Source: Closterium sp. NIES-65 (Eukaryota > Streptophyta > Zygnematophyceae > Desmidiales > Closteriaceae). Taken from it: a stretch of 64,000 nucleotides of DNA. This document shows positions 1 to 64,000 of this stretch, piece after piece. The DNA is taken from the NCBI GenBank assembly GCA_948144175.1, contig CANXME010002420.1, forward strand, positions 248,001-312,000. The letters run 5' to 3'. The number at the start of each line of letters is the position of its first letter. The first letter of the stretch is position 1. The notes under the pieces are model-generated. The model was not told the origin of the DNA. It saw nothing but the letters and a program-made list of their open reading frames with translations, and ran no database searches. Both the position numbers and the translations under genes were made by a program.

Positions 1-1016
1 CATGTGCTCTGGTCGGTGTCTCCCAGGAGCAACATAGCGTGCAATAATGCTAAGAGGGCATGCAAGGTCAGGTCGTGTGCAGGTCATCAGGTACATGAGG
101 CAGCCAACAAGCTCTGGATACGGGCCACTCGACTCTACGGACTCATCCGAAGGCAGAGCTGAGAGTGAGTGGCGAGTAGACAGAGGAGTGGTCTGAGGCG
201 AGGAGTACGTGAAGCCGAAGCGCTGAAGGACCTGCTGCACCATGTGTGACTGAGTCAGGGTAATGGTGCGGCGTGCTCTGTCCCGAGTGATCTGCAAGCC
301 AAGGTAGCTGCGCAGTTCACCCAGGTCTGTGCACGTGTGTCTCTTCAGCAGCTCGGACTTCACGTAGGCGAGTCCAGCAGTGTCCGCTGTGGCAAAGACC
401 AAGTCGTCGACGTACACGAGGATGTAGAACGGCGGCAGAGAAGTGTCGGTGCGCAGAAACAGCGACGGGTCAGCAGTAGAAGGAGCAAACCCAAGAGCCG
501 CAAGCGTAGTCCTCAGTGTGTCGTGCCACTCACGCGGTGCCTGGCGGAGACCGTAGACTGGCCGTCGGAGGCTCCACTGGGTGCCAGGAGGGAAAGTCCC
601 AGTGAAGCCAGGTGGACGGCGCAGCCAGATCTCCTCGTGCAGGCTACCCTGCAGGAATGCAGTGCTGAAGTCGAGAGAGTGAAGCTCGTAGTCGCGCTGA
701 GCGGCTATGTGCAGCAGCACCCGAAGAGTGGTCATCTTCGGGGTGGGAGAGAAGGTCTGAAAGTAGTCAGCTCCCTGCCGCTGACTGAAGCCACGAGCAA
801 CGTACCGCGCCTTGAAGACAGGTGGAGAGCCCGTCGGCCGCTTCACCCTGAAGATCCACATGCCACTGACAATGTTCGCCCCACGAGGGGGAACTGCGTC
901 AACGTAGGTGCCTGTGGACTTCCAGGAAGCCATCTCTGCATCCATAGCTGCCTGCCACTGAGACGAGTAGGGACCCTCTACGGCCTCCGCGTAAGAGCGC
1001 GGAGTCGGGATGTCTA
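1..1016 (-). pseudogene. Copia A reverse transcriptase region (partial)
   Basis: The minus strand reads as a copia reverse transcriptase: a start-like MASWK segment near 990, FKARYVARGFSQ, the fingers/palm region, and the catalytic YVDD motif (LVYVDDLVF) near 400. It runs off the left edge before RNase H. No stop was seen where copy B has one (near 10404). Its plus-strand open frame (337-1017) is a shadow. Confidence 0.88.
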
Positions 1017-1929
1017 GTGCATCCGGGTCTCCCTCAGGAGCAAGAAGTACAGACGCGAGATGAGGCGAAGCAGCAGCCAGACACTGTAACTCCTCCTGCC
1101 TGTCCTCTAGGACGTCCGTGCCAAGAGCACACTCACCCCCGACGGACGGTGGACAGTCAGACGCAGACTCAGCAACAAGACTAGCAGCGTAGTCTAGACG
1201 ACAGCGAGCAGCAAAGTCGACGAGCTCAGCGACAAGAGCAGACGCAGCAGTGGACTCAAAAGAGGGGTCAGTGACGACAGTAGCAAGCAGACGCGTGACA
1301 GTAGGACTGGCAGCACGAAGAGAGTCCGACTCAGGGTCGGCAAGCGCAGGAAGAGAGGACTCAGGAGGAGAAGGCAAAGGGGCACGCAGAGGAGCAGTGG
1401 ACGGACGCAGAGACATTCGGTGCGTGCCAGGGACAGGAGGAGGACGCTGACGCGAACCGCGACCACTAGTGCGAGCAGCACGAACAGGCGACGCAGGTCG
1501 AGACGCAGGCTCACGACGCTCAGCAAGACCTCCAGTAGGACCAGTGTAAGGAGAGGGAGCAGGCAGTGGAGAGGAAGGCTCCAACAGTGACTGCGACTGG
1601 ACAGGCTGTGGACACTCTACCGGAGGAGAAAGACCAAGAACCTACTGCATGAGCGGAACGAAGTACGGCCGAGGCCGCGCGGCAGCTCCAGACTCAGCAG
1701 GGACAGCACCAGCACCCTCAGCGACAGCACCAGCGCCACCAGCACCTCCAGCAGCAGGACCTCCAGCAGCACCAGCAGCAGAACCACCGCTAGTTCAGAC
1801 AGCAGCTGTCTCAGCACCAACACCCTCAGCAGCTCCAGCTCCAGTAGGATCTGCAGGCCCAGCAGCTCCGGGACTGGCAGGACCAACACCCTCGACGGTC
1901 GAAGGAGCTCTAGCTCCAGCAGCACGCCT

Positions 1930-2802
1930 CTAGCGGCGAGCAAACCACTCGCGCAGCTCCTGTGGAGAGAGGGGCTCCCGGCAAGACGCAGCAGCAGGAG
2001 AAACCCCAGGCTCAGCAGCTCCAGACGCAGCACCCCCAGGCGCAGCAGCCCCAGACTCAGCACCCCCAGGCTCAGCAGCTCCCGACCCAGCACCCCCTAG
2101 CTCAGCAGCTCCAGGCACAGCACCTCCCGGCTCAGCACCTCCAGGCGTAGCACCTCCAGTCTCAGCACCCCCAGGCTCAGCACCCCCAGGCGCAGCACCC
2201 CCAGGCTCAGCACCCTCCGCAGTAGCACCCCCAGGCCCAGCACCCCCACGCTCTGCACCCCCAGTAGCAGCACCTCCAGGCTCGGCACCCCTGCGCACAG
2301 CACCTCCAGAGTCAGCACCCCCAGGCTCAGCACCCGCAGCAGCACCAGAGTCACAAGTAACCTCGACCGGGTCAACTACGTCTACCTGGGACACACCTGA
2401 GGGGGCAGGAACCTGAGGGGGGAGGGGGTCTACCGGGGTGGGAACCGGCACAAGGAAGTCCGGTGGAGGGGGGAGGGAAGGAGTGCGGTAGGGGAAGAGG
2501 CGGTAGAAGGGGACTGACTCGTCGAACGTGACGTCCTGGGAGGACAGAACACGACGAGAGGAGGGGTGGTAGAACTGCCACCCGGGAGCGTCTGTGGGGA
2601 AGCCAAGGAAGAGACAGGGAGCAGCACGAGGGGACAGCTTGTCCGCAGACAAGTCGCGGACAAACGCCCGAGATCCCCAGACACGGAACGCCGACACATC
2701 GCCAACCTTCCCCGTCCACATCAAGACTGGGGACATGCGGGCCGAGAGACCCGGGGGTGAAGGTTGATCTGATGCGCGGCGTACCGAACCGCAAATGGCC
2801 AC
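1930..2802 (-). pseudogene. Copia A pol: region after integrase and Ala/Gly/Pro-rich linker
   Basis: Encodes the conserved post-integrase block (FVRDLSADKL, APCLFLGFPTD) followed by a repetitive GGAEPGGA-type linker that leads to the RT. Copia polyproteins normally have this block downstream of the integrase core. It overlaps the integrase frame at 2721-2802 in another phase, so a frameshift separates them. The imperfect 15-bp linker repeats make this stretch prone to slippage; copy B has a shorter, slightly different arrangement. Confidence 0.75.
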
Positions 2803-3728
2803 AGAAAATGGGGGGCAGCCGCATGCACCATGGACATACGGGCGACGTCCATGACAATGCCGATGCGGCGCTCAGCAATCCCATAATGCTGTGGAGAGTC
2901 CGGAAGCGTGAAGGTCTGGCGGATGCCTCGTGCCCGACAATACGCTCGCAGAAGGCCGGAGGAGAACTCTCCGCCTCTGTCCGAGTGTAGACGGAGAACA
3001 GGAAAGTCCGAGCCGAAGCTCTTCCTGAGCTGGAGACGAGCTGCGCGGATCCAGTCGATCAACACCTCAGTGACCTCACCCTTGCTGCGCAAGGGGAAGA
3101 CTGAGGTGTAACGCGAGTAGTCGTCAACCACCAGCAGGAAGTAGCGCTCGTGACCCTGTCCACGGACGCGGGCTGGGCCCCACACGTCCATGTGAAGCGT
3201 CTGCATCGGGGCCTCCGTCGAAGGAAACGGGGAGGAGTGAGGGGTAGCCCGCAGGCGACCCTCGACACAGGGGACAGAGGGAGGGCCAGGCCCTGGAGGA
3301 AGGGGAGGGAGGGACCGGGGAAGGCCAGAGACAAGAAGGCGAGAGGCCATGCCCCGGAGACGAGGCAGGGAGGGGTGACCCATCCTGTGGTGCCACAGGA
3401 GGGTCTCGTGGGACAGGAGGCGACACCAGCAGGGGGCAGACTCAGGACCAGACTTGGACGCTGCAGCAAACACCTGACCCGACGCAGCTACCTGACCAGA
3501 CGCAGGAGGAGGAGACGGAACAGTGAGTGTGTACAGGCTCGACCCTGGACCACGTGTGAACGTGGTCAGGTGTCGACCCGTGTCCGCGTCCGTGCAGTGG
3601 GTGACCCGTCGGCGCGCAGGGGTGAACTGGTCAACCCCTGCATCCTGTAGGTCAGCACCCGCCACCAAGTTCGTAGAGAACGAGGGGAGGTAGAGACCGG
3701 ACAGGGCGCCAGACGGGACTGAGGGCAC
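2721..3728 (-). pseudogene. Copia A integrase (GAG-pre-integrase plus DDE core)
   Basis: 335 aa. Shows the pre-integrase zinc-binding motif (HRMGHPSLPRLRG), then the retroviral integrase core with all three acidic residues visible: LHMDVWGP (Asp), LRLHSDRGGEF (Asp) and IAERRIG (Glu). This core would insert the cDNA. The reading frame ends shortly after the core and the rest of pol is in another phase. Copy B lacks the segment with the catalytic Glu, so this copy shows the ancestral state. Confidence 0.88.
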
Positions 3729-4072
3729 GGCAGGACAGTGGAGTAGCGAGCCAGAACAGGACCCCCAGAGGGGTCTGCCAAGGAGACCGCCACGGGCCGA
3801 CTAAGTGGCGTGAGTGTGGTGCGGTCTCGAAAGAAGGAGCGAGACGCCCCGGAGTCAAGAGTGAAAGTGAGAGAGGGCGAAGTCGACACAGTACCTGAGA
3901 GAGCAGACTCACCAGCACCTGAGGACTCAGACTCACTGGCACCTAGAGCAACAGCCTCACCAGCACCTGGAGCAGCAGCCTCAACAGCACCTAGAGCCGC
4001 AGTACCAATGCCCGGGTCGGGCGGGAAACACCGGTAACAGTCACCCTCCTCACTAATAGTCACAGCATACAT
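3566..4072 (-). pseudogene. Copia A protease region
   Basis: Contains the aspartic protease motif TLDSGASRSFF with the catalytic Asp present (copy B has Glu). It begins with the same MYAVTISEEG segment that in copy B is continuous with gag, so the Met is not a real start. Frame is lost downstream relative to integrase, near 3715-3730, where the two copies differ by small indels. Confidence 0.8.
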
Positions 4073-5430
4073 GGCAGCAAGAATAACATCAAAGTCAAGA
4101 TCAAAGATAGCTACTCCCGCCCTTGACAGGTGGTCCCAGCGAGGGATCTCAGAGGCGTCAGGAAACTGGCGGCGCCAAGCGTCAGTCAGGCGCCCGAAGC
4201 AACGCTGGGTGGAGTGTGGACCACCACACTGCTCACCCGCACGGTCGCCAGTGCGCAGGACGTAAGTGCACGGACCAGCACCCCCACCCCGCTGACGCGC
4301 AGAGTACCACTCACGGAGCTGCTGTGGGGAGAGGGTCTCCTGACCACGCTGCTGCTGCTGGCGCTGACCACCACCGGAGCCACTCCTCTTTGACGCGCCA
4401 CGACCTCCGCCGCCTCCTCCGCTGCCGCCGCCACCACCTCCGCTGCCACCGCCACTCCCACCGTCGCCGCCGCCACCGCCGCCTCCGCCTCCACCCCCAC
4501 TACCACCGCCGCTGCCGCCCCCGCCTCCACTGCCTCCGGCGACACCTCCACTCTCGCCACCACTCCCGCTACCACCCTCACCTCCTCCGCTGCCTCTACC
4601 GCCGCCTCCACCGCCCCCGCCGCCTCCACCACCGCCCCTGCCCCCCTTGCTCTTGCCAGAGCGACATCTTCCGCTGGGGGCAGACGCCGCACCGACCGAC
4701 TCAAAGCCAACAAGGTCGGCCGTAGCAGCAGAGGCGACAGAGGGCAGGAGGGGGGAAGGGGAACACCCCTCAAAGATGGGGGTGCGTGGGTCACCACGAG
4801 AGGCCCCTACAGCGAGAATGCTCTTCTCGGCTGCTAGGAGGGACTTCTCGAGGATCTCGACAGTGAGAGTGGTGGGGCAGACTGCGAGTAGGTCGTCCCT
4901 GACTCCGCGAAGGGAGTCAGGGAGGCGGGTGACAATGTAGTAGAGAGTGAAGTACTGGGGGGGGGGGGGTTCTTGGCGCAGAACTCAGCAGAAAGTGCAG
5001 CGCGGAAGCGAGCGTCACTAGTGCGCAGGTGGGTAATGAGGTCGGCTACTGTGGCAAAAGCAGCAAGGTCGGGAAAGAGGTACGGTAGCATGAGGCGGCT
5101 CAGTGCAGCAGTTGCAGGGGTGGAGTAGCGTGCGATAACGGCGTCGTACAAGGTCTGAGCACTCTTGTACGACCCAAAGTGCGCACGCTCAGCAGGAGGG
5201 AGGTGGCGACGCACAGCAAGACGTGCAGCAGCATCGCGTGTGGCCCACTGTGAGCGAACAGTGGCATCCTCAGTAGCAGCAGGGGCGAGAGAGGCACCAG
5301 AAGTGAGATCAAAGAGAGAGTCCGTCAGCTCTGTCGCACTGTAGGAAAAGCAGTAGGTCGTCTACCCACACGTCAAAGTCGTTGGCTCTGCCCTCAGCGT
5401 CAAAGGCGAGGACACTGGGGGTAGCCATGA
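4073..5430 (-). pseudogene. Copia A gag
   Basis: The N-terminal part reads MATPSVLAFDAEGRA, then a copia gag helical domain (RRHLPPAERAHFGSYKSA). A run of 13 G (plus strand, about 4957-4969) changes frame. Beyond it the phase reads YFTLYYIVTRLPDSLRG, a glycine-rich tract, and a Cys-containing element (CTYVLRTG) before protease. A 4-base difference from copy B near 5317 adds another frame break. Gag would form the particle. Confidence 0.75.
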
Positions 5431-5489
5431 CAGCAGTAGAGAGAGGGCAGTGCGCAGAGTAAAGCTCAGTGCTCACCAGACAGGGCAGT

Positions 5490-6565
5490 GCAGGGGGGGC
5501 TCGGGCGGCTCGGGCTGCTCGGGCGGCTCGGGCGGCTCGGCGGCTTGACTGCTGGGCGGCTCGGGCGACTCGGCGGCTCGGGCAGCTCGGGCGGCACGGC
5601 TGCTGAGGCGGCTCGGCTGCTGGGGCGGCTCGGCTGCTGGGGCGGCTCGGCTGCTGGGGGCGGCTCGGCTGCTACGGCGGCTCGGCTGTTGGGGCGGCGG
5701 GGCCGGGAGGTGCAGCGGCGGGACCGGCAGGTGCAGCTGCGGGCCGGCAGGTGCAGCGGCGGGGCCGTCAGGTGCAGCGGCGTGCCGGCAGGTGCAGCGG
5801 CGGGGCCGTCAGGTGCAGCGGCGGGCCGGCAGGTGCAGCGGCGGGGCCGTCAGGTGCAGTGGGGGAGGGCGTCAGGTGCAGCGGCGGGCCGGCAGGTGCA
5901 GCGGCGGGGCCGTCAGGTGCAGCGGCGGGCCGGCAGGTGCAGCGGCGGGGCCGTCAGGTGCTGCGGCGGGCCAGCAGGTGCAGCGGCGGGGCCGTCAGGT
6001 GCAGCGGCGGGCCGGCAGGTGCAGCGGCGGAGCCGTCAGGTGCTGCGGCGGGCCGGCAGGTGCAGCGGCGGGGCCGTCAGGTGCAGCGGCGGGCCGGCAG
6101 GTGCAGCGGCGGGGCCGTCAGGTGTAGTGGGGGGGGGGGGGCCTGCAGGCGCAGCGGCGGGGCCGTCAGGTGCAGCGACGGGCCGGCACGTGCAGCGGCG
6201 GGCCAGCAGAGGGGACGGCGGGGCCGTCAGGTGCAGCTGCGGGGCCGGCAGAGGGGACGGCGGGGCCGTCAGAGGGAACGGCGGGGCCGTAAGGTGCAGC
6301 GGCGGGGCCGGCAGAGCAGGCGGCGGGGCCGCGTCGTAGCGAGCGGCGGGGCCGCGGGTGAGTAGGCGGCGGGGCCGCGTCTAAGCAGGCGGCGGGGCCG
6401 TGTCTGAGCGGGCGGCGGGGCCGCGTCTGAGTAGGCGGCGGGGCCGCGTTCAAAATGGGCGGCGGGGCCGCGGCTGAAATGGCGGCGGGGCCGCGTCAGA
6501 GAGGGCGGCGGGGCCGCGAGGGAAGGGCGACACGGAGGGTCGCTCGAGCGAGAGAAAAAAAAGTT
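5490..6565 (-). repeat. GC-rich tandem-repeat leader of copia A
   Basis: Between gag and the 5' LTR lies about 1.1 kb of degenerate repeats of roughly 20-24 bp (GGCGGCTCGGCTGCTGGGGC-like units, then GTGCAGCGGCGGGCCGGCAG-like units, then GGCGGGGCCGCGT units). The same three-zone order occurs in copy B, so the array belongs to the element. The long frames across it are repeat artefacts. Role unknown; it would be the 5' untranslated leader. Confidence 0.85.
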
Positions 6566-6632
6566 GGCGCGCCTCGGGGCGCGCTTCGGTGGGCCCTAGG
6601 CGAAGTTCCCACGGGGAACCCGCTCTATACCA

Positions 6633-6761
6633 TGTGAGAGTTGTAGAACAGGAATGAAATGACTAAGTGAAAGTTGGGTACAAATGCAAACCCTAGAGAG
6701 CTGTACCCCATATGTGCTACCCCACTATAGCCTACAACAGCTATATCATATATATCTGACA
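6633..6761 (-). repeat. 5' LTR of copia A
   Basis: 129 bp bounded by TG...CA on both strands. It clearly matches the two LTRs of copy B but is more diverged (for example TGTGAGAGTTGTAGAAC where B has TGTGAAACAAGTG). The flanking bases after 6761 are gaaag; the partner LTR is outside the window. Confidence 0.88.
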
Positions 6762-8623
6762 GAAAGGGGAGTACGAAGAACACACTTACAAATTGATGAT
6801 TGCACTAGGTAGGATGACATACAATACAAGGAACCCTAATGTGTTAATACCCTCGAAAATATACCTCACTAGCCTGACACGATTATAAGCATAGTTTGAC
6901 ACATATGCCCACTATTTTCTGGTACCGCCGATGGTGTAGCATGTTGATACGTGCGCAGAATAACTGTACAATAGTCGTGCGCTAGACTACGAGGTGTTGA
7001 CACGAACTTTAGGATTGATCGTAGCTTTGCCCTCTTCCTTAGCACTTGCACAATCACAGGAGAAACCGACAAGAGTTTCCACTAGTAAAGTTGGGATTAC
7101 AAAATGATAGCAATTACAAATGACAAGGATGATTACATCAGGCACCTAGCAACCCTGCAGCTAGCCCAGTCGACCGCCAGCACAGCATGGTCGACCGCTT
7201 GTCAGCGTTGTGTAGAGGAGCCGTGCCAATGCTACAGAAGCACGGGCTGCCAACATAGCAAGTCGACGGCGTGCCAACGCTGCAGGAGAGCGGCTCTCCA
7301 GCGTTGCACCCGTAGAAGACAGCAGTCCGCATGTACGTAGGTGCGCGAAGACGATAGGCCCGACTTGCACGTTGTGCTTCTGTCGACTGTGGTCTGTGCC
7401 TGACGAGCCACATCGACTTCGGGATACTAGCCCGAAGTCGCCTTCGTCACCGCGACCTCGACGACGCTCACGTGTTTTGGCAGAACTCTCCGAGCAGGTT
7501 ATCTGGTCAGCCAACCAGTGCTTTGGTCGACGCCTTCCTCGTCGACCACAGCTCCCGTCGAGGAACACCTTGATGGACAGACCCATTTGTCGACCAGGAC
7601 TGTCAGCTGCTCCCCTTGGTCGACGTCCCGTCCGTTGACCAGCTTGGCCCGGCTGCAGTCATCGAGCTCCCCTGGTCAACCGCTCCAGCCCCGCGAAAGT
7701 CCTGCACAGATCGACGACCACCTCGTCGACTTGCCCATCGATGGCAACACCGCAGCGTTCTCGTGCAGCTCAAAGAAGGCTGTTGAGCAGCTCCCTCACT
7801 GCGTACGGTCGGTTGCTTCTCCTGCATATCCAACCAGGACGTCGGCATCGCCCAAGCGAGGGCGAGGCCAACACTCCATTCCTGTTAACAATATGTTACC
7901 GGCTTATTGCCTTGACTTGTTTGTATGTGGGTGGGACCACCTGGTTGCTTGCCTAGGTGGTCGCCTCGATAAGATGTGAGTGCGTTGGTACATACGTCCC
8001 TTTCCTGTACATTGTACCTGCTCAGATACGCTGGAAACCTTGCTGGTCAACTCAACCCGACCGTGCCAGGCAACTGGAAAGTTCCCCAAAATGAGGGGTA
8101 CGTAGGATGCTCTTATGGGCAAAGAAGGCACTTCAGATATATTCTCATCCTACACGGAACTAACAATTTAACCAAGCTCCTGTTGTAGTGACAAATCGAT
8201 ATATATGAAAACAATAACTAAGGGTGAGTTTTGAGGTACGTAAGAGCACCGAATATGAGTAACAAAAAAAATATATGTGGAGCATGTAAAATCTCCTACT
8301 TCGTTGTTACAGTATAAATCATGCAAAATCTCTACTTCTTCAGTGGAAGCTGTTCCGATCCCGCGTCAAACTCCGTGGACGCAATGAGGCGACATCATAC
8401 CGAACCACTTGATTGCCCGTAACAATTTCTTTCTTCGGTACATGATGGCAATAGAGCAATTCAAAATCCACTCAAAACTTTGCCTCGCTCGACAAAAGCT
8501 TGGAAGTACTTAACCAAGTTATACCTCCTCTTCCTCCTAATCCTCCTCCTCTTCCTCCTCCTAATCCTCCTCCTCTTCTTCCTCCTAATCCTCCTCCTCT
8601 TCCTCCTAATCCTCCTCTTCCTC
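6762..8623. other. Unrecognised DNA between copia A and the DOMON gene end
   Basis: No recognised gene. 6762-7100 is AT-richer with nothing identified. 7160-7740 is unusual for many GTCGAC hexamers. Short frames (for example 7161-7586 minus, 141 aa) show no family motif. 8460-8623 is a TCC/TCT repeat that continues the microsatellite of the DOMON tail beyond its stop codon. Confidence 0.6.
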
Positions 8624-11600
8624 CTAATCCTCCTCTTCCTCTCCCTTCTTCTCCTCCTCATCATCATCCTCTTCGTCCTCTTCCTCACCTGCCTCCTCCT
8701 CATCATCCTCCTCTTCTTCCTCCTCGTCATCATCACTATTGTCATCATTCTCATCATCATTATCATCATCATCATCCTCATCATCATCATCATCATCATC
8801 ATCAACACTTCTGCTGCCAGCAGGTGCAGACTGACACGTGAAGTCTACATGTGAAACAAGTGAAACAGGAATGAAATGACTAAGGAAAGATTGGGTACAA
8901 ATACAACCCTAGAAACCCTGTAACCCATATGTGCTACCCCACTATAGCCTACAGCAACTATGTCATATAAATTTGACACACCCCCATAGGCAAAGTGGGG
9001 GAGAACAAGGGGTCACAAGACCAGTCAAGCAAACCAAAGCAGAGCAAGCTCAGGGTGGATCACAAAGTCACCACACAGTCCGAGCACAAGAGCAGGACCA
9101 GAGGCCAGTTCACATGCAGGAGTACCGACATATATATAAAACTAGACAAGCAAGAGCAGGTATATATATGTAACAGTACAAGTAAAGTCAAGAGGAGAGC
9201 AAGTGAGGCAAGACAGGCACAAGACCCAGCTAGGTGCAGAGGCGCTGATGGTCACAAGGCGCGAGTGCCTTGGTGAACACATCAGCAGTGTTGGCCTCAG
9301 AGGCCACGTACGCAAGCCGCAATCGTCCACGCTGCTGCAGCTCACGAGCAAGGAAGTAGCGAAGAGCAATGTGCTTCGTTCTGTGCTCCAGACGCTACTC
9401 CCGACACAAGGCCAGCATGGCCTTGTTGTCTACGTACAGCACTGGAGGAGAACGAGGCGGCTCTCCAAGGTCAGTCAGCAGGTAGGTGAGCCAGCAAAGC
9501 TCTTGTGCAGCCATGGCCCCAGCGTAGATCTCAGCCTCTCAACTGGAGCTGAGAACCGAAGACGAGCGAGTAGCCCGCCACGAGACAGAGCCGGAACCAA
9601 GACTGAAGGTGTAACCCTGTGACGACAGCTGCGTAGCCTGGTCGTCAGCCCAAGAAGCGTCCGCGTGCCCTGTAAGGACCACTGGACTACGCCCTCCAAG
9701 CACTAGCCCCATGCCCGACGTACTGCACAGGTAGCGCAACACCCTCTTCGCTGCAGCCATGTGCTCTGGTCGGTGTCTCCCAGGAGCAACATAGCGTGCA
9801 AGAATGCTCAGAGGGTATGCAAGGTCAGGTCGTGTGCAGGTCATCAGGTACATGAGGCAGCCAACAAGCTCTGGGTACGGGCCACTCGACTCTACGGACT
9901 CATCCGAAGGCAGAGCTGAGAGCGAGTGGCGAGTAGACAGAGGAGTGGCCTGAGGCGAGGAGTACGTGAAGCCGAAGCGCTGAAGAACCTGTTGCACCAT
10001 GTGTGACTGAGTCAAGGTAATGGTGCGGCGTGCTCTGTCCCGAGTGATCTGCAAGCCAAGGTAGCTGCGCAGTTCACCCAGGTCTGTGCACGTGTGTCTC
10101 TTCAGCAGCTCGGACTTCACGTAGGCGAGTCCAGCAGTGTCCGCTGTGGCAAAGACCAAGTCATCGACGTACACGAGGATGTAGAACGGCGGCAGAGAAG
10201 TGTCGGTGCGCAGAAACAGCGACGGGTCAGCAGTAGAAGGAGCAAACCCAAGAGCCGCAAGCGTAGTCCTCAGTGTGTCGTGCCACTCACGCGGTGCCTG
10301 GCGGAGACCGTAGACTGGCCGTCGGAGGCTCCACTGGGTGCCAGTAGGGAAAGTCCCAGTGAAGCCAGGTGGACGGCGCAGCCAGATCTCCTCGTGCAGG
10401 CTACCCTACAGGAACGCAGTGCTGAAGTCGAGAGAGTGAAGCTCGTAGTCGCGCTGAGCGGCTATGTGCAGCAGCACCCGAAGAGTGGTCATCTTCGGGG
10501 TGGGAGAGAAGGTCTGAAAGTAGTCAACTCCCTGCCGCTGACTGAAGCCACGAGCAACGTACCGCGCCTTGAAGACAGGTGGAGAGCCCGGCGGCCGCTT
10601 CACCCTGAAGATCCACATGCCACTGACGATGTTCGCCCAAGGAGGGGGAACTGCGTCAACGTAGGTGCCTGTGTACTTCCAGGAAGCCATCTATGCATCC
10701 ATAGCTGCCTGACACTGAGACGAGTAGGGACCCTCTACGGCCTCCGCGTAAGAGCACGGAGTCGGGATGTATAGTGCATCCGGGTCTCCCTCATGAGCAA
10801 GCAGTACAGACGCGAGATGAGGTGAAGCAGCAGCCAGACACTGTAACTCCTCCTGCCTGTCCTCTAGGACGTCCGTGCCAAGAGCACACTCACCCCCGAC
10901 GGACGGAGGACAGACAGACGCAGACTCAGCAACAAGACTAGCAGCGTAGTCTAGACGACAGCGAGCAGCAAAGTCGACGAGCTCAGCGACAAGAGCAGAC
11001 GCAGTAGTGGACTCAAAAAAGAGGTCAGTGACGACAGTAGCAAGCAGACGCGTGACAGTAGGATTGGCAGCACGAAGAGAGTCCGACTCAGGGTCGGCAA
11101 GCGCAGGAAGAGAGGACTCAGGAGGAGAAGGCAAAGGGGCACGCAGAGGAGTAGTGGATGGACGCAGAGACATTCGGTGCGTGCCAGGGACAGGAGGAGG
11201 ACGCTGACGCGAACCGCGACCACTAGTGCGAGCAGCACGAACAGGCAACGCAGGACGAGACGCAGGCTCACGACGCTCAGCAAGACCTCCAATAGGACCA
11301 GTGTAAGGAGAGGGAGCAGGCAGTGGAGAGGAAGGCTCCAACAGTGACTGCGACTGGACAGGCTGTGGACACTCTACCAGAGGAGAAAGACCAAGAACCT
11401 GCTGTAGGAGCGGAACGAAGTACGGCCGAGGCCGCGCGGCAGCTCCAGACTCAGCAGGACAGCACCAGCACCCTCAGCGACAGCACTAGCGCCACTAGTA
11501 CCCGCAGGCCCAGCACCTCCGGGACCGGCAGCACCAGCACCCTCGGCGGTCGAAGAAGCTCCAGCTCCAGCAGCACGCCTCCAGCGGCGAGCAAACCACT

Positions 11601-14600
11601 CGCGCAGCTCCTGTGGAGAGAGGGGCTCCCGGCGAGACGCAGCAGCAGGAGAAACCCCAGGCCCAGCAGCTTCAGACGCAGCACCCCCAGGCGCAGCAGC
11701 TCCAGACTCAGCACCCCCAGGCTCAGCAGCTCCTGACACAGCACCCCCCGGCTCAGCACCCCCAGGCGTAGCACCTCCAGTCTCAGCACCTCCAGGCTCA
11801 GCACCCCCAGGCTCAGCACCCCCAGGCTCAGTACCCCCCGCAGTAGCACCCCCAGGCCCAGCACCCCCAGGCTCAGCACCCCCAGTAGCAGCACCTCCAG
11901 GCTCGGCACCCCCGCGCACAGCACCCCCAGAGTCAGCACCCTCAGGCTCAGCACCCGCAGCAGCACCAGAGTCACCAGTAACCTCGACCGGGTCAACGGC
12001 GTCTACCTGGGACACACCTGAGGGGGCAGGAACCTGAGGGGGGAGGGGGTCTACCGGGGGGGGAACCGGCACAAGGAAGTCCGGTGGAGGGGGGAGGGAA
12101 GGAGTGCGGTAGGGGAAGAGGCGGTAGAAGGGGATAGACTCGTCGAACGTGACGTCCTGGGAGGACAGAACACGACAAGAGGAGGGGTGGTAGAACTGCC
12201 ACCCGGGAGCGTCTGTGGGGAAGCCAAGGAAGAGACAGGGAGCAGCACGAGGGGACAGCTTGTCCGCAGACAAGTCGCGGACAAACGCCCGAGATCCCGA
12301 AACACGGAACGCCGACGCATCGCCAACCTTCCCCGTCCACATCAAGGTCTGGCGGATGCCTCGTGCCCGAAAGTAGGCTCGCAGAAGGCCGGAGGAGAGC
12401 TCTCCGCCTCTGTCCGAGTGTAGACGCAAAACAGGAAAGTCCGAGCCGAAGCTCTTCCTGAGCTGGAGACGAGCTGCGCGGATCCAGTCGATCAACACCT
12501 CAGTGACCTCACCCTTGCTGCGCAAGGGGAAGACTGAGGTGTAACGCGTGTAGTCGTCAACCACCAGTAGGAAGTAGCGCTCGTGACCCTGCCCACGGAC
12601 GCGGGCTGGGCCCCACACGTCCATGTGAAGCGTCTGCATCGGGGCCTCCGTCGAAGGAAACGGGGAGGAGTGAGGGGTAGCCCGCAGGCGACCCTCGACA
12701 CAGGGGACACAGGGAGGGCCAGGCCCCGGAGGAAGGGGAGGGAGGGACCGGGGAAGGCCAGAGACAAGAAGGCGAGAGGCCATGCCCCGGAGACGAGGCA
12801 GGGAGGGGTGACCCATCCTGTGGTGCCACAGGAGGGTCTCGTGGGACAGGAGGCGACACCAGCAGGGGGCAGACTCAGGACCAGACCTGGACGCTGCAGC
12901 AAACACCTTACCCGACGCAGCTACCTGACCGGACGCAGGAGGAGGAGACGGAACAGTGAGTGTGTACAGGCTCGACCCTGGACCACGTGTGAACGTGGTC
13001 AGGTGTCGACCCGTGTCCGCGTCCGTGCAGTGGGTGACCCGTCGGCGCGCAGGGGTGAACTGGTCAACCCCTGCATCCTGTAGGTCAGCACCCGCCACCA
13101 AGTTCGTAGAGAACGAGGGGAGGTAGAGACCGGACAGGGCGCCAGACGAGACCGCAGGGCACGGCGGGACAGTGGAGTAGCGAGCCAGAACAGGACCCCC
13201 AGAGGGGTCTGCCAAGGAGACCGCCACGGGCCGACTAAGCGGCGTGAGTGTGGTGCGGTCTCGAAAGAAGGAGCGAGACGCCCCAGACTCAAGAGTGAAA
13301 GTGAGAGAGGGTGAAGTCGACACAGTACTTGAGAGAGCAGACTCACCAGCACCTGAGGACTCAGACTCACTGGCACCTAGAGCAACAGCCTCACCAGCAC
13401 CTGGAGCAGCAGCCTCAACAGCACCTAGAGCCGCAGTACCAATGCCTGGGTCGGGCGGGAAACACCGGTAACAGTCACCCTCCTCACTAATAGTCATAGC
13501 ATACATTGCAGCAAGAATAGCATCAAAGTCAAGATCAAAGATAGCTACTCCCGCCCTAGACAGCTGGTCCCAGCGAGGGATCTCAGAGGCGTCAGGAAAC
13601 TGGCGGCGCCAAGCGTCAGTCAGGCGGCCGAAGCAACGCTGGGTGGAGTGTGGACCACCACACTGCTCACCCGCACGGTTGCCAGTGCGCAGGACGTAAG
13701 TGCACGGACCAGCACCCCCACCCCGCTGACGCGCAGAGTACCACTCACGGAGCTGCTGCGAGGAGAGGGTCTCCTGACCACGCTGCTGCTGCTGGTGCTG
13801 ACCTCCACTGGAGCCACTCCTCTTTGACGCGCCACGACCTCCGCCGCCTCCTCCGCCGCCGCCGCCACCACCTCCGCCGCCACCGCCACTCCCACCGTTG
13901 CTGCCGCCACCGCCGCCTCCGCCTCCACCCCCACTACCACCGCCGCTGCCGCCCCCGCCTCCACTGCCTCCGCCGACCCCTCCACTCCCTCCACCACTTC
14001 CGCTACCACCCTCACCTCCGCCGCTGCCTCTACCTCCGCCTCCACCGCCCCCGTCGCCTCCACCACCGCCCCTGCCCCCCTTGCTCTTGCCAGAGCGACG
14101 TCTCCCGCTGGGGGTAGACGCCGCACCGACCGGCTCAAAACCAACAAGGTCGGCCGTAGCAGCAGAGGCAACAGAGGGCAGGAGGGGGGAGGGGGAACAC
14201 CCCTCAAAGATGGGGGTGCGCGGGTCACCACGAGAGGCCCCTACAGCGAGAATGCTCTTCTCGGCTTCTAGGAGGGACTTCTCGAGGATCTCGACAGTGA
14301 GAGTGGTGGGGCAGACTGCGAGTAGGTCGTCCCTGACTCCGCGAAGGGAGTCAGGGAGGCGGGTGACAATGTAGTAGAGAGTGAAGTACTGGGGGGGGGG
14401 TTCTTGGCGCAGAACTCAGCAGGAAGTGCAGCGCGGAAGCGAGCGTCACTAGTGCGCAGGTGGGTAATGAGGTCGGCTACTGTGGCAAAAGCAGCAAGGT
14501 CGGGAAAGAGGTACGGTAGCATGAGGCGGCTCAGTGCAGCAGTGGCAGGGGTGGAGTAGCGTGCGATAACGGCGTCGTACAAGGTCTTAGCACTCTTGTA

Positions 14601-17600
14601 CGACCCAAAATGCGCACGCTCAGCGGGAGGGAGGTGGCGACGCACAGCAAGACGTGCAGCAGCATCGCGTGTGGCCCACTGTGAGCGAACAGTGGCATCC
14701 TCAGTAGCAGCAGGGGCGGGAGAGGCACCAGAAGTGAGATCAAAGAGAGAGAGGCCGTCAGCTCTGTCGCACTGTAGGAAAAGCAGTAGGTTGTCTACCC
14801 ATACGTCAAAGTCAATGGCTCTGCCCTCAGCGTCAAAGGCGAGGACACTGGGGGTAGCCATGACAGCAGTAGAGAGAGGGCAGTGCGCAGAGTAAAGCTC
14901 AGTTTTCACCAGACAGGGCAGTGCAGGGCGGGCTCGGGCGGCTCGGGCAGCTCGGGCGGCTCGACTGCTGGGCGGCTCGGGCGACTCGGCGGCTCGGGCG
15001 GCATTGCAGCTGGGGCGGCTCGGCTGCTGGGGCGGCTCGGCTGCTGGGGCGGCTCGGCTGCTAGGGCGGCTCGGCTGCTGGGGCGGCTCGGCTGCTAGGG
15101 CGGCTCGGCTGCTGGGGCGGCTTTGCTGCTGGGGCGGCGGGGCCGGGAGATGCAGGGGCGGGGCCGTCAGGTGCAGCGGCGGGCCGACCGGTGCAGCGGC
15201 GGGCCGGCAGGTGAAGCGGCGGGGCCGACAGGTGAAGCTGCGGGCCGACGGGTGCAGCGGCGGGCCGTAGGGTGCAGCGGCGGGCCGTAGGGTGCAGCGG
15301 CGGGCCGGCAGGTGCAGTGGTGGGGGCCGGCAGGTGAAGCGGCGGGCCGGCAGGTGCAGCGGCGGGCCGGCAGGTGCAGCGGCGGGCCGGCAGGTGCAGC
15401 GGCGGGCCGGCAGGTGCAGCGGCGGGCCGGTAGGTGCAGCGGCGGGCCGGCACAGGGGACGGCGGGGCCGTCAGGTGTAGCTGCGGGGCCTGCTGAGGGG
15501 ACGGCGGGGCCGTCAAGGTGCAGCGGCGTGAGAGCCGGGGCGGGGCCGCGTCAGGGCCGGCGGCGGGGCCGCGTCAGAGCCGGCGGCGGGGCCTCGTCGT
15601 GGCGGGCGGGGCCGCGTTGGAGCCGATGGCGAGGCCGGCTAAGAGCCGGCGGCGGGGCCGCGTCAGAGCCGACAGTGGGGCCGCGTCAGGGCCGGCGGCG
15701 GGCCGCGACGTAGCGGGCGGCGGGGCCGCGTCAGAGCCGGCGGCGAGGCCGCGTCAGTGTAGGCAGCAGGGCCGCGTTAAGTAGGCGGCGGGGCCGCGAT
15801 CAGGAGGGGTGGCGGGGCCGCGTCTGAGGGACAGCGGGTCCGCGAGGGAAATGGCGACCCGAAGGGTCGCTAAAAAAAAATTGCGCGCCTCGGGGCGCGC
15901 TTCGGTGGGCCCTAAAAAAAACGGTCCTTAGAAGGACCCGCTCTATACCATGTGAAACAAGTGAAACAGGAATGAAATGACTAAGGAAAGATTGGGTACA
16001 AATACAACCCTAGAAACCCTGTACCCCATATGTGCTACCCCACTATAGCCTATAGCAATTATGTCATATAAATCTGACACTACATTCATCGAACCTCTAA
16101 CGGGAGACAAGGGGCGCAGTCACAGGGGTGTGGAAGATAAGGGCAAAAAGACAGGCACACAAGGACAAAGGCATAAATAAAGACGAGTGCAGTATGACAT
16201 GTACCGTCTACATTCATCAAACCTCTAATGGGAGACAAGGGGCGCAGTGTCAGGGGTGTCAAAGATAAAGGCAAAAAGACAGGCATAGGACGACAGAGAC
16301 ATAAATAAACACAAGTGCAGTATGCCATGTACCGTCTACATTCATTGAACATCTGGCAACTCACATATTGTCACCATGGAATGCCAGCTCTGCTGGGTGC
16401 AGTCTGACTGAGATGTACCGTCTACATTCATTGAACCTCTGGTGGGTACTTGCTCGCTGTTGCCAGAAATGGTTAGCTCTCTCAAGCTCAGTCTGCGACA
16501 TGCCGTGACCTGTCGATTACATTCAGAGAAGCTCGTGTGGTGCTCATTCCTCATTGCCGTGCAAGGCCAGCTCAGTCAGGTCAGTTGCAATCAGACACGT
16601 GACGTGAACCCGTCCACATTCGTTGAACCTGCTTTAGTATCAGCTGAAGTGTGGCGCGCGCCCATCTATATTCATTGGATTAGACACTCTTGTGGTACTC
16701 ACGCGTTGTTGCCATGGAAGGCCAGCTCAGTCGATCCAGAGTCAGAGAAAGCCCAGTTGAGGCTGTTGCTGCCATTGAAACTGACTGGTACCGCCCCTCC
16801 GTCCCCTTCTGATCGAGAGAACCTGGAGGCAGAAGAGGGTTGGAGGGGAAGGGAAGGGGAAAAGCCCAGATGATGCTGCTACTGCCATTGAAGCTTACTG
16901 ATACCGCCCCTCATTCCCCTCTGATCGAGAGAACCTGCAAATAGGAGGGGGTGGGTGGGTTGGAGGGGAAGGGAAGGGGAAAAGCCCAGATGATGATGCT
17001 GCCACTGAAGCTCTCTGGCACAGCCCTTCTGTTTCCTCCTGATTGAGAGGACCTGCAGACAGGAGAGCGTGGATTGGCAAGGGGAGAGGGGAAGTTCAGA
17101 TGAGGCTGCTGCTGCCATTGAAACTCACTGGTACTGCCTTTCCGTCCCCTTCTGATCGAGAGAACCTGCAGGCAGAAGAGGGTTGGAGGGAGGGAGAGGG
17201 GTTGAGGAGGAGAGAGGTCGGGAGGAAAAGGAGGGAGAGGAGTTGAGGAGGAGAGAAGGCGAGAGGACAAGGAAAGGGAGAGCCCAGGTGGTGATGTTTC
17301 TGTCACTGAAGCAAGCTGACTTTTGAGTCGACTCAAAAGTCAGCTTGAGGAGGAGAGAGGGTGAGAGGACAGGGAGAGGGTGAGAGGACAGGGAGAGGGA
17401 GAGCCCAGGTGGTGATGTTTTGGCAGCTGAAGCAGAAGCAGGAGCTGCCCCTTTGTCCATTTGGGATCAACACGTGAAAGAAGAGTGTTTCTGAGACGTC
17501 TAAAAAGCACTCTTCTTTCACGAGGGAGAGCCCAGGTGGTGATGTTGCTGCCACTGAAGCAGGAGCTGCTCCTCCGTCTATTTGGGAGCGAGACAACCTG

Positions 17601-18259
17601 TGGGCAGGAGCAGGAGGAGCAGAAGTAGGAGCGGGAGGCGCAGAATAAGGAGCAGGAAATGGAGGAGAGGTAGCAGCAAAACACACCAACTCAATGATAC
17701 ACGCATCCACCATCCACCATCTCAATGAGATATACCACTCTTTTCATGGGTCGACTCAAAAAATCATCTACCACGATGAGAATTCACCGTGGGAAATAGG
17801 TGAGTTTTTGAGACGTCTTGGAAACTCACTTATTTCACGTGACTCAAAAAAACATCCACCAGAATTCACCATTCGCCTCACCTCGTGTCATCCACATCAC
17901 ATCACCTCGTTTCACTCCACCCACTTGATAATTTTGCCGCCGTTACTTCCAGATGTCAACTCAGGCGTCCCAATCGAAAACCCATCAGAAGGCGCCACGT
18001 CAGACTGGCTGTACCCGCTGATGTAGTACGCGCCCACGCTGCTTCCCCGAAGGTTCCCGATCACGCAATCCGCGGGGTACATACGGCCGTGGTTTGCCGC
18101 CCAGCCGACGGAGAACCAGCCGGACTCGGCCCCACTCGCGGGTTTGGCTTCTAGTGCGAACTGCAGGCGCGAGGCGTTGAGGGTCCAATGCAGCACCAGA
18201 CTGGGCGTGGGGAGGGGAGAGGAGGCGGAGATGGAAGGGGAGGAAGAGGTTTGGGAAGA

Positions 18260-18322
<63 letters not shown>

Positions 18323-18827
18323 GGGGGAGGTGGGGAGGGGGGGAGAGGAAGTGGGGTGGGGGAAGAGAGAGAACTGAAAGCAGGTCCAAACGAGAAAAGG
18401 GATGAGGATCCAATTCCTAGAAATAGGACTAATTGAATCAGTGGAGCAGCAGACCATCAGACATCTCCACCGAGCTAAACCTCCTCCTCTGTTGCTCGCT
18501 GGAGACGTCCGACGGTCACCGACCTGGCACCGCCGAAAGCCGCACTTGACCGAGTGATTCTTCGCATTCTGAGCGGTGCCTCCATCTGTTTTCCGTCGTT
18601 AGCCTAGTAATTTACATGCAGCATTCGACTCACCCGTTTCCCGAGAGATCCACGGAATTCGAGAAGCCTGAAAGGGAAGACGGTTCACAAGACGAGGCGC
18701 GATCGACCAAGGCACCGACCAGCAGGAGGACAATTGCATGCGCCAGCCACGCTTTGACCACATGAATTGAGGCGAGTCGTCGGGGTCGTGATTTTGCGGA
18801 TTGATCCATACTGATGCCTTTTGGCAA
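8624..18827 (-). CDS. DOMON-domain secreted protein, last exon split by copia B
   Basis: Model of four exons: 18634-18809 (Met at 18809; an in-frame Met is at 18827), 17925-18200, 16703-16822, and 16096-16080 joined across the copia insertion to 8844-8624. Phases agree at every junction (2, 2, 2), giving 269 aa. Exon 1 encodes a signal peptide or anchor (hydrophobic AHAIVLLLVGALV) and CEPSSLSG. Exon 2 carries the DOMON core (LVLHWTLNA, GWFSVGWAANHGRMYPADCV). Exon 3 finishes it (GGAVPVSFNGSNSLNWAFS). The last exon reads GSMNVDFTCQ and then an Asp/Glu tail of about 55 residues before TAG at 8624-8626. DOMON domains bind heme or sugars in extracellular or redox proteins; no cytochrome b561 part is seen. 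The copia insertion would interrupt the acidic tail, so this allele may make a truncated protein. Confidence 0.72.
8627..8810 (-). repeat. GAT/GAG trinucleotide repeat encoding the acidic tail
   Basis: On the minus strand an imperfect (GAT)n then (GAG/GAA)n tract reads as Asp then Glu runs in the DOMON frame. The plus-strand Leu/Ile frames and the Met-rich minus frame over it are shadows. Confidence 0.8.
8845..8849. repeat. Target-site duplication of copia B (left)
   Basis: CTACA directly before the left LTR; the same five bases follow the right LTR at 16080-16084. Confidence 0.93.
8850..8978 (-). repeat. 3' LTR of copia B
   Basis: Starts TGTGAAACAAGTG on plus and ends TTTGACA. A G-rich stretch just inside it on the minus strand (TATGGGGGTG) fits the polypurine tract. 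Confidence 0.93.
9230..10402 (-). pseudogene. Copia B RT (C-terminal) and RNase H
   Basis: 9539-10402 encodes the RT palm with YVDD (VYVDDLVFATA) through thumb and connection (YLGLQITRDRARR, YLMTCTRPDLAYPL) into RNase H (LTGHADASWADD). A TGA at 9539-9541 stands where copia RNase H has a Cys codon in the SSxCEAE segment. The frame continues beyond it (EAEIYAGAMAAQE, LYVDNKAM, VFTKALAP) to TAG at 9230-9232. Inactive as written. Confidence 0.88.
10406..11341 (-). pseudogene. Copia B linker and RT N-terminal part
   Basis: 10691-11341 is the Ser/Pro-rich linker before RT (DPESDSLRAANPTVTRLLA). It ends in a TAG where copy A has GAG (Glu). 10406-10690 continues as RT fingers (FRVKRPPGSPPVFKARYVAR, LHSLDFSTAFL) and ends at a TAG that replaces the CAG of copy A. 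Both look like simple point nonsense mutations. Confidence 0.85.
11374..13506 (-). pseudogene. Copia B gag end, protease and integrase polyprotein
   Basis: 710 aa. The Met at 13506 is not a start: the same frame is open upstream into gag (to about 14390). Order: protease (TLESGASRSFF, catalytic Asp replaced by Glu), pre-integrase (HRMGHPSLPRLRG), integrase core with the first two Asp residues (HMDVWGP, LHSDRGGEL), then an abrupt jump after RARGIRQT to the post-integrase block. About 0.4 kb present in copy A (between about 2725 and 2925 plus neighbouring sequence) is missing, including the catalytic Glu, yet the frame stays open. Confidence 0.85.
13507..14909 (-). pseudogene. Copia B gag
   Basis: 14392-14909 gives MATPSVLAFDAEGRAIDF through RAALPAEFCAKNP. 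A run of 10 G (plus, 14391-14400) moves the frame. The continuing phase (YFTLYYIVTRLPDSLRG, Gly-rich tract, QLREWYSARQRG, CTYVLRTGN) runs straight into protease. Copia gag is the capsid/nucleocapsid protein; the Cys-rich end may be a modified zinc knuckle. Confidence 0.8.
14925..15860 (-). repeat. GC-rich tandem-repeat leader of copia B
   Basis: Same three zones of about 20-24-bp repeats as in copy A, but with different copy numbers. A conserved GC-rich stem-like block (GCGCGCCTCGGGGCGCGC) sits near 15880-15905 beside the primer-binding site in both copies. Confidence 0.85.
15937..15950 (-). promoter_or_regulatory. Primer-binding site of copia B
   Basis: Directly inside the 5' LTR the minus strand reads TGGTATAGAGCGGG. 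This is the common initiator-Met tRNA type site (TGGTATCAGAGC) with one base missing. Copy A has the same at 6619-6632. Confidence 0.75.
15951..16079 (-). repeat. 5' LTR of copia B
   Basis: Matches 8850-8978 at nearly every base. Followed by CTACA, the right target-site duplication (16080-16084). Confidence 0.93.
17312..17347. repeat. Palindrome, TCGA core
   Basis: 36-bp perfect palindrome around TTTTGAGTCGACTCAAAA, between two similar copies of the DOMON exon 3 region. Confidence 0.9.
17473..17522. repeat. Palindrome, ACGT core
   Basis: 50-bp near-perfect palindrome with arms CGTGAAAGAAGAGTG and centre GAGACGTCT; repeated exon 3 sequence on both sides. Confidence 0.88.
17785..17841. repeat. 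Imperfect palindrome, ACGT core
   Basis: Arms GTGAAATAAGTGAGTTT-like around GAGACGTCT. The flanks (ACTCAAAAAATCATCTACCA and ACTCAAAAAAACATCCACCA) are direct copies of each other. A half site GGTCGACTCAAAA lies at 17748. Confidence 0.75.
18263..18321. repeat. Poly-G run of 59 bases in DOMON intron 1
   Basis: On the coding (minus) strand this is poly-C directly upstream of the acceptor at 18201, so it takes the place of the polypyrimidine tract. Exact length is uncertain in any assembly. Confidence 0.85.
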
Positions 18828-20151
18828 GAGTAAAGGGTAAGTATGACGAAATTTGTTACGATGCGAATGAAGAATGCGGACCGAGTCGAAGCTCGTAGTG
18901 AAACTTTATATTCTGCGGTAAAAGAATTATTTTTGCAACGCGAATCTTCTTGCTCGAGTGAAGGCCGTTACTTGTACTTCGGGAAAAAAATTTATACAGA
19001 GCGCCGCGACATAGGACCATGTGCAGTTTGCTTCATCAGGGCGACGTGCGGAGTCAAGTGCAGGGGCTTCGAACAGGGGCTTCGACTCGGGAAAGGCTGG
19101 ATCTGTTTGGATCAAGTGCATTAGGGCGTGGTGCTTCTGGCACAAGTCCCTAAGTTTGCCTTTTTAATCGATTTCACCCTTTTGAAGTTCGATTGTGAGG
19201 TCGAGAAGTTGATTTTGTGAAATTCGAGTCGCGGGGCCAATTTCTGCCAAGTCAAAAGGCGACCATCGAGGGTCGAAAAACGAGATTCGACCTTCTCCGA
19301 GTCGCGAGGACAAATGTAGGTTACCCGATGTAGTCTACGCGGCTCTGGCATTGTGGTCGAAATCGTCATCGTTGATGTCGTCATGCTTCGTCACGTTCGT
19401 GAAGCTGCTGAATATACGCAGAAATGACCACGTTCGAAACCACGCTTCGAATCCAAGTTCGAACATGCGTTCGACTGACTGTGTGGTTACTTGACTTACC
19501 AGGTCAATAATTGAACGCAGACCTGGTTCCATGCGAAGATAATTGCGACATTCCCAAAGCAAGTAACCAGCTCGAGCTCGACCAGTTTTCTGAACTTTGA
19601 ATTAAAAGTACCGCGCCCTTATGCTGTTGTATTTGGATTCTTAGTGGTTTAGCTGGGTTGAGTGGGTACTGACCGAACCAGGTGAGAGTGTTAACGTGTT
19701 TCGGCACTCGTTACCCTACTCAACCGTGTAAGACCGTTATTTGAAAGTAGAAGAATGTAAAGCATCCCACTGAGCCGCATTCAAACGTTTTCTTTTGACA
19801 TGCCCTGAAGACATTTGGCGGTGGCGGTGCGGGCTCCATCCAAAGGGAGGTCGAGTTGATTGTGTAAATTGCGTGGCAGCGGAGGCCACGCGCGTGTAGA
19901 GTGGTAATTGGCTGTTGCCAGCGAAGCGATGGGCGTATGCCTGTAACCACGAATTACCGATGCGATCCGGATCTTGCAGGGTCGTACGTAGGTGGCAGTT
20001 GATTGGACAGGACGAGCATTGTACGCCATTAATGCAATGGTTTCCCCCGGTCGTTGGATGCGCACCGCACGAAAAAGATCGACGGCTTTGGTTTCCCATC
20101 ACTGGTTGTGTAGTGGCTGTTTCTCTGGAGTCTGGTAATTCGAGAGATTTA
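18828..20151. other. Intergenic DNA, nothing recognised
   Basis: Upstream of the DOMON gene. Several TTCGA/TCGAA-rich stretches at 18880-19480, no coding or RNA gene supported. It should hold the DOMON promoter. Confidence 0.5.
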
Positions 20152-20818
20152 CTGTAGAACCTGGATTAGTGATTCGTTTTTACTCGCGTGGCTTTAAATT
20201 ACTCGAGTGGCTACCGAATTTGGCGATAATTACTCGAGTGGCCACGCCTGGGGATTCCCGCTAGTTTTGTTTTACCTGGCGCATTACACCTACAAGGGTT
20301 TGTACCCCTGAAACCTCTGTAATGATTAATGCGCGATCTTCAATATCCGAAATTTATGATCGGACCCCGTATGACCTCGCCTGATTGGACGCGCATTGCA
20401 AAACAAAGCACCGCGCATATAATCGATCTATCATGCGTGGTCATTTAATGTCCCACACATTGACGCCCGGGCATTGCAGTTTATGATCGCGGAAATATAT
20501 GATCGGGCATTAATATATGATGCGCCCGACCATTAATAACCGCGCATGATTGGTCGACTATATGCGCGTCCAATCAGGCGCGGTCATATAGAATCACGAA
20601 CATAAATTTCGAATATAAATCATCACGCTAAAACATCCATTATAAATCATCTCGTAAATTGAAAATCGCGCAATTATCAATACAGAGGTTTCGGGGATAC
20701 GAACCCTTGTAGGGTAATGCGCTGGGAAAAAAATAGCCAGCAGGAATCCCCTGGCGCGGCCACTAGCGTAATTCGAAGCCATGCGAGTAAGGATGAATCA
20801 CCGATCCAGGTTCTACAG
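20152..20818. mobile_element. Long-inverted-repeat MITE with TA target duplication
   Basis: 667 bp. The ends CTGTAGAACCTGGAT and its complement are perfect for about 15 bp, then match imperfectly for about 150 bp (both arms carry TACAAGGGTT and GAAACCTCTGTA). TA flanks both ends (20150-20151, 20819-20820), as expected for Tc1/mariner-type non-autonomous elements. The middle is rich in GCGCATGATTGG-like inverted segments. A 24-bp tandem (GGTTCTACAGTAATTCTCTC) follows to 20865. Confidence 0.75.
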
Positions 20819-21013
20819 TAATTCTCTCCTGGAGGTTCTACAGTAATTCTCTCCTGGAGGTTCACTCCATTCTATTTATCCTATTCAATTCTTGAAATAA
20901 CAACTCAAGTTCACATGCTAACAAATACCAATGCTGCGCAATCAGTTATCCAGACGAGCACTGGGCCATGTTCTTATGAGGCCCAAAAATATATCTTAAC
21001 AAGTGCTATACGA

Positions 21014-24000
21014 TCAATTGTTCTCAGGGCGACCACTGGCCCATGTGGTGTCCTTATGAGGCGCGAGAATAGCCTCCACTTCTTTCAGCATTGTCTCATC
21101 AATGCCTCGCTCAGCTGCTTCGATAACCGCTGCCACATTCTCCCGCACCTGCTCACACAACAAGTGAAAAGCGAGGGACACAGAGCTCATTTGGCACTTG
21201 ATCCCGTTGATGCCTCGCCTTGCAGCCTCAATCACTGCTACTGCTACATTCTCCCTCACCTGCACGCGCAGAGAAGGGCAGGAGCTAGCATGGAACTTGG
21301 AATACAATCCACGTGCGTATCTTGCACCCAGGGAACATGAAAAAAAAAGAAAAAAAGAGAGGACACATGAAGTTATGATTGCTACCCAGCCCACACAGCA
21401 ACACTTCAACGCGTCACTTCCCGATACTCCCAACATTTCGTCCCTCACCTGCTGCACTGTGCTCATGCCCACAAGCGTCGTGGTGATGGCTGGGTTGAGC
21501 GTTGCAAACTGGAGGGCCAGTGCGGGTGATCAGCCTCCCTGCTGCTACACACACCGCCACACCACTGCTACTCACACAAGCACCGTTTCAAACGCTCATC
21601 ACCCAACAACCTTCAAACGCTTCTCCCCTCTCACCTGCTTCACTGTGCTCATGCCCACATCGTGACGGCTGGGTTGAGCGTTGTGAATTGGAGGGCCAAC
21701 CGACGCACTCACTCCCCTTCCTACCATGCACACCACCACACCTTTCCCTACTGGTGATTGAACGCTTCTCCCCCCTCACCTGCTGCACTGTGCTCATGCC
21801 CACAAGCGTCGTGGTGATGGCTGGGTTGAGCGTTGCAAACAGGAGAACATCAAACTCCTGGTTACTATGCTTATTGCTCACTACACGACACTGCCAACAT
21901 TTCTCCCCTCGAGGTGACTTTTGAGTCGACTCAAAAGTCACCTCGTTACCATGGCACATTTCTCCCCTCACCTGCTGCACCGTGCTCATGCCCACAAGCG
22001 TCGTCGTGATGGCGGGGTTGAGCGTTGCGAATTGGAGGGCCAGGCGGGGCAGCGATGCTCCCCGCTGCTGACAGGCCAGTGCTGCTGCCTTGCATGCATC
22101 CTGACAGTTACGAAGACAGAGCGGAAGAGAGAGGGAGTATTGTTATAGTCTCTAAGTGAAAAAAAAAACGTTCTATCCAGTCTAACTTCGAGAGAGGGCA
22201 AGAAGGAGGGCACTGCTAAGCCACGAGCTGGATTGAGTGTGGCAAATAGAAGGCCCAGTCGGGGAAGCGATGCTCCCCGCTGCTGACAGGCCAGAGCTGC
22301 CGCCTTGCGAGGCGCCTCAAAAGTCGGTAGGTGCCTAGAAAAATGCTGACAGGCCAGTGCTGCCGCCTTGCATGCATCCTGATGGTGAGAATGACAGAGG
22401 GAGGGAGGGGGGCAGGCGACAGGCATGCGAAAGGCCAGCGAAGGGCAGGCGTGGAATGATCCCCACATGAGTCTGCCTTGCTTTCAAAGTGCGTGTTGAT
22501 TCGACTCAAAACACACCTGAGTCGACTCAAAACACACCTGAGTCGACTCAAAACACACCTGAGTCGACTCAAAACACACCTGAGTCGACTCAAAACACAC
22601 CTGAGTCGACTCAAAACACGAGAGGCCAGCGAAGGGCGGGCCTGAAATGATCCCAACATGAGTCTGACTTGCTTTCCACTATTTGGAGCCACATACCTTG
22701 AGGGGCTGCGGTGCGGGGTGCCAGGAGGGGGGTCCCTGGGGGGTGAGCAGGCCCATAGAGAGAGGAGACGCGCTGATGACTCCCACGCCCTGCTGCTGCA
22801 GCCACGGCAGCAGCGGCCCAAGCGTCGTGTCGTTGAGTGAGTAGTGGCAGTAGGAGAGGATGAGATCGAGAGCGCCGGGAGAGAGGCGGGGGAGAACGGA
22901 TCGATAGACGGAGAGAGGGAGGCCTGTGATGCCGATGAATCGGATCTTGCTGGCCGCTTTCAGCTCCTGGAGGGCCGGGATTGTCTCATTCACGATCTGG
23001 GGACGGGGAGGAGGGGAGGAAAAGGGGGAGAGAGAGGGGAGGGGGATTGATGGCATGTTTGATGGGAGGAGAGATGTCAGATTGAAACCAGGGAGCAGTG
23101 GGAGTAGCGCTGAACAATGTCTAGATACAGAGTAGCTTTGAGTCAACTCAAAACTAGGAACAAGGGAGCAGTAGGAGCGGCACTGAACAATGTCCGCCCA
23201 CTCCCACTGCTCCCTTGCTCCCATCTGTCCAGATACAGCGTCTGCAGCCTGCCTGGCACAGCTCTCCTTTTTTTGAGTCGACTCAAAAACAAGGGAGCAG
23301 TGGGAGTGGCACTGAACAATGTCCAGATACAGCGCTTGCAGCCTGGCACAGCTCTCCTCCACGCTTTTTCTGACCTGATCCGCATTGTCCATCGCTCACC
23401 TGATCCAGACTCCCAAACTCAATGTCGTGGCACTGCACGATATCCAGGTAAGGCGTCTGCAGCCGCGCACAGCTCTCCTCACCTGATCCAAGGATCCAGC
23501 TCTCCTTCACGCCACACTCCTTCTGATCCGATCTGCACCGGTCTATCTCTCCCGCTCACCTGATCCAACGATCCAAATTCAATGGCATGGCACTGCATGA
23601 TATCCAAGTAAGGTGTCTGCAGCCTGGCACAGCTCTCCTCCACGCTCTTTCTGATCCGATCCGCGCTGAATTCGAATTCGTCCTGCCCGTACCGCCCCAC
23701 CTTGGTGGCAACCACACATACACACCCTTCCCCTCCTCCTGCCTCCTCACCTGATCCAGACTTCCAAACTCAATGTCGTGGCACTGAACGATATCCAGGT
23801 AAGGTGTCTGCAGCCGCGCACAGCTCTCCTCCACGCTCTTTCTGATCCGATCCGCGCTGAAGTCGAATTCGTCCTGCCCGTACCGCCCCACCTTGGTAGC
23901 AATTACCACATCCTCCCGCGGGCATGGCAGCGTGGCAATGGCACGCCCTAGTACGGTCTCGGCTCGTGTGGAGCCGTAGAACCTGCAAAAGTGGAGAGCC

Positions 24001-24016
24001 GCAAAGGTGGAGAGAG

Positions 24017-24096
<80 letters not shown>

Positions 24097-25019
24097 GAAG
24101 CACTGGAATCAATCAAGTCAAACCCGTCCTCCCCATACCGCCCCACCTTGGTGGCAAGCAGCAGCACCACGTCTCCCCGCCCGCGCGCGCACGGCAGCGT
24201 GGCGATAGCCCGTCCTGGCCCTGACTCTGCTCAGGTAGACCCGTAGAACCTGCAGGCAGGGAGCAGAAGGCGGAGGGAGGGGAGGGGAGCAAGCACTGGA
24301 ACCAAACTCGTCGATTTTTGAGGCGCCTAAAAAATCGTCCAAGTTTTGAGGCGCCTCAGAAGGCGGAGGGAGGGGAGGGGAGCAAGAACTGGAACCAAAC
24401 TCGTCCTGCCCGGGTGGAACCCGTCGAACCTGGAAGCACGGGTCTGCGGGTACAAGGAGATAAAACACTGAAGGCGGTCTCATCTGGGCTGGGCCGTACC
24501 GCCCCTGTCCTCGCGCCCTCCTACTCGTCGATCGCGTCGAGCACACCTTTTATCAGTGACACATGACACGACCAACTAGACTAAGGACACGTACGGCGAG
24601 ACGTCAAAGAGGTTAATTCCGAGTTTAACGGCCTCGTGCACGGCCCGCACGCCCTCCTCCTCGTCGATCTCCTCGAATACGCTCCCCAACGGCGACGCAC
24701 CGAAACTCACGATCGAGAGGTCCAGACCCGTGCGACCCAGCGGGCGACGCGGCAGCGACATCGCAGTCGTCGCAGCGTCGGTCGCCGTCGCAGCGTCGGT
24801 CGGGAACGAATGAGCGGCGGAAAATCGAGAGCGAAGGACGGGGGATGCGGAAGTTAGAGGCGCTGCGGAAACTGCGAGGTAGGTGCGGCGGTAGCTCGTG
24901 GAAAGGCGAGGAGAGCTGAGGTGTAGACGACGAGCGGCACTAAATAGGCAGAGCGGGGTTTCCAACGGTGAGCAGTGATGTCGAAAGTTCAGATTTCTCG
25001 CGTGGAGATTCAGGGTCAT
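21014..25019 (-). CDS. GalDH: L-galactose dehydrogenase
   Basis: Aldo/keto-reductase that oxidises L-galactose to L-galactono-1,4-lactone in plant ascorbate synthesis, normally cytosolic. Exons: 24761-24595, 23982-23751, 22996-22697, 22100-21972, 21148-21014. Phases fit (2,0,0,0), giving 320 aa, close to the usual length near 319. Recognisable: PLGRTGL and SFGASPLGSVF at the start, VVIATKVGRYGQDEFDFSA, DIVQCHDIEFGSLDQ, FIGITGLPLSVYRSVLP, ILSYCHYSLNDTTLGPLLPW, GVGVISASPLSMGLLTPQGP, TTTLVGMSTVQQ, and KEVEAILAPHKDTTWASG at the end. The Tyr of SPYYGG is Phe here (SP|FYGS across the first intron). I chose Met at 24761; the frame is open to a Met at 25019, which would add 86 basic, Ser-rich residues that could be a transit peptide or just leader. 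Decayed extra copies of exons 2, 4 and 5 fill the introns. Confidence 0.92.
21910..21945. repeat. Palindrome, TCGA core
   Basis: 36-bp perfect palindrome (arms CGAGGTGAC). ACATTTCTCCCCTC occurs directly on both sides. Confidence 0.9.
22307..22325. repeat. Half palindrome, GCGC core
   Basis: GAGGCGCCTCAAAAGTC between two copies of TGCTGACAGGCCAG(A/T)GCTGC; the left arm is missing. Confidence 0.7.
22497..22620. repeat. Tandem array of the TCGA palindrome arm
   Basis: Six copies of a 21-bp unit GAGTCGACTCAAAACACACC(T), led by an inverted arm GTGCGTGTTGA. The array separates two copies of AGGCCAGCGAAGGGC...CATGAGTCTG. Confidence 0.9.
23090..23735 (-). repeat. Extra copies of the 3' half of GalDH exon 2
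   Basis: At least four partial copies (ends near 23562, 23401, 23290 and 23155) repeat ESCARLQTPYLDIVQCH-coding sequence. The 23562 copy keeps a donor and reads like exon 2 with MQCHAIEFGSLDQ. TCGA-type palindromes at 23137-23153 (imperfect, AGTCAACT) and 23271-23288 lie at copy borders. Confidence 0.82.
23271..23288. repeat. Palindrome, TCGA core
   Basis: Exact 18-bp TTTTGAGTCGACTCAAAA; both sides carry GGGAGCAGTGGGAGTGGCAC-type sequence. Confidence 0.88.
24007..24091. repeat. (GA)n microsatellite in GalDH intron 1
   Basis: About 85 bp of GA dinucleotides upstream of the exon 2 acceptor (CT repeats on the coding strand). Confidence 0.9.
24105..24440 (-). repeat. Extra copies of the 5' half of GalDH exon 2 with two GCGC palindromes
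   Basis: 24110-24250 repeats exon 2 from the acceptor to ATKVGRYGEDGFD, out of frame. A further start copy lies near 24428. AGAAGGCGGAGGGAGGGGAG...CCAAACTCGTC is duplicated directly, and the junction (24315-24358) holds TTTTTGAGGCGCCTAAAAAA and TTTTGAGGCGCCTCA. Confidence 0.82.
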
Positions 25020-25786
25020 GCCTTGGTCACTCGGCTCGAGGAGAAAATGCGGCGCAGGGAACGGAGGAGTGCGGGAAACGTGTAGTCAATAGTGACGCGA
25101 ACTAGCGTATGTTCTCGTGTTCTGATGAGTAAGATCGGATCAGGCAACCCAGCCAAGATGGTAGTGTACCGAGAAACAAGAGGCACTCGCCCAGGCGAAG
25201 ACGCGAACTATATAAACCAATGAACTGTTGTGACAGCTGTTCGCAAAGGCGTCATTTCGTGTGCTCCAGTGTAAAATTTGGCCTTGGTAGCGCAGCGAAA
25301 TCGAATGGGTAACATCGGATTTCAGCTGTTTTCGTGAACTCGCCCAAACTGGAACTCGATTCATTCAGCACCCAACTAATTGGGGAATACCTGAGTTGAG
25401 CCTAAATATTGATTAATTAGTCAAATACTTCAACTGGTCCAGATTCTAGTCGCTTCGCGAACCACGCCATGTCGTAAACCCCCTGTTACTGCGGACTGAG
25501 GTTTGAGACGTTTCAAATCAACGCCTTATTAGTGGTTTCGAGTGAGAGCCATTGATTGACGCCTACTAGTAGAAGTAGCTTGTCGAACCACACGGGCCGT
25601 TGAATCACGCGTTACTGCAGACCGCTGCGTGAGTCGACCCAGAAATTGGTCCGATGCAAACTGATAGTTGTTACGAAGGGCCTAGTAGTATTTGCTACTA
25701 GTTGATCCGAAGCGGCCTTTAGAAAGGTCATTGATCCGAAACGGCCTAATAGTTACTAGCAGTAGCCTGTCTAACCGCTTCGGGCC
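25020..25786. other. Divergent intergenic region with copies of the zinc-finger gene start
   Basis: Separates the divergent GalDH and zinc-finger genes and presumably holds both promoters. From 25460 there are two decayed copies of the downstream gene's start (near 25467 and 25590, sharing GTTACTGCGGACTG-like sequence with 25795). The first ends in a palindrome, GTTTGAGACGTTTCAAAT, at 25501-25518. Confidence 0.65.
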
Positions 25787-28301
25787 ATGAACCGTGTGTT
25801 ACTGCGGACTGTCGGCATCGTGGGAGGAGGCTTCGTGGCCGTTTCCGTCACGTCGTCGCTGTGCCTGAGAGCTGCGACTGCAGTGCTGGAAAAACGACGA
25901 GTGAGTCCGTCTGCTCATCCCCCTCTTTCCCCCTTCCCTTTTCTTACTCCGTTCCGCCCTCTCCCTCAACCCCGCTTACTCTCCGCTCATACCTCTTCGA
26001 AGTCGTCGCTGTGTCTGAGGGCTGCGACTACATTGTTGGAAAAACGACGAGTGAGCTCGCCTGCCCATCCCCCTCCGGTCCCTCCCCGTCCTTCCCATCC
26101 CCTTTTCCTCCAACCCTGCACCCTGCTTTGAGGTTATTTTTGAGGCGCCTAAAAAATCTGCTCGTCTGCCCATCCCCCTCCCGTCCCTCCCCCCCTTCTC
26201 ATCCCCCTTTCCTCCAACCCTGCACCCTGCTTTCTCACCGGCTCATCCCCTCGCTCGCCCACGTTGTTGCTCTTCCTGAGGTAACAACTGCGGTGCTGGA
26301 GAAAAATCGACAACGTCTCCAATCCCCCTTTCCCCTCCCTCCCCTCCCTCCCTCCCTCCCTCCCTCCCTCCCTCCCTCCCTCCCTCCCTCCCTCCCTCCC
26401 TCCCTCCCTCCCTCCCTCCCTCCCTCCCTCCCTCCCTCCCTCCCTCCCTTTCTTGCGTTTCTGTTTCCCTCCCCCTTCTCCTCCCTCACCTACTTTCCTA
26501 TCTTCCCCTCTCCCTCTCTCTGTCTCTCCCTCTGTATCTCCCTCCCTTCCTAACGTATGTAGCTCATTATGTGCTAATCCCATTGCTCATGCGCTATCCC
26601 ATTTCTCTGTGATCTTTTACTGTGCTCATTATGTGCTATCCCATTTCTCTGTGATCTTTTACTGTGCTCATTACGTGCTATCCCATTTCTCTGTGATCTT
26701 TTACTTCGCTTCCCTTTCCCATATGCGGCAAGGCCGTCCCTCCTTGCACAGAGCGCCAATGCAAGCTGTTTTAATGTTGTCATTTGTGTGGTTCCAGTCG
26801 TATCAAGAGTACACTCAGTAATTCCCACAAGTACCATCGTTCATCTCCACTTCCTTTTCGCACATAGCCCAATATGGCCCCCTTGCACCGTCTGTCAAAG
26901 CAGGTGGTTTAACCCATGCCACTTGTGGGTTTTTTGGGATTCGTTTTTTTTGCCGATATACTTCTTCCCCATACCCTCCGTGTGTCCAGTCTTAACCCAC
27001 TTCCCTTTCCCATCTGGTCCTAGCCTGCCGTCCAAGCACCATGTGTGAAACGAAGCTGCTGTACCCTAGTCAACTGTGTGTTTTCGGACATTCAAAGATG
27101 CCCACTAACCCTATCACTCAACCCACTTCCCTTCGCCACATAGGCCAAGGCTGCCCCTCCTTACACCGTGTGCCAAAGGGAGCGGTTCTACGGTCTACCC
27201 TTGTCAGTTGTGCCGATCAGCGGAGAAGATCCAATGGAGCCCACTGGCTGACTGACCTGACCCTGTGCTGCCTCTTCCATGCATATGCCCCACATGCAAA
27301 GAGGTGACTTTTGAGTCGACTCAAAAGTCTCAGTTGTGTTGATCAGCGGGGAAGATTAGTGGAGTCCTCTCGCTGACCTTGTGCTGCCTCGGCCACCCAT
27401 ATGCCCCACATGCTACGGCAACAAGATTTGACGGAGTGACGGCTTTCTTCTTTCACCTCCCCTTTCCTTCCCCACATAGACCAAGACCGCCCCTCCTTGC
27501 ACCGTGTGTCAAGGCAAGCGGTTCTACCCTTGTCAGCTGTGTCGATCTTCGGGAAAAGCAATTCTGCCCATGCTCATCTTCTTGCATACCCCTCCAATAA
27601 ACCCCATCTTTCAACCCCAGTTCCCTTCCACCTAGGCCAAGACTGCTCCCCCTTTCACCGTGTGTCAAGGCAAGCGGTTCTACCCTTGTCAGTTGTGTCG
27701 ATCTTTGGGGAAAACAACTCTGCCCATGCGCATCTTCTTGCATACCCTTCCAGTAAACCCCATCTTTCAACCCCACTTCCCTTCCATCTAGGCCAAGACT
27801 GCTCCCTTTTGCACCGTGTGTCAAGGCAAGCGGTTCTACCCTTGTCAGCTGTGCCGATCAGCGGGGAAGATTCAGTGGAGCCCACTCGCTGACCCTGTGC
27901 TGCCTCGGCCATGCATGCATATGCCCCACATAAACCTCATTTCAATTCCAATCTTCTCCCCCTCACAGGTCAAGACTGCCCCCCCTTGCACCGTGTGTCA
28001 AGGCAAGCGGTTTTACCCGTGTCAGTTGTGCCGATCAGCGGGGAAGATTCAGTGGAGTCCTTTAGCTGACCCTGTGCTGCCTCGGCCATGCATATGCCCC
28101 ACATGCAAAGGCAACAAGTGCGTTACAGTGTCTAAGTGTTTTTTTTTTTGCGTCCGTGCTGTAGCCCCCATCATGCGTTGAAGCATCTTGGTGTTTTTGT
28201 TTTCAATGTCAGTGCTCATATTGATTCATTGCCATGTCTGCTTGCTTGATACGTGCAGGATCCAAAAATGTTTGAACTGCGCTGGAAGAGGTTATGTTTA
28301 G
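25787..28301 (+). CDS. Small DnaJ-type cysteine-rich zinc-finger protein
   Basis: Three exons 25787-25900, 27969-28117 and 28259-28301; phases 0 and 2 agree and give 101 aa. The N-terminus (MNRVLLRTVGIVGGGFVAVS) is a short hydrophobic segment, possibly an organelle signal or membrane anchor. The rest carries four CxxC pairs: PPCTVCQGKR, YPCQLCRSAG, CICPTCKGNK and KCLNCAGRGYV. This spacing is like the DnaJ cysteine-rich domain and plant BSD2-like small chaperone proteins, with no J domain. A zinc-dependent protein-folding role is inferred from the family. Intron 1 (about 2 kb) is filled with partial copies of exons 1 and 2; the last exon 2 copy is the only one with clean acceptor, frame and donor. 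Confidence 0.85.
26137..26156. repeat. Palindrome, GCGC core
   Basis: ATTTTTGAGGCGCCTAAAAA. CCAACCCTGCACCCTGCTTT ends the copy on its left and recurs at 26215-26234. Confidence 0.85.
26335..26451. repeat. (CCCT)n microsatellite
   Basis: About 115 bp of TCCC repeats in intron 1 of the zinc-finger gene. Confidence 0.9.
27306..27329. repeat. Palindrome, TCGA core
   Basis: 24-bp perfect palindrome (arms GACTTTTGAG) at the truncated left end of an exon 2 copy that begins TCAGTTGTGTTGATCAGCGG. Confidence 0.9.
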
Positions 28302-28610
28302 TAACTTTCAATGAATCCAATTCTTGTGCCATCTCCATGCTCCCTAAGATTTGAAATGCATGGCTTCCATGCTGAACACATTCAAATCACATTATGCTCG
28401 TGCTACTGTACGGAGAAAATTAACTTGTCACCTACACTCTATCTTGGAGATTGTAAAAGGAAACGAGGAAACTCAGTAGTGGAGTCAAATCCTTCACACA
28501 CACATCTCCTCTGCAGTTGTCTGATGGTGATGCCTCTGGACTCTCTGGTGACACTTAGTGATCTGGACTCTTGGAATATTGTTCCACCATTTCGTGTAGA
28601 TTCCGTCGAA

Positions 28611-29846
28611 ATGGCTGCCGTTTCTTCCGCGCTCGTGTCAGCTGCCTCTCCCCCTCGAGATTCCTTGGTTCTGCTTCTAATGAAGGGTCATCCAGGCAGC
28701 GGTAAAAGCACACTCGCTCGAAGCCTCGCACGATCCCTACGCTGGCCACTAGTCGATAAAGACGTCTTTCGCGACGCGACGATGCTTCTAGAACGGCCGG
28801 ACGGACCGTGCGCGACTCCCGTCGACGCACGTGTGCTGAACAGCCTATCATACGATGCCATGTGGCAGATGGCAGAGGTCCAGCTAGATCTAGGTTTATC
28901 CGTGGTTGTCGATTGTCCTCTAGCGCACGAGGCGCTTTTTAAAGCCGGCGTGGCGCTCGGTACGCGTGTCGGAGCTGAGGTTGCGTTGATCGAGTGCCAC
29001 GTGTCGGATTTGGACACGTGGAAGCGGAGGATCCAGTCCCGTGCAGCGGCTGCTCTGTCTGACGGTCGACCATCAGAAAACGTCGAGAATTGTGAGGGAA
29101 GCTGCCGGCCGTCTGTTCTTAGCCAACCACATGCTGGAAGCAACAGAGGGAATAACGAGAGCTCGGGAGCTAGTGCTGGAACTGTTTCTGTGAGTTCTGA
29201 CGGAGCAAGCGAGATGGTTCCTGCCGCTATAAGAGCAGACGGAAAAGAAGCAATACACAGGCAGACAGAGCTGGTTAGACGCGTTAGTGATTCTAATGAT
29301 GTGAGCGAGCATGAAAGAAGAGGGGAAATTAAGATGGAAAGTGCGAGTGAGAGTGAAAAGCAACAGACCGTAGACAGGTTGAAGTTTACAGCGCGCATGC
29401 ACACAGACTCAGGAAGACGCGGGAGTAAAAATGATGATGTGAGCGTGCAGGAAAGAGGAGGGGACAGCGCGAGTGAGAGTGAAAAGCAACAGACTGCAGA
29501 CAGGTTGAGTTTTACAGAGCGCATGCACACAGACTCAGGCGGAGGCGGGTGTAGAGACGATGATGTGAGCAGTCAGGAAAGTGGAGGGGACAGCGCGAGT
29601 GAAAGAGGGACTAGGATTGAGAGTGAGAGGGGGAAAGCGGCAGGAGTAAGTTTGAAGGGGCGGTGGCACCGGCCGGCTTGTTGGGAGGACATGCAGGAAC
29701 TTCTGGATAGGTACAACGGCTGCTGGACCTACCCCACAGGTTCGGTACCGAAGCTGATGATAGACACGGGGATTGTGGGTCCGGATGAAGCTCTGGCCAT
29801 GGCTTTGGGTTGGTTACAAACTGCCCTGGTGCTTAGGAGAAACTGA
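28611..29846 (+). CDS. P-loop kinase-like protein (AAA_33 / zeta-like fold)
   Basis: 411 aa, apparently without introns. Walker A GHPGSGKST at residues 26-34; DKDVFRD follows and a Walker B-like strand VVVDCPL lies near residue 98. A lid segment WKRRIQSRA precedes a low-complexity region. This matches plant P-loop proteins that phosphorylate or hydrolyse small substrates; the substrate is unknown. Residues about 240-345 hold three imperfect repeats (SASESEKQQTxDRL...MHTDSG). The C-terminal part has CWEDMQELLDRYNGCW and a conserved-looking IDTGIVGPDEALAMAL. I chose Met 28611 because homology starts there; the frame is open to 28311, only 10 bp after the zinc-finger stop. Confidence 0.78.
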   Translation: MAAVSSALVSAASPPRDSLVLLLMKGHPGSGKSTLARSLARSLRWPLVDKDVFRDATMLLERPDGPCATPVDARVLNSLSYDAMWQMAEVQLDLGLSVVVDCPLAHEALFKAGVALGTRVGAEVALIECHVSDLDTWKRRIQSRAAAALSDGRPSENVENCEGSCRPSVLSQPHAGSNRGNNESSGASAGTVSVSSDGASEMVPAAIRADGKEAIHRQTELVRRVSDSNDVSEHERRGEIKMESASESEKQQTVDRLKFTARMHTDSGRRGSKNDDVSVQERGGDSASESEKQQTADRLSFTERMHTDSGGGGCRDDDVSSQESGGDSASERGTRIESERGKAAGVSLKGRWHRPACWEDMQELLDRYNGCWTYPTGSVPKLMIDTGIVGPDEALAMALGWLQTALVLRRN

Positions 29847-29884
29847 GTATGCTTTATCTATCTCACCAGCTCTTCACCTCTTAG

Positions 29885-29970
29885 ACACAACGACTGTGGG
29901 CCCAGACCCAGACGAAGCACTGGCGCTGGCGTTGGCCTGCTTGGAATCTGCCTTGGTGATCGGGAAATAC
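29885..29970 (+). repeat. Copy of the 3' end of the P-loop gene
   Basis: LDTTTVGPDPDEALALALAC-coding sequence repeats the gene's last 25 codons (IDTGIVGPDEALAMAL) just after its stop. Either a decayed duplicate or an alternative last exon. Confidence 0.7.
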
Positions 29971-30385
29971 CGAGGAAGGGCTATATACACTTCATCTTAT
30001 CCCGCCCGCACCGCATTGTGTAAAATAGTGAATCCGTTTTTTGTCCGATAGGGATTACATACCGTATGTTCAATTTGGATAGAGCTGTACAAGAAAGCCC
30101 TGGGCTCCTGTATTGTGCTGGTGACATGTTTTCATCAGGTTACCATGCTGCCGCGGCCAAACTTGCATTTGTCAAGGCAATGATTCCTGGCAATGCTTGT
30201 ACTAATAATTCCTTGTCTTCTGCCATAATGCTTGTACTGTAGTACGGTACTGTAGTACTGCTATTGCCATTGTAGCAACTGGGCATATGTATGTGCATTA
30301 TGGATTGGGTTGGTTCTTTCATCCACCTGTCATATGATAACATGTCATCCTGCGAGCTCCAACCACACTTTGTCGTTTGCCTACA
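29971..30385. other. Convergent intergenic region
   Basis: Between the plus-strand P-loop gene and the minus-strand kinase tail. An AT-richer segment with a small repeat (GTACTGTAGTACGGTACTGTAG) at 30230-30260; nothing else recognised. Confidence 0.5.
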
Positions 30386-33300
30386 TTAAATGAATGTGCC
30401 TGCCTTTATGCCCATCTTCTGTAAATCAAGCCTTTGCATTGCATTGCCATTTCGTGTGAACCAAGAGCTCAATCGCCGTTTCTTGTCCACATTCAAAGAA
30501 TCGTCCGTAACACTGGCCTTCTGTCCAAATTCGCTGAACCAAGTATCACGATCTTCCGCCTTGCAAAGGCCTAGTGGGGTACCTTCTGTCTCCCTCCACA
30601 GCCATTGGTCCGCTTCTGCTCGTCTCCCTCCCCTCCCAAGTTGACTTTCTAGTCGATTCAAAAGTCAGCTAGTGGGGTACTCTATTCCCTTCCAAAGCCA
30701 TTGGTCCGCTCCTGCTCTTATCCTTCTCCTTCCGCCTCTCCCCTTTCTCCCTTTTCGCCCCTCTGTCGGTCTTCCCCCCCGTTTCTCTGTCCCTCACCTC
30801 TCCTTTCTCCCGCTGTCCTTTCCCTTCTCTCCCCTCTCTTCCTTCTCTCCCTTCTCTCCCTTCTCTCCCCTCTCTTCCCTCTCTCCCTTCCCTTCCCTCT
30901 CTCCCTTCTCTCCCTTCTCTCCCCTCTCTCCCCTCTCTCCCTTCTTTGTCTGCCTCAATCATCTCATCCCACCCATCTGCACCGCTCACTCCTCTTTCAA
31001 CCCCACCACCTTCCTGTGAGTTTCTTCGAACAATCCGAGCCTCGTCCGAACCTGACGAGCTTCGGGAGGCAGGTTGCGAGTGGGAGGAGGAGGGTCGGGC
31101 ACGGGAGGAGGAGGAAGGAGGTCTTGCGCTGCTGCCGCCGATGCTGCCGCTGCTGCCGATGCTGCCGACGCTGCCGACGCTGCCGCTGCTGCTGATCCCA
31201 CTGATAGCACTATCATTCAAACCGCTGCTGTCTGTTGCTGCTGGAACAGTCGAAGGGTTGCTGCTGCTGCTGCTGCTACGCCTGATAGGCTGAGAGAATA
31301 GGGAGGGGTTTTCCTTATCTGCGGAAAAAAGGTGGGAAGACAAGTGGGGTGAAACAAAGCCATGAGATTGCGTAACACTCTCTACCGTTGCTGCTGCCGT
31401 GCTTCACAGATTTGGAGAACAGGAAAGTATATTTTTAACTGGTGTGGTGAATGAGGGAACAATACCACATGCCATGCACCCAGTACCTACGTGCCACAAG
31501 TAACAATACAGCACCTTACACGATACAGCACCTTACACGATACAGTATCTTAGATGATACAGTATCTTACACGATACAGTATCTTACACGATAAAGTATA
31601 TTACACGATACAGCACCTTACACGATACAGCACCATACACAAGACAAACTGTGCCTTCATTAGAGTTACCTAAGGGTGTGTGCCATACCCCCAATGCTCG
31701 GTCCCATTTGTCAGCAGCAGCATGCACCTGAACACTACCTTACACGATACACCACCTTACACAATACAAACTGTGGCTTCTTAAGCTAAGAGTTACCTAA
31801 TTGGATCGCCTGCCTGCAGGGTGTTTGCCACGTCCTCCATGCTCGGTCCCATCAGTCAGCATCCACCTCAACAGCCACCTCACGCGAAATTGAAGCCTTC
31901 CTTTTGCAGATAAAGAACCTATATTAATCGCCTAAAACATACCTAACTGGATCGCTCGCAGGGTGTGTGCCTGCCACGTCCGCCATGCTCGGCCGCATCA
32001 GCCAGGCCTTCTCAAGATGACGTACTTAAATGGATTGCCTAACACGCACCTAACTGGATCGCCTGCAGGGTGTATGTCACGTCCTCTGATTGGCCGCATC
32101 AGTCAGCAGCAGCACCATCCACTTGAACAGTGTGTGTGCCTTACTTACGTGATACAATAACCGTGCCTTCTTAGAATGTATGTAGTACCTAATTGGATCG
32201 CCTGCAGGGTGTGTGCCACGTCCTCCATGCTCGGCCGCATCAGCGGGTCAAACTGGATGCACGACTCCGCCAGCTCAGCGCACCGAGCAAACGCTGACGT
32301 GGCAGCCACCCTGGGCAGGGCCACATCAGCATCGGCACTGGCTCCGGCGCCGGTGCCACCTGTCACTCCTCCTTCGCCTCCTCCCCCTTCTGGCGTGTGA
32401 CCGGCAAGCATGGAAGGATCTATCAGCTCATCCCACCTCTTGTCCTTCAAGAATGGTGTGGCCTGAAAGGTGTGTAGGAGAAGGATGGGGTGGGAAGTGG
32501 AGGGAGGTGGGGGAGGAGGTGCAAAGTCAACTAAGAGGAAAGGGAGTGTGAGCAACAGGCATGGAAGGATCGATCCGCTCATCCCACCTCTTGTCCTTCA
32601 GGAATGGCATGGCCTGAAAGGTGTGTGGGGAAAGGACGGGGAGCGTGGGGGAGGGAGGGGGAGGGAGGGTGGGGAGGAGGTGCAGAGTAAGTGAAGAGGA
32701 AGGGGAGTGCTGGCTGCAAGCATGGAAAGATCTATCAGCTCATCCCACCTCTTGTCTTTCAGGAATGGTGTGGCCTAAAAGGTGTGTGGGGAAAGGACGG
32801 GGAGGGTGGGGAAGGGAGGGGGAGGGAGGGTGGGGAGGAGGTGCAGAGTAAGTGAAGAGGAAGGGGAGTGCTGGCTGCAAGCATGGAAAGATCTATCAGC
32901 TCATCCCACCTCTTGTCTTTTAGGAATGGTGTGGCCTGAAAGGTGTGTGGGGAAAGGACGGGGAGGGTGGGGGAGGGAGGGGAAGGGAGGGGGAACGAGT
33001 GGCCTGGCCTGTGAGTGCTGAAGTTCCCAAACTCAGGCAAAGCTGCCAGTTCAGGCAAAGCTGCCAATTCAGGCAAAGCTGCCAATTCAGGCAAAGCTGC
33101 CAATTCAGGCAAAGCTGCCAATTCAGGCAAAGCTGCCAACACACAACAGCATTCCCTCATTCAACCGATGCGCCAGCACCACACGAAAAAAGAACCACAC
33201 CAAGGATCATCACCAGCAAGCAGGCCTCAACAAACCAGACTCAACCAGTGTGTGAGCAGCGTGCCATCCTGAAACACCGGCACTCTGCCTCTCAGAATCT

Positions 33301-36281
33301 TCAGCAGCAACCAGTGCTATCTTTATGCCATGTGCATGTGACCAGCAACAACCAACAAGAGGCACCCCTCACTCACCCAGTGTGTGAGCAGCGTGCCATC
33401 CCCAAACACCGGCTCTGTGCCTCAGAATCTTCAGCAGCAACCAGTGCTATCTTTATGCCATGTGCATGTGACCAGCAGCAACCAAAAAGAGGCACTCCTC
33501 ACTCACCCAATGTGTCAGCAGCGTGCCATCCTGAAACACCGGCACTCTGCCTCTCAGAATCTTCAGCAGCAACCAGTGCTATCGTTCTGCCATGTGCATG
33601 TGACCAGCAACAACCAACAAGAAGCACTCCTCACTCACCCAGTGTGTGAGCAGTGTGCCATCCCCAAATACCAGCTCTGTGCCTCTCAGAATCTTCAGCA
33701 GCAACCAGCAACCAGCAGCAACAACCAACAAGAGGCACCCCTCACTCAACCAATGTGTGAGCAGCGTGCCATCCCCAAACACCGCCTCTCTGCCTCTCAG
33801 AATCTCCTGCAACACGACCACCATCCCTAATGCCATGTGACCGGCACCACCCAGCGATATCGCCTTGACTAACAGCATGCAACCACAAGAAAAGAGCCAC
33901 CCATCACTCACCCAATGTGTGAGCAGCGTGCCGTCACTCACGTGACAAAAGTGTTGTTTTGAGACGTCTCGAACACCGGCTCTCTGCCTCTCAGAATCTT
34001 CAGCAACACCACCACCATCCCTAATGCCTTGTGACCACCACCACCGAACATCGTTGGGTGGCGCCAGTGCCGGCCGGTGCTGATGTGGCCCTGCCCTGCC
34101 CAGGATCAGCACCACCCACCCAACGATATCGAAATCACTTTTGAGAATTCCCGAAAGTGATTTCAATACAACATCGTTGGGTGGCGCCAGTGCCGGCCGG
34201 TGCTGATGTGGCCCTGCCCTGCCCTGGATCAGCACCACCCACCCAGCGATTTGACTTTTGAGTCGACTCAAAAATCAGCACCACCCACCCAGCGATATTG
34301 CCTTAACTCACAGCACGCAACCACAAGAAAAGAACCATCCGTCACTCACCCAATGCGTCAGCATCGTGCCGTCTTCAAACACGGGCACTCTGCCACTCAG
34401 TAGTTCCAGCAACACCACTCCGAAGCTGAGATAGGGGCGGGGGAGAAAGGGAGCGAGGGAGAGCAGGAGTGGGGACACGGCATTACGAAGGGTGTGGGGA
34501 GTGGGTGGTATTGAAGACGAGTCAACAGGCTGTCAGTGCCGGCAGCACCACTCTGAAACTGAGAGGGGAGCAGGGGAGAGAGGGAGCGACGGAGTAGGGG
34601 CATGCATGGCATTACAAAGGGGTGTGGTGGGGAGTGGAGGGTGATGAAGGTGAGCGAACGGGGTGTAAGGGTCAGCAGAAACACCACTCCAAGCTGAGCT
34701 GAGAGAGGGGCGTGGGAGAGAGGGAGTGGGAATGGCATGTATATGTGACCAGCCAGCAACAACCAACAAGAAGCTCCCCTCACTCACGCAATGTGTGCCC
34801 ATTGCTTATGTGCTATTGACCAGCAACAACCAACAACAGCAACAACCACTGTGTGCCCATTGCCACATGCGCGTTCTTCCCCCGCATCTCCACCATCTCT
34901 CCTGGTTGTCCCCTTTAGAAGCACTCATTTGTGCCTACCTGTACACGTCCATAGCAGTGCTGATCTCCCCCGTCATTAGAATTTCAGGAGCCATGTGGCC
35001 GTGCGTGCCGTGCCCATTGCCACATCCACGTTCTCCTCTTCAAAGACTGTCCCTGCGTGTACCCATTCCCACAACACCTAAGTGACGGAAGACGCGTCTA
35101 GCGTCTTAGACGGTTGCGTCTAGACGCAGCGTCTAAGACGCTAGACGCATTTCCGGCTAAGTTAGACGCATATTAGACGGAAACCCGGGCAGGCCTAAAA
35201 AAAGGTTCGGGCAGCCTAAAAAAACTTCCGAGGGCCATGGGGAGGGTGGGGGACATGCAAATATGACCCATTTGGGTCAAATTTCTGTTGTACCAAAACT
35301 TTTCCCTCATATTTTGAGTTCACAACAATCCTCATTTCTCATCATACATAGTTAGGGGACCACTTCTCTCTAGCAGTAGCCAACACGAAGTACATAGCTA
35401 CTACTACATCCCTGCAATCACTAGGCCTCCTCCAACCTCTCCTCCTACTCCTCCGCCTCCTCCTCCTCCTCCGCCTCGTCCTCCTCCTCCTCCTGCCCCT
35501 CCCACTCATCCATGCACACGTCGTCCTCATCCGCCTCCACCTCCCCATCCTCCTCCAATTTGTACCCCTCCAATTTGTACCCCTCGCGAAATTCAATTTC
35601 GGACTTGGGATTTTTTTTTCCCGGGCTGACCGAATTTTTTTTACCCAAGCGTCTAGCGTCTAAACATGCGTCTAGCGTCTAGCGTCTAGACGCTAGACGC
35701 AAGACGCGTCTTGCGTCTTCCGTCACTTAGCACAACACCCTCCCTCCACACACACCTGTACACGTCAGTTGCAGCGCTGATCTCGCCGGTCATGAGTATT
35801 TCAGGGGCCATGTGGCCGTGCGTGCCCATTGCCCCATCCACGATCTCCCCCAGCGTCTCCACCATCTTCCTCTCGTGGTTGCTGTCCCCTTTATAAACAC
35901 ACTTAGTTGTGCATACCTGTACACATCAGTAGCAGCGCTGATTTCCCCAGTCATCAATATCTCAGGAGCCATGTGCCCGTGCGTGCCCATGGCCACATCC
36001 ACGTTCTCCCCCAGCGTCTCCACCATCTCCCCCGTGGTGGGATCCTCTACTAGGATGGTTTGCTTGATCAGCTTCGCACACCCAAAGTCAGCCACCTGTA
36101 CGGAAGGGTGGGATGGGAGGGAAACAGAGGGAAGAAATGGAGAGATGGGAGTCGGTGGCAACTCCCCCAGCGTCTCCACCATTTCCCCCGTGGTGGGGTC
36201 CTCAACTAGAATCGTCTGCTTGATCAGCTTCGCACACCCAAAGTCCGCCACCTGTAGGGAAGGGGATGTACGACGGAAGCC

Positions 36282-36365
<84 letters not shown>

Positions 36366-39300
36366 CGGAAGGAGAGGGACTACTACCGACACACTGAACA
36401 CGTGGTGTTCTGCGCCCTGGCCGTCGAGACCTATGGGGCAAACGCGCCCCCCACGACGGCGTTCCTGAAACTGCTGGCCACAGCAGCAGCTAGGAACCGC
36501 TTCAGGGCCAGCCCCTTGGCGAAATCCGCCAAGAAGATGGCCTGCCACTTCAGCCAGCGCTGGTCAGTGGCCCTCCAGCGCTCCCAGGCGAACGCCCTGC
36601 ACACCAAGGCCAGGGCTGGGATTGAGGCAGCACACCCCCAGATGGCAGCGGACCCCTGGCCGCTGCACCTGGGGGACATCCTCCACACGCTGGAGGGCTA
36701 GAGGGTCACTCTGGGGGGAGGGGAGGGGAAGAGGGGTGAGTTGATGGGCTTATGGGACTGAGGTTATCGTGGATAGAACTGCATGTCTGTACCCCTGCTG
36801 AATTAATACAACGGACCATTTGAGAGAGAGAGAGAGAGGGAGAGAGAGTGTGAAGGACAGGGGTGGAAAAGAGAGGGTGGACAGGACAGGTGGTGGCTGA
36901 AAGGTGGGTCTCCCCCAGCGTCTCCACCATCTCCCCCGTGGTGGGGTCCTCAACTAAAATGGTCTGCTTGATCAGCTTCGCACACCCAAAGTCAGCCACC
37001 TGGAAGTGGGGGTTGGGGTGTGATTCCTTTCCAAGCCAAGAGAGGGCATGAGGCGGAAAATGAGAGAGTGCAAAAGCGTGGAGAAAAGGGAGAGGAAGGT
37101 GGTGGTTCTCCCCCAGCGTCTCCACCATCTCGCCCGTGGTGGGGTCCTCAACCAGAATCGTCTGCTTGACTTTTGAGACGTCTCAAAAGTTGTGTTGGGG
37201 TCCTCTACTAGGATGGTCTGCTTGATCAGCTTCGCACACCCGAAGTCAGCCACCTGGAAGGACAAGGTATGTGTGTGCGTAAGCTGTGAGAGTGGAGTGT
37301 TTGTGAAGGAGAGAGATGGAGAAGAGAGCGGGAAAAGTGGTGGGTCTTCCCCACTCCACCATCTTTCCCGTGTTGGATCCTTGCCAACCCAACAGCAAGC
37401 CATGTTGGTGTGATGTGACTTTTGAGAATTCTCGGTGTGACTTTTGAGAATTGTCGGAGAACCACCTCATCCTTGCAACCTGCTCTTCCTCTTGTCACTC
37501 CCTTGCCTTCCTTCTCCTTACGTGGTTGATCAGCCTCAGCCACCACCTTTGAAAGAGTTTCCTCCCTCACCCCGTAGGTCCTCCCATAGTGGCGTGCCAC
37601 CGGATGCTAGATCTGAGGTAACAGCTTTCCACTAATATGAGAGAATAACAGGAGAAAAGCAACGAGAGGGTGTTTGGTACTGAATTTACCTGAACCTGGC
37701 TCAGTCGCACACTTCTCGATGTGCACCTCGAGCCAGGCCCAGTTGCTTCAGATTGGTTCGTTAGATTCCCACCCCTCGATGTTTCCTCTAACCCTTCCCA
37801 ACAACTTCGCCTCAACCCCCCATACTCCCCAGCAACTCACCCACAAATTGTAATCATACAAACACTACACCTGAACCTACACTTGCATCTACACCCGCGC
37901 ACCAACTGTTATCGCATATGCACGAAGTGCATATTCGGTGACAGCTGTCGGAGAACCACCTCATCCTTGCAACCTGCTCTTCCTCTTGTCACTCCCTTGC
38001 CTTCCTTCTCCTTACGTGGTTGATCAGCCTCAGCCACCACCTGCCCCCTCCTGTGCCCGTGCTCGGGCTGCCTGAGCTCGGGTCACAGGACCATGCTGCT
38101 GAGGCCTTGTTCCTTTGACTCCTGCCGTGTTGCTCTGATGTGCCTTCACCGGTACTTCTTTCTCATTCTCCAGCACCAGCACCCCAGATTCACGCACCTC
38201 TTTTACTCTCCACTACCCTGCTTCACAACTTTCCACCCACCCGTTCACTTGCCTGGGCATTCTCTCCCACCACCATTCCCTGTTTAACAGCTGCACCATT
38301 CTCTCGTGGTCGAGTTGCCCCTGCTTGGTGTGCACTTCTTTGATTACTGGTTTCCTCTCGCCTGGTGCGGGTATCACCCTCCATCTCTCCGTCGGCTGCA
38401 TCTGCAGCTCCTGTTGATACCACCTGCAGTGGTGCCCCCCCCTCACTCTCGCTCTCTCTGTCACTGCCTCCTCTTCTTCCGTTTCCCCCATCAGCCACTT
38501 CATGGCCTGCTCATTCTCCGAGATGTTTGCTGATTTCCTACTCCCCTTAACCTCATTCAGCACAACCTGCTTAGTCAGCAGCTCCCTAAATTTACCCTTG
38601 CATATCTCCTTATCCTCCGGCGGCCTTTTCCTCCTCCCGTGTAACACCAGTTTGCGGCTGCTCAGCTTTAGCTCCCACTGCTTTACCGGGCCCTTACGCC
38701 CCTCCTGTGTGGCAAAGCGCCTCCAGTGTTTCGCTAGCATTGCCAACATCACCTTCTTCCCTTCTTCGCTCACTGTCTCTCCCCCCTTCCACTCTGGATT
38801 CTCCCCTTCCATGCGGGCCCAGGCTCCTTGCGGGACTGCGGCTGCCTCTGCTTTTCCTCCCACCTGCTCGTCCCGTTCCTCCGCTCCAGTTGCTGCTGAT
38901 ACACCCGCTTCTACCCCCACCTGCTCGTCCCGTTCCTCCGCTCCAGTTGCTGCTGATACACCCGCTTCTGCCCCCACCTGCTCGTCCCGTTCCTCCGCTC
39001 CAGTTGCTGCTGATACACCCGCTTCTGCCCCCACCTGCTCGTCCCGTTCCTCCGCTCCAGTTGCTGCTGATACACCCGCTTCTGCCCCCACCTGCTCGTC
39101 CCGTTCCTCCGCTCCAGTTGCTGCTGATACACCCGCTTCTGCCCCCACCTTCCCGTCCTTCTCTTCCACTTTTGCTACCGCTGATGTGCACACCTGTGCC
39201 CCCACCTTCCCGTCCATCTCTTCAACTTTTGCTACTGCTGATGTGCACGCCTGTGCCCCCACCTTCTCGTTCTCCCCTTCCGCTTCTGCCGCTGCTGGTA

Positions 39301-42300
39301 CGCACGCCTGTGCTCTCACCTTCTCACACCTCCCTTCCGCTTCTGCTACCTCTGGTGTGCACGCCTGTGCCCCTTGTTTCTTCCCTGGTGATAGAGTTAG
39401 TTCAGTCGGAGCATGAGTGCTTGCCATCCACTCAAGTTCCCCCGTTCCTGCCGTCATCACAACTATCCCCTTTGCTATCCGCTTCTCTGGTGCCATCAGC
39501 CCCTGTTCTTCTGCCATGACCTTCCCTAACATCCTGCTCCGTGCTCCAGTGTCTGTGATCACCGTCTTGACCTTCTCCCCCTCCATTGCCGTCGCCTCAT
39601 TTCTCACCATCAGTTCTGAGGTCTGGCTTACCCGCCCGTCCCGCGAGTGGCGAGCTACAACGTCCCTTGGTGTCGTCTCCTCTGCCTGCTGCCCCTTCTC
39701 TCCCTCCCTTTTGTCGGTGCTCCTGCAGGTCGTCCTTCCCTCCACTCCGTAGTCCCATCTCTTCCCTTCCCTTCCATGCCACGTACGCGCGCTGCACCTC
39801 CTGCTCTACTTCCCTGTCATCCTCATCCCTGGCGCTCGTTCCTGCCTCTGCTTCCCGCCTTTGTCTGAGTGCCTGCAGCTGTGCTTGTAGCCTGCTGAGC
39901 TCATGTTCCAGCTCTTCCGGGTTCCCCTTTGCTGTCCCCTCCCGCTGGTAGCAGTCCTTCGCTTCACGTCCCTTCTTGCTGGAAATTTCACACCACGATG
40001 CATCTGGGCACTCTCTCCTCAAGTATCCTGGCTTCCCACAGCGATCACAGTTCTTGCAATCTCTCCTAACGTGCCCCGACTGTCCGCATCTGTAGCAGGT
40101 CCTGTTGTCTGCCCTACCATCCCCTCGTCCCTCTGACCTTCCCTGATCTTCAGATACCATTGCTGCTGCCCTTATCGGCCCACGGCTCCTCTCTGTCGTT
40201 TGTGGCCGGTACGCTTCAAACTTCCTCTGCGCAAACTCTATTTTCTCTGCCAACTCGAAGACTTCATCCAGCGTTGTGTCTGCCCCCATTTCGTACACCC
40301 TCATCCGCAATCCGCTTCCCATGGTGCTGTCGAGTCCATCCAGGAACTTGCTAACAAGAAGGCCCATGTCTGCACATGTTACATCCTCCGCCAGGTTGAT
40401 CAGCCGGTTGTAGTAGGTAAGCAACGACTCGCTCCACCCCTTCCTGAAATTCTGAAATTCTCTTATCTTCTCCGCGGTGTGCCCTGGAAACTGCCGCTGT
40501 AACTGCTTCAGAAATGCTTCCGTGGGGTCTTCCCCGTACCTTCCTGCCCTCTCTAGCAACTCATCCATCTTCATTCTGTACAGCGTTTCCGCCTCCCCTT
40601 CCAGTGTGTTCGGCAGACTCGGAAAAAAATCCACCGAGTCCATACCACTCCTCTCGCACCTGTATCTCACATTCCCTACTTGCATTAAGTAGTTCTTGAG
40701 TGAGGGCCCTGTGCGCTGATCTCCCGCGAATCGCGCCGGCACTTCCACTTGCTCAAACATCGCCGTGCTCCCCCGACCGTCTCCCCATGATTTACTCAGT
40801 CCTCTCGCCTGCCTTCCTGATGACTCCCTCTCCCTTGCTCTCTTGATTCTTTCCCTTGCCACTCTGGCGCGCTCCGTGCTGTATGCCAGCCCGCCGCCTC
40901 CCCCTTCGCGTCCGCGCTGGTCCTGTCCCACCTCCCTTCGCATGTCCTCCGCACTCATCCGTGCTCCTGCTCGCCCCGACTGCCTCTCTGGCGAGTAATG
41001 CGCCCTCGCCCAGCCTTCTCTATGCGTTCCGCGCTGCCAGTGCCTCTCGGGCGAAGGGGATCTCTCGTCCCTTCGCCCTCCGTGCCCGCGGCGACTGTCT
41101 TGCAGATGCCACTCCTCCTCCCATCTCCCTCCCTGCTTGCGCTGCAGACCTGGCGAACGTGTCTCACCCCTTGCCCTTCCCGCGTAGTGCCGCCACGGAT
41201 CAGGTGAGCCAGACCCGCCAGTCTGTCGTCTATCATGTTGCCCATACCGATCAGGCGAGCGCGACCCGCCCCTCTGCCTCCCATCATGGTGCTGACGCAC
41301 CTCAGGCGAGCGCGACCCTCCGTTCCGCCCTCCTCCGCGCTGCCAACGCGGATCAGGTGAGAACTCGTCCTCGCGCACTTCCTGTTGCTCCTCCGCCCGC
41401 CCCCGCTGCTGCTCTGATGAGTGATTCACCTTCTCACGCCTCTCCTGCTTCCTGCGTCGGCGCCGCTCCAGATTATACCCATATTCCTCCTCTTCACTAT
41501 ACTCATGTTCCTTCGCTTCACACAGCTCCTCATCACTCCTTTTCGTCTTCTCCCTCCCTTCCTTACCCTCAGGGGAATCTTCTTGACACCGCCTCCCTCG
41601 TCCGCCTGCTCCTCGGCGCCCATGATATTCTCTTACCCTTCCCTTGGCACTTCCCGAGTCCTTCCTTGGGGACACATCTCGCTGGCAGCGCTCTTCCTCA
41701 TCCCTCCTCCTGTGTCTCTCTCTCTCTTGTCTCCCCCTTGCCTCTCCGTCAGGCTCCAGCACCAACCCTGCTCCTGCGCACGGGTACTCTTTCATTCCTT
41801 TACGGCGTGCTCTCGCATCCGCCCCCGCGATGTACTGCGACAAACACTCACTCCCCTTAACACGCGCTTCCCCCTCCTCCTGCCGCTGCCGTGCGGGCGA
41901 GCGCTGCGCGTGCCCCCTACCGCGGTCGTTCCCCCTTTCCTCTCGCCGCAGCTCTGGTGATCGCCCTCCACCCAACGCCAGGCGCCTCCTGCGCTCGTGT
42001 CCGCGTCTTGGTTCAGGCGAGCCATACATACCCGCCTGCGCGTCTCGCCTCCTCATTTCCTCACGGCTGGCTTCTGGCGCACGCTCAGCCTCCTTATCTT
42101 CGCCGTGCCTTGCGTTACTTCCGCGCATCCTGCCTGGCGAGCGATTTGCATCCGTGCTCCCCCGGCGCCCCGCGCCATTCTCAAGCATTTCGCCCACCGA
42201 CCCGTCTGCATCCGCGCTACCGCGGCGCCTCGCGCCACCCCTGCGCATTTCGCCCGTCGAATCGTCTGAATCCGCGCTCCCGCGGCGCCTTACGCTGCCG

Positions 42301-45300
42301 TCACCCATTTCGTCCGCCGCGCGACCTGAATCCGCGCTTCCATGGCGCCTTACGCTGCCGTCACCCATTTCGTCCGCCACACGACCTGAATCCGCGCTTC
42401 CCTGGCGCCTTACGCTGTCGTCACCCATTTCGTCCGCCGCGCGACCTGAATCTGCGCTCCCCTGGCGCCTTACGCTGCCGTCACCCATTTCGTCCGCCGC
42501 GCGACCTGAATCCGCGCTTCCCTGGCGCCTTACGCTGCCGTCACCCATTTCGTCCGCCGCGCGACCTGAATCCGTGCTTCCCCGGCGCCTTACGCTGCCG
42601 TCACCCATTTCGTCCGCCGCGCGACCTGAATCCGCGCTTCCCTGGCGCCTTACGCTGCCGTCACCCATTTCGTCCGCCGCGCGACCTGCATCCGCGCTTC
42701 CGCGGCGCCTTGCGCTGCCTCCGCGCATCCCTTCCGGCGAGCCACTTGCTCCCGCGTCCTTGCTCCCGTCGTCGCGCTCTTCTTCCGCGCCTTTTTCCTC
42801 TTCACCATCCCGCACCATCGGGATCTGGTGTGTTTCTTCCTCGCCGTCGGCCTCGTTTGCCGAATCCGACGAGTCCACCACGTCCGCGTCGTCGCGACGC
42901 CTTACACCCTCTCCTTGCTGGCCGCGTGCCAGATTCCAAGGGTCACCGCTGGACGGTTGAGGCCTGGGCTCCGATCCCGCGTGCAGATCGTCCTTGCCTC
43001 CATCTCGACGCCCTTCAACGTGCAGATCTGCGCGGTCCGCCGCCCTCCTTGGCGACCACTCCCGCGATCTTCCTCGCTCCTGCGAGCGCGTCCTCCGCGA
43101 CGGCGGCGTTTCCCGACGCGAGTACATCTGCTGCCAGCGCAGCTCGTGGCAGTCCATACTGCCCAAACGTTCTCTCGGCTTTTCTCCTGTTATGAAAGAG
43201 TTTCCTCCCTCACCCCGTAGGTCCTCCCATAGTGGCGTGCCACCGGATGCTAGATCTGAGGTAACAGCTTTCCACTAATATGAGAGAATAACAGGAGAAA
43301 AGCAACGAGAGGGTGTTTGGTACTGAATTTACCCGAACCTGGCTCAGTCGCACACTTCTCGATGTGCACCTCGAGCCAGGCCCAGTTGCTTCAGATTGGT
43401 TCGTTAGATTCCCACCCCTCGATGTTTCCTCTAACCCTTCCCAACAACTTCGCCTCAACCCCCCATACTCCCCAGCAACTCACCCACAAATTGTAATCAT
43501 ACAAACACTACACCTGAACCTACACTTGCATCTACACCCGCGCACCAACTGTTATCGCATATGCACGAAGTGCATATTCGGTGACAGAATTCTAGGTGTG
43601 ACTTTTGAGAATTCTAGGTGTGACTTTTGAGAATTCTAGGTGTGACTTTTGAGAATTCTAGGTGTGACTTTTGAGAATTCTAGGTGTGACTTTTGAGAAT
43701 TCTAGGTGTGACTTTTGAGAATTCTAGGTGTGACTTTTGAGAATTCTAGGTGTGACTTTAGAGAATTCTAGGTGTGACTTTTGAGAATTCTAGGTGTGAA
43801 TTTTGAGAATTCTAGGTGTGACTTTTGAGAATTCTATAAAGTCACACCAACACAGCTGGGTCTCCCCCACTCCACCATCTCGCCCGTGTTGGATCCTTGC
43901 CGACCCAACAGCAACCCTCACTCACTCCATTCCATTCCTATTGAGTCGACTCATGAGTAATACCAGCCATGCTCACCTTAGCCACGTAGCTATCAGTGAT
44001 GAATATGTTGGGTGCCTGCACGTCTCGGTGCAGCACCTGCGGTCGCTGCAAGTGCAGGTACCTCAACCCCCTTGCTGATCCAACGGCAAGCCATACCTTG
44101 GGAACATCTCATCTCAGATACCAGCCATGCTCACCTTGACCACGTAGCTGTCAGTGATGAGAATGTTGGGTGCTTTCACGTCTCAGTGCAGCACCTGTGG
44201 TCTCTGCGAGTGCAGGTACCTCGACTCAAGCCCCTCGCTGGTCCATCTAAAACCTAAAAACCCGTCACCCACCTTAGCCACGTAGCTATCAGTGATGAGT
44301 ATGTTGGGTGCCTTCACGTCTCGGTGCAGCACCTGTGGGCGCTGCGAGTGCAGGTACCTCAACCCGCGTGCTGATCCAACGGCAATCTTCAGCCGCTTCT
44401 CCCACGACAAGGGGCCGTTCTGCCTGACCTTTTTGCCTGGTGGAGAGAAAGGAAACAAAGAGAAGGGGGGATGAGGGGGAGGGGGAGGGGGAGGGGGAGG
44501 GGGAGGAGAGGATTTTCTTTGTCTCCCACATGTCCCAGTGGTTGGCGGTTGTCTTCAGCTGCCTCTCCCACGACAAGCGGCTGTTCTGCCTGACCTTGTG
44601 GCCTAGCATTGAGAAAGTAAAAAACGGGGACGGACGGAGAAGAGAAACCATATTATTTTCCATATTGTCACAGCCGCCGCTACCTTCAGCCGCTCTCGCA
44701 CGGCAAACAAGGGCCCGATCTACCTGACCTTGTGGCCTAGCGGTGAGAAAGTAAAAAACGGGGACGGACGGAGAAGAGAAACCATATTACTTTCCATATT
44801 GTCACAGCCGCCGCTACCTTCAGCCGCTCTCGCACGGCAAACAAGGGCCCGATCTACCTGACCTTGTGGCCTAGCGGTGAGAAAGTAAAAAACGGGGACG
44901 GACGGAGAAGAGAAACCATATTACTTTCCATATTGTCACAGCCGCCGCTACCTTCAGCCGCTCTCGCACGGCAAACAAGGGCCCGATCTACCTGACCTTG
45001 TGGCCTAGCGGTGAGAAAGTAAAAAACGGGGACGGACGGAGAAGAGAAACCATATTACTTTCCATATTGTCACAGCCGCCGCTACCTTCAGCCGCTCTCG
45101 CACGGCAAACAAGGGCCCGATCTCCCTGACCTTGTGGCCTAGCGGTGAGAAAGTAAAAAGGGGGAGAATGGATTATAACACAGAAATGAAACCGCATTAT
45201 TTTCCACATTTTCACTAGGGGTGAGCAAAAAACCGAACAGGTTGGTTTTTTTGGCTTAAAGTGTTCGCCGAACAGTGTTCGAGGTTCGCCCGAAAACGTT

Positions 45301-48300
45301 CGTGTTCGGGCCTCTGCTGCAATTTGCCCCGCGACGAACACGAACGTGTTCGAGGTTCGCCCGAACACGCCTTCACAGGCGAACGGCAAACACCTGTTTT
45401 TGCTCAAGGCGTTCGACGAACCGAACAGTGTTCGGTTCGGCAAACGGCTGTGTTTGTGTAGGGGCGAACACGAACGTGTTCGTGTTCGCCCCTTGCTCAC
45501 CCCTAATTGTCACAGCCGGTCTACCTTCAGCCGCTCTCGCACGACAAGCGTCCGTTCTACATTTTTGAGGCGCCTCAAAATGCACCTCACTACACGCGGG
45601 TCACAGCCGCCCCGCCGCTACCTTCAGCCGCTCTCCCACGACAAGCGTCCGTTCTACCTGACCTTGCGGCCTGTTGGTTGGGAGAGTTAGAGCGGAAGTA
45701 AAAAACATACCCTGATTGAGAAGGGAGAGAAAGATGAAGAACAAAAGAGAATTGGGGAGGAGTGAATGTATGATGCCCCAAAACAGAAGCCTATCTATAA
45801 GTGAAAGCACAAAGGCACAGCCACACAGCACAGAAGGATGGTACGACAGCAACACAGCAGTGCAGTACAGCAGTATTAGCACAGCAGCATTTGAGTCGAC
45901 TCAAAAGCAGACTCATTACACGCGGTTTCTACATTGAAAAGTTATTTGTTGCATGACAGGTTGGGAAGAGTGTACAGAGAACACTTGTTCGAGCGAGGCT
46001 TCCAAGGACTCGCCCCCGAATTTCTCCCGCAGCAACACAGCAGTACAGTACAGCAGTATTAGCACAGCAGCATACCAAGCAGAGCAGACAAGACAAGACA
46101 TATTACCATACAATAAGACAGCGAGTGCTCCCTTTGGCCAGAAACCCGTACACCGGAGCGCAGCAAATCATCACGAAACAAAGCAAGCAGGCTGTGAAAC
46201 ACCATACCGTGCAAGTGGTCGGCGAGACTCCTAAGGAACTCGTACATTAGCAACCAAGCAAGATAGCAGCACGTCAACACAGAAGCAGAGCGGCATGGGA
46301 GCAGAACAAGCAGCCCAGCAGCACAGCAAGCACACCACACCCCGTGCAAGTGGTCGGCGAGACTCCTTTTGGGCAGGAACTCGTACACTAGCTAGCAGCC
46401 GTTGATTGCGCCGGTCTTCATGTCTAGCATGGATTCACACAGCAGCACCATATTACCAGCCAGCTTGCTAGCAAAGCAACAAGTCCAGAAGAGACAACAC
46501 ACTGTACCGTGCAAGTGGTCGGCGAGGCTCCCATTGGGCAGGAACTCGTAGACTAGCAGCCGTTGATTCTTCCGCATGCAGTACCCCATCAGCTTCACCT
46601 GCAGGGAGGGGAATGGAAAGCGACAAAGGGAAAAGACAAGGTGGAAATTGGAATCTGTTAACATTGTCAAGCCAGCTGCACTGCACGGCTACGGTGCACT
46701 AACAGCTGTTCATTCTTCTGCATGCAGTAACCCGTCAGCTTCACCTGCATGAAGGGGAAGGGCGAGGAAGGGGAAAAATAAAAGGTGTTACAGAAAGCTG
46801 TACTACAAGTGGACTCAGAATGCAACTGCTGCTGCACCCCACTGCGAGCAGTAACCCATCAGCTTCACCTGCAAGGGGGAGGAAGGGGAAGGCAAAAGGC
46901 ACAGGGTATCGACGCCCTCTAGTCTAGCCCTGTAACAAACTCCTCATCGCCCTGCTCCGCCTCATCCTGCCTGCTCCCCTCCACGCTATCCAGCTACCCC
47001 TATCGCACCTTCTCCCCACCACCAAACATTGGAGCGACTTTTGAGAATTCTCAAAATCCGCTCTGTCGCGCTATTAACACATAGCCTGCGGCTAAGTGTG
47101 AATTGCACAGCAGCTTAAGGTGAGGTTGTACTATATTGCTGTTTGTTTCTTGTACTCATACTTTCGTTTGTGTGCTTGGAATGTACTGTACATATATGGA
47201 GCCGAGCAGGTGGGAGAAGCTCAAGGAATTTGGTGGGGACAGGGTTGAATTCGATTCCAGGCTGGGAATTCGATTCCAGGCTGGGAATTCGATTCAGAGA
47301 ATGCAATTCCAGCTGGAAGTCGGTGCATGCCTAGTGGGCCACTGGGACACAGCTAGCACCTAGAAGCTATCGCGTGCAGCACTGCTGCTATGCGACTTGG
47401 CAACTAGAGTTAGCTTGTGGGACAAGCAACCTAGGCAGAAGGATGGTTGGGACTTAGGCAGGGGAGGATACCTGCTCTGTGCTTTTTGCTTGTTTGTTTC
47501 TCATAATACTGCAATTCGTTTTCCAAACCACGGAGGCAAGCACTTAAAGAGAAGCTCAGGCAAACTGACGGAGCCCTTGCGAGGGAGAGTATTCAGTCTT
47601 GTTACAAACAAGCAAAAAGGGTAGCGGTAGAGAAGTGTACGGGCGCAGAGGCCCGGTGTTAACCACGGCAACAGGGCCGTGAGGCATGAGCGATACGGAT
47701 CCGGATCTACACATCCATCAGTTGCGGTCGGGACAGAGGTATCCCGCTAGGACTATGGAAGGTCGAGAAGAGCCGCCTGTGAAGCCTGGATTTCGTGCAG
47801 ACGGAGGAGTTAACGAAACACAGGGAGAAAAGGGGCCTGATCTGCCGAAGGAGGGTGAGAATCGTCAGGAGAACTTGCCCAGCTCGGTGCACAACTCGCC
47901 AGGACGACAGAGCGAGGCGAGATCTGGGCAGCAAGGATCGCAGCAAGGAACGCCTGAGCGCGGTGAGGCGCACAAACGGGAAGCAGAGCAGAAATTCAGA
48001 GAGGAGAATTTCCGTGGTCTATCCGGAGGGCGCAGTACCACCAGGGGGCCCGAGCAAGGGGGTTGGCCTGCAGGAAGCAGAGAGAGGGAAGCCGCAAGCT
48101 GGGGGACAGGGAGGTCTATGAACATGGCGCCCCCAAAGATCGAAATACCAGACCGCTTCTCAGGGGCACCAGGTGAAGAGCCAACACTGAAGAACTACCT
48201 TATGATGATTGATGATATACGGTACACCTGGGAGAGAGAGGGGTTAGATCCGATAGAATTTTTCAGAGGATTGGGAAGGACTCTGAAAGGGGAGGCACTG

Positions 48301-51300
48301 ACACACTACAGAGTGGAGCGTCAGGGGCTGTTGATGCAGTGCAAGAATGGGGACTTTGCGCAGGGAGAGATCACTGACCGATTTTTGGACACGCTGCGTG
48401 AGCAGTTCCCCGGGCACTCAGCTGAGCGCATGATAGAGTTCCAAGACTTTAAAAGAGGGCGGGCCGAGTCGCTGCTGGCATACTACAACCGGCTGCTGGA
48501 GCTGGCTGAGGATATGGGCTGCGTTGAGGAGCGTACCTTGGTGACGAAATTCCTGGGGGGGTTGGAGGAGGAGCTGATGAATGAAATGAAAACATGTCTG
48601 TACGCTTTGGGGATGAAGGCGAGACTCAGGCAGGTGTATCAAGTGGCGAAAGAAGTGGAGGAAGGGCGGAGGTTCTTTGAAGGCTTGAGAGGAGCAGGCT
48701 CCAGCCGCTTAAACGAGCGAAGGAGACCAGCCTGGGCAGCAGCTGAAGGAAGGAGGGGGGAGGAAGAACGTAGAGAGAAGCCCTGGGAAGACCCAAGGCG
48801 GTGCCATAAGTGTGGAGAAAAGGGACATATACGGAAGGACTGCACAGTGGGCATTGTATGTGACACCTGTGGCGTGGAGGGACACTTCAGGCGAGACTGC
48901 CCCAAGGCTCCCAGCTGCACCAACTGCGGCAAGAAGGGACACACGAAAGAAAGGTGTTACAGCCGAGGAGAGAGGGAGAAAGGGAAGTCCACGAGGGAGC
49001 TGCAGCTGGAAAGGGAGCTGGCGAAATTAAAGGCACAGATGGAGAAGACTCAGGTCAGTGAGGACCCGGAGAAAGCGTTGCTAGCCTGGGAGGAAGACGA
49101 AGAGGAATCAGATGAGGAGGAACCGGAGTATGGTACGATGGCGTTACAACCTAGACCTCGAGAAGAGTTGGGGCTGAGGAGCAAAGGGGTGGACGGCAGA
49201 ACCAATGAAAAGACCTACGAGAGGAGAAGCCCCAAGATACAACAGAGTGGAGATGAGAAGCGGACAGCACGGCGACGGCCTGAGGAGAGAATGGTGTGTC
49301 AGCCTACAGCGTTGGTGGCCGAATCCGGAGCTGTGGCTGTAAGAGGTATACGGGTAGAGAATGCGGTGGTGGACACTGGGGCGCAGAGTGTGCTGATTGG
49401 GAAGAAGTTGGGGGAGCAACTGAAAGCTCAAGGGGACTTGGAGCTAGTGGAACGGGGATTACTCATCATGACGGCGGAAGGGGGAGCACCCAAATGGATG
49501 CCGTGCACAAAGGAGCCAATCGAGATTACGCTGCAGCCTGGGGAAAGGGGTGAGACCAAGATACGAGTGCAGTGCGGGATGACAGAATCGGATGACTACG
49601 ACATCCTGCTAGGCATGGAGCTCCTGTTCAGGTTGGGAGCGACAATATGTACTTGGGAAGAGCGGGTGCAGTACCGTACTGAACGTTGGAAGGAAGGAGG
49701 TGAGCTGGGCGAACTGCCGGTCAGGTTTGTTAAGACAGAACCCAAGAGGGCCTGGAGAGCAGGGGCGGTCAGGGGAGAGAGGAAGAAGTGGAATGGAGAA
49801 AGCGCACTGGCAGGGATGGGGGCAAAGCTGAGTGAGTACGGTGTGACGCTAGTGGAGCTGTTCGGAGGCATAGGGGCGGGGCTTGCAGCAGCCCTAGAGG
49901 CCGGCCTGGAGGTTCAGAAGTGGCATTACATAGAGTTAGATCCGGAGGTGCGTAAGATGGCGTGGAGTCATGCCAGGGCCTTGCAGGAGCGGTATCCAGC
50001 GCAGCTGCGAAAGGAAGTCATAGTAGAGGCAATGAAGAGAGAGCATTGGGATGTAAAGGAGATCAGCAGGCAGGAAGTGAGGAGCTGGGGAAAGGTGGAC
50101 TTACTGGTGGCCGGATGGGAGTGCCAGGGCACTTCTCGGGCAGGCAAGGGAAGAGGGCTGCAGGATGAGCGCACAGGATTAATCAAGAAGCTCCTGGAGG
50201 TCATGGCCTGGATGAGGGAAGAAGGAGAAAAATACGCGTACATCTTGGAGCACGTGGATATGAAGGGAGATCCTCGAGAACCGGTGCGAGCTGTGAGGGA
50301 GATGGTAGAGGCACAGCTAGGGAAGGGAGTGAGTTGGGTGTCAGAGGTCCACTGGTGATCCCCGATCGATCCTACGGAAGGGTTACAGGCACATTTGCCT
50401 GGGGGGTTATGGGCGCACTGACCCGCTACTGAAACAAGCCCTTTTATCCCAATGGTCTAGTGGTTGGGATTCTGAGATGGTATCAGAGCGAAGGTCTCGG
50501 GTTCGAATCCCGGTGTATGCACTTCGGGCATCCCAGTGCGGGGGGGTGTCAGAGGTCCACTGGTGATCCCCGATCGATCCTACGGAAGGGTTACAGGCAC
50601 ATTTGCCTGGGGGGTTATGGGCGCACTGACCCGCTACTGAAACAAGCCCTTTTATCCCAATGGTCTAGTGGTTGGGATTCTGAGATTGGGATGCAGCCCT
50701 GCACGGAGCACGATGCCACCGGTCACGGTGCTACTGGCAGAACGTGCTACCAGAGGAAGAGCTGCGTGCCAGACTGTCTAGGGTGGAGAGGGATGACCGG
50801 AGGATAGTGGAGGATATCCTGGAACCGGGTCGCGTGGCAGCTCCAGTGTGGAAGCCGGACCATCCCCTGCAGCACCAGTGTAACAGGATAGGGGAGGCAC
50901 GACGAGCCTTGCCGACGCTGGTCGCCTACCCAGGAGCCAGGGGGTTTGTTGAAGTGGACGGCCAGCCAGGCCCAGGGATGATATACGACCACAAAAAGAA
51001 AAGGTGGGAGGAGCCGACAGCTCTGGAGAGAGAATTGGCCATGGGTTATCATGCGGGAGCGACGGCAGCACCGGGTATAAGTGAGGAGGCAAGGAGGGCG
51101 GCAGTGGGGAGAGCAATTGATCAACACTCACTTAGATGGCTGATTGGAGAGATGAGAAAGGGGGCAAAGGGACCTGGAGGTAAGAAGGCACGGGGGGAAA
51201 GGGGGTGGCGGAAGCAGCCAGCGTACTCAGCGGTGGAGCTGAAAAAGGAAGTAGGGGCGGAGCCGAGACAAGAGAAGCTGAATGTCACCAAGGGCCCAGA

Positions 51301-54300
51301 GAAGGAATGGGAGATAGGGGCAGATGTGGAGGCAGGGGCGGCAGAGGCGATCAAGCAGCTGCTGAAGGCGCACAGGGGCACATTTGCATACAACCTGCAG
51401 GAGCTGGGGCAGTACAAGGCCGGGGAATTAGAGATAAAGCTCACGACAGAGATACCGACTTACCAGCGCAGGAGGCGCATGAATGCTGAAGATGCAGCCA
51501 TCTGCAAAGAGAAGTGTGAGGAGTTGCTGGCAGCAGGAATCATCCGCCCATCCGAGTCTAGTTACGCAGCGGCCACAGTGGTAGCAGCCAGGAAAGACTT
51601 GACCGGCGCGGTTCTGTCACGACGGATGTGCGGGGACTACCGTGATCTGAATAAGATCACGGAGCCTGACCGCTATCCCATGCCGACTGCAGAGGATATC
51701 TTCGACCTGCTGGAAGGGGCAGTCATCTTCACCACACTGGACCTTAGGCAGGGGTTCAACCAAATTGCCATAAGAGAGGAGGACAAGCGCAAAACCGCTT
51801 TTCACGGGGTGGACGGGTTGTATGAGTATAACAAGATGCCATTCGGCATGCGGAACGCATCTGCCGTGTTCCAACGAGCTATGGATCAGGTACTGCGTGG
51901 CATACCAGCAGCAGCGTGTTATATCGACGATGTGCTGATCTTCAGCAAAACGGACATGCAGCATGTGGAGGACCTGAAGCGGACGCTAGAGGCGATAGCA
52001 GCAGCAGGACTCACCTGCCACCCAGAGAAGTGCAAGATAGCAAGGAGGACAGTGGCGTATCTGGGGTTTGAGGTGAAAGGGGGCAGGCTGGGTATTCAGG
52101 AGGCGAAGGTTAAGGTACTGGACAAGCTGGCACCGCCGAAGGACAAGTCAGGGCTGAGAGCGTTGCTCGGCTTCCTAAACTACTATAGGAAGTTCGTGCC
52201 GAACTTTAGCCGGCGAGCGAACCTCCTGAATCAACTGCTTAGGGAAGGAAAGCGATGGGAGTGGGGAAAGGAGGAAGAGGCGGCCAGACAGGATCTATTA
52301 GAGGCAGTACGAACAGGCACACTGCTGCAGATACCCAGGGCAGATGCTCCCTTCACGCTTTACACTGACTGGAGCTGCATGGGGATGGGGGCAGTCCTGT
52401 GCCAGGAGATTGAGCGAGAGGAGCGAGTGGTAGCATTTGCCAGCCGCAGCTGCAGCCCCACCGAGGCAAATTACTGCTCGTATGAAGGCGAGGGGTTGGC
52501 AGCTGTATGGGGCATCAACCATTTCAGGGTCTACCTGCAGGGGCGTAGGTTTGTGCTGGTAACCGACCACCAGCCTTTGATGTGGCTGATGACAAACCAG
52601 GAACTGACGGGACGGAATGCCCGTTGGGCGATCAAGCTGCTGGGATACGACTTTGAAATCCGCCACCGCCCGGGCAAGACCCTCCAGCATGCTGACGGTC
52701 TGTCTAGGAACCCTCCACCTGTACAGCCCGTGGCGCAGCTGGTAGCCGTAGCACAGGTGCCGGCAGCGGGCTGGGGGCAAGAGAAAGTGGAGAAGAGGCA
52801 GTTAGATGTCTGGGAGGATACCGAGACTCTGGAGTGGATTAAGGGAGGGAGCACGGAGGGCGAGGAGGCCAGTGAAAGGGCAAGGGCCAGGGGGCAGCAT
52901 TACCGTTGGTACCAAGAGCAGCTGCAGCTTCGCACCAGTGAGGGATGGAAGATAGTGCCACAGAAGAAGGACAGAGAAAGGATCATGCGGCGGGTGCATG
53001 GGAAGCTGGGGCATTACGGAACGGCACGCACCAATCAACTGCTGAGAACGATGTACTGGTGGGCAGGGATAAGGAGGGACGTCAAGGAGCTGGTAGATGA
53101 GTGTGCAGCCTGCAGGCGTAACAAAGCAGCACTGGAGAAGGCAAGGGAGGAGCTGCAGTCCCTGCCGATTCGGGGACTGGGCTACCGCTGGTCGCTAGAT
53201 TTGGCTGGGGAATTACCTCTGTCCAAGAAAGGCAAGCAATACATACTCGTGATGGTAGAGCACACCAGTAAGTGGGTAGAGGCCAGGGCACTGCCGAGCA
53301 AGAACAGTGGGCTGATTGCAGAGGCGTTCGTGGAGCAAGTGATCACCAGGTTTGGGGCGTGCGGGGAGGTGTTAACTGACCAGGGTACCGAGTTCAAGGG
53401 CTGCTTTGAAGAGACTTTGCAGGAGCTGCAGATCACTCACCGTGTGACATCAAGGTATCACCCGCAGTCGGATGGGTTAACAGAGCGGCTGATTCAGACG
53501 CTGAAGAGAGGGTTGCGGGCCTACGGGGAGACGAACAAGAGAGGATGGGACCAGGAGCTACACTGGATCCTCGCAGGTTATCGCTTTGCCAAGCAAGCGG
53601 CATTGAAGGACATGTCGCCCTACCATCTGCTGTACGGGAGGCACCCCATCCTACCCGTGGATGCACCGAAGTTGCTAAGTGCGACGGTAGATGCAGACGA
53701 GCCACACCTGTGGGCTGAGCTGGCTAGGAAAAGGGCGGCCTACCTGAAGGAACTGACGCCGTCAGCGCTGGACAACCTCCACGTGGCGCAGCTGAGGGAC
53801 GCCAGACGTTACCAACAGAGGAAGGCAGGAGAGGAGGGCAGCAGACGTAAGGGAGTAGAGACTGGGGAGGAAGTGTACCTGAGGCAGCCCAAGCGAGATA
53901 CGCTGGACCTGCCAGTCGGACCAGAACGCTGGAAGGTGAAGGAGATCCGGCAGTCCGGGGTGCTGGTGCTAGAGGATGAGCGAGGCAGGAGCATCAAGGA
54001 GCACGTTACCAATGTGGCCGCGGCTGGAGAAGGGAAGGGTCAGGCTGTGGGTCCCGAAGCCAGAGTTGCCTGTGCTGGAACTCAGGCTCGGGAGGGGGCA
54101 ATGCAGCCTGAGAAGCAAGGAGAAGGCAGGAGCGGCATCATCACATACACCAGGAGAAAGAAGAGGCAGACAGGCGGTACCGGGACAGACAAGCAGGCAT
54201 GAGAGGATGAGGGTGAGAGAGGAGGTGGAAGTATCCGTCAGGAAGAAACAGGGATTCTGAGAAGGAGGAAGAGAAGAACAGTCAGAAGAGCAGAAGGAGA

Positions 54301-57300
54301 GGAGCTACTTCACGACAGCTCCAACAATACTCCGCCTCATCCTGCTCCCCTCCACGCTATCCAGCTACCCCTATCGTACCTTCTCCCCAACATGTATAAA
54401 GATTTGTTTTGAGACGTCTCAAAACAAATCTTCATACATGTCCCTCCACGATATCCAGCTACCCCTATCGCACCTTCTCCCCGACACCAACCCTCACCTT
54501 AATTCTCCCTCCCTCTATCCCTGCTTACCAGGTGTTTGTGCTCCAGGCGACTCAGCAGCTCCAGCTCTGTCACAAACTCCTTGTCGCCCTGCTCCCCATT
54601 ACCCTGCTGCTCCCCTCCCTTCTATCCTGCTAACACCCACTCCTTCTCCCTCTCCCTTCCCACTCACCAGGTGTTTGTGCTCTAGCCGACTCAGCAGCTC
54701 TAGCTCTGTCACAACTCCTTGTCGCCCTGCTCCCCTCCCTCATTTTACTCTCAAACCCCTATCTATTCCGCATACACCAATCCTTCCAGCACCAGCCTCT
54801 CCCACTCACCAGGTGTTTGTGCTCTAGCCGACTCAGCAGCTCCAGTTCAGTCACAAACTCTTCGTCTCCCTGCTCCCCTCCCTCATCTGTGCACCAACCC
54901 CTCCCTATCTATTCCGCATACACCAACCCTTCCAGCACCAGCGTCTCCCACTCACCAGGTGTTTGTGCTCTAGCCGACTCAGCAGCTCCAGTTCAGTCAC
55001 AAACTCTTCGTCTCCCTGCTCCCCTCCCTCATCTGTGCACCAACCCCTCCCTATCTATTCCGCATACACCAATCCTTCCAGCACCAGCGTCTCCCACTCA
55101 CCAGGTGTTTGTGCTCTAGCCGACTCAGCAGCTCCAGTTCAGTCACAAACTCTTCGTCTCCCTGCTCCCCTCCCTCATCTGTGCACCAACCCCTCCCTAT
55201 CTATCCTGCATACACCAATCCTTCCAGCACCAGCCTCTCCCACTCACCAGGTGTTTGTGCTCTAGCCGACTCAGCAGCTCCAGTTCAGTCACAAACTCTC
55301 CGTCTCCCTGCTCCCCTCCCTCATCTGTGCACCAACCCCTCCCTATCTATTCCGCATACACCAATCCTTCCAGCACCAGCCTCTCCCACTCACCAGGTGT
55401 TTGTGCTCTAGCCGACTCAGCAGCTCCAGCTCAGTCACAAACTCTTCGTCTCCCTGCTCCCCTCCCTCATCTGTGCACCAACCCCTCCCTATCTATTCCG
55501 CATACACCAACCCTTCCAGCACCAGCGTCTCCCACTCACCAGGTGTTTGTGCTCTAGCCAACTCAGCAGCTCCAGTTCAGTCACAAACTCTTCGTCTCCC
55601 TGCTCCCCTCCCTCATCTGTGCACCAACCCCTCCCTATCTATTCCGCATACACCAATCCTTCCAGCACCAGCGTCTCCCACTCACCAGGTGTTTGTGCTC
55701 TAGCCGACTCAGCAGCTCCAGTTCAGTCACAAACTCTTCGTCTCCCTGCTCCCCTCCCTCATCTGTGCACCAACCCCTCCCTATCTATCCTGCATACACC
55801 AATCCTTCCAGCACCAGCCTCTCCCACTCACCAGGTGTTTGTGCTCTAGCCGACTCAGCAGCTCCAGTTCAGTCACAAACTCTTCGTCTCCCTCCTCCCC
55901 TCCCTCATCTGTGCTCCAACCCCTCCCTATCTATTCCGCATACACCAACCCTTCCAGCACCAGCGTCTCCCACTCACCAGGTGTTTGTGCTCTAGCCGAC
56001 TCAGCAGCTCCAGTTCAGTCACAAATAGGGATGGGCATTTGGCCCGGACGGGTCGGGTTACCTGACCCGACCCGCCTAAAATGGCGGGTCGGGTCAGGAA
56101 TGCTGAGAATGTCGACCCGTCCGGGTCGGGTCGGGTTTACCCGGGCGGGTCGGGTCGACCCGTGACCCGTCAATGTGATTTATAGACGGGTATCAGCGAC
56201 CCGCCGGGTCGGGTTGACCCGTCCCGTCCGGGTCGCATACCCAGTCAAATGACAGGGTTACCCGACCCGTTCTCTGCTTAGGGTACAATTTGGAGAGGGG
56301 GAGAACATCAGTTGGTTTTTATGTTTTGTTTCCCTCGACATTCAGATCCAGTCTCTAATCAAGTTAGTAAATCTCCACTCCACCTACCAAAACTCTTACA
56401 GTCTTGACTTCAATGTTAGCACTATTTTAATATTTATATTCATTATAGGCATAGGCGCTCCTGCCTTTCCCAGTGTCGCACGACCAGGGGCGCAGCAGCG
56501 CACTCGCGGGCACGCATTGGCGGGATCGTGTCCCCGCAATAGCGCGATCGCGGCCCCGCATATGCGCGATCGCGGCACCACACTAGGGCAGCGCGATCGC
56601 GGCCACGCATTGGCGGGATCGCATCCCCGCAATAGCGCGATAGCGGCCTTGCAGTAGCGCGAACGCCACCAGCCAGAATCGCGGTCCCCACCTCCAGCAT
56701 CGCGAACACCACCTGGAGCAGCGCCAAGGCGCCACCATACCCTGCTGCTATGTAGCATATTTTGATCCGACCCGACCCGACCCGTGGTGTAACCGACCCG
56801 GTTACGGGTCACAAATACCCGTTCCAACGGGGCGGGTCGGGTCACCAAAACAGAGTCAAACCTGACCCGCTAACCCGACCCGACCCGACCCGTTAAGCTA
56901 ACGGGTCGCCCTAAACGGGACGGGTCGGGCCGGGTCGGGCCAGATGCCCATGCCTAGTCACAAACTCTTCGTCTCCCTGCTCCCCTCCCTCATCTGTGCA
57001 CCAACCCCTCCCTATCTATCCTGCATACACCAATCCTTCCAGCACCAGCCTCTCCCAATCACCAGGTGTTTGTGCTCCAGTCGACTCAGCAGCTCCAGTT
57101 CAGTCACAAACTCTTCGTCTCCCTGCTCCCCTCCCTCATCTGTGCACCAACCCCTCCCTATCTATTCCGCATGCACCAATCCTTCCAGCACCAGCCTCTC
57201 CCACTCACCAGGTGTTTGTGCTCCAGTCGACTCAGCAGCTCCAGTTCAGTCACAAACTCTTCGTCTCCCTGCTCCCCTCCTCCTTGCTTCAGCACCTTCA

Positions 57301-60300
57301 CTGCCACCACCTGATGGATGGTGGGAGGGAGGGGGATTTCGTAGGGCGAAGTATTGAAGATAAGGCTATTGCATGCATGATACATACAAGCAACGGTTTA
57401 GAAACAAACTCCTCATTTCCCTGCTCCCCTCCTCCTTGCTTCAGCACCTTCACTGCCACCACCTGATGGTGAGAGGGAAAGCGATTTGCGATGTAGAGGG
57501 CAAAATACATAATATAAACAAGAGGCCTACACACACACAAGGGTCTAGAAACAAACTCCTCGTCTCCCTGCTCCCCTCCTCCCTGCTTCAGCACCTTCAC
57601 TGCGACCACCTGATGGATGGTGAGAGGGAAAGGGGTTTCACAGGGCAGAGTATTGAAGATAAGGCTATTGCATGCGTGATACATACAAGCAACGGTTTAG
57701 AAACAAACTCCTCATCCCCCTGCTCCCCTCCTCCCTGCTTCAGCACCTTCACTGCCACCACCTGATGGTAAGAGGAGTGGCACTTGCAGTACAAGGAATT
57801 AATATTATACAGGGTTAAGGGTTTCGGGTTTAGGATCCCTACACAAATACACGAGTCTAGAGACACACCCCTCATCTCCCTGCTCCCCTCCTCTTTGCTT
57901 CAGCACCTTCACTGCCACCACCTGATGGTGAGAGGGAAGGAGGGCGATTTGCGGTATAGAGGGCATCAATACACGGGGTGTATTGTTCAAGGTTTAGGGT
58001 CCCTACTCATACACACACAGGTCTAGAGACAAAATCCTCGTCACCCTGCTCCCCTCCTCCTTGCTTCAGCACTGGCAGCATACCATACAACACCTTTCCG
58101 AACCCGCCCTGACCCAACATGTGGGAAACGGGGAAGGTTGCAGAGTGTCCAAACTTGCATGCACTGGCGTGCTGCCAGTGCATCTAAAACTCAGTACCCA
58201 ACATGTATCTGAATTTTCACCTGAGCAGGATGCACTAGCAGCACTGGCAGCACGCCATAATACACCTTCCAGAACCCGCCCTGCCTGCCCCACAGCACCA
58301 TGATACTGTATCATGAAACATCTAATCTCTCACCTGAGCAGTATAATATCCGCAAGCATTTGAATTCTCACCTTAGCGGGGTGCACGGGCAGCACGCCAT
58401 AGTACATCTTGTCGAATCCGGCCTACCTGCCCCATAGCAGCACATTACATTAACCTGAAGTATCTGCATTATCTCCTGAACGGTGCAGCATTTCTGACCT
58501 GAGCGGGGTGCACGGGCAGCACGCCGTAATACACCTTCCCGAATCCGCCCTGCCCCAACACGTTGGCCTCGTTAAAATTCTCGGTCGCCAGCTGGCAACG
58601 GGGGATTGGACGAGGGGTTGGAAGCGGGAGAACGGAAAGGACTGTGAGCTGCAATAGAAATAACTAACTTGTGAAAAAAAAACACCAAGATTGTGTGTGT
58701 GCATGCATGCGTGCGTGCATGTGTGCGTGCATGTGTGCGTGCATGTGTGCGTGCATGTGTGCGTGCATGTGTGCGTGCATGTGTGCGTGCATGTGTGCAT
58801 GCATGCGTGTGTGCGCACTGAACTACACTTCATGGCACATCCAATCCAATCCAGTAACTGATCATGCTATAAGCTCATTCGAAAAACACACCTGCAGCTC
58901 CGAGTACTGATAGTGCGTTCTCTTGGGTGCTGGCAAATCGCCAAACTCTGCTGCAATAGACGATGTTCTGAGGGGAATGAGAGGGTTGGGGCGAAGGGGG
59001 ACGTTGGTTGGAGGGAAAGAGGGGGCTTGGGTTTCGAGTATGAGGGACTCTCTAGGTTGCTGGTAAATCGCCAAACTCTGCTGCTATAGACGATGTTCTG
59101 GGGAGAATGAGGGGGTTGGGGGAAAGGGGAGAGTTTGAGGGCAGGAGAGGGTTGGGGGGAAGGAGGAAGATTGGAGGGAAAAATGAAGATTGGATCTTGA
59201 GTATGGAGATTGGGTATGGACTCTCGTGGGTGCTGGTAAATTGCCAAACTCTGCTTCAATAGACGATGTTCTGACGGAGGGGAACAAAGGGGGGGGGGTC
59301 GGGTGGAATTTAGGGGGAAAAAGAGCGAACCATTGTATTGAAATGGTACCAATGGTGACTCATTACCAGGGTAATAATGCACGAAATTTATTCCTATCAT
59401 TTACGCGTAGTCATTTACACGTACAGGCTCACCACAAATAAATTCCTGCACAGCACACACACACGATTGCACATGCACATGGCCCACGCCCACCCACCCA
59501 CATGCATGATCAGGTGGAAGAAAGAGGCTCGGCAGTGAGAAAAGAACCAAACAAAACAGAACAATTCACATCTGCCGAGTGGGGTTGCAACTGGAAGGCC
59601 TGTCTGCTCCGCTCTTGGCTGGCTTGCCCGCTGATGATGATGCCCCACTGCTGCCGCCACTGCCCGCACTGGCAGGAGGAGCGTTGAGTGTGGATGCTGA
59701 GACGAAATCACACGCACCTGGCGAGTGAACGAATACTGAGAAGAGAGCACACACACACACACACGCACCTGGCGAGTGAACGAATACTGAGAAGAGAGCA
59801 CACACACACACACACACGCACCTGGCGAGTGGGTTGCCACTGGACGGCCTGTCTGCTCCGCTCTTGGCTGGCTTGGGTGGCTTCTTTCCTTCCTGCGCCG
59901 GCCGTTTCCCCCCTGAGGATGCCCCCCCACTGCCGCCAATCCCAGGTGCGTTGGGGGTGAACGAATACTGAGAAGAGAGCACACACACACACGCACCTGG
60001 CGAGTGGGTTGCCACTGGACGGCCTGTCTGATCCACTCTTGGCTGGCTTGGGTGGCTTCTTCCCTTCCTGCGCCGGCCTCTTGCTCCCTCCTGTTGCTCC
60101 ACTTCCCGCACTCCCAGGTGCGTTGGGTGTGGATGCTGGCGAGCAAGCAGGGCAGGGCAGGGCAGGGCAGGGCAGGGCAGGGTAGGGAAGGGTAGGGTAG
60201 GGTTGAAAGGCGGACAGGGAGTGGAAAGAGAGGTGAGGAGAGGAGAGGTTAAACATCAAGAGAACGTGAGGCAGCTTGTTGGGAAAGAGAGCAGCAACAC

Positions 60301-62819
60301 TCACATGACTTCTTAAGGAGAGTGGAGAGGCGAGCAAACTGCTGCCCCACCTCCCCAGCGTGGCTGCTGATCCGCTTCTTGATCACATTGTGCAGCGACA
60401 GACAGGTTGGGAGAGGAGGCAGTTTCTTGGAAGGGTGGAGTGGAGAAGAGCTTACATGACTTCTTGAGGAGAGTGGAGAGCCGAGCGAATTGCTGCCCCA
60501 CCTCCCCGGCGTGGCTGCTGATCCGCTTCTTGATCACATTGTGCAGCGACAGGTTGCGATCGAACGATGCCTCCTCCACCTGTGCAACCGGCTTTGGTGA
60601 CGGAAGGCTCAGATTCCGCTCCAGACACAACATCTCCTCGCCCGCTCCCCCTAGCTCTCCCTCTCTGTCCCTTTCTCCCTCTCTTGCTCCCTCTCTTGCT
60701 CCGTCTCTCTCTCCCTCTCTCTCTCCTTCTGCTGCATGAGAGGTGCAGGGGGGAGGGGCGTTTACTGTGTCTGCAGAGAGAGCGCGGGGGAGCCGTGGCT
60801 GGGGTGGTTTTCTGGAGAGGGAGGATGCAGGTGGGAGTGGTGCTGCTGCTGGGAGTGGTGGAAGTGGGAATGATGGAGGAGGTGGTGAGACTGCTGCATA
60901 GAGGTCACCAGTGTGAGCAGCAGCACCAGCAGCACCACTGCCACTACCACCAGCACCAGCACCAACACCAACACCAGCACCAGGTGCAGAAGCAGCAGCA
61001 GGGGCCTTGCCGACACCAACAGCAGCAGCTGTAGCAGCAGCTGTAGCAGAAGCAGCGGAGCCTGCTACAAGGGGAGCAGCAGCAGCCATCCCATCGTTTC
61101 CATACAGATCCGCCAACCCTCCTCCTTGGAATCCTCTACGCCGTCCTCCATACAAATCACCAGCACTCCCACCACCACCACCACCACCACCACGACCACC
61201 ACCAACCCCACCATCACCCGCACCACCACCAGCACTGCCACCAGCTGTGGCAGCTATATCCTGCTCTTCATCCCCTGTGTCTCCCACACCACCGACACCT
61301 ACCACTCCCACTCCTACTCCCACCCCTCCCACTTCCACCACTCCCCCGGGACTCCCCCACGAGCCTCCAGAAGGGCTTGCCTCGGGAACTGAGCTGCTCC
61401 TCCCAATCAACCTCCCACCCGCACCAGGTATACCCGCCCCTGATGCACTTGCATCAGATAACCCTACCCCAGGACCCCCCGCACCAGTTGTGCCTCCCTG
61501 TCTCCCTCCCTCCACCAACCCGCCTAGCCCCTCCTCGTCTGCATCCAGCCCGAATTGCTCTGCCAGCTGTGCAAACTCCCTTTGCTCCCAACTTCCATGC
61601 CTTAGAATCGATGCGGCAGATGTCCCTCGGGGTCTTGATGGGACCGATCCTGATGAGATCAACGGTCCAGATCGTGCAGAGGGAACGCTAGACGAGGTTG
61701 AGGAATCTCCTGGTGTTGCTCCTGAAAGAGGGCTCTTCCAATTTCCGGTCGGAGGTTTCTTTTTCGCCTGCCCGCTGCCCTGCAGAACATCTAGAGCCGA
61801 AGGGGGAACCGACATCAAAAAGTCCTCCGCGTCCGAACCACCCTCCGAACCAGACCCCTCTAAGGCGTCTCCCAAGCCTCCCGTTCCCGAACCTGCCCCA
61901 GAGACTAACCCGCCTAGGCCTGTTCCGAACCCTATGCTGCTGCCGAACCTGGCGTGACCTGCCCGCTGGGTTCGGTTGTGGTACGACGACGAAGCTGGCC
62001 TGCTTCGGACTCCACTGCTGCTGGCAAGCCTGCGAGAGGAAGATCTAGGTCTAGAACCCCCCATAAACCCTAACCCTAATCCTGACCCAGCACCTGCTGC
62101 TGCAGCAGATTCCGTCACTCCCTCTGCCTCATCTTCCCCCACTGCAGATCCTCCCATCCATTCCTCTCCCTTCCCACCTGCTCCTTCTCCCGCCCCTTGC
62201 AACCTCTGCTTTTCCTGAAGCTCCAGTAGCAGTGTCTGCAGCTCTCGTCTGTCTGTCTGACCTGCTTTGAACCTGGCAGCCCAGTCCCTTAACCGCGAAT
62301 CATTCAACCCTAGCTGAAGCAGGTCCTCGACAAAATGACTGTCACTGACAATGCCGGCTCCTGAGCCTGCTGCCGAGCCTCCGGATTTCGCAGGCTTGGC
62401 CGAGGCTGAGTGTGCCTTGCGGATGGAAGAGGGTCGGGAGGAGATGTGGCTCGGCGGCAGCAGGGCGGATGGACCAATCAGATCCTCCTGCATTGGTTCC
62501 TGCAAAAAGATTTCCTGCCCGTCCTGCCTGACCTGCCCGATCTGCCCGATCTGCCCGTCCTCCCCATCTTCAAATCCCATCATCTGGGCGGCTATTCTTG
62601 TCAGATGATCGCTGCTGATTCCCTCATCCTCTTCCTCCCCAGCACCAGACAACCCCCCACCACGTTTCTCCCCTGCGCTTCCCAGTACCTTCCCTCGCCT
62701 CCTCTCCCTGCCTCCTGCCTCCCCTGCTGTTGCACTGTGCTGGATCCGACGGGGACCACCAGAGGAATGAGAGACAGCAGAGGCGGAGGAAGAGTGAGCA
62801 GCAGCTGAGGCATCGTATC

Positions 62820-62853
<34 letters not shown>

Positions 62854-63813
62854 CTGCCAACTTGTTGATTTTGTCCGCATTCCCATGTCTTCTTCAGAAT
62901 CCCCTTCCGATTCATCCTCCTCCTCTCTCCCAGCTGACGTGTCACATTCCCATTCGCCACCAACCCCACCCTGCCGTCCTCGCACACCTCCACCCCTGCT
63001 CCTCCCTGGTCGCACCGACGAATCACACGTCGCCATGCGCAAATACTGTTCATCCCCCCCTTCATTATAATCACCCCCTCCTCCCATCACATTCGCCTCT
63101 TTCCCAACCCCCGACCTAACCCCATCTCTCGCCCTCCCCCTCACCCCCTCCCTCTCCGCCTCTCGTCGCGCCTCTGCTCCTTTCTCCCTCCGCCTCATCC
63201 TTTCCACCCCAAGCGACCCCGTAGGCGGTCTATCCAGCAGCTCATGCGCTCGATCTACATTATTCCAGGGTAAACCACCCGATTGCGCCCTCTCAGTCGC
63301 GGTTTCCGTCACAGATCTGTCGAAATCTCCAAGGTAAATCCCCCTTTCGAGGTCGCGCTGTCTCACCCGCTCCGCCTCCTTCCCTCTCTCTCGCTCCGTC
63401 GCCATTTTTCTATACACCCTCCCTTGAACCATATCCGCACCTATCCGTGCATGACCCATGTCTGCTTCCGCCATACCGCTTCTAGCCCTACCCAACTCCT
63501 TGACCCTCCCCGTGTGGTTCTTAACTTCCCCCATCACCATACCCGCCGCCAAGCTCCCCCCCGCGCGCTCCCCGTTTCCGCGCGCCATATTCCCCTCCCC
63601 CACGGCCGGGGAGATGCTGCGGGACCGCCGAGGCGGAGCAGCATTCCCTCCTCGTTCTACTCCTATAGGTGGCGCATGATCGTAATACCGCTCCTCTCCG
63701 GCGTGATTCGTTGCCGCATTTGCGAATTGCGGGGCCCCGTAAAGGTCGTGTATTGCCTCCGGGGATTGCGCGGATCGTTCCGCCGATCGGTGGGGTCCGC
63801 TGCTCTTCCGCAT
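30386..63813 (-). CDS. Giant receptor-like cytoplasmic Ser/Thr protein kinase gene
   Basis: Eleven coding exons found by splice sites: 63813-60456, 60135-59997, 58967-58892, 58591-58499, 57310-57209, 46598-46508, 44436-44273, 36095-35917, 34425-34350, 32462-32189, and from 31318 on. Phases (1,2,0,0,0,1,0,2,0,1) are consistent, so one frame of at least about 1500 codons is supported. The first exon encodes about 1120 disordered residues with no signal peptide or membrane segment. The kinase domain is complete: [16 protein letters not shown] lysine, alpha-C Glu (FVTELELL), [39 protein letters not shown], and RPSMEDV. The type is close to plant RLCK/PERK-like kinases; ligand and pathway unknown. 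The C-terminal end is uncertain: exon 11 stays open to 30669, and a further frame (30386-30590) may or may not belong. Introns hold two gypsy elements, MITEs and exon-copy arrays. Confidence 0.85.
30643..30666. repeat. Imperfect palindrome, TCGA core
   Basis: GACTTTCTAGTCGATTCAAAAGTC with two mismatches; CTAGTGGGGTAC...CCATTGGTCCGC is duplicated on either side. Confidence 0.8.
30669..31318 (-). CDS. Kinase exon 11, Ser-rich C-terminal tail
   Basis: Acceptor CGCAG at 31319; the first codon is completed from exon 10. Encodes [17 protein letters not shown], long Ser/Gly runs, and [12 protein letters not shown]. If there is no donor near 31017, it continues through a GREGREG repeat (an unstable TTCTCTCCC repeat at 30830-30950) to a stop at 30669. 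Confidence 0.6.
31500..31660. repeat. Minisatellite, about 19-bp unit
   Basis: Roughly seven copies of a GATACAGTATCTTACAC-like unit in the intron between kinase exons 10 and 11, with related CCTTACACGATACA pieces to 31770. Confidence 0.8.
31665..32160 (-). repeat. Partial copies of the end of kinase exon 10
   Basis: Copies of the segment coding [13 protein letters not shown] (plus: GGATCGCCTGCAGGGTGTGTGCC) recur near 31680, 31810, 31950 and 32060. The intact copy is at 32189-32240. Confidence 0.8.
32189..32462 (-). CDS. Kinase exon 10 (subdomain XI)
   Basis: Acceptor TTTCAG, donor GTACTA. Encodes [19 protein letters not shown], a Gly/Ala insert, and [20 protein letters not shown] with the conserved Arg of subdomain XI. 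Confidence 0.85.
32540..33010 (-). repeat. Partial copies of kinase exon 10 start
   Basis: Three copies of the [10 protein letters not shown]-coding segment with its acceptor (near 32610, 32778 and 32938) in a tandem repeat of about 160 bp. Confidence 0.82.
33030..33140. repeat. Minisatellite, 18-bp unit
   Basis: Six copies of CAGGCAAAGCTGCCAATT. Confidence 0.9.
33235..34010 (-). repeat. Partial copies of kinase exon 9 end
   Basis: About six copies of sequence coding [11 protein letters not shown] with a GTGAGT donor, spaced about 115-140 bp. They lack the exon start. The palindrome GTGTTGTTTTGAGACGTCTC (33951-33976) sits inside the last copy. Confidence 0.82.
33951..33976. repeat. Palindrome, ACGT core
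   Basis: Arms GTGTT/AACAC; the left side CTCACCCAATGTGTGAGCAG and the right side ACACCGGCTCTCTGCC are the two broken parts of an exon 9 copy. Confidence 0.8.
34131..34277. repeat. Two palindromes (AATT and TCGA cores) around a duplicated block
   Basis: 34131-34164 (arms GAAATCACTTT, core GAATTC) and 34252-34277 (TGACTTTTGAGTCGACTCAA). The block ATCGTTGGGTGGCGCCAGTG...CACCCACCCA(A/G)CGAT occurs before the first and again between the two; part recurs after the second. Confidence 0.88.
34350..34425 (-). CDS. Kinase exon 9 (subdomain IX/X)
   Basis: Completes the Ser of DVYSFG, then [18 protein letters not shown] and MLTHW before a GTGAGT donor. 76 nt, phases 2 to 0. Confidence 0.88.
34890..35030 (-). 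repeat. Partial copy of kinase exon 8 end
   Basis: Codes [18 protein letters not shown] with a donor near 34937. A further copy lies at about 35750-35830, on the other side of the MITE. Confidence 0.8.
35078..35730. mobile_element. hAT-like non-autonomous element with nested AGACGC repeats
   Basis: 653 bp, inverted ends CTAAGTGACGGAAGACGC, and an 8-bp TSD CACAACAC (35070-35077, 35731-35738). Just inside each end are many TAGACGC/GCGTCTA repeats in both orientations, which may be transposase-binding sites or a fold-back. The middle has short poly-A stretches and a CTCCTCC tract; no transposase. Confidence 0.88.
35917..36095 (-). CDS. Kinase exon 8 (DFG to APE)
   Basis: Codes [35 protein letters not shown] and ATDVY, so the DFG Asp and the APE motif are intact. 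179 nt; phases 0 to 2. Confidence 0.9.
36283..36362. repeat. (GA)n microsatellite
   Basis: About 80 bp of GA repeats directly left of the possible LINE tail. Confidence 0.92.
36363..36830 (+). mobile_element. Possible 5'-truncated non-LTR (LINE) tail
   Basis: A plus-strand frame to the stop at 36699-36701 encodes about 110 aa ([34 protein letters not shown]). This resembles the C-terminal end of algal LINE-type reverse transcriptases by memory of the pattern, without a catalytic motif. It is followed by an untranslated part to about 36820 and GA repeats on both sides, as a GA-targeted 5'-truncated insertion would show. Family is uncertain. Confidence 0.4.
37169..37190. repeat. Palindrome, ACGT core
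   Basis: Perfect 22-bp ACTTTTGAGACGTCTCAAAAGT at the exact border between a truncated exon 8 copy (ends CGTCTGCTTG) and the next (starts GGGGTCCTC). Confidence 0.92.
37341..37400. repeat. Left host duplicate around gypsy A
   Basis: GGGTCTTCCCCACTCCACC...CCCAACAGCA recurs on the other side of the element at 43857-43916. Confidence 0.85.
37416..37456. repeat. AATT-core palindrome pair at left edge of gypsy A
   Basis: Two units of GTGACTTTTGAGAATT. Followed by a 96-bp copy of the element's inner edge (37453-37548 repeats 37947-38042), then the LTR. Confidence 0.85.
37550..37943 (-). repeat. 3' LTR of gypsy A
   Basis: 394 bp. Contains ATAACAGGAGAAAAGC at 37645-37660. Confidence 0.92.
38213..39745 (-). 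pseudogene. Gypsy A protease plus pol remnants
   Basis: 510 aa. Protease motif [13 protein letters not shown] near residue 62, then five 21-aa repeats ([19 protein letters not shown]) from a 63-bp minisatellite at 38870-39140. After that comes the pre-RT segment ([15 protein letters not shown]) joined to the integrase HHCC region ([29 protein letters not shown]). By comparison with gypsy B, the RT and RNase H between them (about 400 aa) are deleted. It overlaps gag in another phase; in gypsy B gag and protease are in one frame. Confidence 0.82.
39597..43166 (-). CDS. Gypsy A Gag
   Basis: 1189 aa, long for a gag. The N-terminal 780 residues are charged and low-complexity, with eight 20-aa repeats ([20 protein letters not shown]; 60-bp minisatellite at 42270-42700). 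The retrotransposon gag core follows ([39 protein letters not shown]). Zinc knuckles: [14 protein letters not shown] is a normal [18 protein letters not shown] has Tyr instead of His. The frame is intact, so the product may still be made. Confidence 0.87.
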   Translation of the reverse strand: MGSMDCHELRWQQMYSRRETPPSRRTRSQERGRSREWSPRRAADRADLHVEGRRDGGKDDLHAGSEPRPQPSSGDPWNLARGQQGEGVRRRDDADVVDSSDSANEADGEEETHQIPMVRDGEEEKGAEEERDDGSKDAGASGSPEGMRGGSARRRGSADAGRAADEMGDGSVRRQGSADSGRAADEMGDGSVRRRGSTDSGRAADEMGDGSVRRQGSADSGRAADEMGDGSVRRQGSADSGRAADEMGDDSVRRQGSADSGRVADEMGDGSVRRHGSADSGRAADEMGDGSVRRRGSADSDDSTGEMRRGGARRRGSADADGSVGEMLENGAGRRGSTDANRSPGRMRGSNARHGEDKEAERAPEASREEMRRRDAQAGMYGSPEPRRGHERRRRLALGGGRSPELRREERGNDRGRGHAQRSPARQRQEEGEARVKGSECLSQYIAGADARARRKGMKEYPCAGAGLVLEPDGEARGRQERERHRRRDEEERCQRDVSPRKDSGSAKGRVREYHGRRGAGGRGRRCQEDSPEGKEGREKTKRSDEELCEAKEHEYSEEEEYGYNLERRRRRKQERREKVNHSSEQQRGRAEEQQEVREDEFSPDPRWQRGGGRNGGSRSPEVRQHHDGRQRGGSRSPDRYGQHDRRQTGGSGSPDPWRHYAGRARGETRSPGLQRKQGGRWEEEWHLQDSRRGHGGRRDERSPSPERHWQRGTHREGWARAHYSPERQSGRAGARMSAEDMRREVGQDQRGREGGGGGLAYSTERARVARERIKRARERESSGRQARGLSKSWGDGRGSTAMFEQVEVPARFAGDQRTGPSLKNYLMQVGNVRYRCERSGMDSVDFFPSLPNTLEGEAETLYRMKMDELLERAGRYGEDPTEAFLKQLQRQFPGHTAEKIREFQNFRKGWSESLLTYYNRLINLAEDVTCADMGLLVSKFLDGLDSTMGSGLRMRVYEMGADTTLDEVFELAEKIEFAQRKFEAYRPQTTERSRGPIRAAAMVSEDQGRSEGRGDGRADNRTCYRCGQSGHVRRDCKNCDRCGKPGYLRRECPDASWCEISSKKGREAKDCYQREGTAKGNPEELEHELSRLQAQLQALRQRREAEAGTSARDEDDREVEQEVQRAYVAWKGREEMGLRSGGKDDLQEHRQKGGREGAAGRGDDTKGRCSSPLAGRAGKPDLRTDGEK
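43178..43193 (-). promoter_or_regulatory. Putative self-priming site of gypsy A
   Basis: The 16 bases abutting the 5' LTR (GCTTTTCTCCTGTTAT on plus) are the exact inverted complement of 43288-43303 inside the LTR. No tRNA-type site is seen. This layout fits Tf1/sushi-type self-priming, where the RNA 5' end anneals to the primer site. Confidence 0.6.
43193..43586 (-). repeat. 5' LTR of gypsy A
   Basis: 394 bp, differing from the 3' LTR at one position noticed (ACCCGAACC against ACCTGAACC). Confidence 0.92.
43587..43850. repeat. 11-copy array of the AATT palindrome arm
   Basis: Unit of 22 bp, GAATTCTAGGTGTGACTTTT-GA, starting at the LTR edge. The last copy is followed by the inverted arm AAAGTCACACC, so the array is one palindrome with one arm amplified. 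The right host duplicate follows at 43857. Confidence 0.93.
43939..43954. repeat. Degenerate palindrome, TCGA core
   Basis: TATTGAGTCGACTCATG, shortened arms; precedes the first partial copy of kinase exon 7. Confidence 0.6.
43965..44230 (-). repeat. Partial copies of kinase exon 7 end
   Basis: Two copies (near 43975-44070 and 44130-44225) of the segment coding [18 protein letters not shown] with small changes. Confidence 0.85.
44273..44436 (-). CDS. Kinase exon 7 (catalytic loop)
   Basis: Codes [29 protein letters not shown] and [19 protein letters not shown]: the HRD Asp, the Lys and the Asn are all present. 164 nt; phases 1 to 0. It opens with GK because the donor of exon 6 ends in G. 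Confidence 0.9.
45216..45505. mobile_element. hAT-like MITE
   Basis: 290 bp, inverted ends TAGGGGTGAGCAA, flanked by ATTTTCAC and ATTGTCAC (7 of 8 match). The inside is built of CGAACACGAACGTGTTCG-like inverted repeats. Confidence 0.87.
45560..45582. repeat. Palindrome, GCGC core
   Basis: CATTTTTGAGGCGCCTCAAA-type, one extra T. GTCACAGCCG...CGACAAGCGTCCGTTCTAC is duplicated on both sides. Confidence 0.9.
45887..45909. repeat. Palindrome, TCGA core
   Basis: GCATTTGAGTCGACTCAAAA. CAGTATTAGCACAGCAGCAT ends on its left side and recurs at 46052-46071. Confidence 0.87.
46200..46390 (-). repeat. Partial copies of kinase exon 6 end
   Basis: Two copies coding [12 protein letters not shown] (ends near 46207 and 46343). 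Confidence 0.82.
46508..46598 (-). CDS. Kinase exon 6 (subdomains IV-V)
   Basis: Codes [20 protein letters not shown] and [11 protein letters not shown], the hinge region. Acceptor TGCAG, donor GTACAG; 91 nt, phases 0 to 1. Confidence 0.9.
46695..46875 (-). repeat. Partial copies of kinase exon 6 start
   Basis: [15 protein letters not shown]-coding copy near 46748 and a shorter [10 protein letters not shown] copy near 46870, both with acceptors. Confidence 0.82.
46955..47017. repeat. Left host duplicate around gypsy B
   Basis: CTCCGCCTCATCCTGC...CTATCGCACCTTCTCCCC recurs at 54330-54388 and once more at 54442-54482. Confidence 0.88.
47032..47063. repeat. Palindrome, AATT core, at left edge of gypsy B
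   Basis: GAGCGACTTTTGAGAATTCT with slightly shorter right arm, ending CGCTC. Confidence 0.85.
47686..50358 (+). pseudogene. Gypsy B Gag-protease-methyltransferase (5' part)
   Basis: 890 aa. Gag core at about 145-345 ([39 protein letters not shown]). Three CCHC knuckles at about 372-430 ([42 protein letters not shown]). Protease [12 protein letters not shown] near 562. From about 715 a C5-cytosine methyltransferase: motif [16 protein letters not shown], motif [13 protein letters not shown], motif IV region [19 protein letters not shown] with the catalytic Cys, and YILEHVD for motif VI. The last residues (after GVSW) are read from the TRIM, and the stop lies in it. Confidence 0.88.
50339..50477 (+). 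repeat. Left LTR of the TRIM
   Basis: 139 bp, identical to 50547-50685. Confidence 0.93.
50478..50489 (+). promoter_or_regulatory. Primer-binding site of the TRIM
   Basis: TGGTATCAGAGC directly after the left LTR, complementary to the 3' end of initiator-Met tRNA. Confidence 0.85.
50547..50685 (+). repeat. Right LTR of the TRIM
   Basis: 139 bp, identical to the left LTR, so the insertion is recent. Confidence 0.93.
50686..54202 (+). CDS. Gypsy B methyltransferase end, RT, RNase H and integrase
   Basis: The frame opens at the TRIM edge, not at the GTG near 50744. First the rest of the methyltransferase: motif VIII-like [10 protein letters not shown], the target-recognition part ([16 protein letters not shown]) and a motif X-like [14 protein letters not shown]. 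Then RT ([30 protein letters not shown], catalytic CYIDDVLIF near 51920), RNase H ([29 protein letters not shown]), integrase zinc finger (HGKLGHYG...CAAC), and the DDE core: [34 protein letters not shown]-like end ([10 protein letters not shown]) follows; no chromodomain seen. All catalytic residues are present. Confidence 0.9.
54330..54388. repeat. Right host duplicate around gypsy B
   Basis: Same sequence as 46955-47017; followed by the palindrome and a third copy at 54442-54482. Confidence 0.88.
54390..54441. repeat. Palindrome, ACGT core
   Basis: 52 bp, one mismatch. Arms ACATGTATAAAGATTTG, centre TTTTGAGACGTCTCAAAA. Confidence 0.95.
54525..57209 (-). repeat. 146-bp tandem array of kinase exon 5 end
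   Basis: About 12 copies of a 146-bp unit (54529, 54670, 54810, then every 146 bp to about 55985, resumed at 56960-57209). Each codes [20 protein letters not shown] followed by an intact GTGAGT donor, but has no acceptor of its own. A MITE (56026-56956) is inserted in one unit. Neighbouring units differ at a few bases only. Confidence 0.93.
56026..56956. mobile_element. hAT-like non-autonomous element rich in GGGTCGGGT repeats
   Basis: 931 bp, inverted ends TAGG(G/C)ATGGGCAT, and an 8-bp TSD GTCACAAA (56018-56025, 56957-56964). Inside both ends lie long runs of GACCCGACCCG/CGGGTCGGGT. The middle (56400-56740) has GCGATCGCGGC repeats; no transposase frame. Confidence 0.9.
57209..57310 (-). 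CDS. Kinase exon 5 (VAVK lysine and alpha-C)
   Basis: 102 nt, phase 0 both sides. [19 protein letters not shown] then [15 protein letters not shown]: the ATP-binding Lys and the alpha-C Glu. Acceptor CATCAG, donor GTGAGT. The only copy in the cluster with both splice sites. Confidence 0.9.
57395..58080 (-). repeat. Tandem copies of kinase exon 5 start
   Basis: Five copies, about 150 bp apart (starts near 57461, 57610, 57762, 57924 and a shorter one near 58066), code [15 protein letters not shown](D/N)EEFV with an acceptor and then run into intron. They mirror the array of exon 5 ends on the other side. Confidence 0.9.
58065..58440 (-). repeat. Partial copies of kinase exon 4
   Basis: Three decayed copies (near 58110, 58290 and 58430) of the glycine-loop segment; stops and losses inside [14 protein letters not shown]. 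Confidence 0.82.
58499..58591 (-). CDS. Kinase exon 4 (glycine loop)
   Basis: [20 protein letters not shown] then [11 protein letters not shown]. 93 nt, phase 0 both sides. The GxGxxG loop is intact. Confidence 0.9.
58688..58817. repeat. (GTGCGTGCAT)n microsatellite
   Basis: About 130 bp of alternating GTGCGTGCATGT units in a kinase intron. Confidence 0.92.
58892..58967 (-). CDS. Kinase exon 3
   Basis: [20 protein letters not shown] then YSELQ, the usual Tyr/Phe-Ser/Thr-x-x-Leu entry to the kinase domain. 76 nt, phases 2 to 0. Confidence 0.85.
59040..59290 (-). repeat. Partial copies of kinase exon 3
   Basis: Two copies of the [12 protein letters not shown] segment (near 59095 and 59275) without the YSELQ end. 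Confidence 0.85.
59575..59960 (-). repeat. Partial copies of kinase exon 2
   Basis: Copies near 59950-59818 ([19 protein letters not shown]) and 59696-59578 ([15 protein letters not shown]). The first keeps the donor. CACACACA repeats follow each. Confidence 0.85.
59997..60135 (-). CDS. Kinase exon 2
   Basis: [20 protein letters not shown] then [13 protein letters not shown], a basic Pro/Lys-rich linker. 139 nt, phases 1 to 2. Confidence 0.82.
60305..60412 (-). repeat. Copy of the end of kinase exon 1
   Basis: Repeats the [20 protein letters not shown] segment of 60456-60555 with its donor region. Confidence 0.88.
60456..63813 (-). CDS. Kinase exon 1, long disordered N-terminal region
   Basis: About 1120 codons from Met 63813. 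Arg/Glu-rich start, a Gln run (about 12 residues; CTG repeat at 62820-62851), Ser- and Gly-rich stretches including a GGGGGG tract at 61155-61200, and one helical block ([34 protein letters not shown]). It ends [20 protein letters not shown] and a [13 protein letters not shown] helix. No membrane segment, so the protein is likely cytoplasmic. Donor GTAAGC. Confidence 0.8.
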
Positions 63814-64000
63814 TCTCTCAGCATTCCCTCTTGAGGCGCCTCAGAAGCACTCTTCGCCTCCTTCTAACTTTTCTTCCGCTCGACTAGTGAATCTTAATCT
63901 CCAAAAACAATGGCGAGAAATTCTCAGAAGCGAATCGCAACGCCGAATGCCTTCCCCTCCTCCTTTCCGCTTATCTACCGAAGCCCTCAGAACCGAAATG
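63814..64000. promoter_or_regulatory. Upstream region of the kinase gene with a GCGC palindrome
   Basis: Leader and probable promoter side. CTTGAGGCGCCTCAGAAG at 63830-63845 is another palindrome of the family, 17 bp before the Met. Confidence 0.5.

Follow-up and report, generated by a model that had tools for sequence, protein, structure and literature searches.

Short palindromes at the junctions of small tandem duplications in a Closterium genome: candidate interspersed elements inserted at staggered breaks

The 64-kb stretch of DNA from the freshwater green alga Closterium analysed here (hereafter the window), which we infer to be nuclear from its retrotransposons and apparent introns, holds 23 loci of a family of short palindromes (Table 1). 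They share the tip TTTTGAGNNNNCTCAAAA (TTTTGAG-N4-CTCAAAA, an 18-mer in its complete form), with TCGA, ACGT, GCGC or AATT as the core and TCAA at one locus; two doubtful tips (17744 and 25501) were dropped from this set. The exact tip occurred at nine sites in the window and at none in 100 dinucleotide shuffles, a control suggested in a preliminary description of this DNA, and with up to three mismatches it occurred at 32 sites, six of which (22494–22599) form a single 21-bp array, whereas shuffles gave 2.05 such sites on average and never more than 6. A scan for quasi-palindromes of any kind found 25 in the window and 0–3 in five block shuffles of its bases; 16 of the 25 were centred on the tip, and one more lay between two tips. 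Given these exact, mismatch and quasi-palindrome counts, a chance origin is rejected and the palindromes are confirmed as real.

The sites named in the preliminary description were all present, at coordinates off by 0–3 bases, and its four palindromic cores were correct. It had also counted about 25 loci with constant arms; only nine 18-mers are complete, and the others carry mismatches. One side is damaged at 33957, 37420 and 63829, and 43587 is merely the first part of a 22-bp array. The centre was self-complementary at 30 of the 32 sites and 22 of the 23 loci. Of the two exceptional sites, 23136 reads TCAA, perhaps a TCGA altered by CpG decay, and 17832 reads GTGA and belongs to the adjoining locus 17806. 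Only two of the 120 matches listed for this pattern in viral contigs had a self-complementary centre. None of the loci lay within the 29.4 kb treated as retrotransposon DNA (limits rough for 1–16000), and two retrotransposons were inserted inside palindromes.

Table 1. Palindromic loci in the window and the direct copies that flank them
Positions	Feature	Flanking copies and remarks
17312–17347	TCGA-core palindrome, 36 bp, perfect	17229–17313 and 17348–17434
17473–17522	ACGT-core palindrome, about 50–52 bp, imperfect	17395–17466 and 17522–17587
17789–17840	ACGT-core palindrome, decayed, 52-bp insert	17753–17788 and 17841–17870, identity 78%
21910–21945	TCGA-core palindrome, 36 bp, perfect	21862–21909 and 21946–21968 (second lacks ~25 bp); by inspection, fails rule
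22307–22343	GCGC-core palindrome, left side diverged	22281–22306 and 22344–22369
22486–22618	TCGA-core palindrome grown into 21-bp array, ~6 units	22428–22485 and 22619–22676
23122–23158	TCAA-core palindrome	23086–23121 and 23159–23194
23270–23289	TCGA-core palindrome	23158–23268 (extra internal DNA) and about 23289–23358; by inspection, fails rule
24313–24356	GCGC-core tips, two side by side	24264–24312 and 24357–24405, identity 98%
26130–26159	GCGC-core palindrome	26055–26129 and 26160–26233
27298–27329	TCGA-core palindrome, short right arm	27204–27297 and 27330–27413
30638–30668	TCGA-core palindrome, decayed, absent from preliminary description	30571–30637 and 30669–30733
33957–33974	ACGT-core tip with a single long arm	No adjacent duplication found
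34128–34169	AATT-core palindrome	34047–34127 and 34170–34250, identity 98%
34251–34273	TCGA-core palindrome	34228–34250 and 34274–34296, identical over 23 bp
37170–37191	ACGT-core palindrome, short arms	37136–37169 and 37192–37225; continuous paralogues without palindrome at 36214, 36962
37402–37452	AATT-core array, left part	Outer copy 37341–37401; LTR-type element 37453–43586 splits array
43587–43856	AATT-core array, right part, 22-bp units	Outer copy 43857–43917
43939–43956	Damaged TCGA-core tip	No adjacent duplication found
45561–45599	GCGC-core palindrome, short left arm	45509–45560 and 45600–45657
45885–46029	145-bp insert starting with TCGA-core tip (45889–45906)	45847–45884 and 46030–46067; by inspection, fails rule
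47022–47063	AATT-core palindrome	46955–47021 and 54330–54392; right arm cut by Ty3-type element 47064–54317
54390–54441	ACGT-core palindrome, 52 bp, one mismatch	54348–54392 and 54442–54486
63829–63846	GCGC-core tip with an arm on the right side only	No adjacent duplication found

Within a locus, the two sides matched far better than sides taken from different loci (covariation, 22 loci). Central offset 2 was paired in all 22 loci, compared with a mean of 7.8 when sides were shuffled among loci, and offsets 10–18 were paired in 123 of 198 cases (20000 shuffles: mean 67, maximum 99). Pairing at offsets 19–26 exceeded the shuffles weakly (60 of 176 vs 49, p 0.057), so that support for a length of 52 bp comes from four of the five ACGT loci; at the fifth (37171) the arms are short, as they are at the TCGA loci. 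Most loci have TTTTGAG on one or both sides, and the centre is the conserved part, the ends being alike only among some loci and not conserved between core classes. Several loci of one core class have similar arms, which suggests palindrome lengths of about 36 and 52 bp, although the arm -TGAC is common to only 5 of 9 TCGA loci, and 22 arm pairs from different sites agree at 11 or more of 17 positions (200 random sets: mean 2.1, maximum 8), these pairs not being independent because both sides of each site were used and one pair lies inside the split array. Local copying may account for the arm similarity between 45563 and 45889, which lie 330 bp apart. The preliminary description regarded each locus as a private hairpin; the arms are indeed partly private, but several loci have related arms, the likeness holding at set distances from the centre, and for this reason the palindromes look as if they were passed on as a family and not made anew at each site.

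At 20 of the 23 loci, the palindrome occupies the seam between two direct copies of about 23–94 bp each (17 loci by rule and three, 21919, 23271 and 45889, by inspection); no adjacent duplication was found at 33957, 43939 or 63829. The two dropped tips likewise failed the separate test described below, and counting them gives 20 of 25. The preliminary description did not report these seams. All duplication rules were set only after the loci had been seen, and the random-position controls were inflated by tandem arrays in the region: the rule held for 17/23 loci and 632/3000 random positions, and its strict form for 12/23 and 377/3000. In a separate test with a gap of at most 60 bp, in which the 23 loci included the doubtful tips 17744 and 25501 and omitted the arrays 22494 and 37420, the figures were 13/23 loci and 382/2000 random positions; a tighter rule (score ≥40, gap ≤60 bp, centre ≥8 bp inside on both sides) held for 11/23 loci, counted by hand, and 73/2000 random positions. 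Locus 37171 has uninterrupted paralogues without the insert at 36214 and 36962, and locus 27309 has one at 28097. Given that these palindrome-free sites are continuous, palindrome and duplication probably arose in one event. Duplication length varies widely between loci, and we know of no integrase that accounts for such variable lengths.

From this one 64-kb window, our leading reading, held with about as much confidence as doubt, is that the palindromes are ultra-short interspersed elements of the Closterium genome that were inserted at staggered breaks with filled-in overhangs. Two nicks on opposite strands, roughly 23–94 bp apart, would produce a break, and a copy of the palindrome (~36 bp long at several TCGA loci and ~52 bp at most of the ACGT loci) derived from another copy would enter it. 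Fill-in of the overhangs would then double the stretch between the nicks and leave the palindrome at the junction. In mammalian cells, fill-in of staggered breaks by CST and polymerase alpha-primase yields small tandem duplications, for which two opposite-strand nicks 43 or 50 bp apart suffice (PMC8355091). The likeness lies in small duplications beside a break, here direct copies of tens of bp at 20/23 junctions; unlike the Closterium loci, the mammalian junctions in the cited passages carry no common palindromic insert. The preliminary description had favoured hairpin opening or end joining over a normal transposon: the position at tandem-duplication seams argues for break repair and end joining, not for a cut-and-paste transposon whose target duplication is short and constant in length, while hairpin opening gained no support. 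The four central bases are self-complementary at almost every locus, whereas a 4-base loop in a folded single strand could vary freely; most likely, then, it is duplex DNA, and not simply a folded strand, that requires the symmetry. A dimeric protein might act on two identical half-sites, or identical halves might be joined via 4-base cohesive ends. Among the points against this reading, neither a source copy nor an autonomous partner or enzyme turned up in the window, duplication lengths vary widely, and three loci show no adjacent duplication.

The palindromes could instead be tiny retroposons, in which a self-complementary RNA of 36–52 nt was copied into a nicked target by a LINE-type reverse transcriptase, with variable duplications and one-sided truncation. 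Duplication length is likewise variable for LINE-mobilised (SINE-like) elements, and one long and one short arm were seen at 27309, 33957, 45563 and 63829, an asymmetry judged by eye in an element without orientation and in a search that required the tip. At 34256, 37171 and 54407 the end of the target overlaps the arm by a few bases, as judged by eye, which fits this origin as well. However, an RNA hairpin can do without a self-complementary 4-base loop, yet all core types have one; no tail was seen by eye on the inserts, Rfam gave no match to a known RNA family at gathering scores, no tRNA gene was found in the window, and no LINE was present among the eight frames scanned. We consider a retroposon origin unlikely.

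Less likely still is filler made on the spot, with repair of staggered breaks giving the tandem duplications and polymerase fold-back the palindromes, and no mobile element involved. The mammalian fill-in duplications (PMC8355091) are in keeping with this, as are the many further spaced or tandem direct copies without a tip in the window (copies 15–170 bp apart are common among the matches listed). By eye, the flanking AACAC appears to serve as the right arm of 33957, the only locus at which arms copied from the flanks seem plausible. Fold-back nevertheless predicts a locus-specific tip, against the recurrence of TTTTGAG, and the outer arms are related between loci.

More doubtful again is a break-end adaptor, in which each staggered end would be capped by the same half-element, made up of an arm, TTTTGAG and a self-complementary overhang of 4 bases, and the capped ends would be joined via the overhang. 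Such an adaptor would explain the self-complementary tetranucleotide centre, the matching arms of each locus and the palindrome at the duplication seam. If this is right, the palindromes would stem from a eukaryotic DNA-end cap, mobile or programmed, and no element known to us resembles one.

Ordinary MITEs, DNA transposons with short terminal inverted repeats, are short, non-coding and interspersed with inverted ends, and the loci are likewise palindromic, interspersed and repeated in gene-rich DNA, but MITEs have conserved ends and short target duplications of fixed length, whereas the copies here span 23 to about 94 bp and the ends differ between core classes; this origin is very unlikely and was rejected on duplication length. 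A sequencing or assembly artefact or an adapter, suggested by the palindromic form alone, is scarcely credible, as the flanking copies of rule-passing loci differ by 0–24%, the palindromes bear mutations of their own and have four cores, and the two retrotransposons sit inside them.

Symmetrical sister introns and stwintrons that proliferate in Hypoxylaceae fungi (PMC8469720) are likewise nearly identical to their own reverse complement and palindromic at the centre, and entry by break repair is discussed for them. They are spliceosomal introns (93 and 207 nt in the examples given) and, unlike the Closterium palindromes, flanked at 20/23 loci, have no short tandem duplications beside them in the cited passages. 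Bacterial REPs are high-copy palindromic repeats of 20–40 bp, but in the description cited (PMC3733652) they are prokaryotic and carry a GTAG or CGTC tag at one end; by eye, no such shared tag was seen on the Closterium arms. The short palindromic repeats spreading in green algal organelles (PMC7235400) are, in the part cited, mitochondrial and plastid and GC-rich, whereas the window is taken as nuclear. No nuclear family of this form was matched in searches of the open-licence PubMed Central literature; the main text of the Closterium genome-size paper (PMC10407611) lacks the words hairpin and inverted, and Closterium is absent from an inverted-repeat survey (PMC13155455). In viral contigs, TTTTGAGTCGACTCAAAA and GACTTTTGAGNNNNCTCAAAAGTC had no matches and the ACGT and GCGC 18-mers one each, and TTTTGAGTCGACTCAAAA had four matches in a bacterial and archaeal genome collection (257 billion bases; chance expectation about 3.7). 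These scans, from which entries close to the source genome may be missing, gave no sign of a link between the tip and viruses or prokaryotes.

What is new here is the position of the palindromes at the junctions of flanking duplications, observed at 20 of 23 loci. The self-complementary centre leads to a specific prediction for the enzyme, which would either recognise its site as a dimer or work through cohesive ends of 4 bases. Should the family hold up across the genome, these would be among the smallest interspersed inserts known to us in a nuclear genome, with the entire element a palindrome and most copies marking a small tandem duplication. They would then constitute a natural record of staggered-break repair and gene-piece duplication in an alga close to land plants.

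Nine exact copies of the tip, the 18-mer TTTTGAG-N4-CTCAAAA at the centre of each palindrome, were found in the window and none in 100 shuffles; allowing up to three mismatches, there were 32 sites, against about two in shuffles. From these 32 sites we derived 23 loci, named by tip position, leaving out 17744 and 25501 as doubtful, assigning 17832 to 17806, joining 24344 to 24316, and treating six array sites as one locus and 43823 and 37420 as one split array; these counts depend on the mismatch limit and inspection, and cover one window of one organism. A tip-blind search returned 25 quasi-palindromes, compared with 0-3 in each of five block shuffles: 16 were centred on a tip, one lay between two tips, one within a tandem array at 5.7 kb, and seven within other inverted-arm repeats at 20.1-20.8, 35.1-35.7, 45.2-45.5, and 56.0-56.9 kb. 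The four-base core (TCGA, ACGT, GCGC, AATT, or once TCAA) was self-complementary in 9/9 exact sites, 30/32 sites with up to three mismatches, and 22/23 loci; in viral contigs with the same pattern, this held for 2/120 among the matches listed.

We took the window to be nuclear DNA of a Closterium (Zygnematophyceae) because of its frame matches together with introns and repeated exon pieces read from the sequence by eye. The polymerase frame 50744-54199 matched Closterium proteins of Ty3 type (76% identity over 83% for the best match, to Closterium sp. NIES-64; 89% over 44% to NIES-54), and frame 28311-29843 had a NIES-54 match of 89% covering 34% of its length.

Alignment of left against right flanks revealed direct copies on either side of the palindrome. 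At 54407, the palindrome's ends and the copies' ends coincide to within three bases. Under a duplication rule fixed only after example loci had been seen, 17/23 loci passed, versus 632/3000 random positions; a tighter rule gave 11/23 versus 73/2000. Rule-passing copies were 23 to 94 bp long and, since their identity ranged over 76-100%, the events may differ in age. Beyond these 17, the duplication at loci 21919, 23271, and 45889 is accompanied by an indel or additional DNA, and flanking duplication was not found at 3/23 loci. Within one duplication copy, 23196-23230 appears by eye to be an inverted copy of nearby sequence (CTCCCACTGCTCCCTTG), possibly a trace of fold-back repair of another kind.

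Direct copies flanking palindromes (window positions)
Left copy	Right copy	Identity	Setting
24264-24312	24357-24405	98%	around two GCGC tips
34047-34127	34170-34250	98%	around AATT palindrome
54348-54392	54442-54486	93%	around 52-bp ACGT palindrome
37341-37401	43857-43917		masked by retrotransposon insertion, visible once flanks joined
46955-47021	54330-54392		masked by retrotransposon insertion, visible once flanks joined

Paralogues at 36214 and 36962 run uninterrupted across the site that, in locus 37171, is occupied by the palindrome and the second copy, as does a paralogue at 28097 across the insertion point of 27309. The order copy-palindrome-copy is the pattern of insertion with long target duplication. 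Cores differ between adjacent loci of one series (34139 AATT and 34256 TCGA; 47039 AATT and 54407 ACGT), and therefore insertions recurred. The left copies of 34139 and 34256 terminate in near-identical sequence (CCCAACGAT and CCCAGCGAT), hinting that a target point was reused. In a single case, judged by eye, the duplication 17753-17788/17841-17870 starts at the centre of the older, decayed tip 17744, a hint that the tip itself could be cut.

The simplest account would start with a staggered break and its fill-in, a palindromic duplex being captured at the junction. Fill-in of paired-nick overhangs yields small tandem duplications in mammalian cells, as far as the account in PMC8355091 extends. 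Distinct here is the captured piece, with a constant tip and symmetric to its very centre. Because the centre is self-complementary in all four core types, the sequences argue for a constraint acting on duplex DNA; a folded single strand would tolerate any four-base loop. That the palindromes are ultra-short mobile elements entering staggered breaks has, in our judgment, about an even chance of being right. A retroposon origin, with hairpin RNA copied by a LINE-type reverse transcriptase, seems unlikely, and repair filler made on the spot is less probable still.

Outward from the centre, TTTTGAG is near-invariant (offsets 3-9 show pairing in 16-21 of the 22 loci, one letter each), and at offsets 10-18, 123/198 positions were paired within loci versus a mean of 67 for sides of different loci. 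Some same-core loci resemble one another in their outer arms. ACGT loci 17489, 17806, and 33957 have (A/T)CGTGA in common at equal distance from the centre, 54407 being a weaker match; such shared arms at fixed distance would give the 52-bp palindrome, and the fifth ACGT locus, 37171, is without this arm. Five TCGA loci (17321, 21919, 27309, 30646, and 34256) have -TGAC adjoining the tip on one or both sides, a feature absent from the remaining four; of the five, 17321 and 21919 form perfect palindromes of 36 bp. GTTGG is common to the AATT array and 47039, to which 34139 bears only a loose resemblance. GCGTGTA(A/G)TGAG occurs on the right side of both 45563 (GCGC) and 45889 (TCGA), possibly through local copying, as these two loci lie 330 bp apart. 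Given these likenesses within and across core classes, arm sequence seems in part to have been inherited and then to have diverged, rather than being entirely private to each locus, and it is not strictly tied to the core. Two palindromes, at 22497-22619 and 43586-43836, have grown into arrays whose half-palindrome units measure 21 bp and 22 bp, respectively, an expansion that hairpin slippage might produce.

None of the 23 loci lay inside retrotransposon DNA, by limits that are approximate, most of all in 1-16000, where 11377-13506, with retroelement matches, was the sole frame tested; those retrotransposons may just have arrived after the palindromes. Both retrotransposons recognised in the gene-rich stretch (37453-43586 and 47064-54317; flanking repeats GAATT and GCTC) sit within AATT-core palindromes, which are perhaps, on two cases only, preferred integration points. 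The second, of Ty3 type, matches zinc-knuckle, reverse transcriptase, RNase H, and integrase, and comparison of its two ends found no long terminal repeat. Because its first frame weakly matches C-5 cytosine methylase (PF00145, below cut-off) and this domain is listed for several Closterium proteins matching the polymerase frame, a group of methylase-bearing retrotransposons may exist. Between its two frames, 50336-50686 holds a pair of identical 143-bp copies separated by 65 bp; GGTATCAGAGC, presumably a primer site, directly follows the first. The arrangement resembles a very small LTR element (TRIM-like). Long tandem arrays at 44585-45159 (134 bp, about four times) and 54527-56025 (146 bp, about ten times) seem exon-like by eye. 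Two other inverted-end repeats, 35078-35730 and 20142-20828, have 30-nt and 70-nt arms, 83-84% complementary, with internal palindromes and 0/23 tip loci inside.

Nearest in spirit are the symmetrical fungal introns, which differ, in what PMC8469720 relates of them, in having no flanking duplications. The Closterium palindromes fall outside MITEs on the criterion of duplication, and REP palindromes, unlike them, are bacterial. By these comparisons, we place them among short palindromic interspersed repeats. Less likely is a break-end adaptor, an identical half capping each break end and the halves joining via a 4-base overhang; if true, it would be categorically new.
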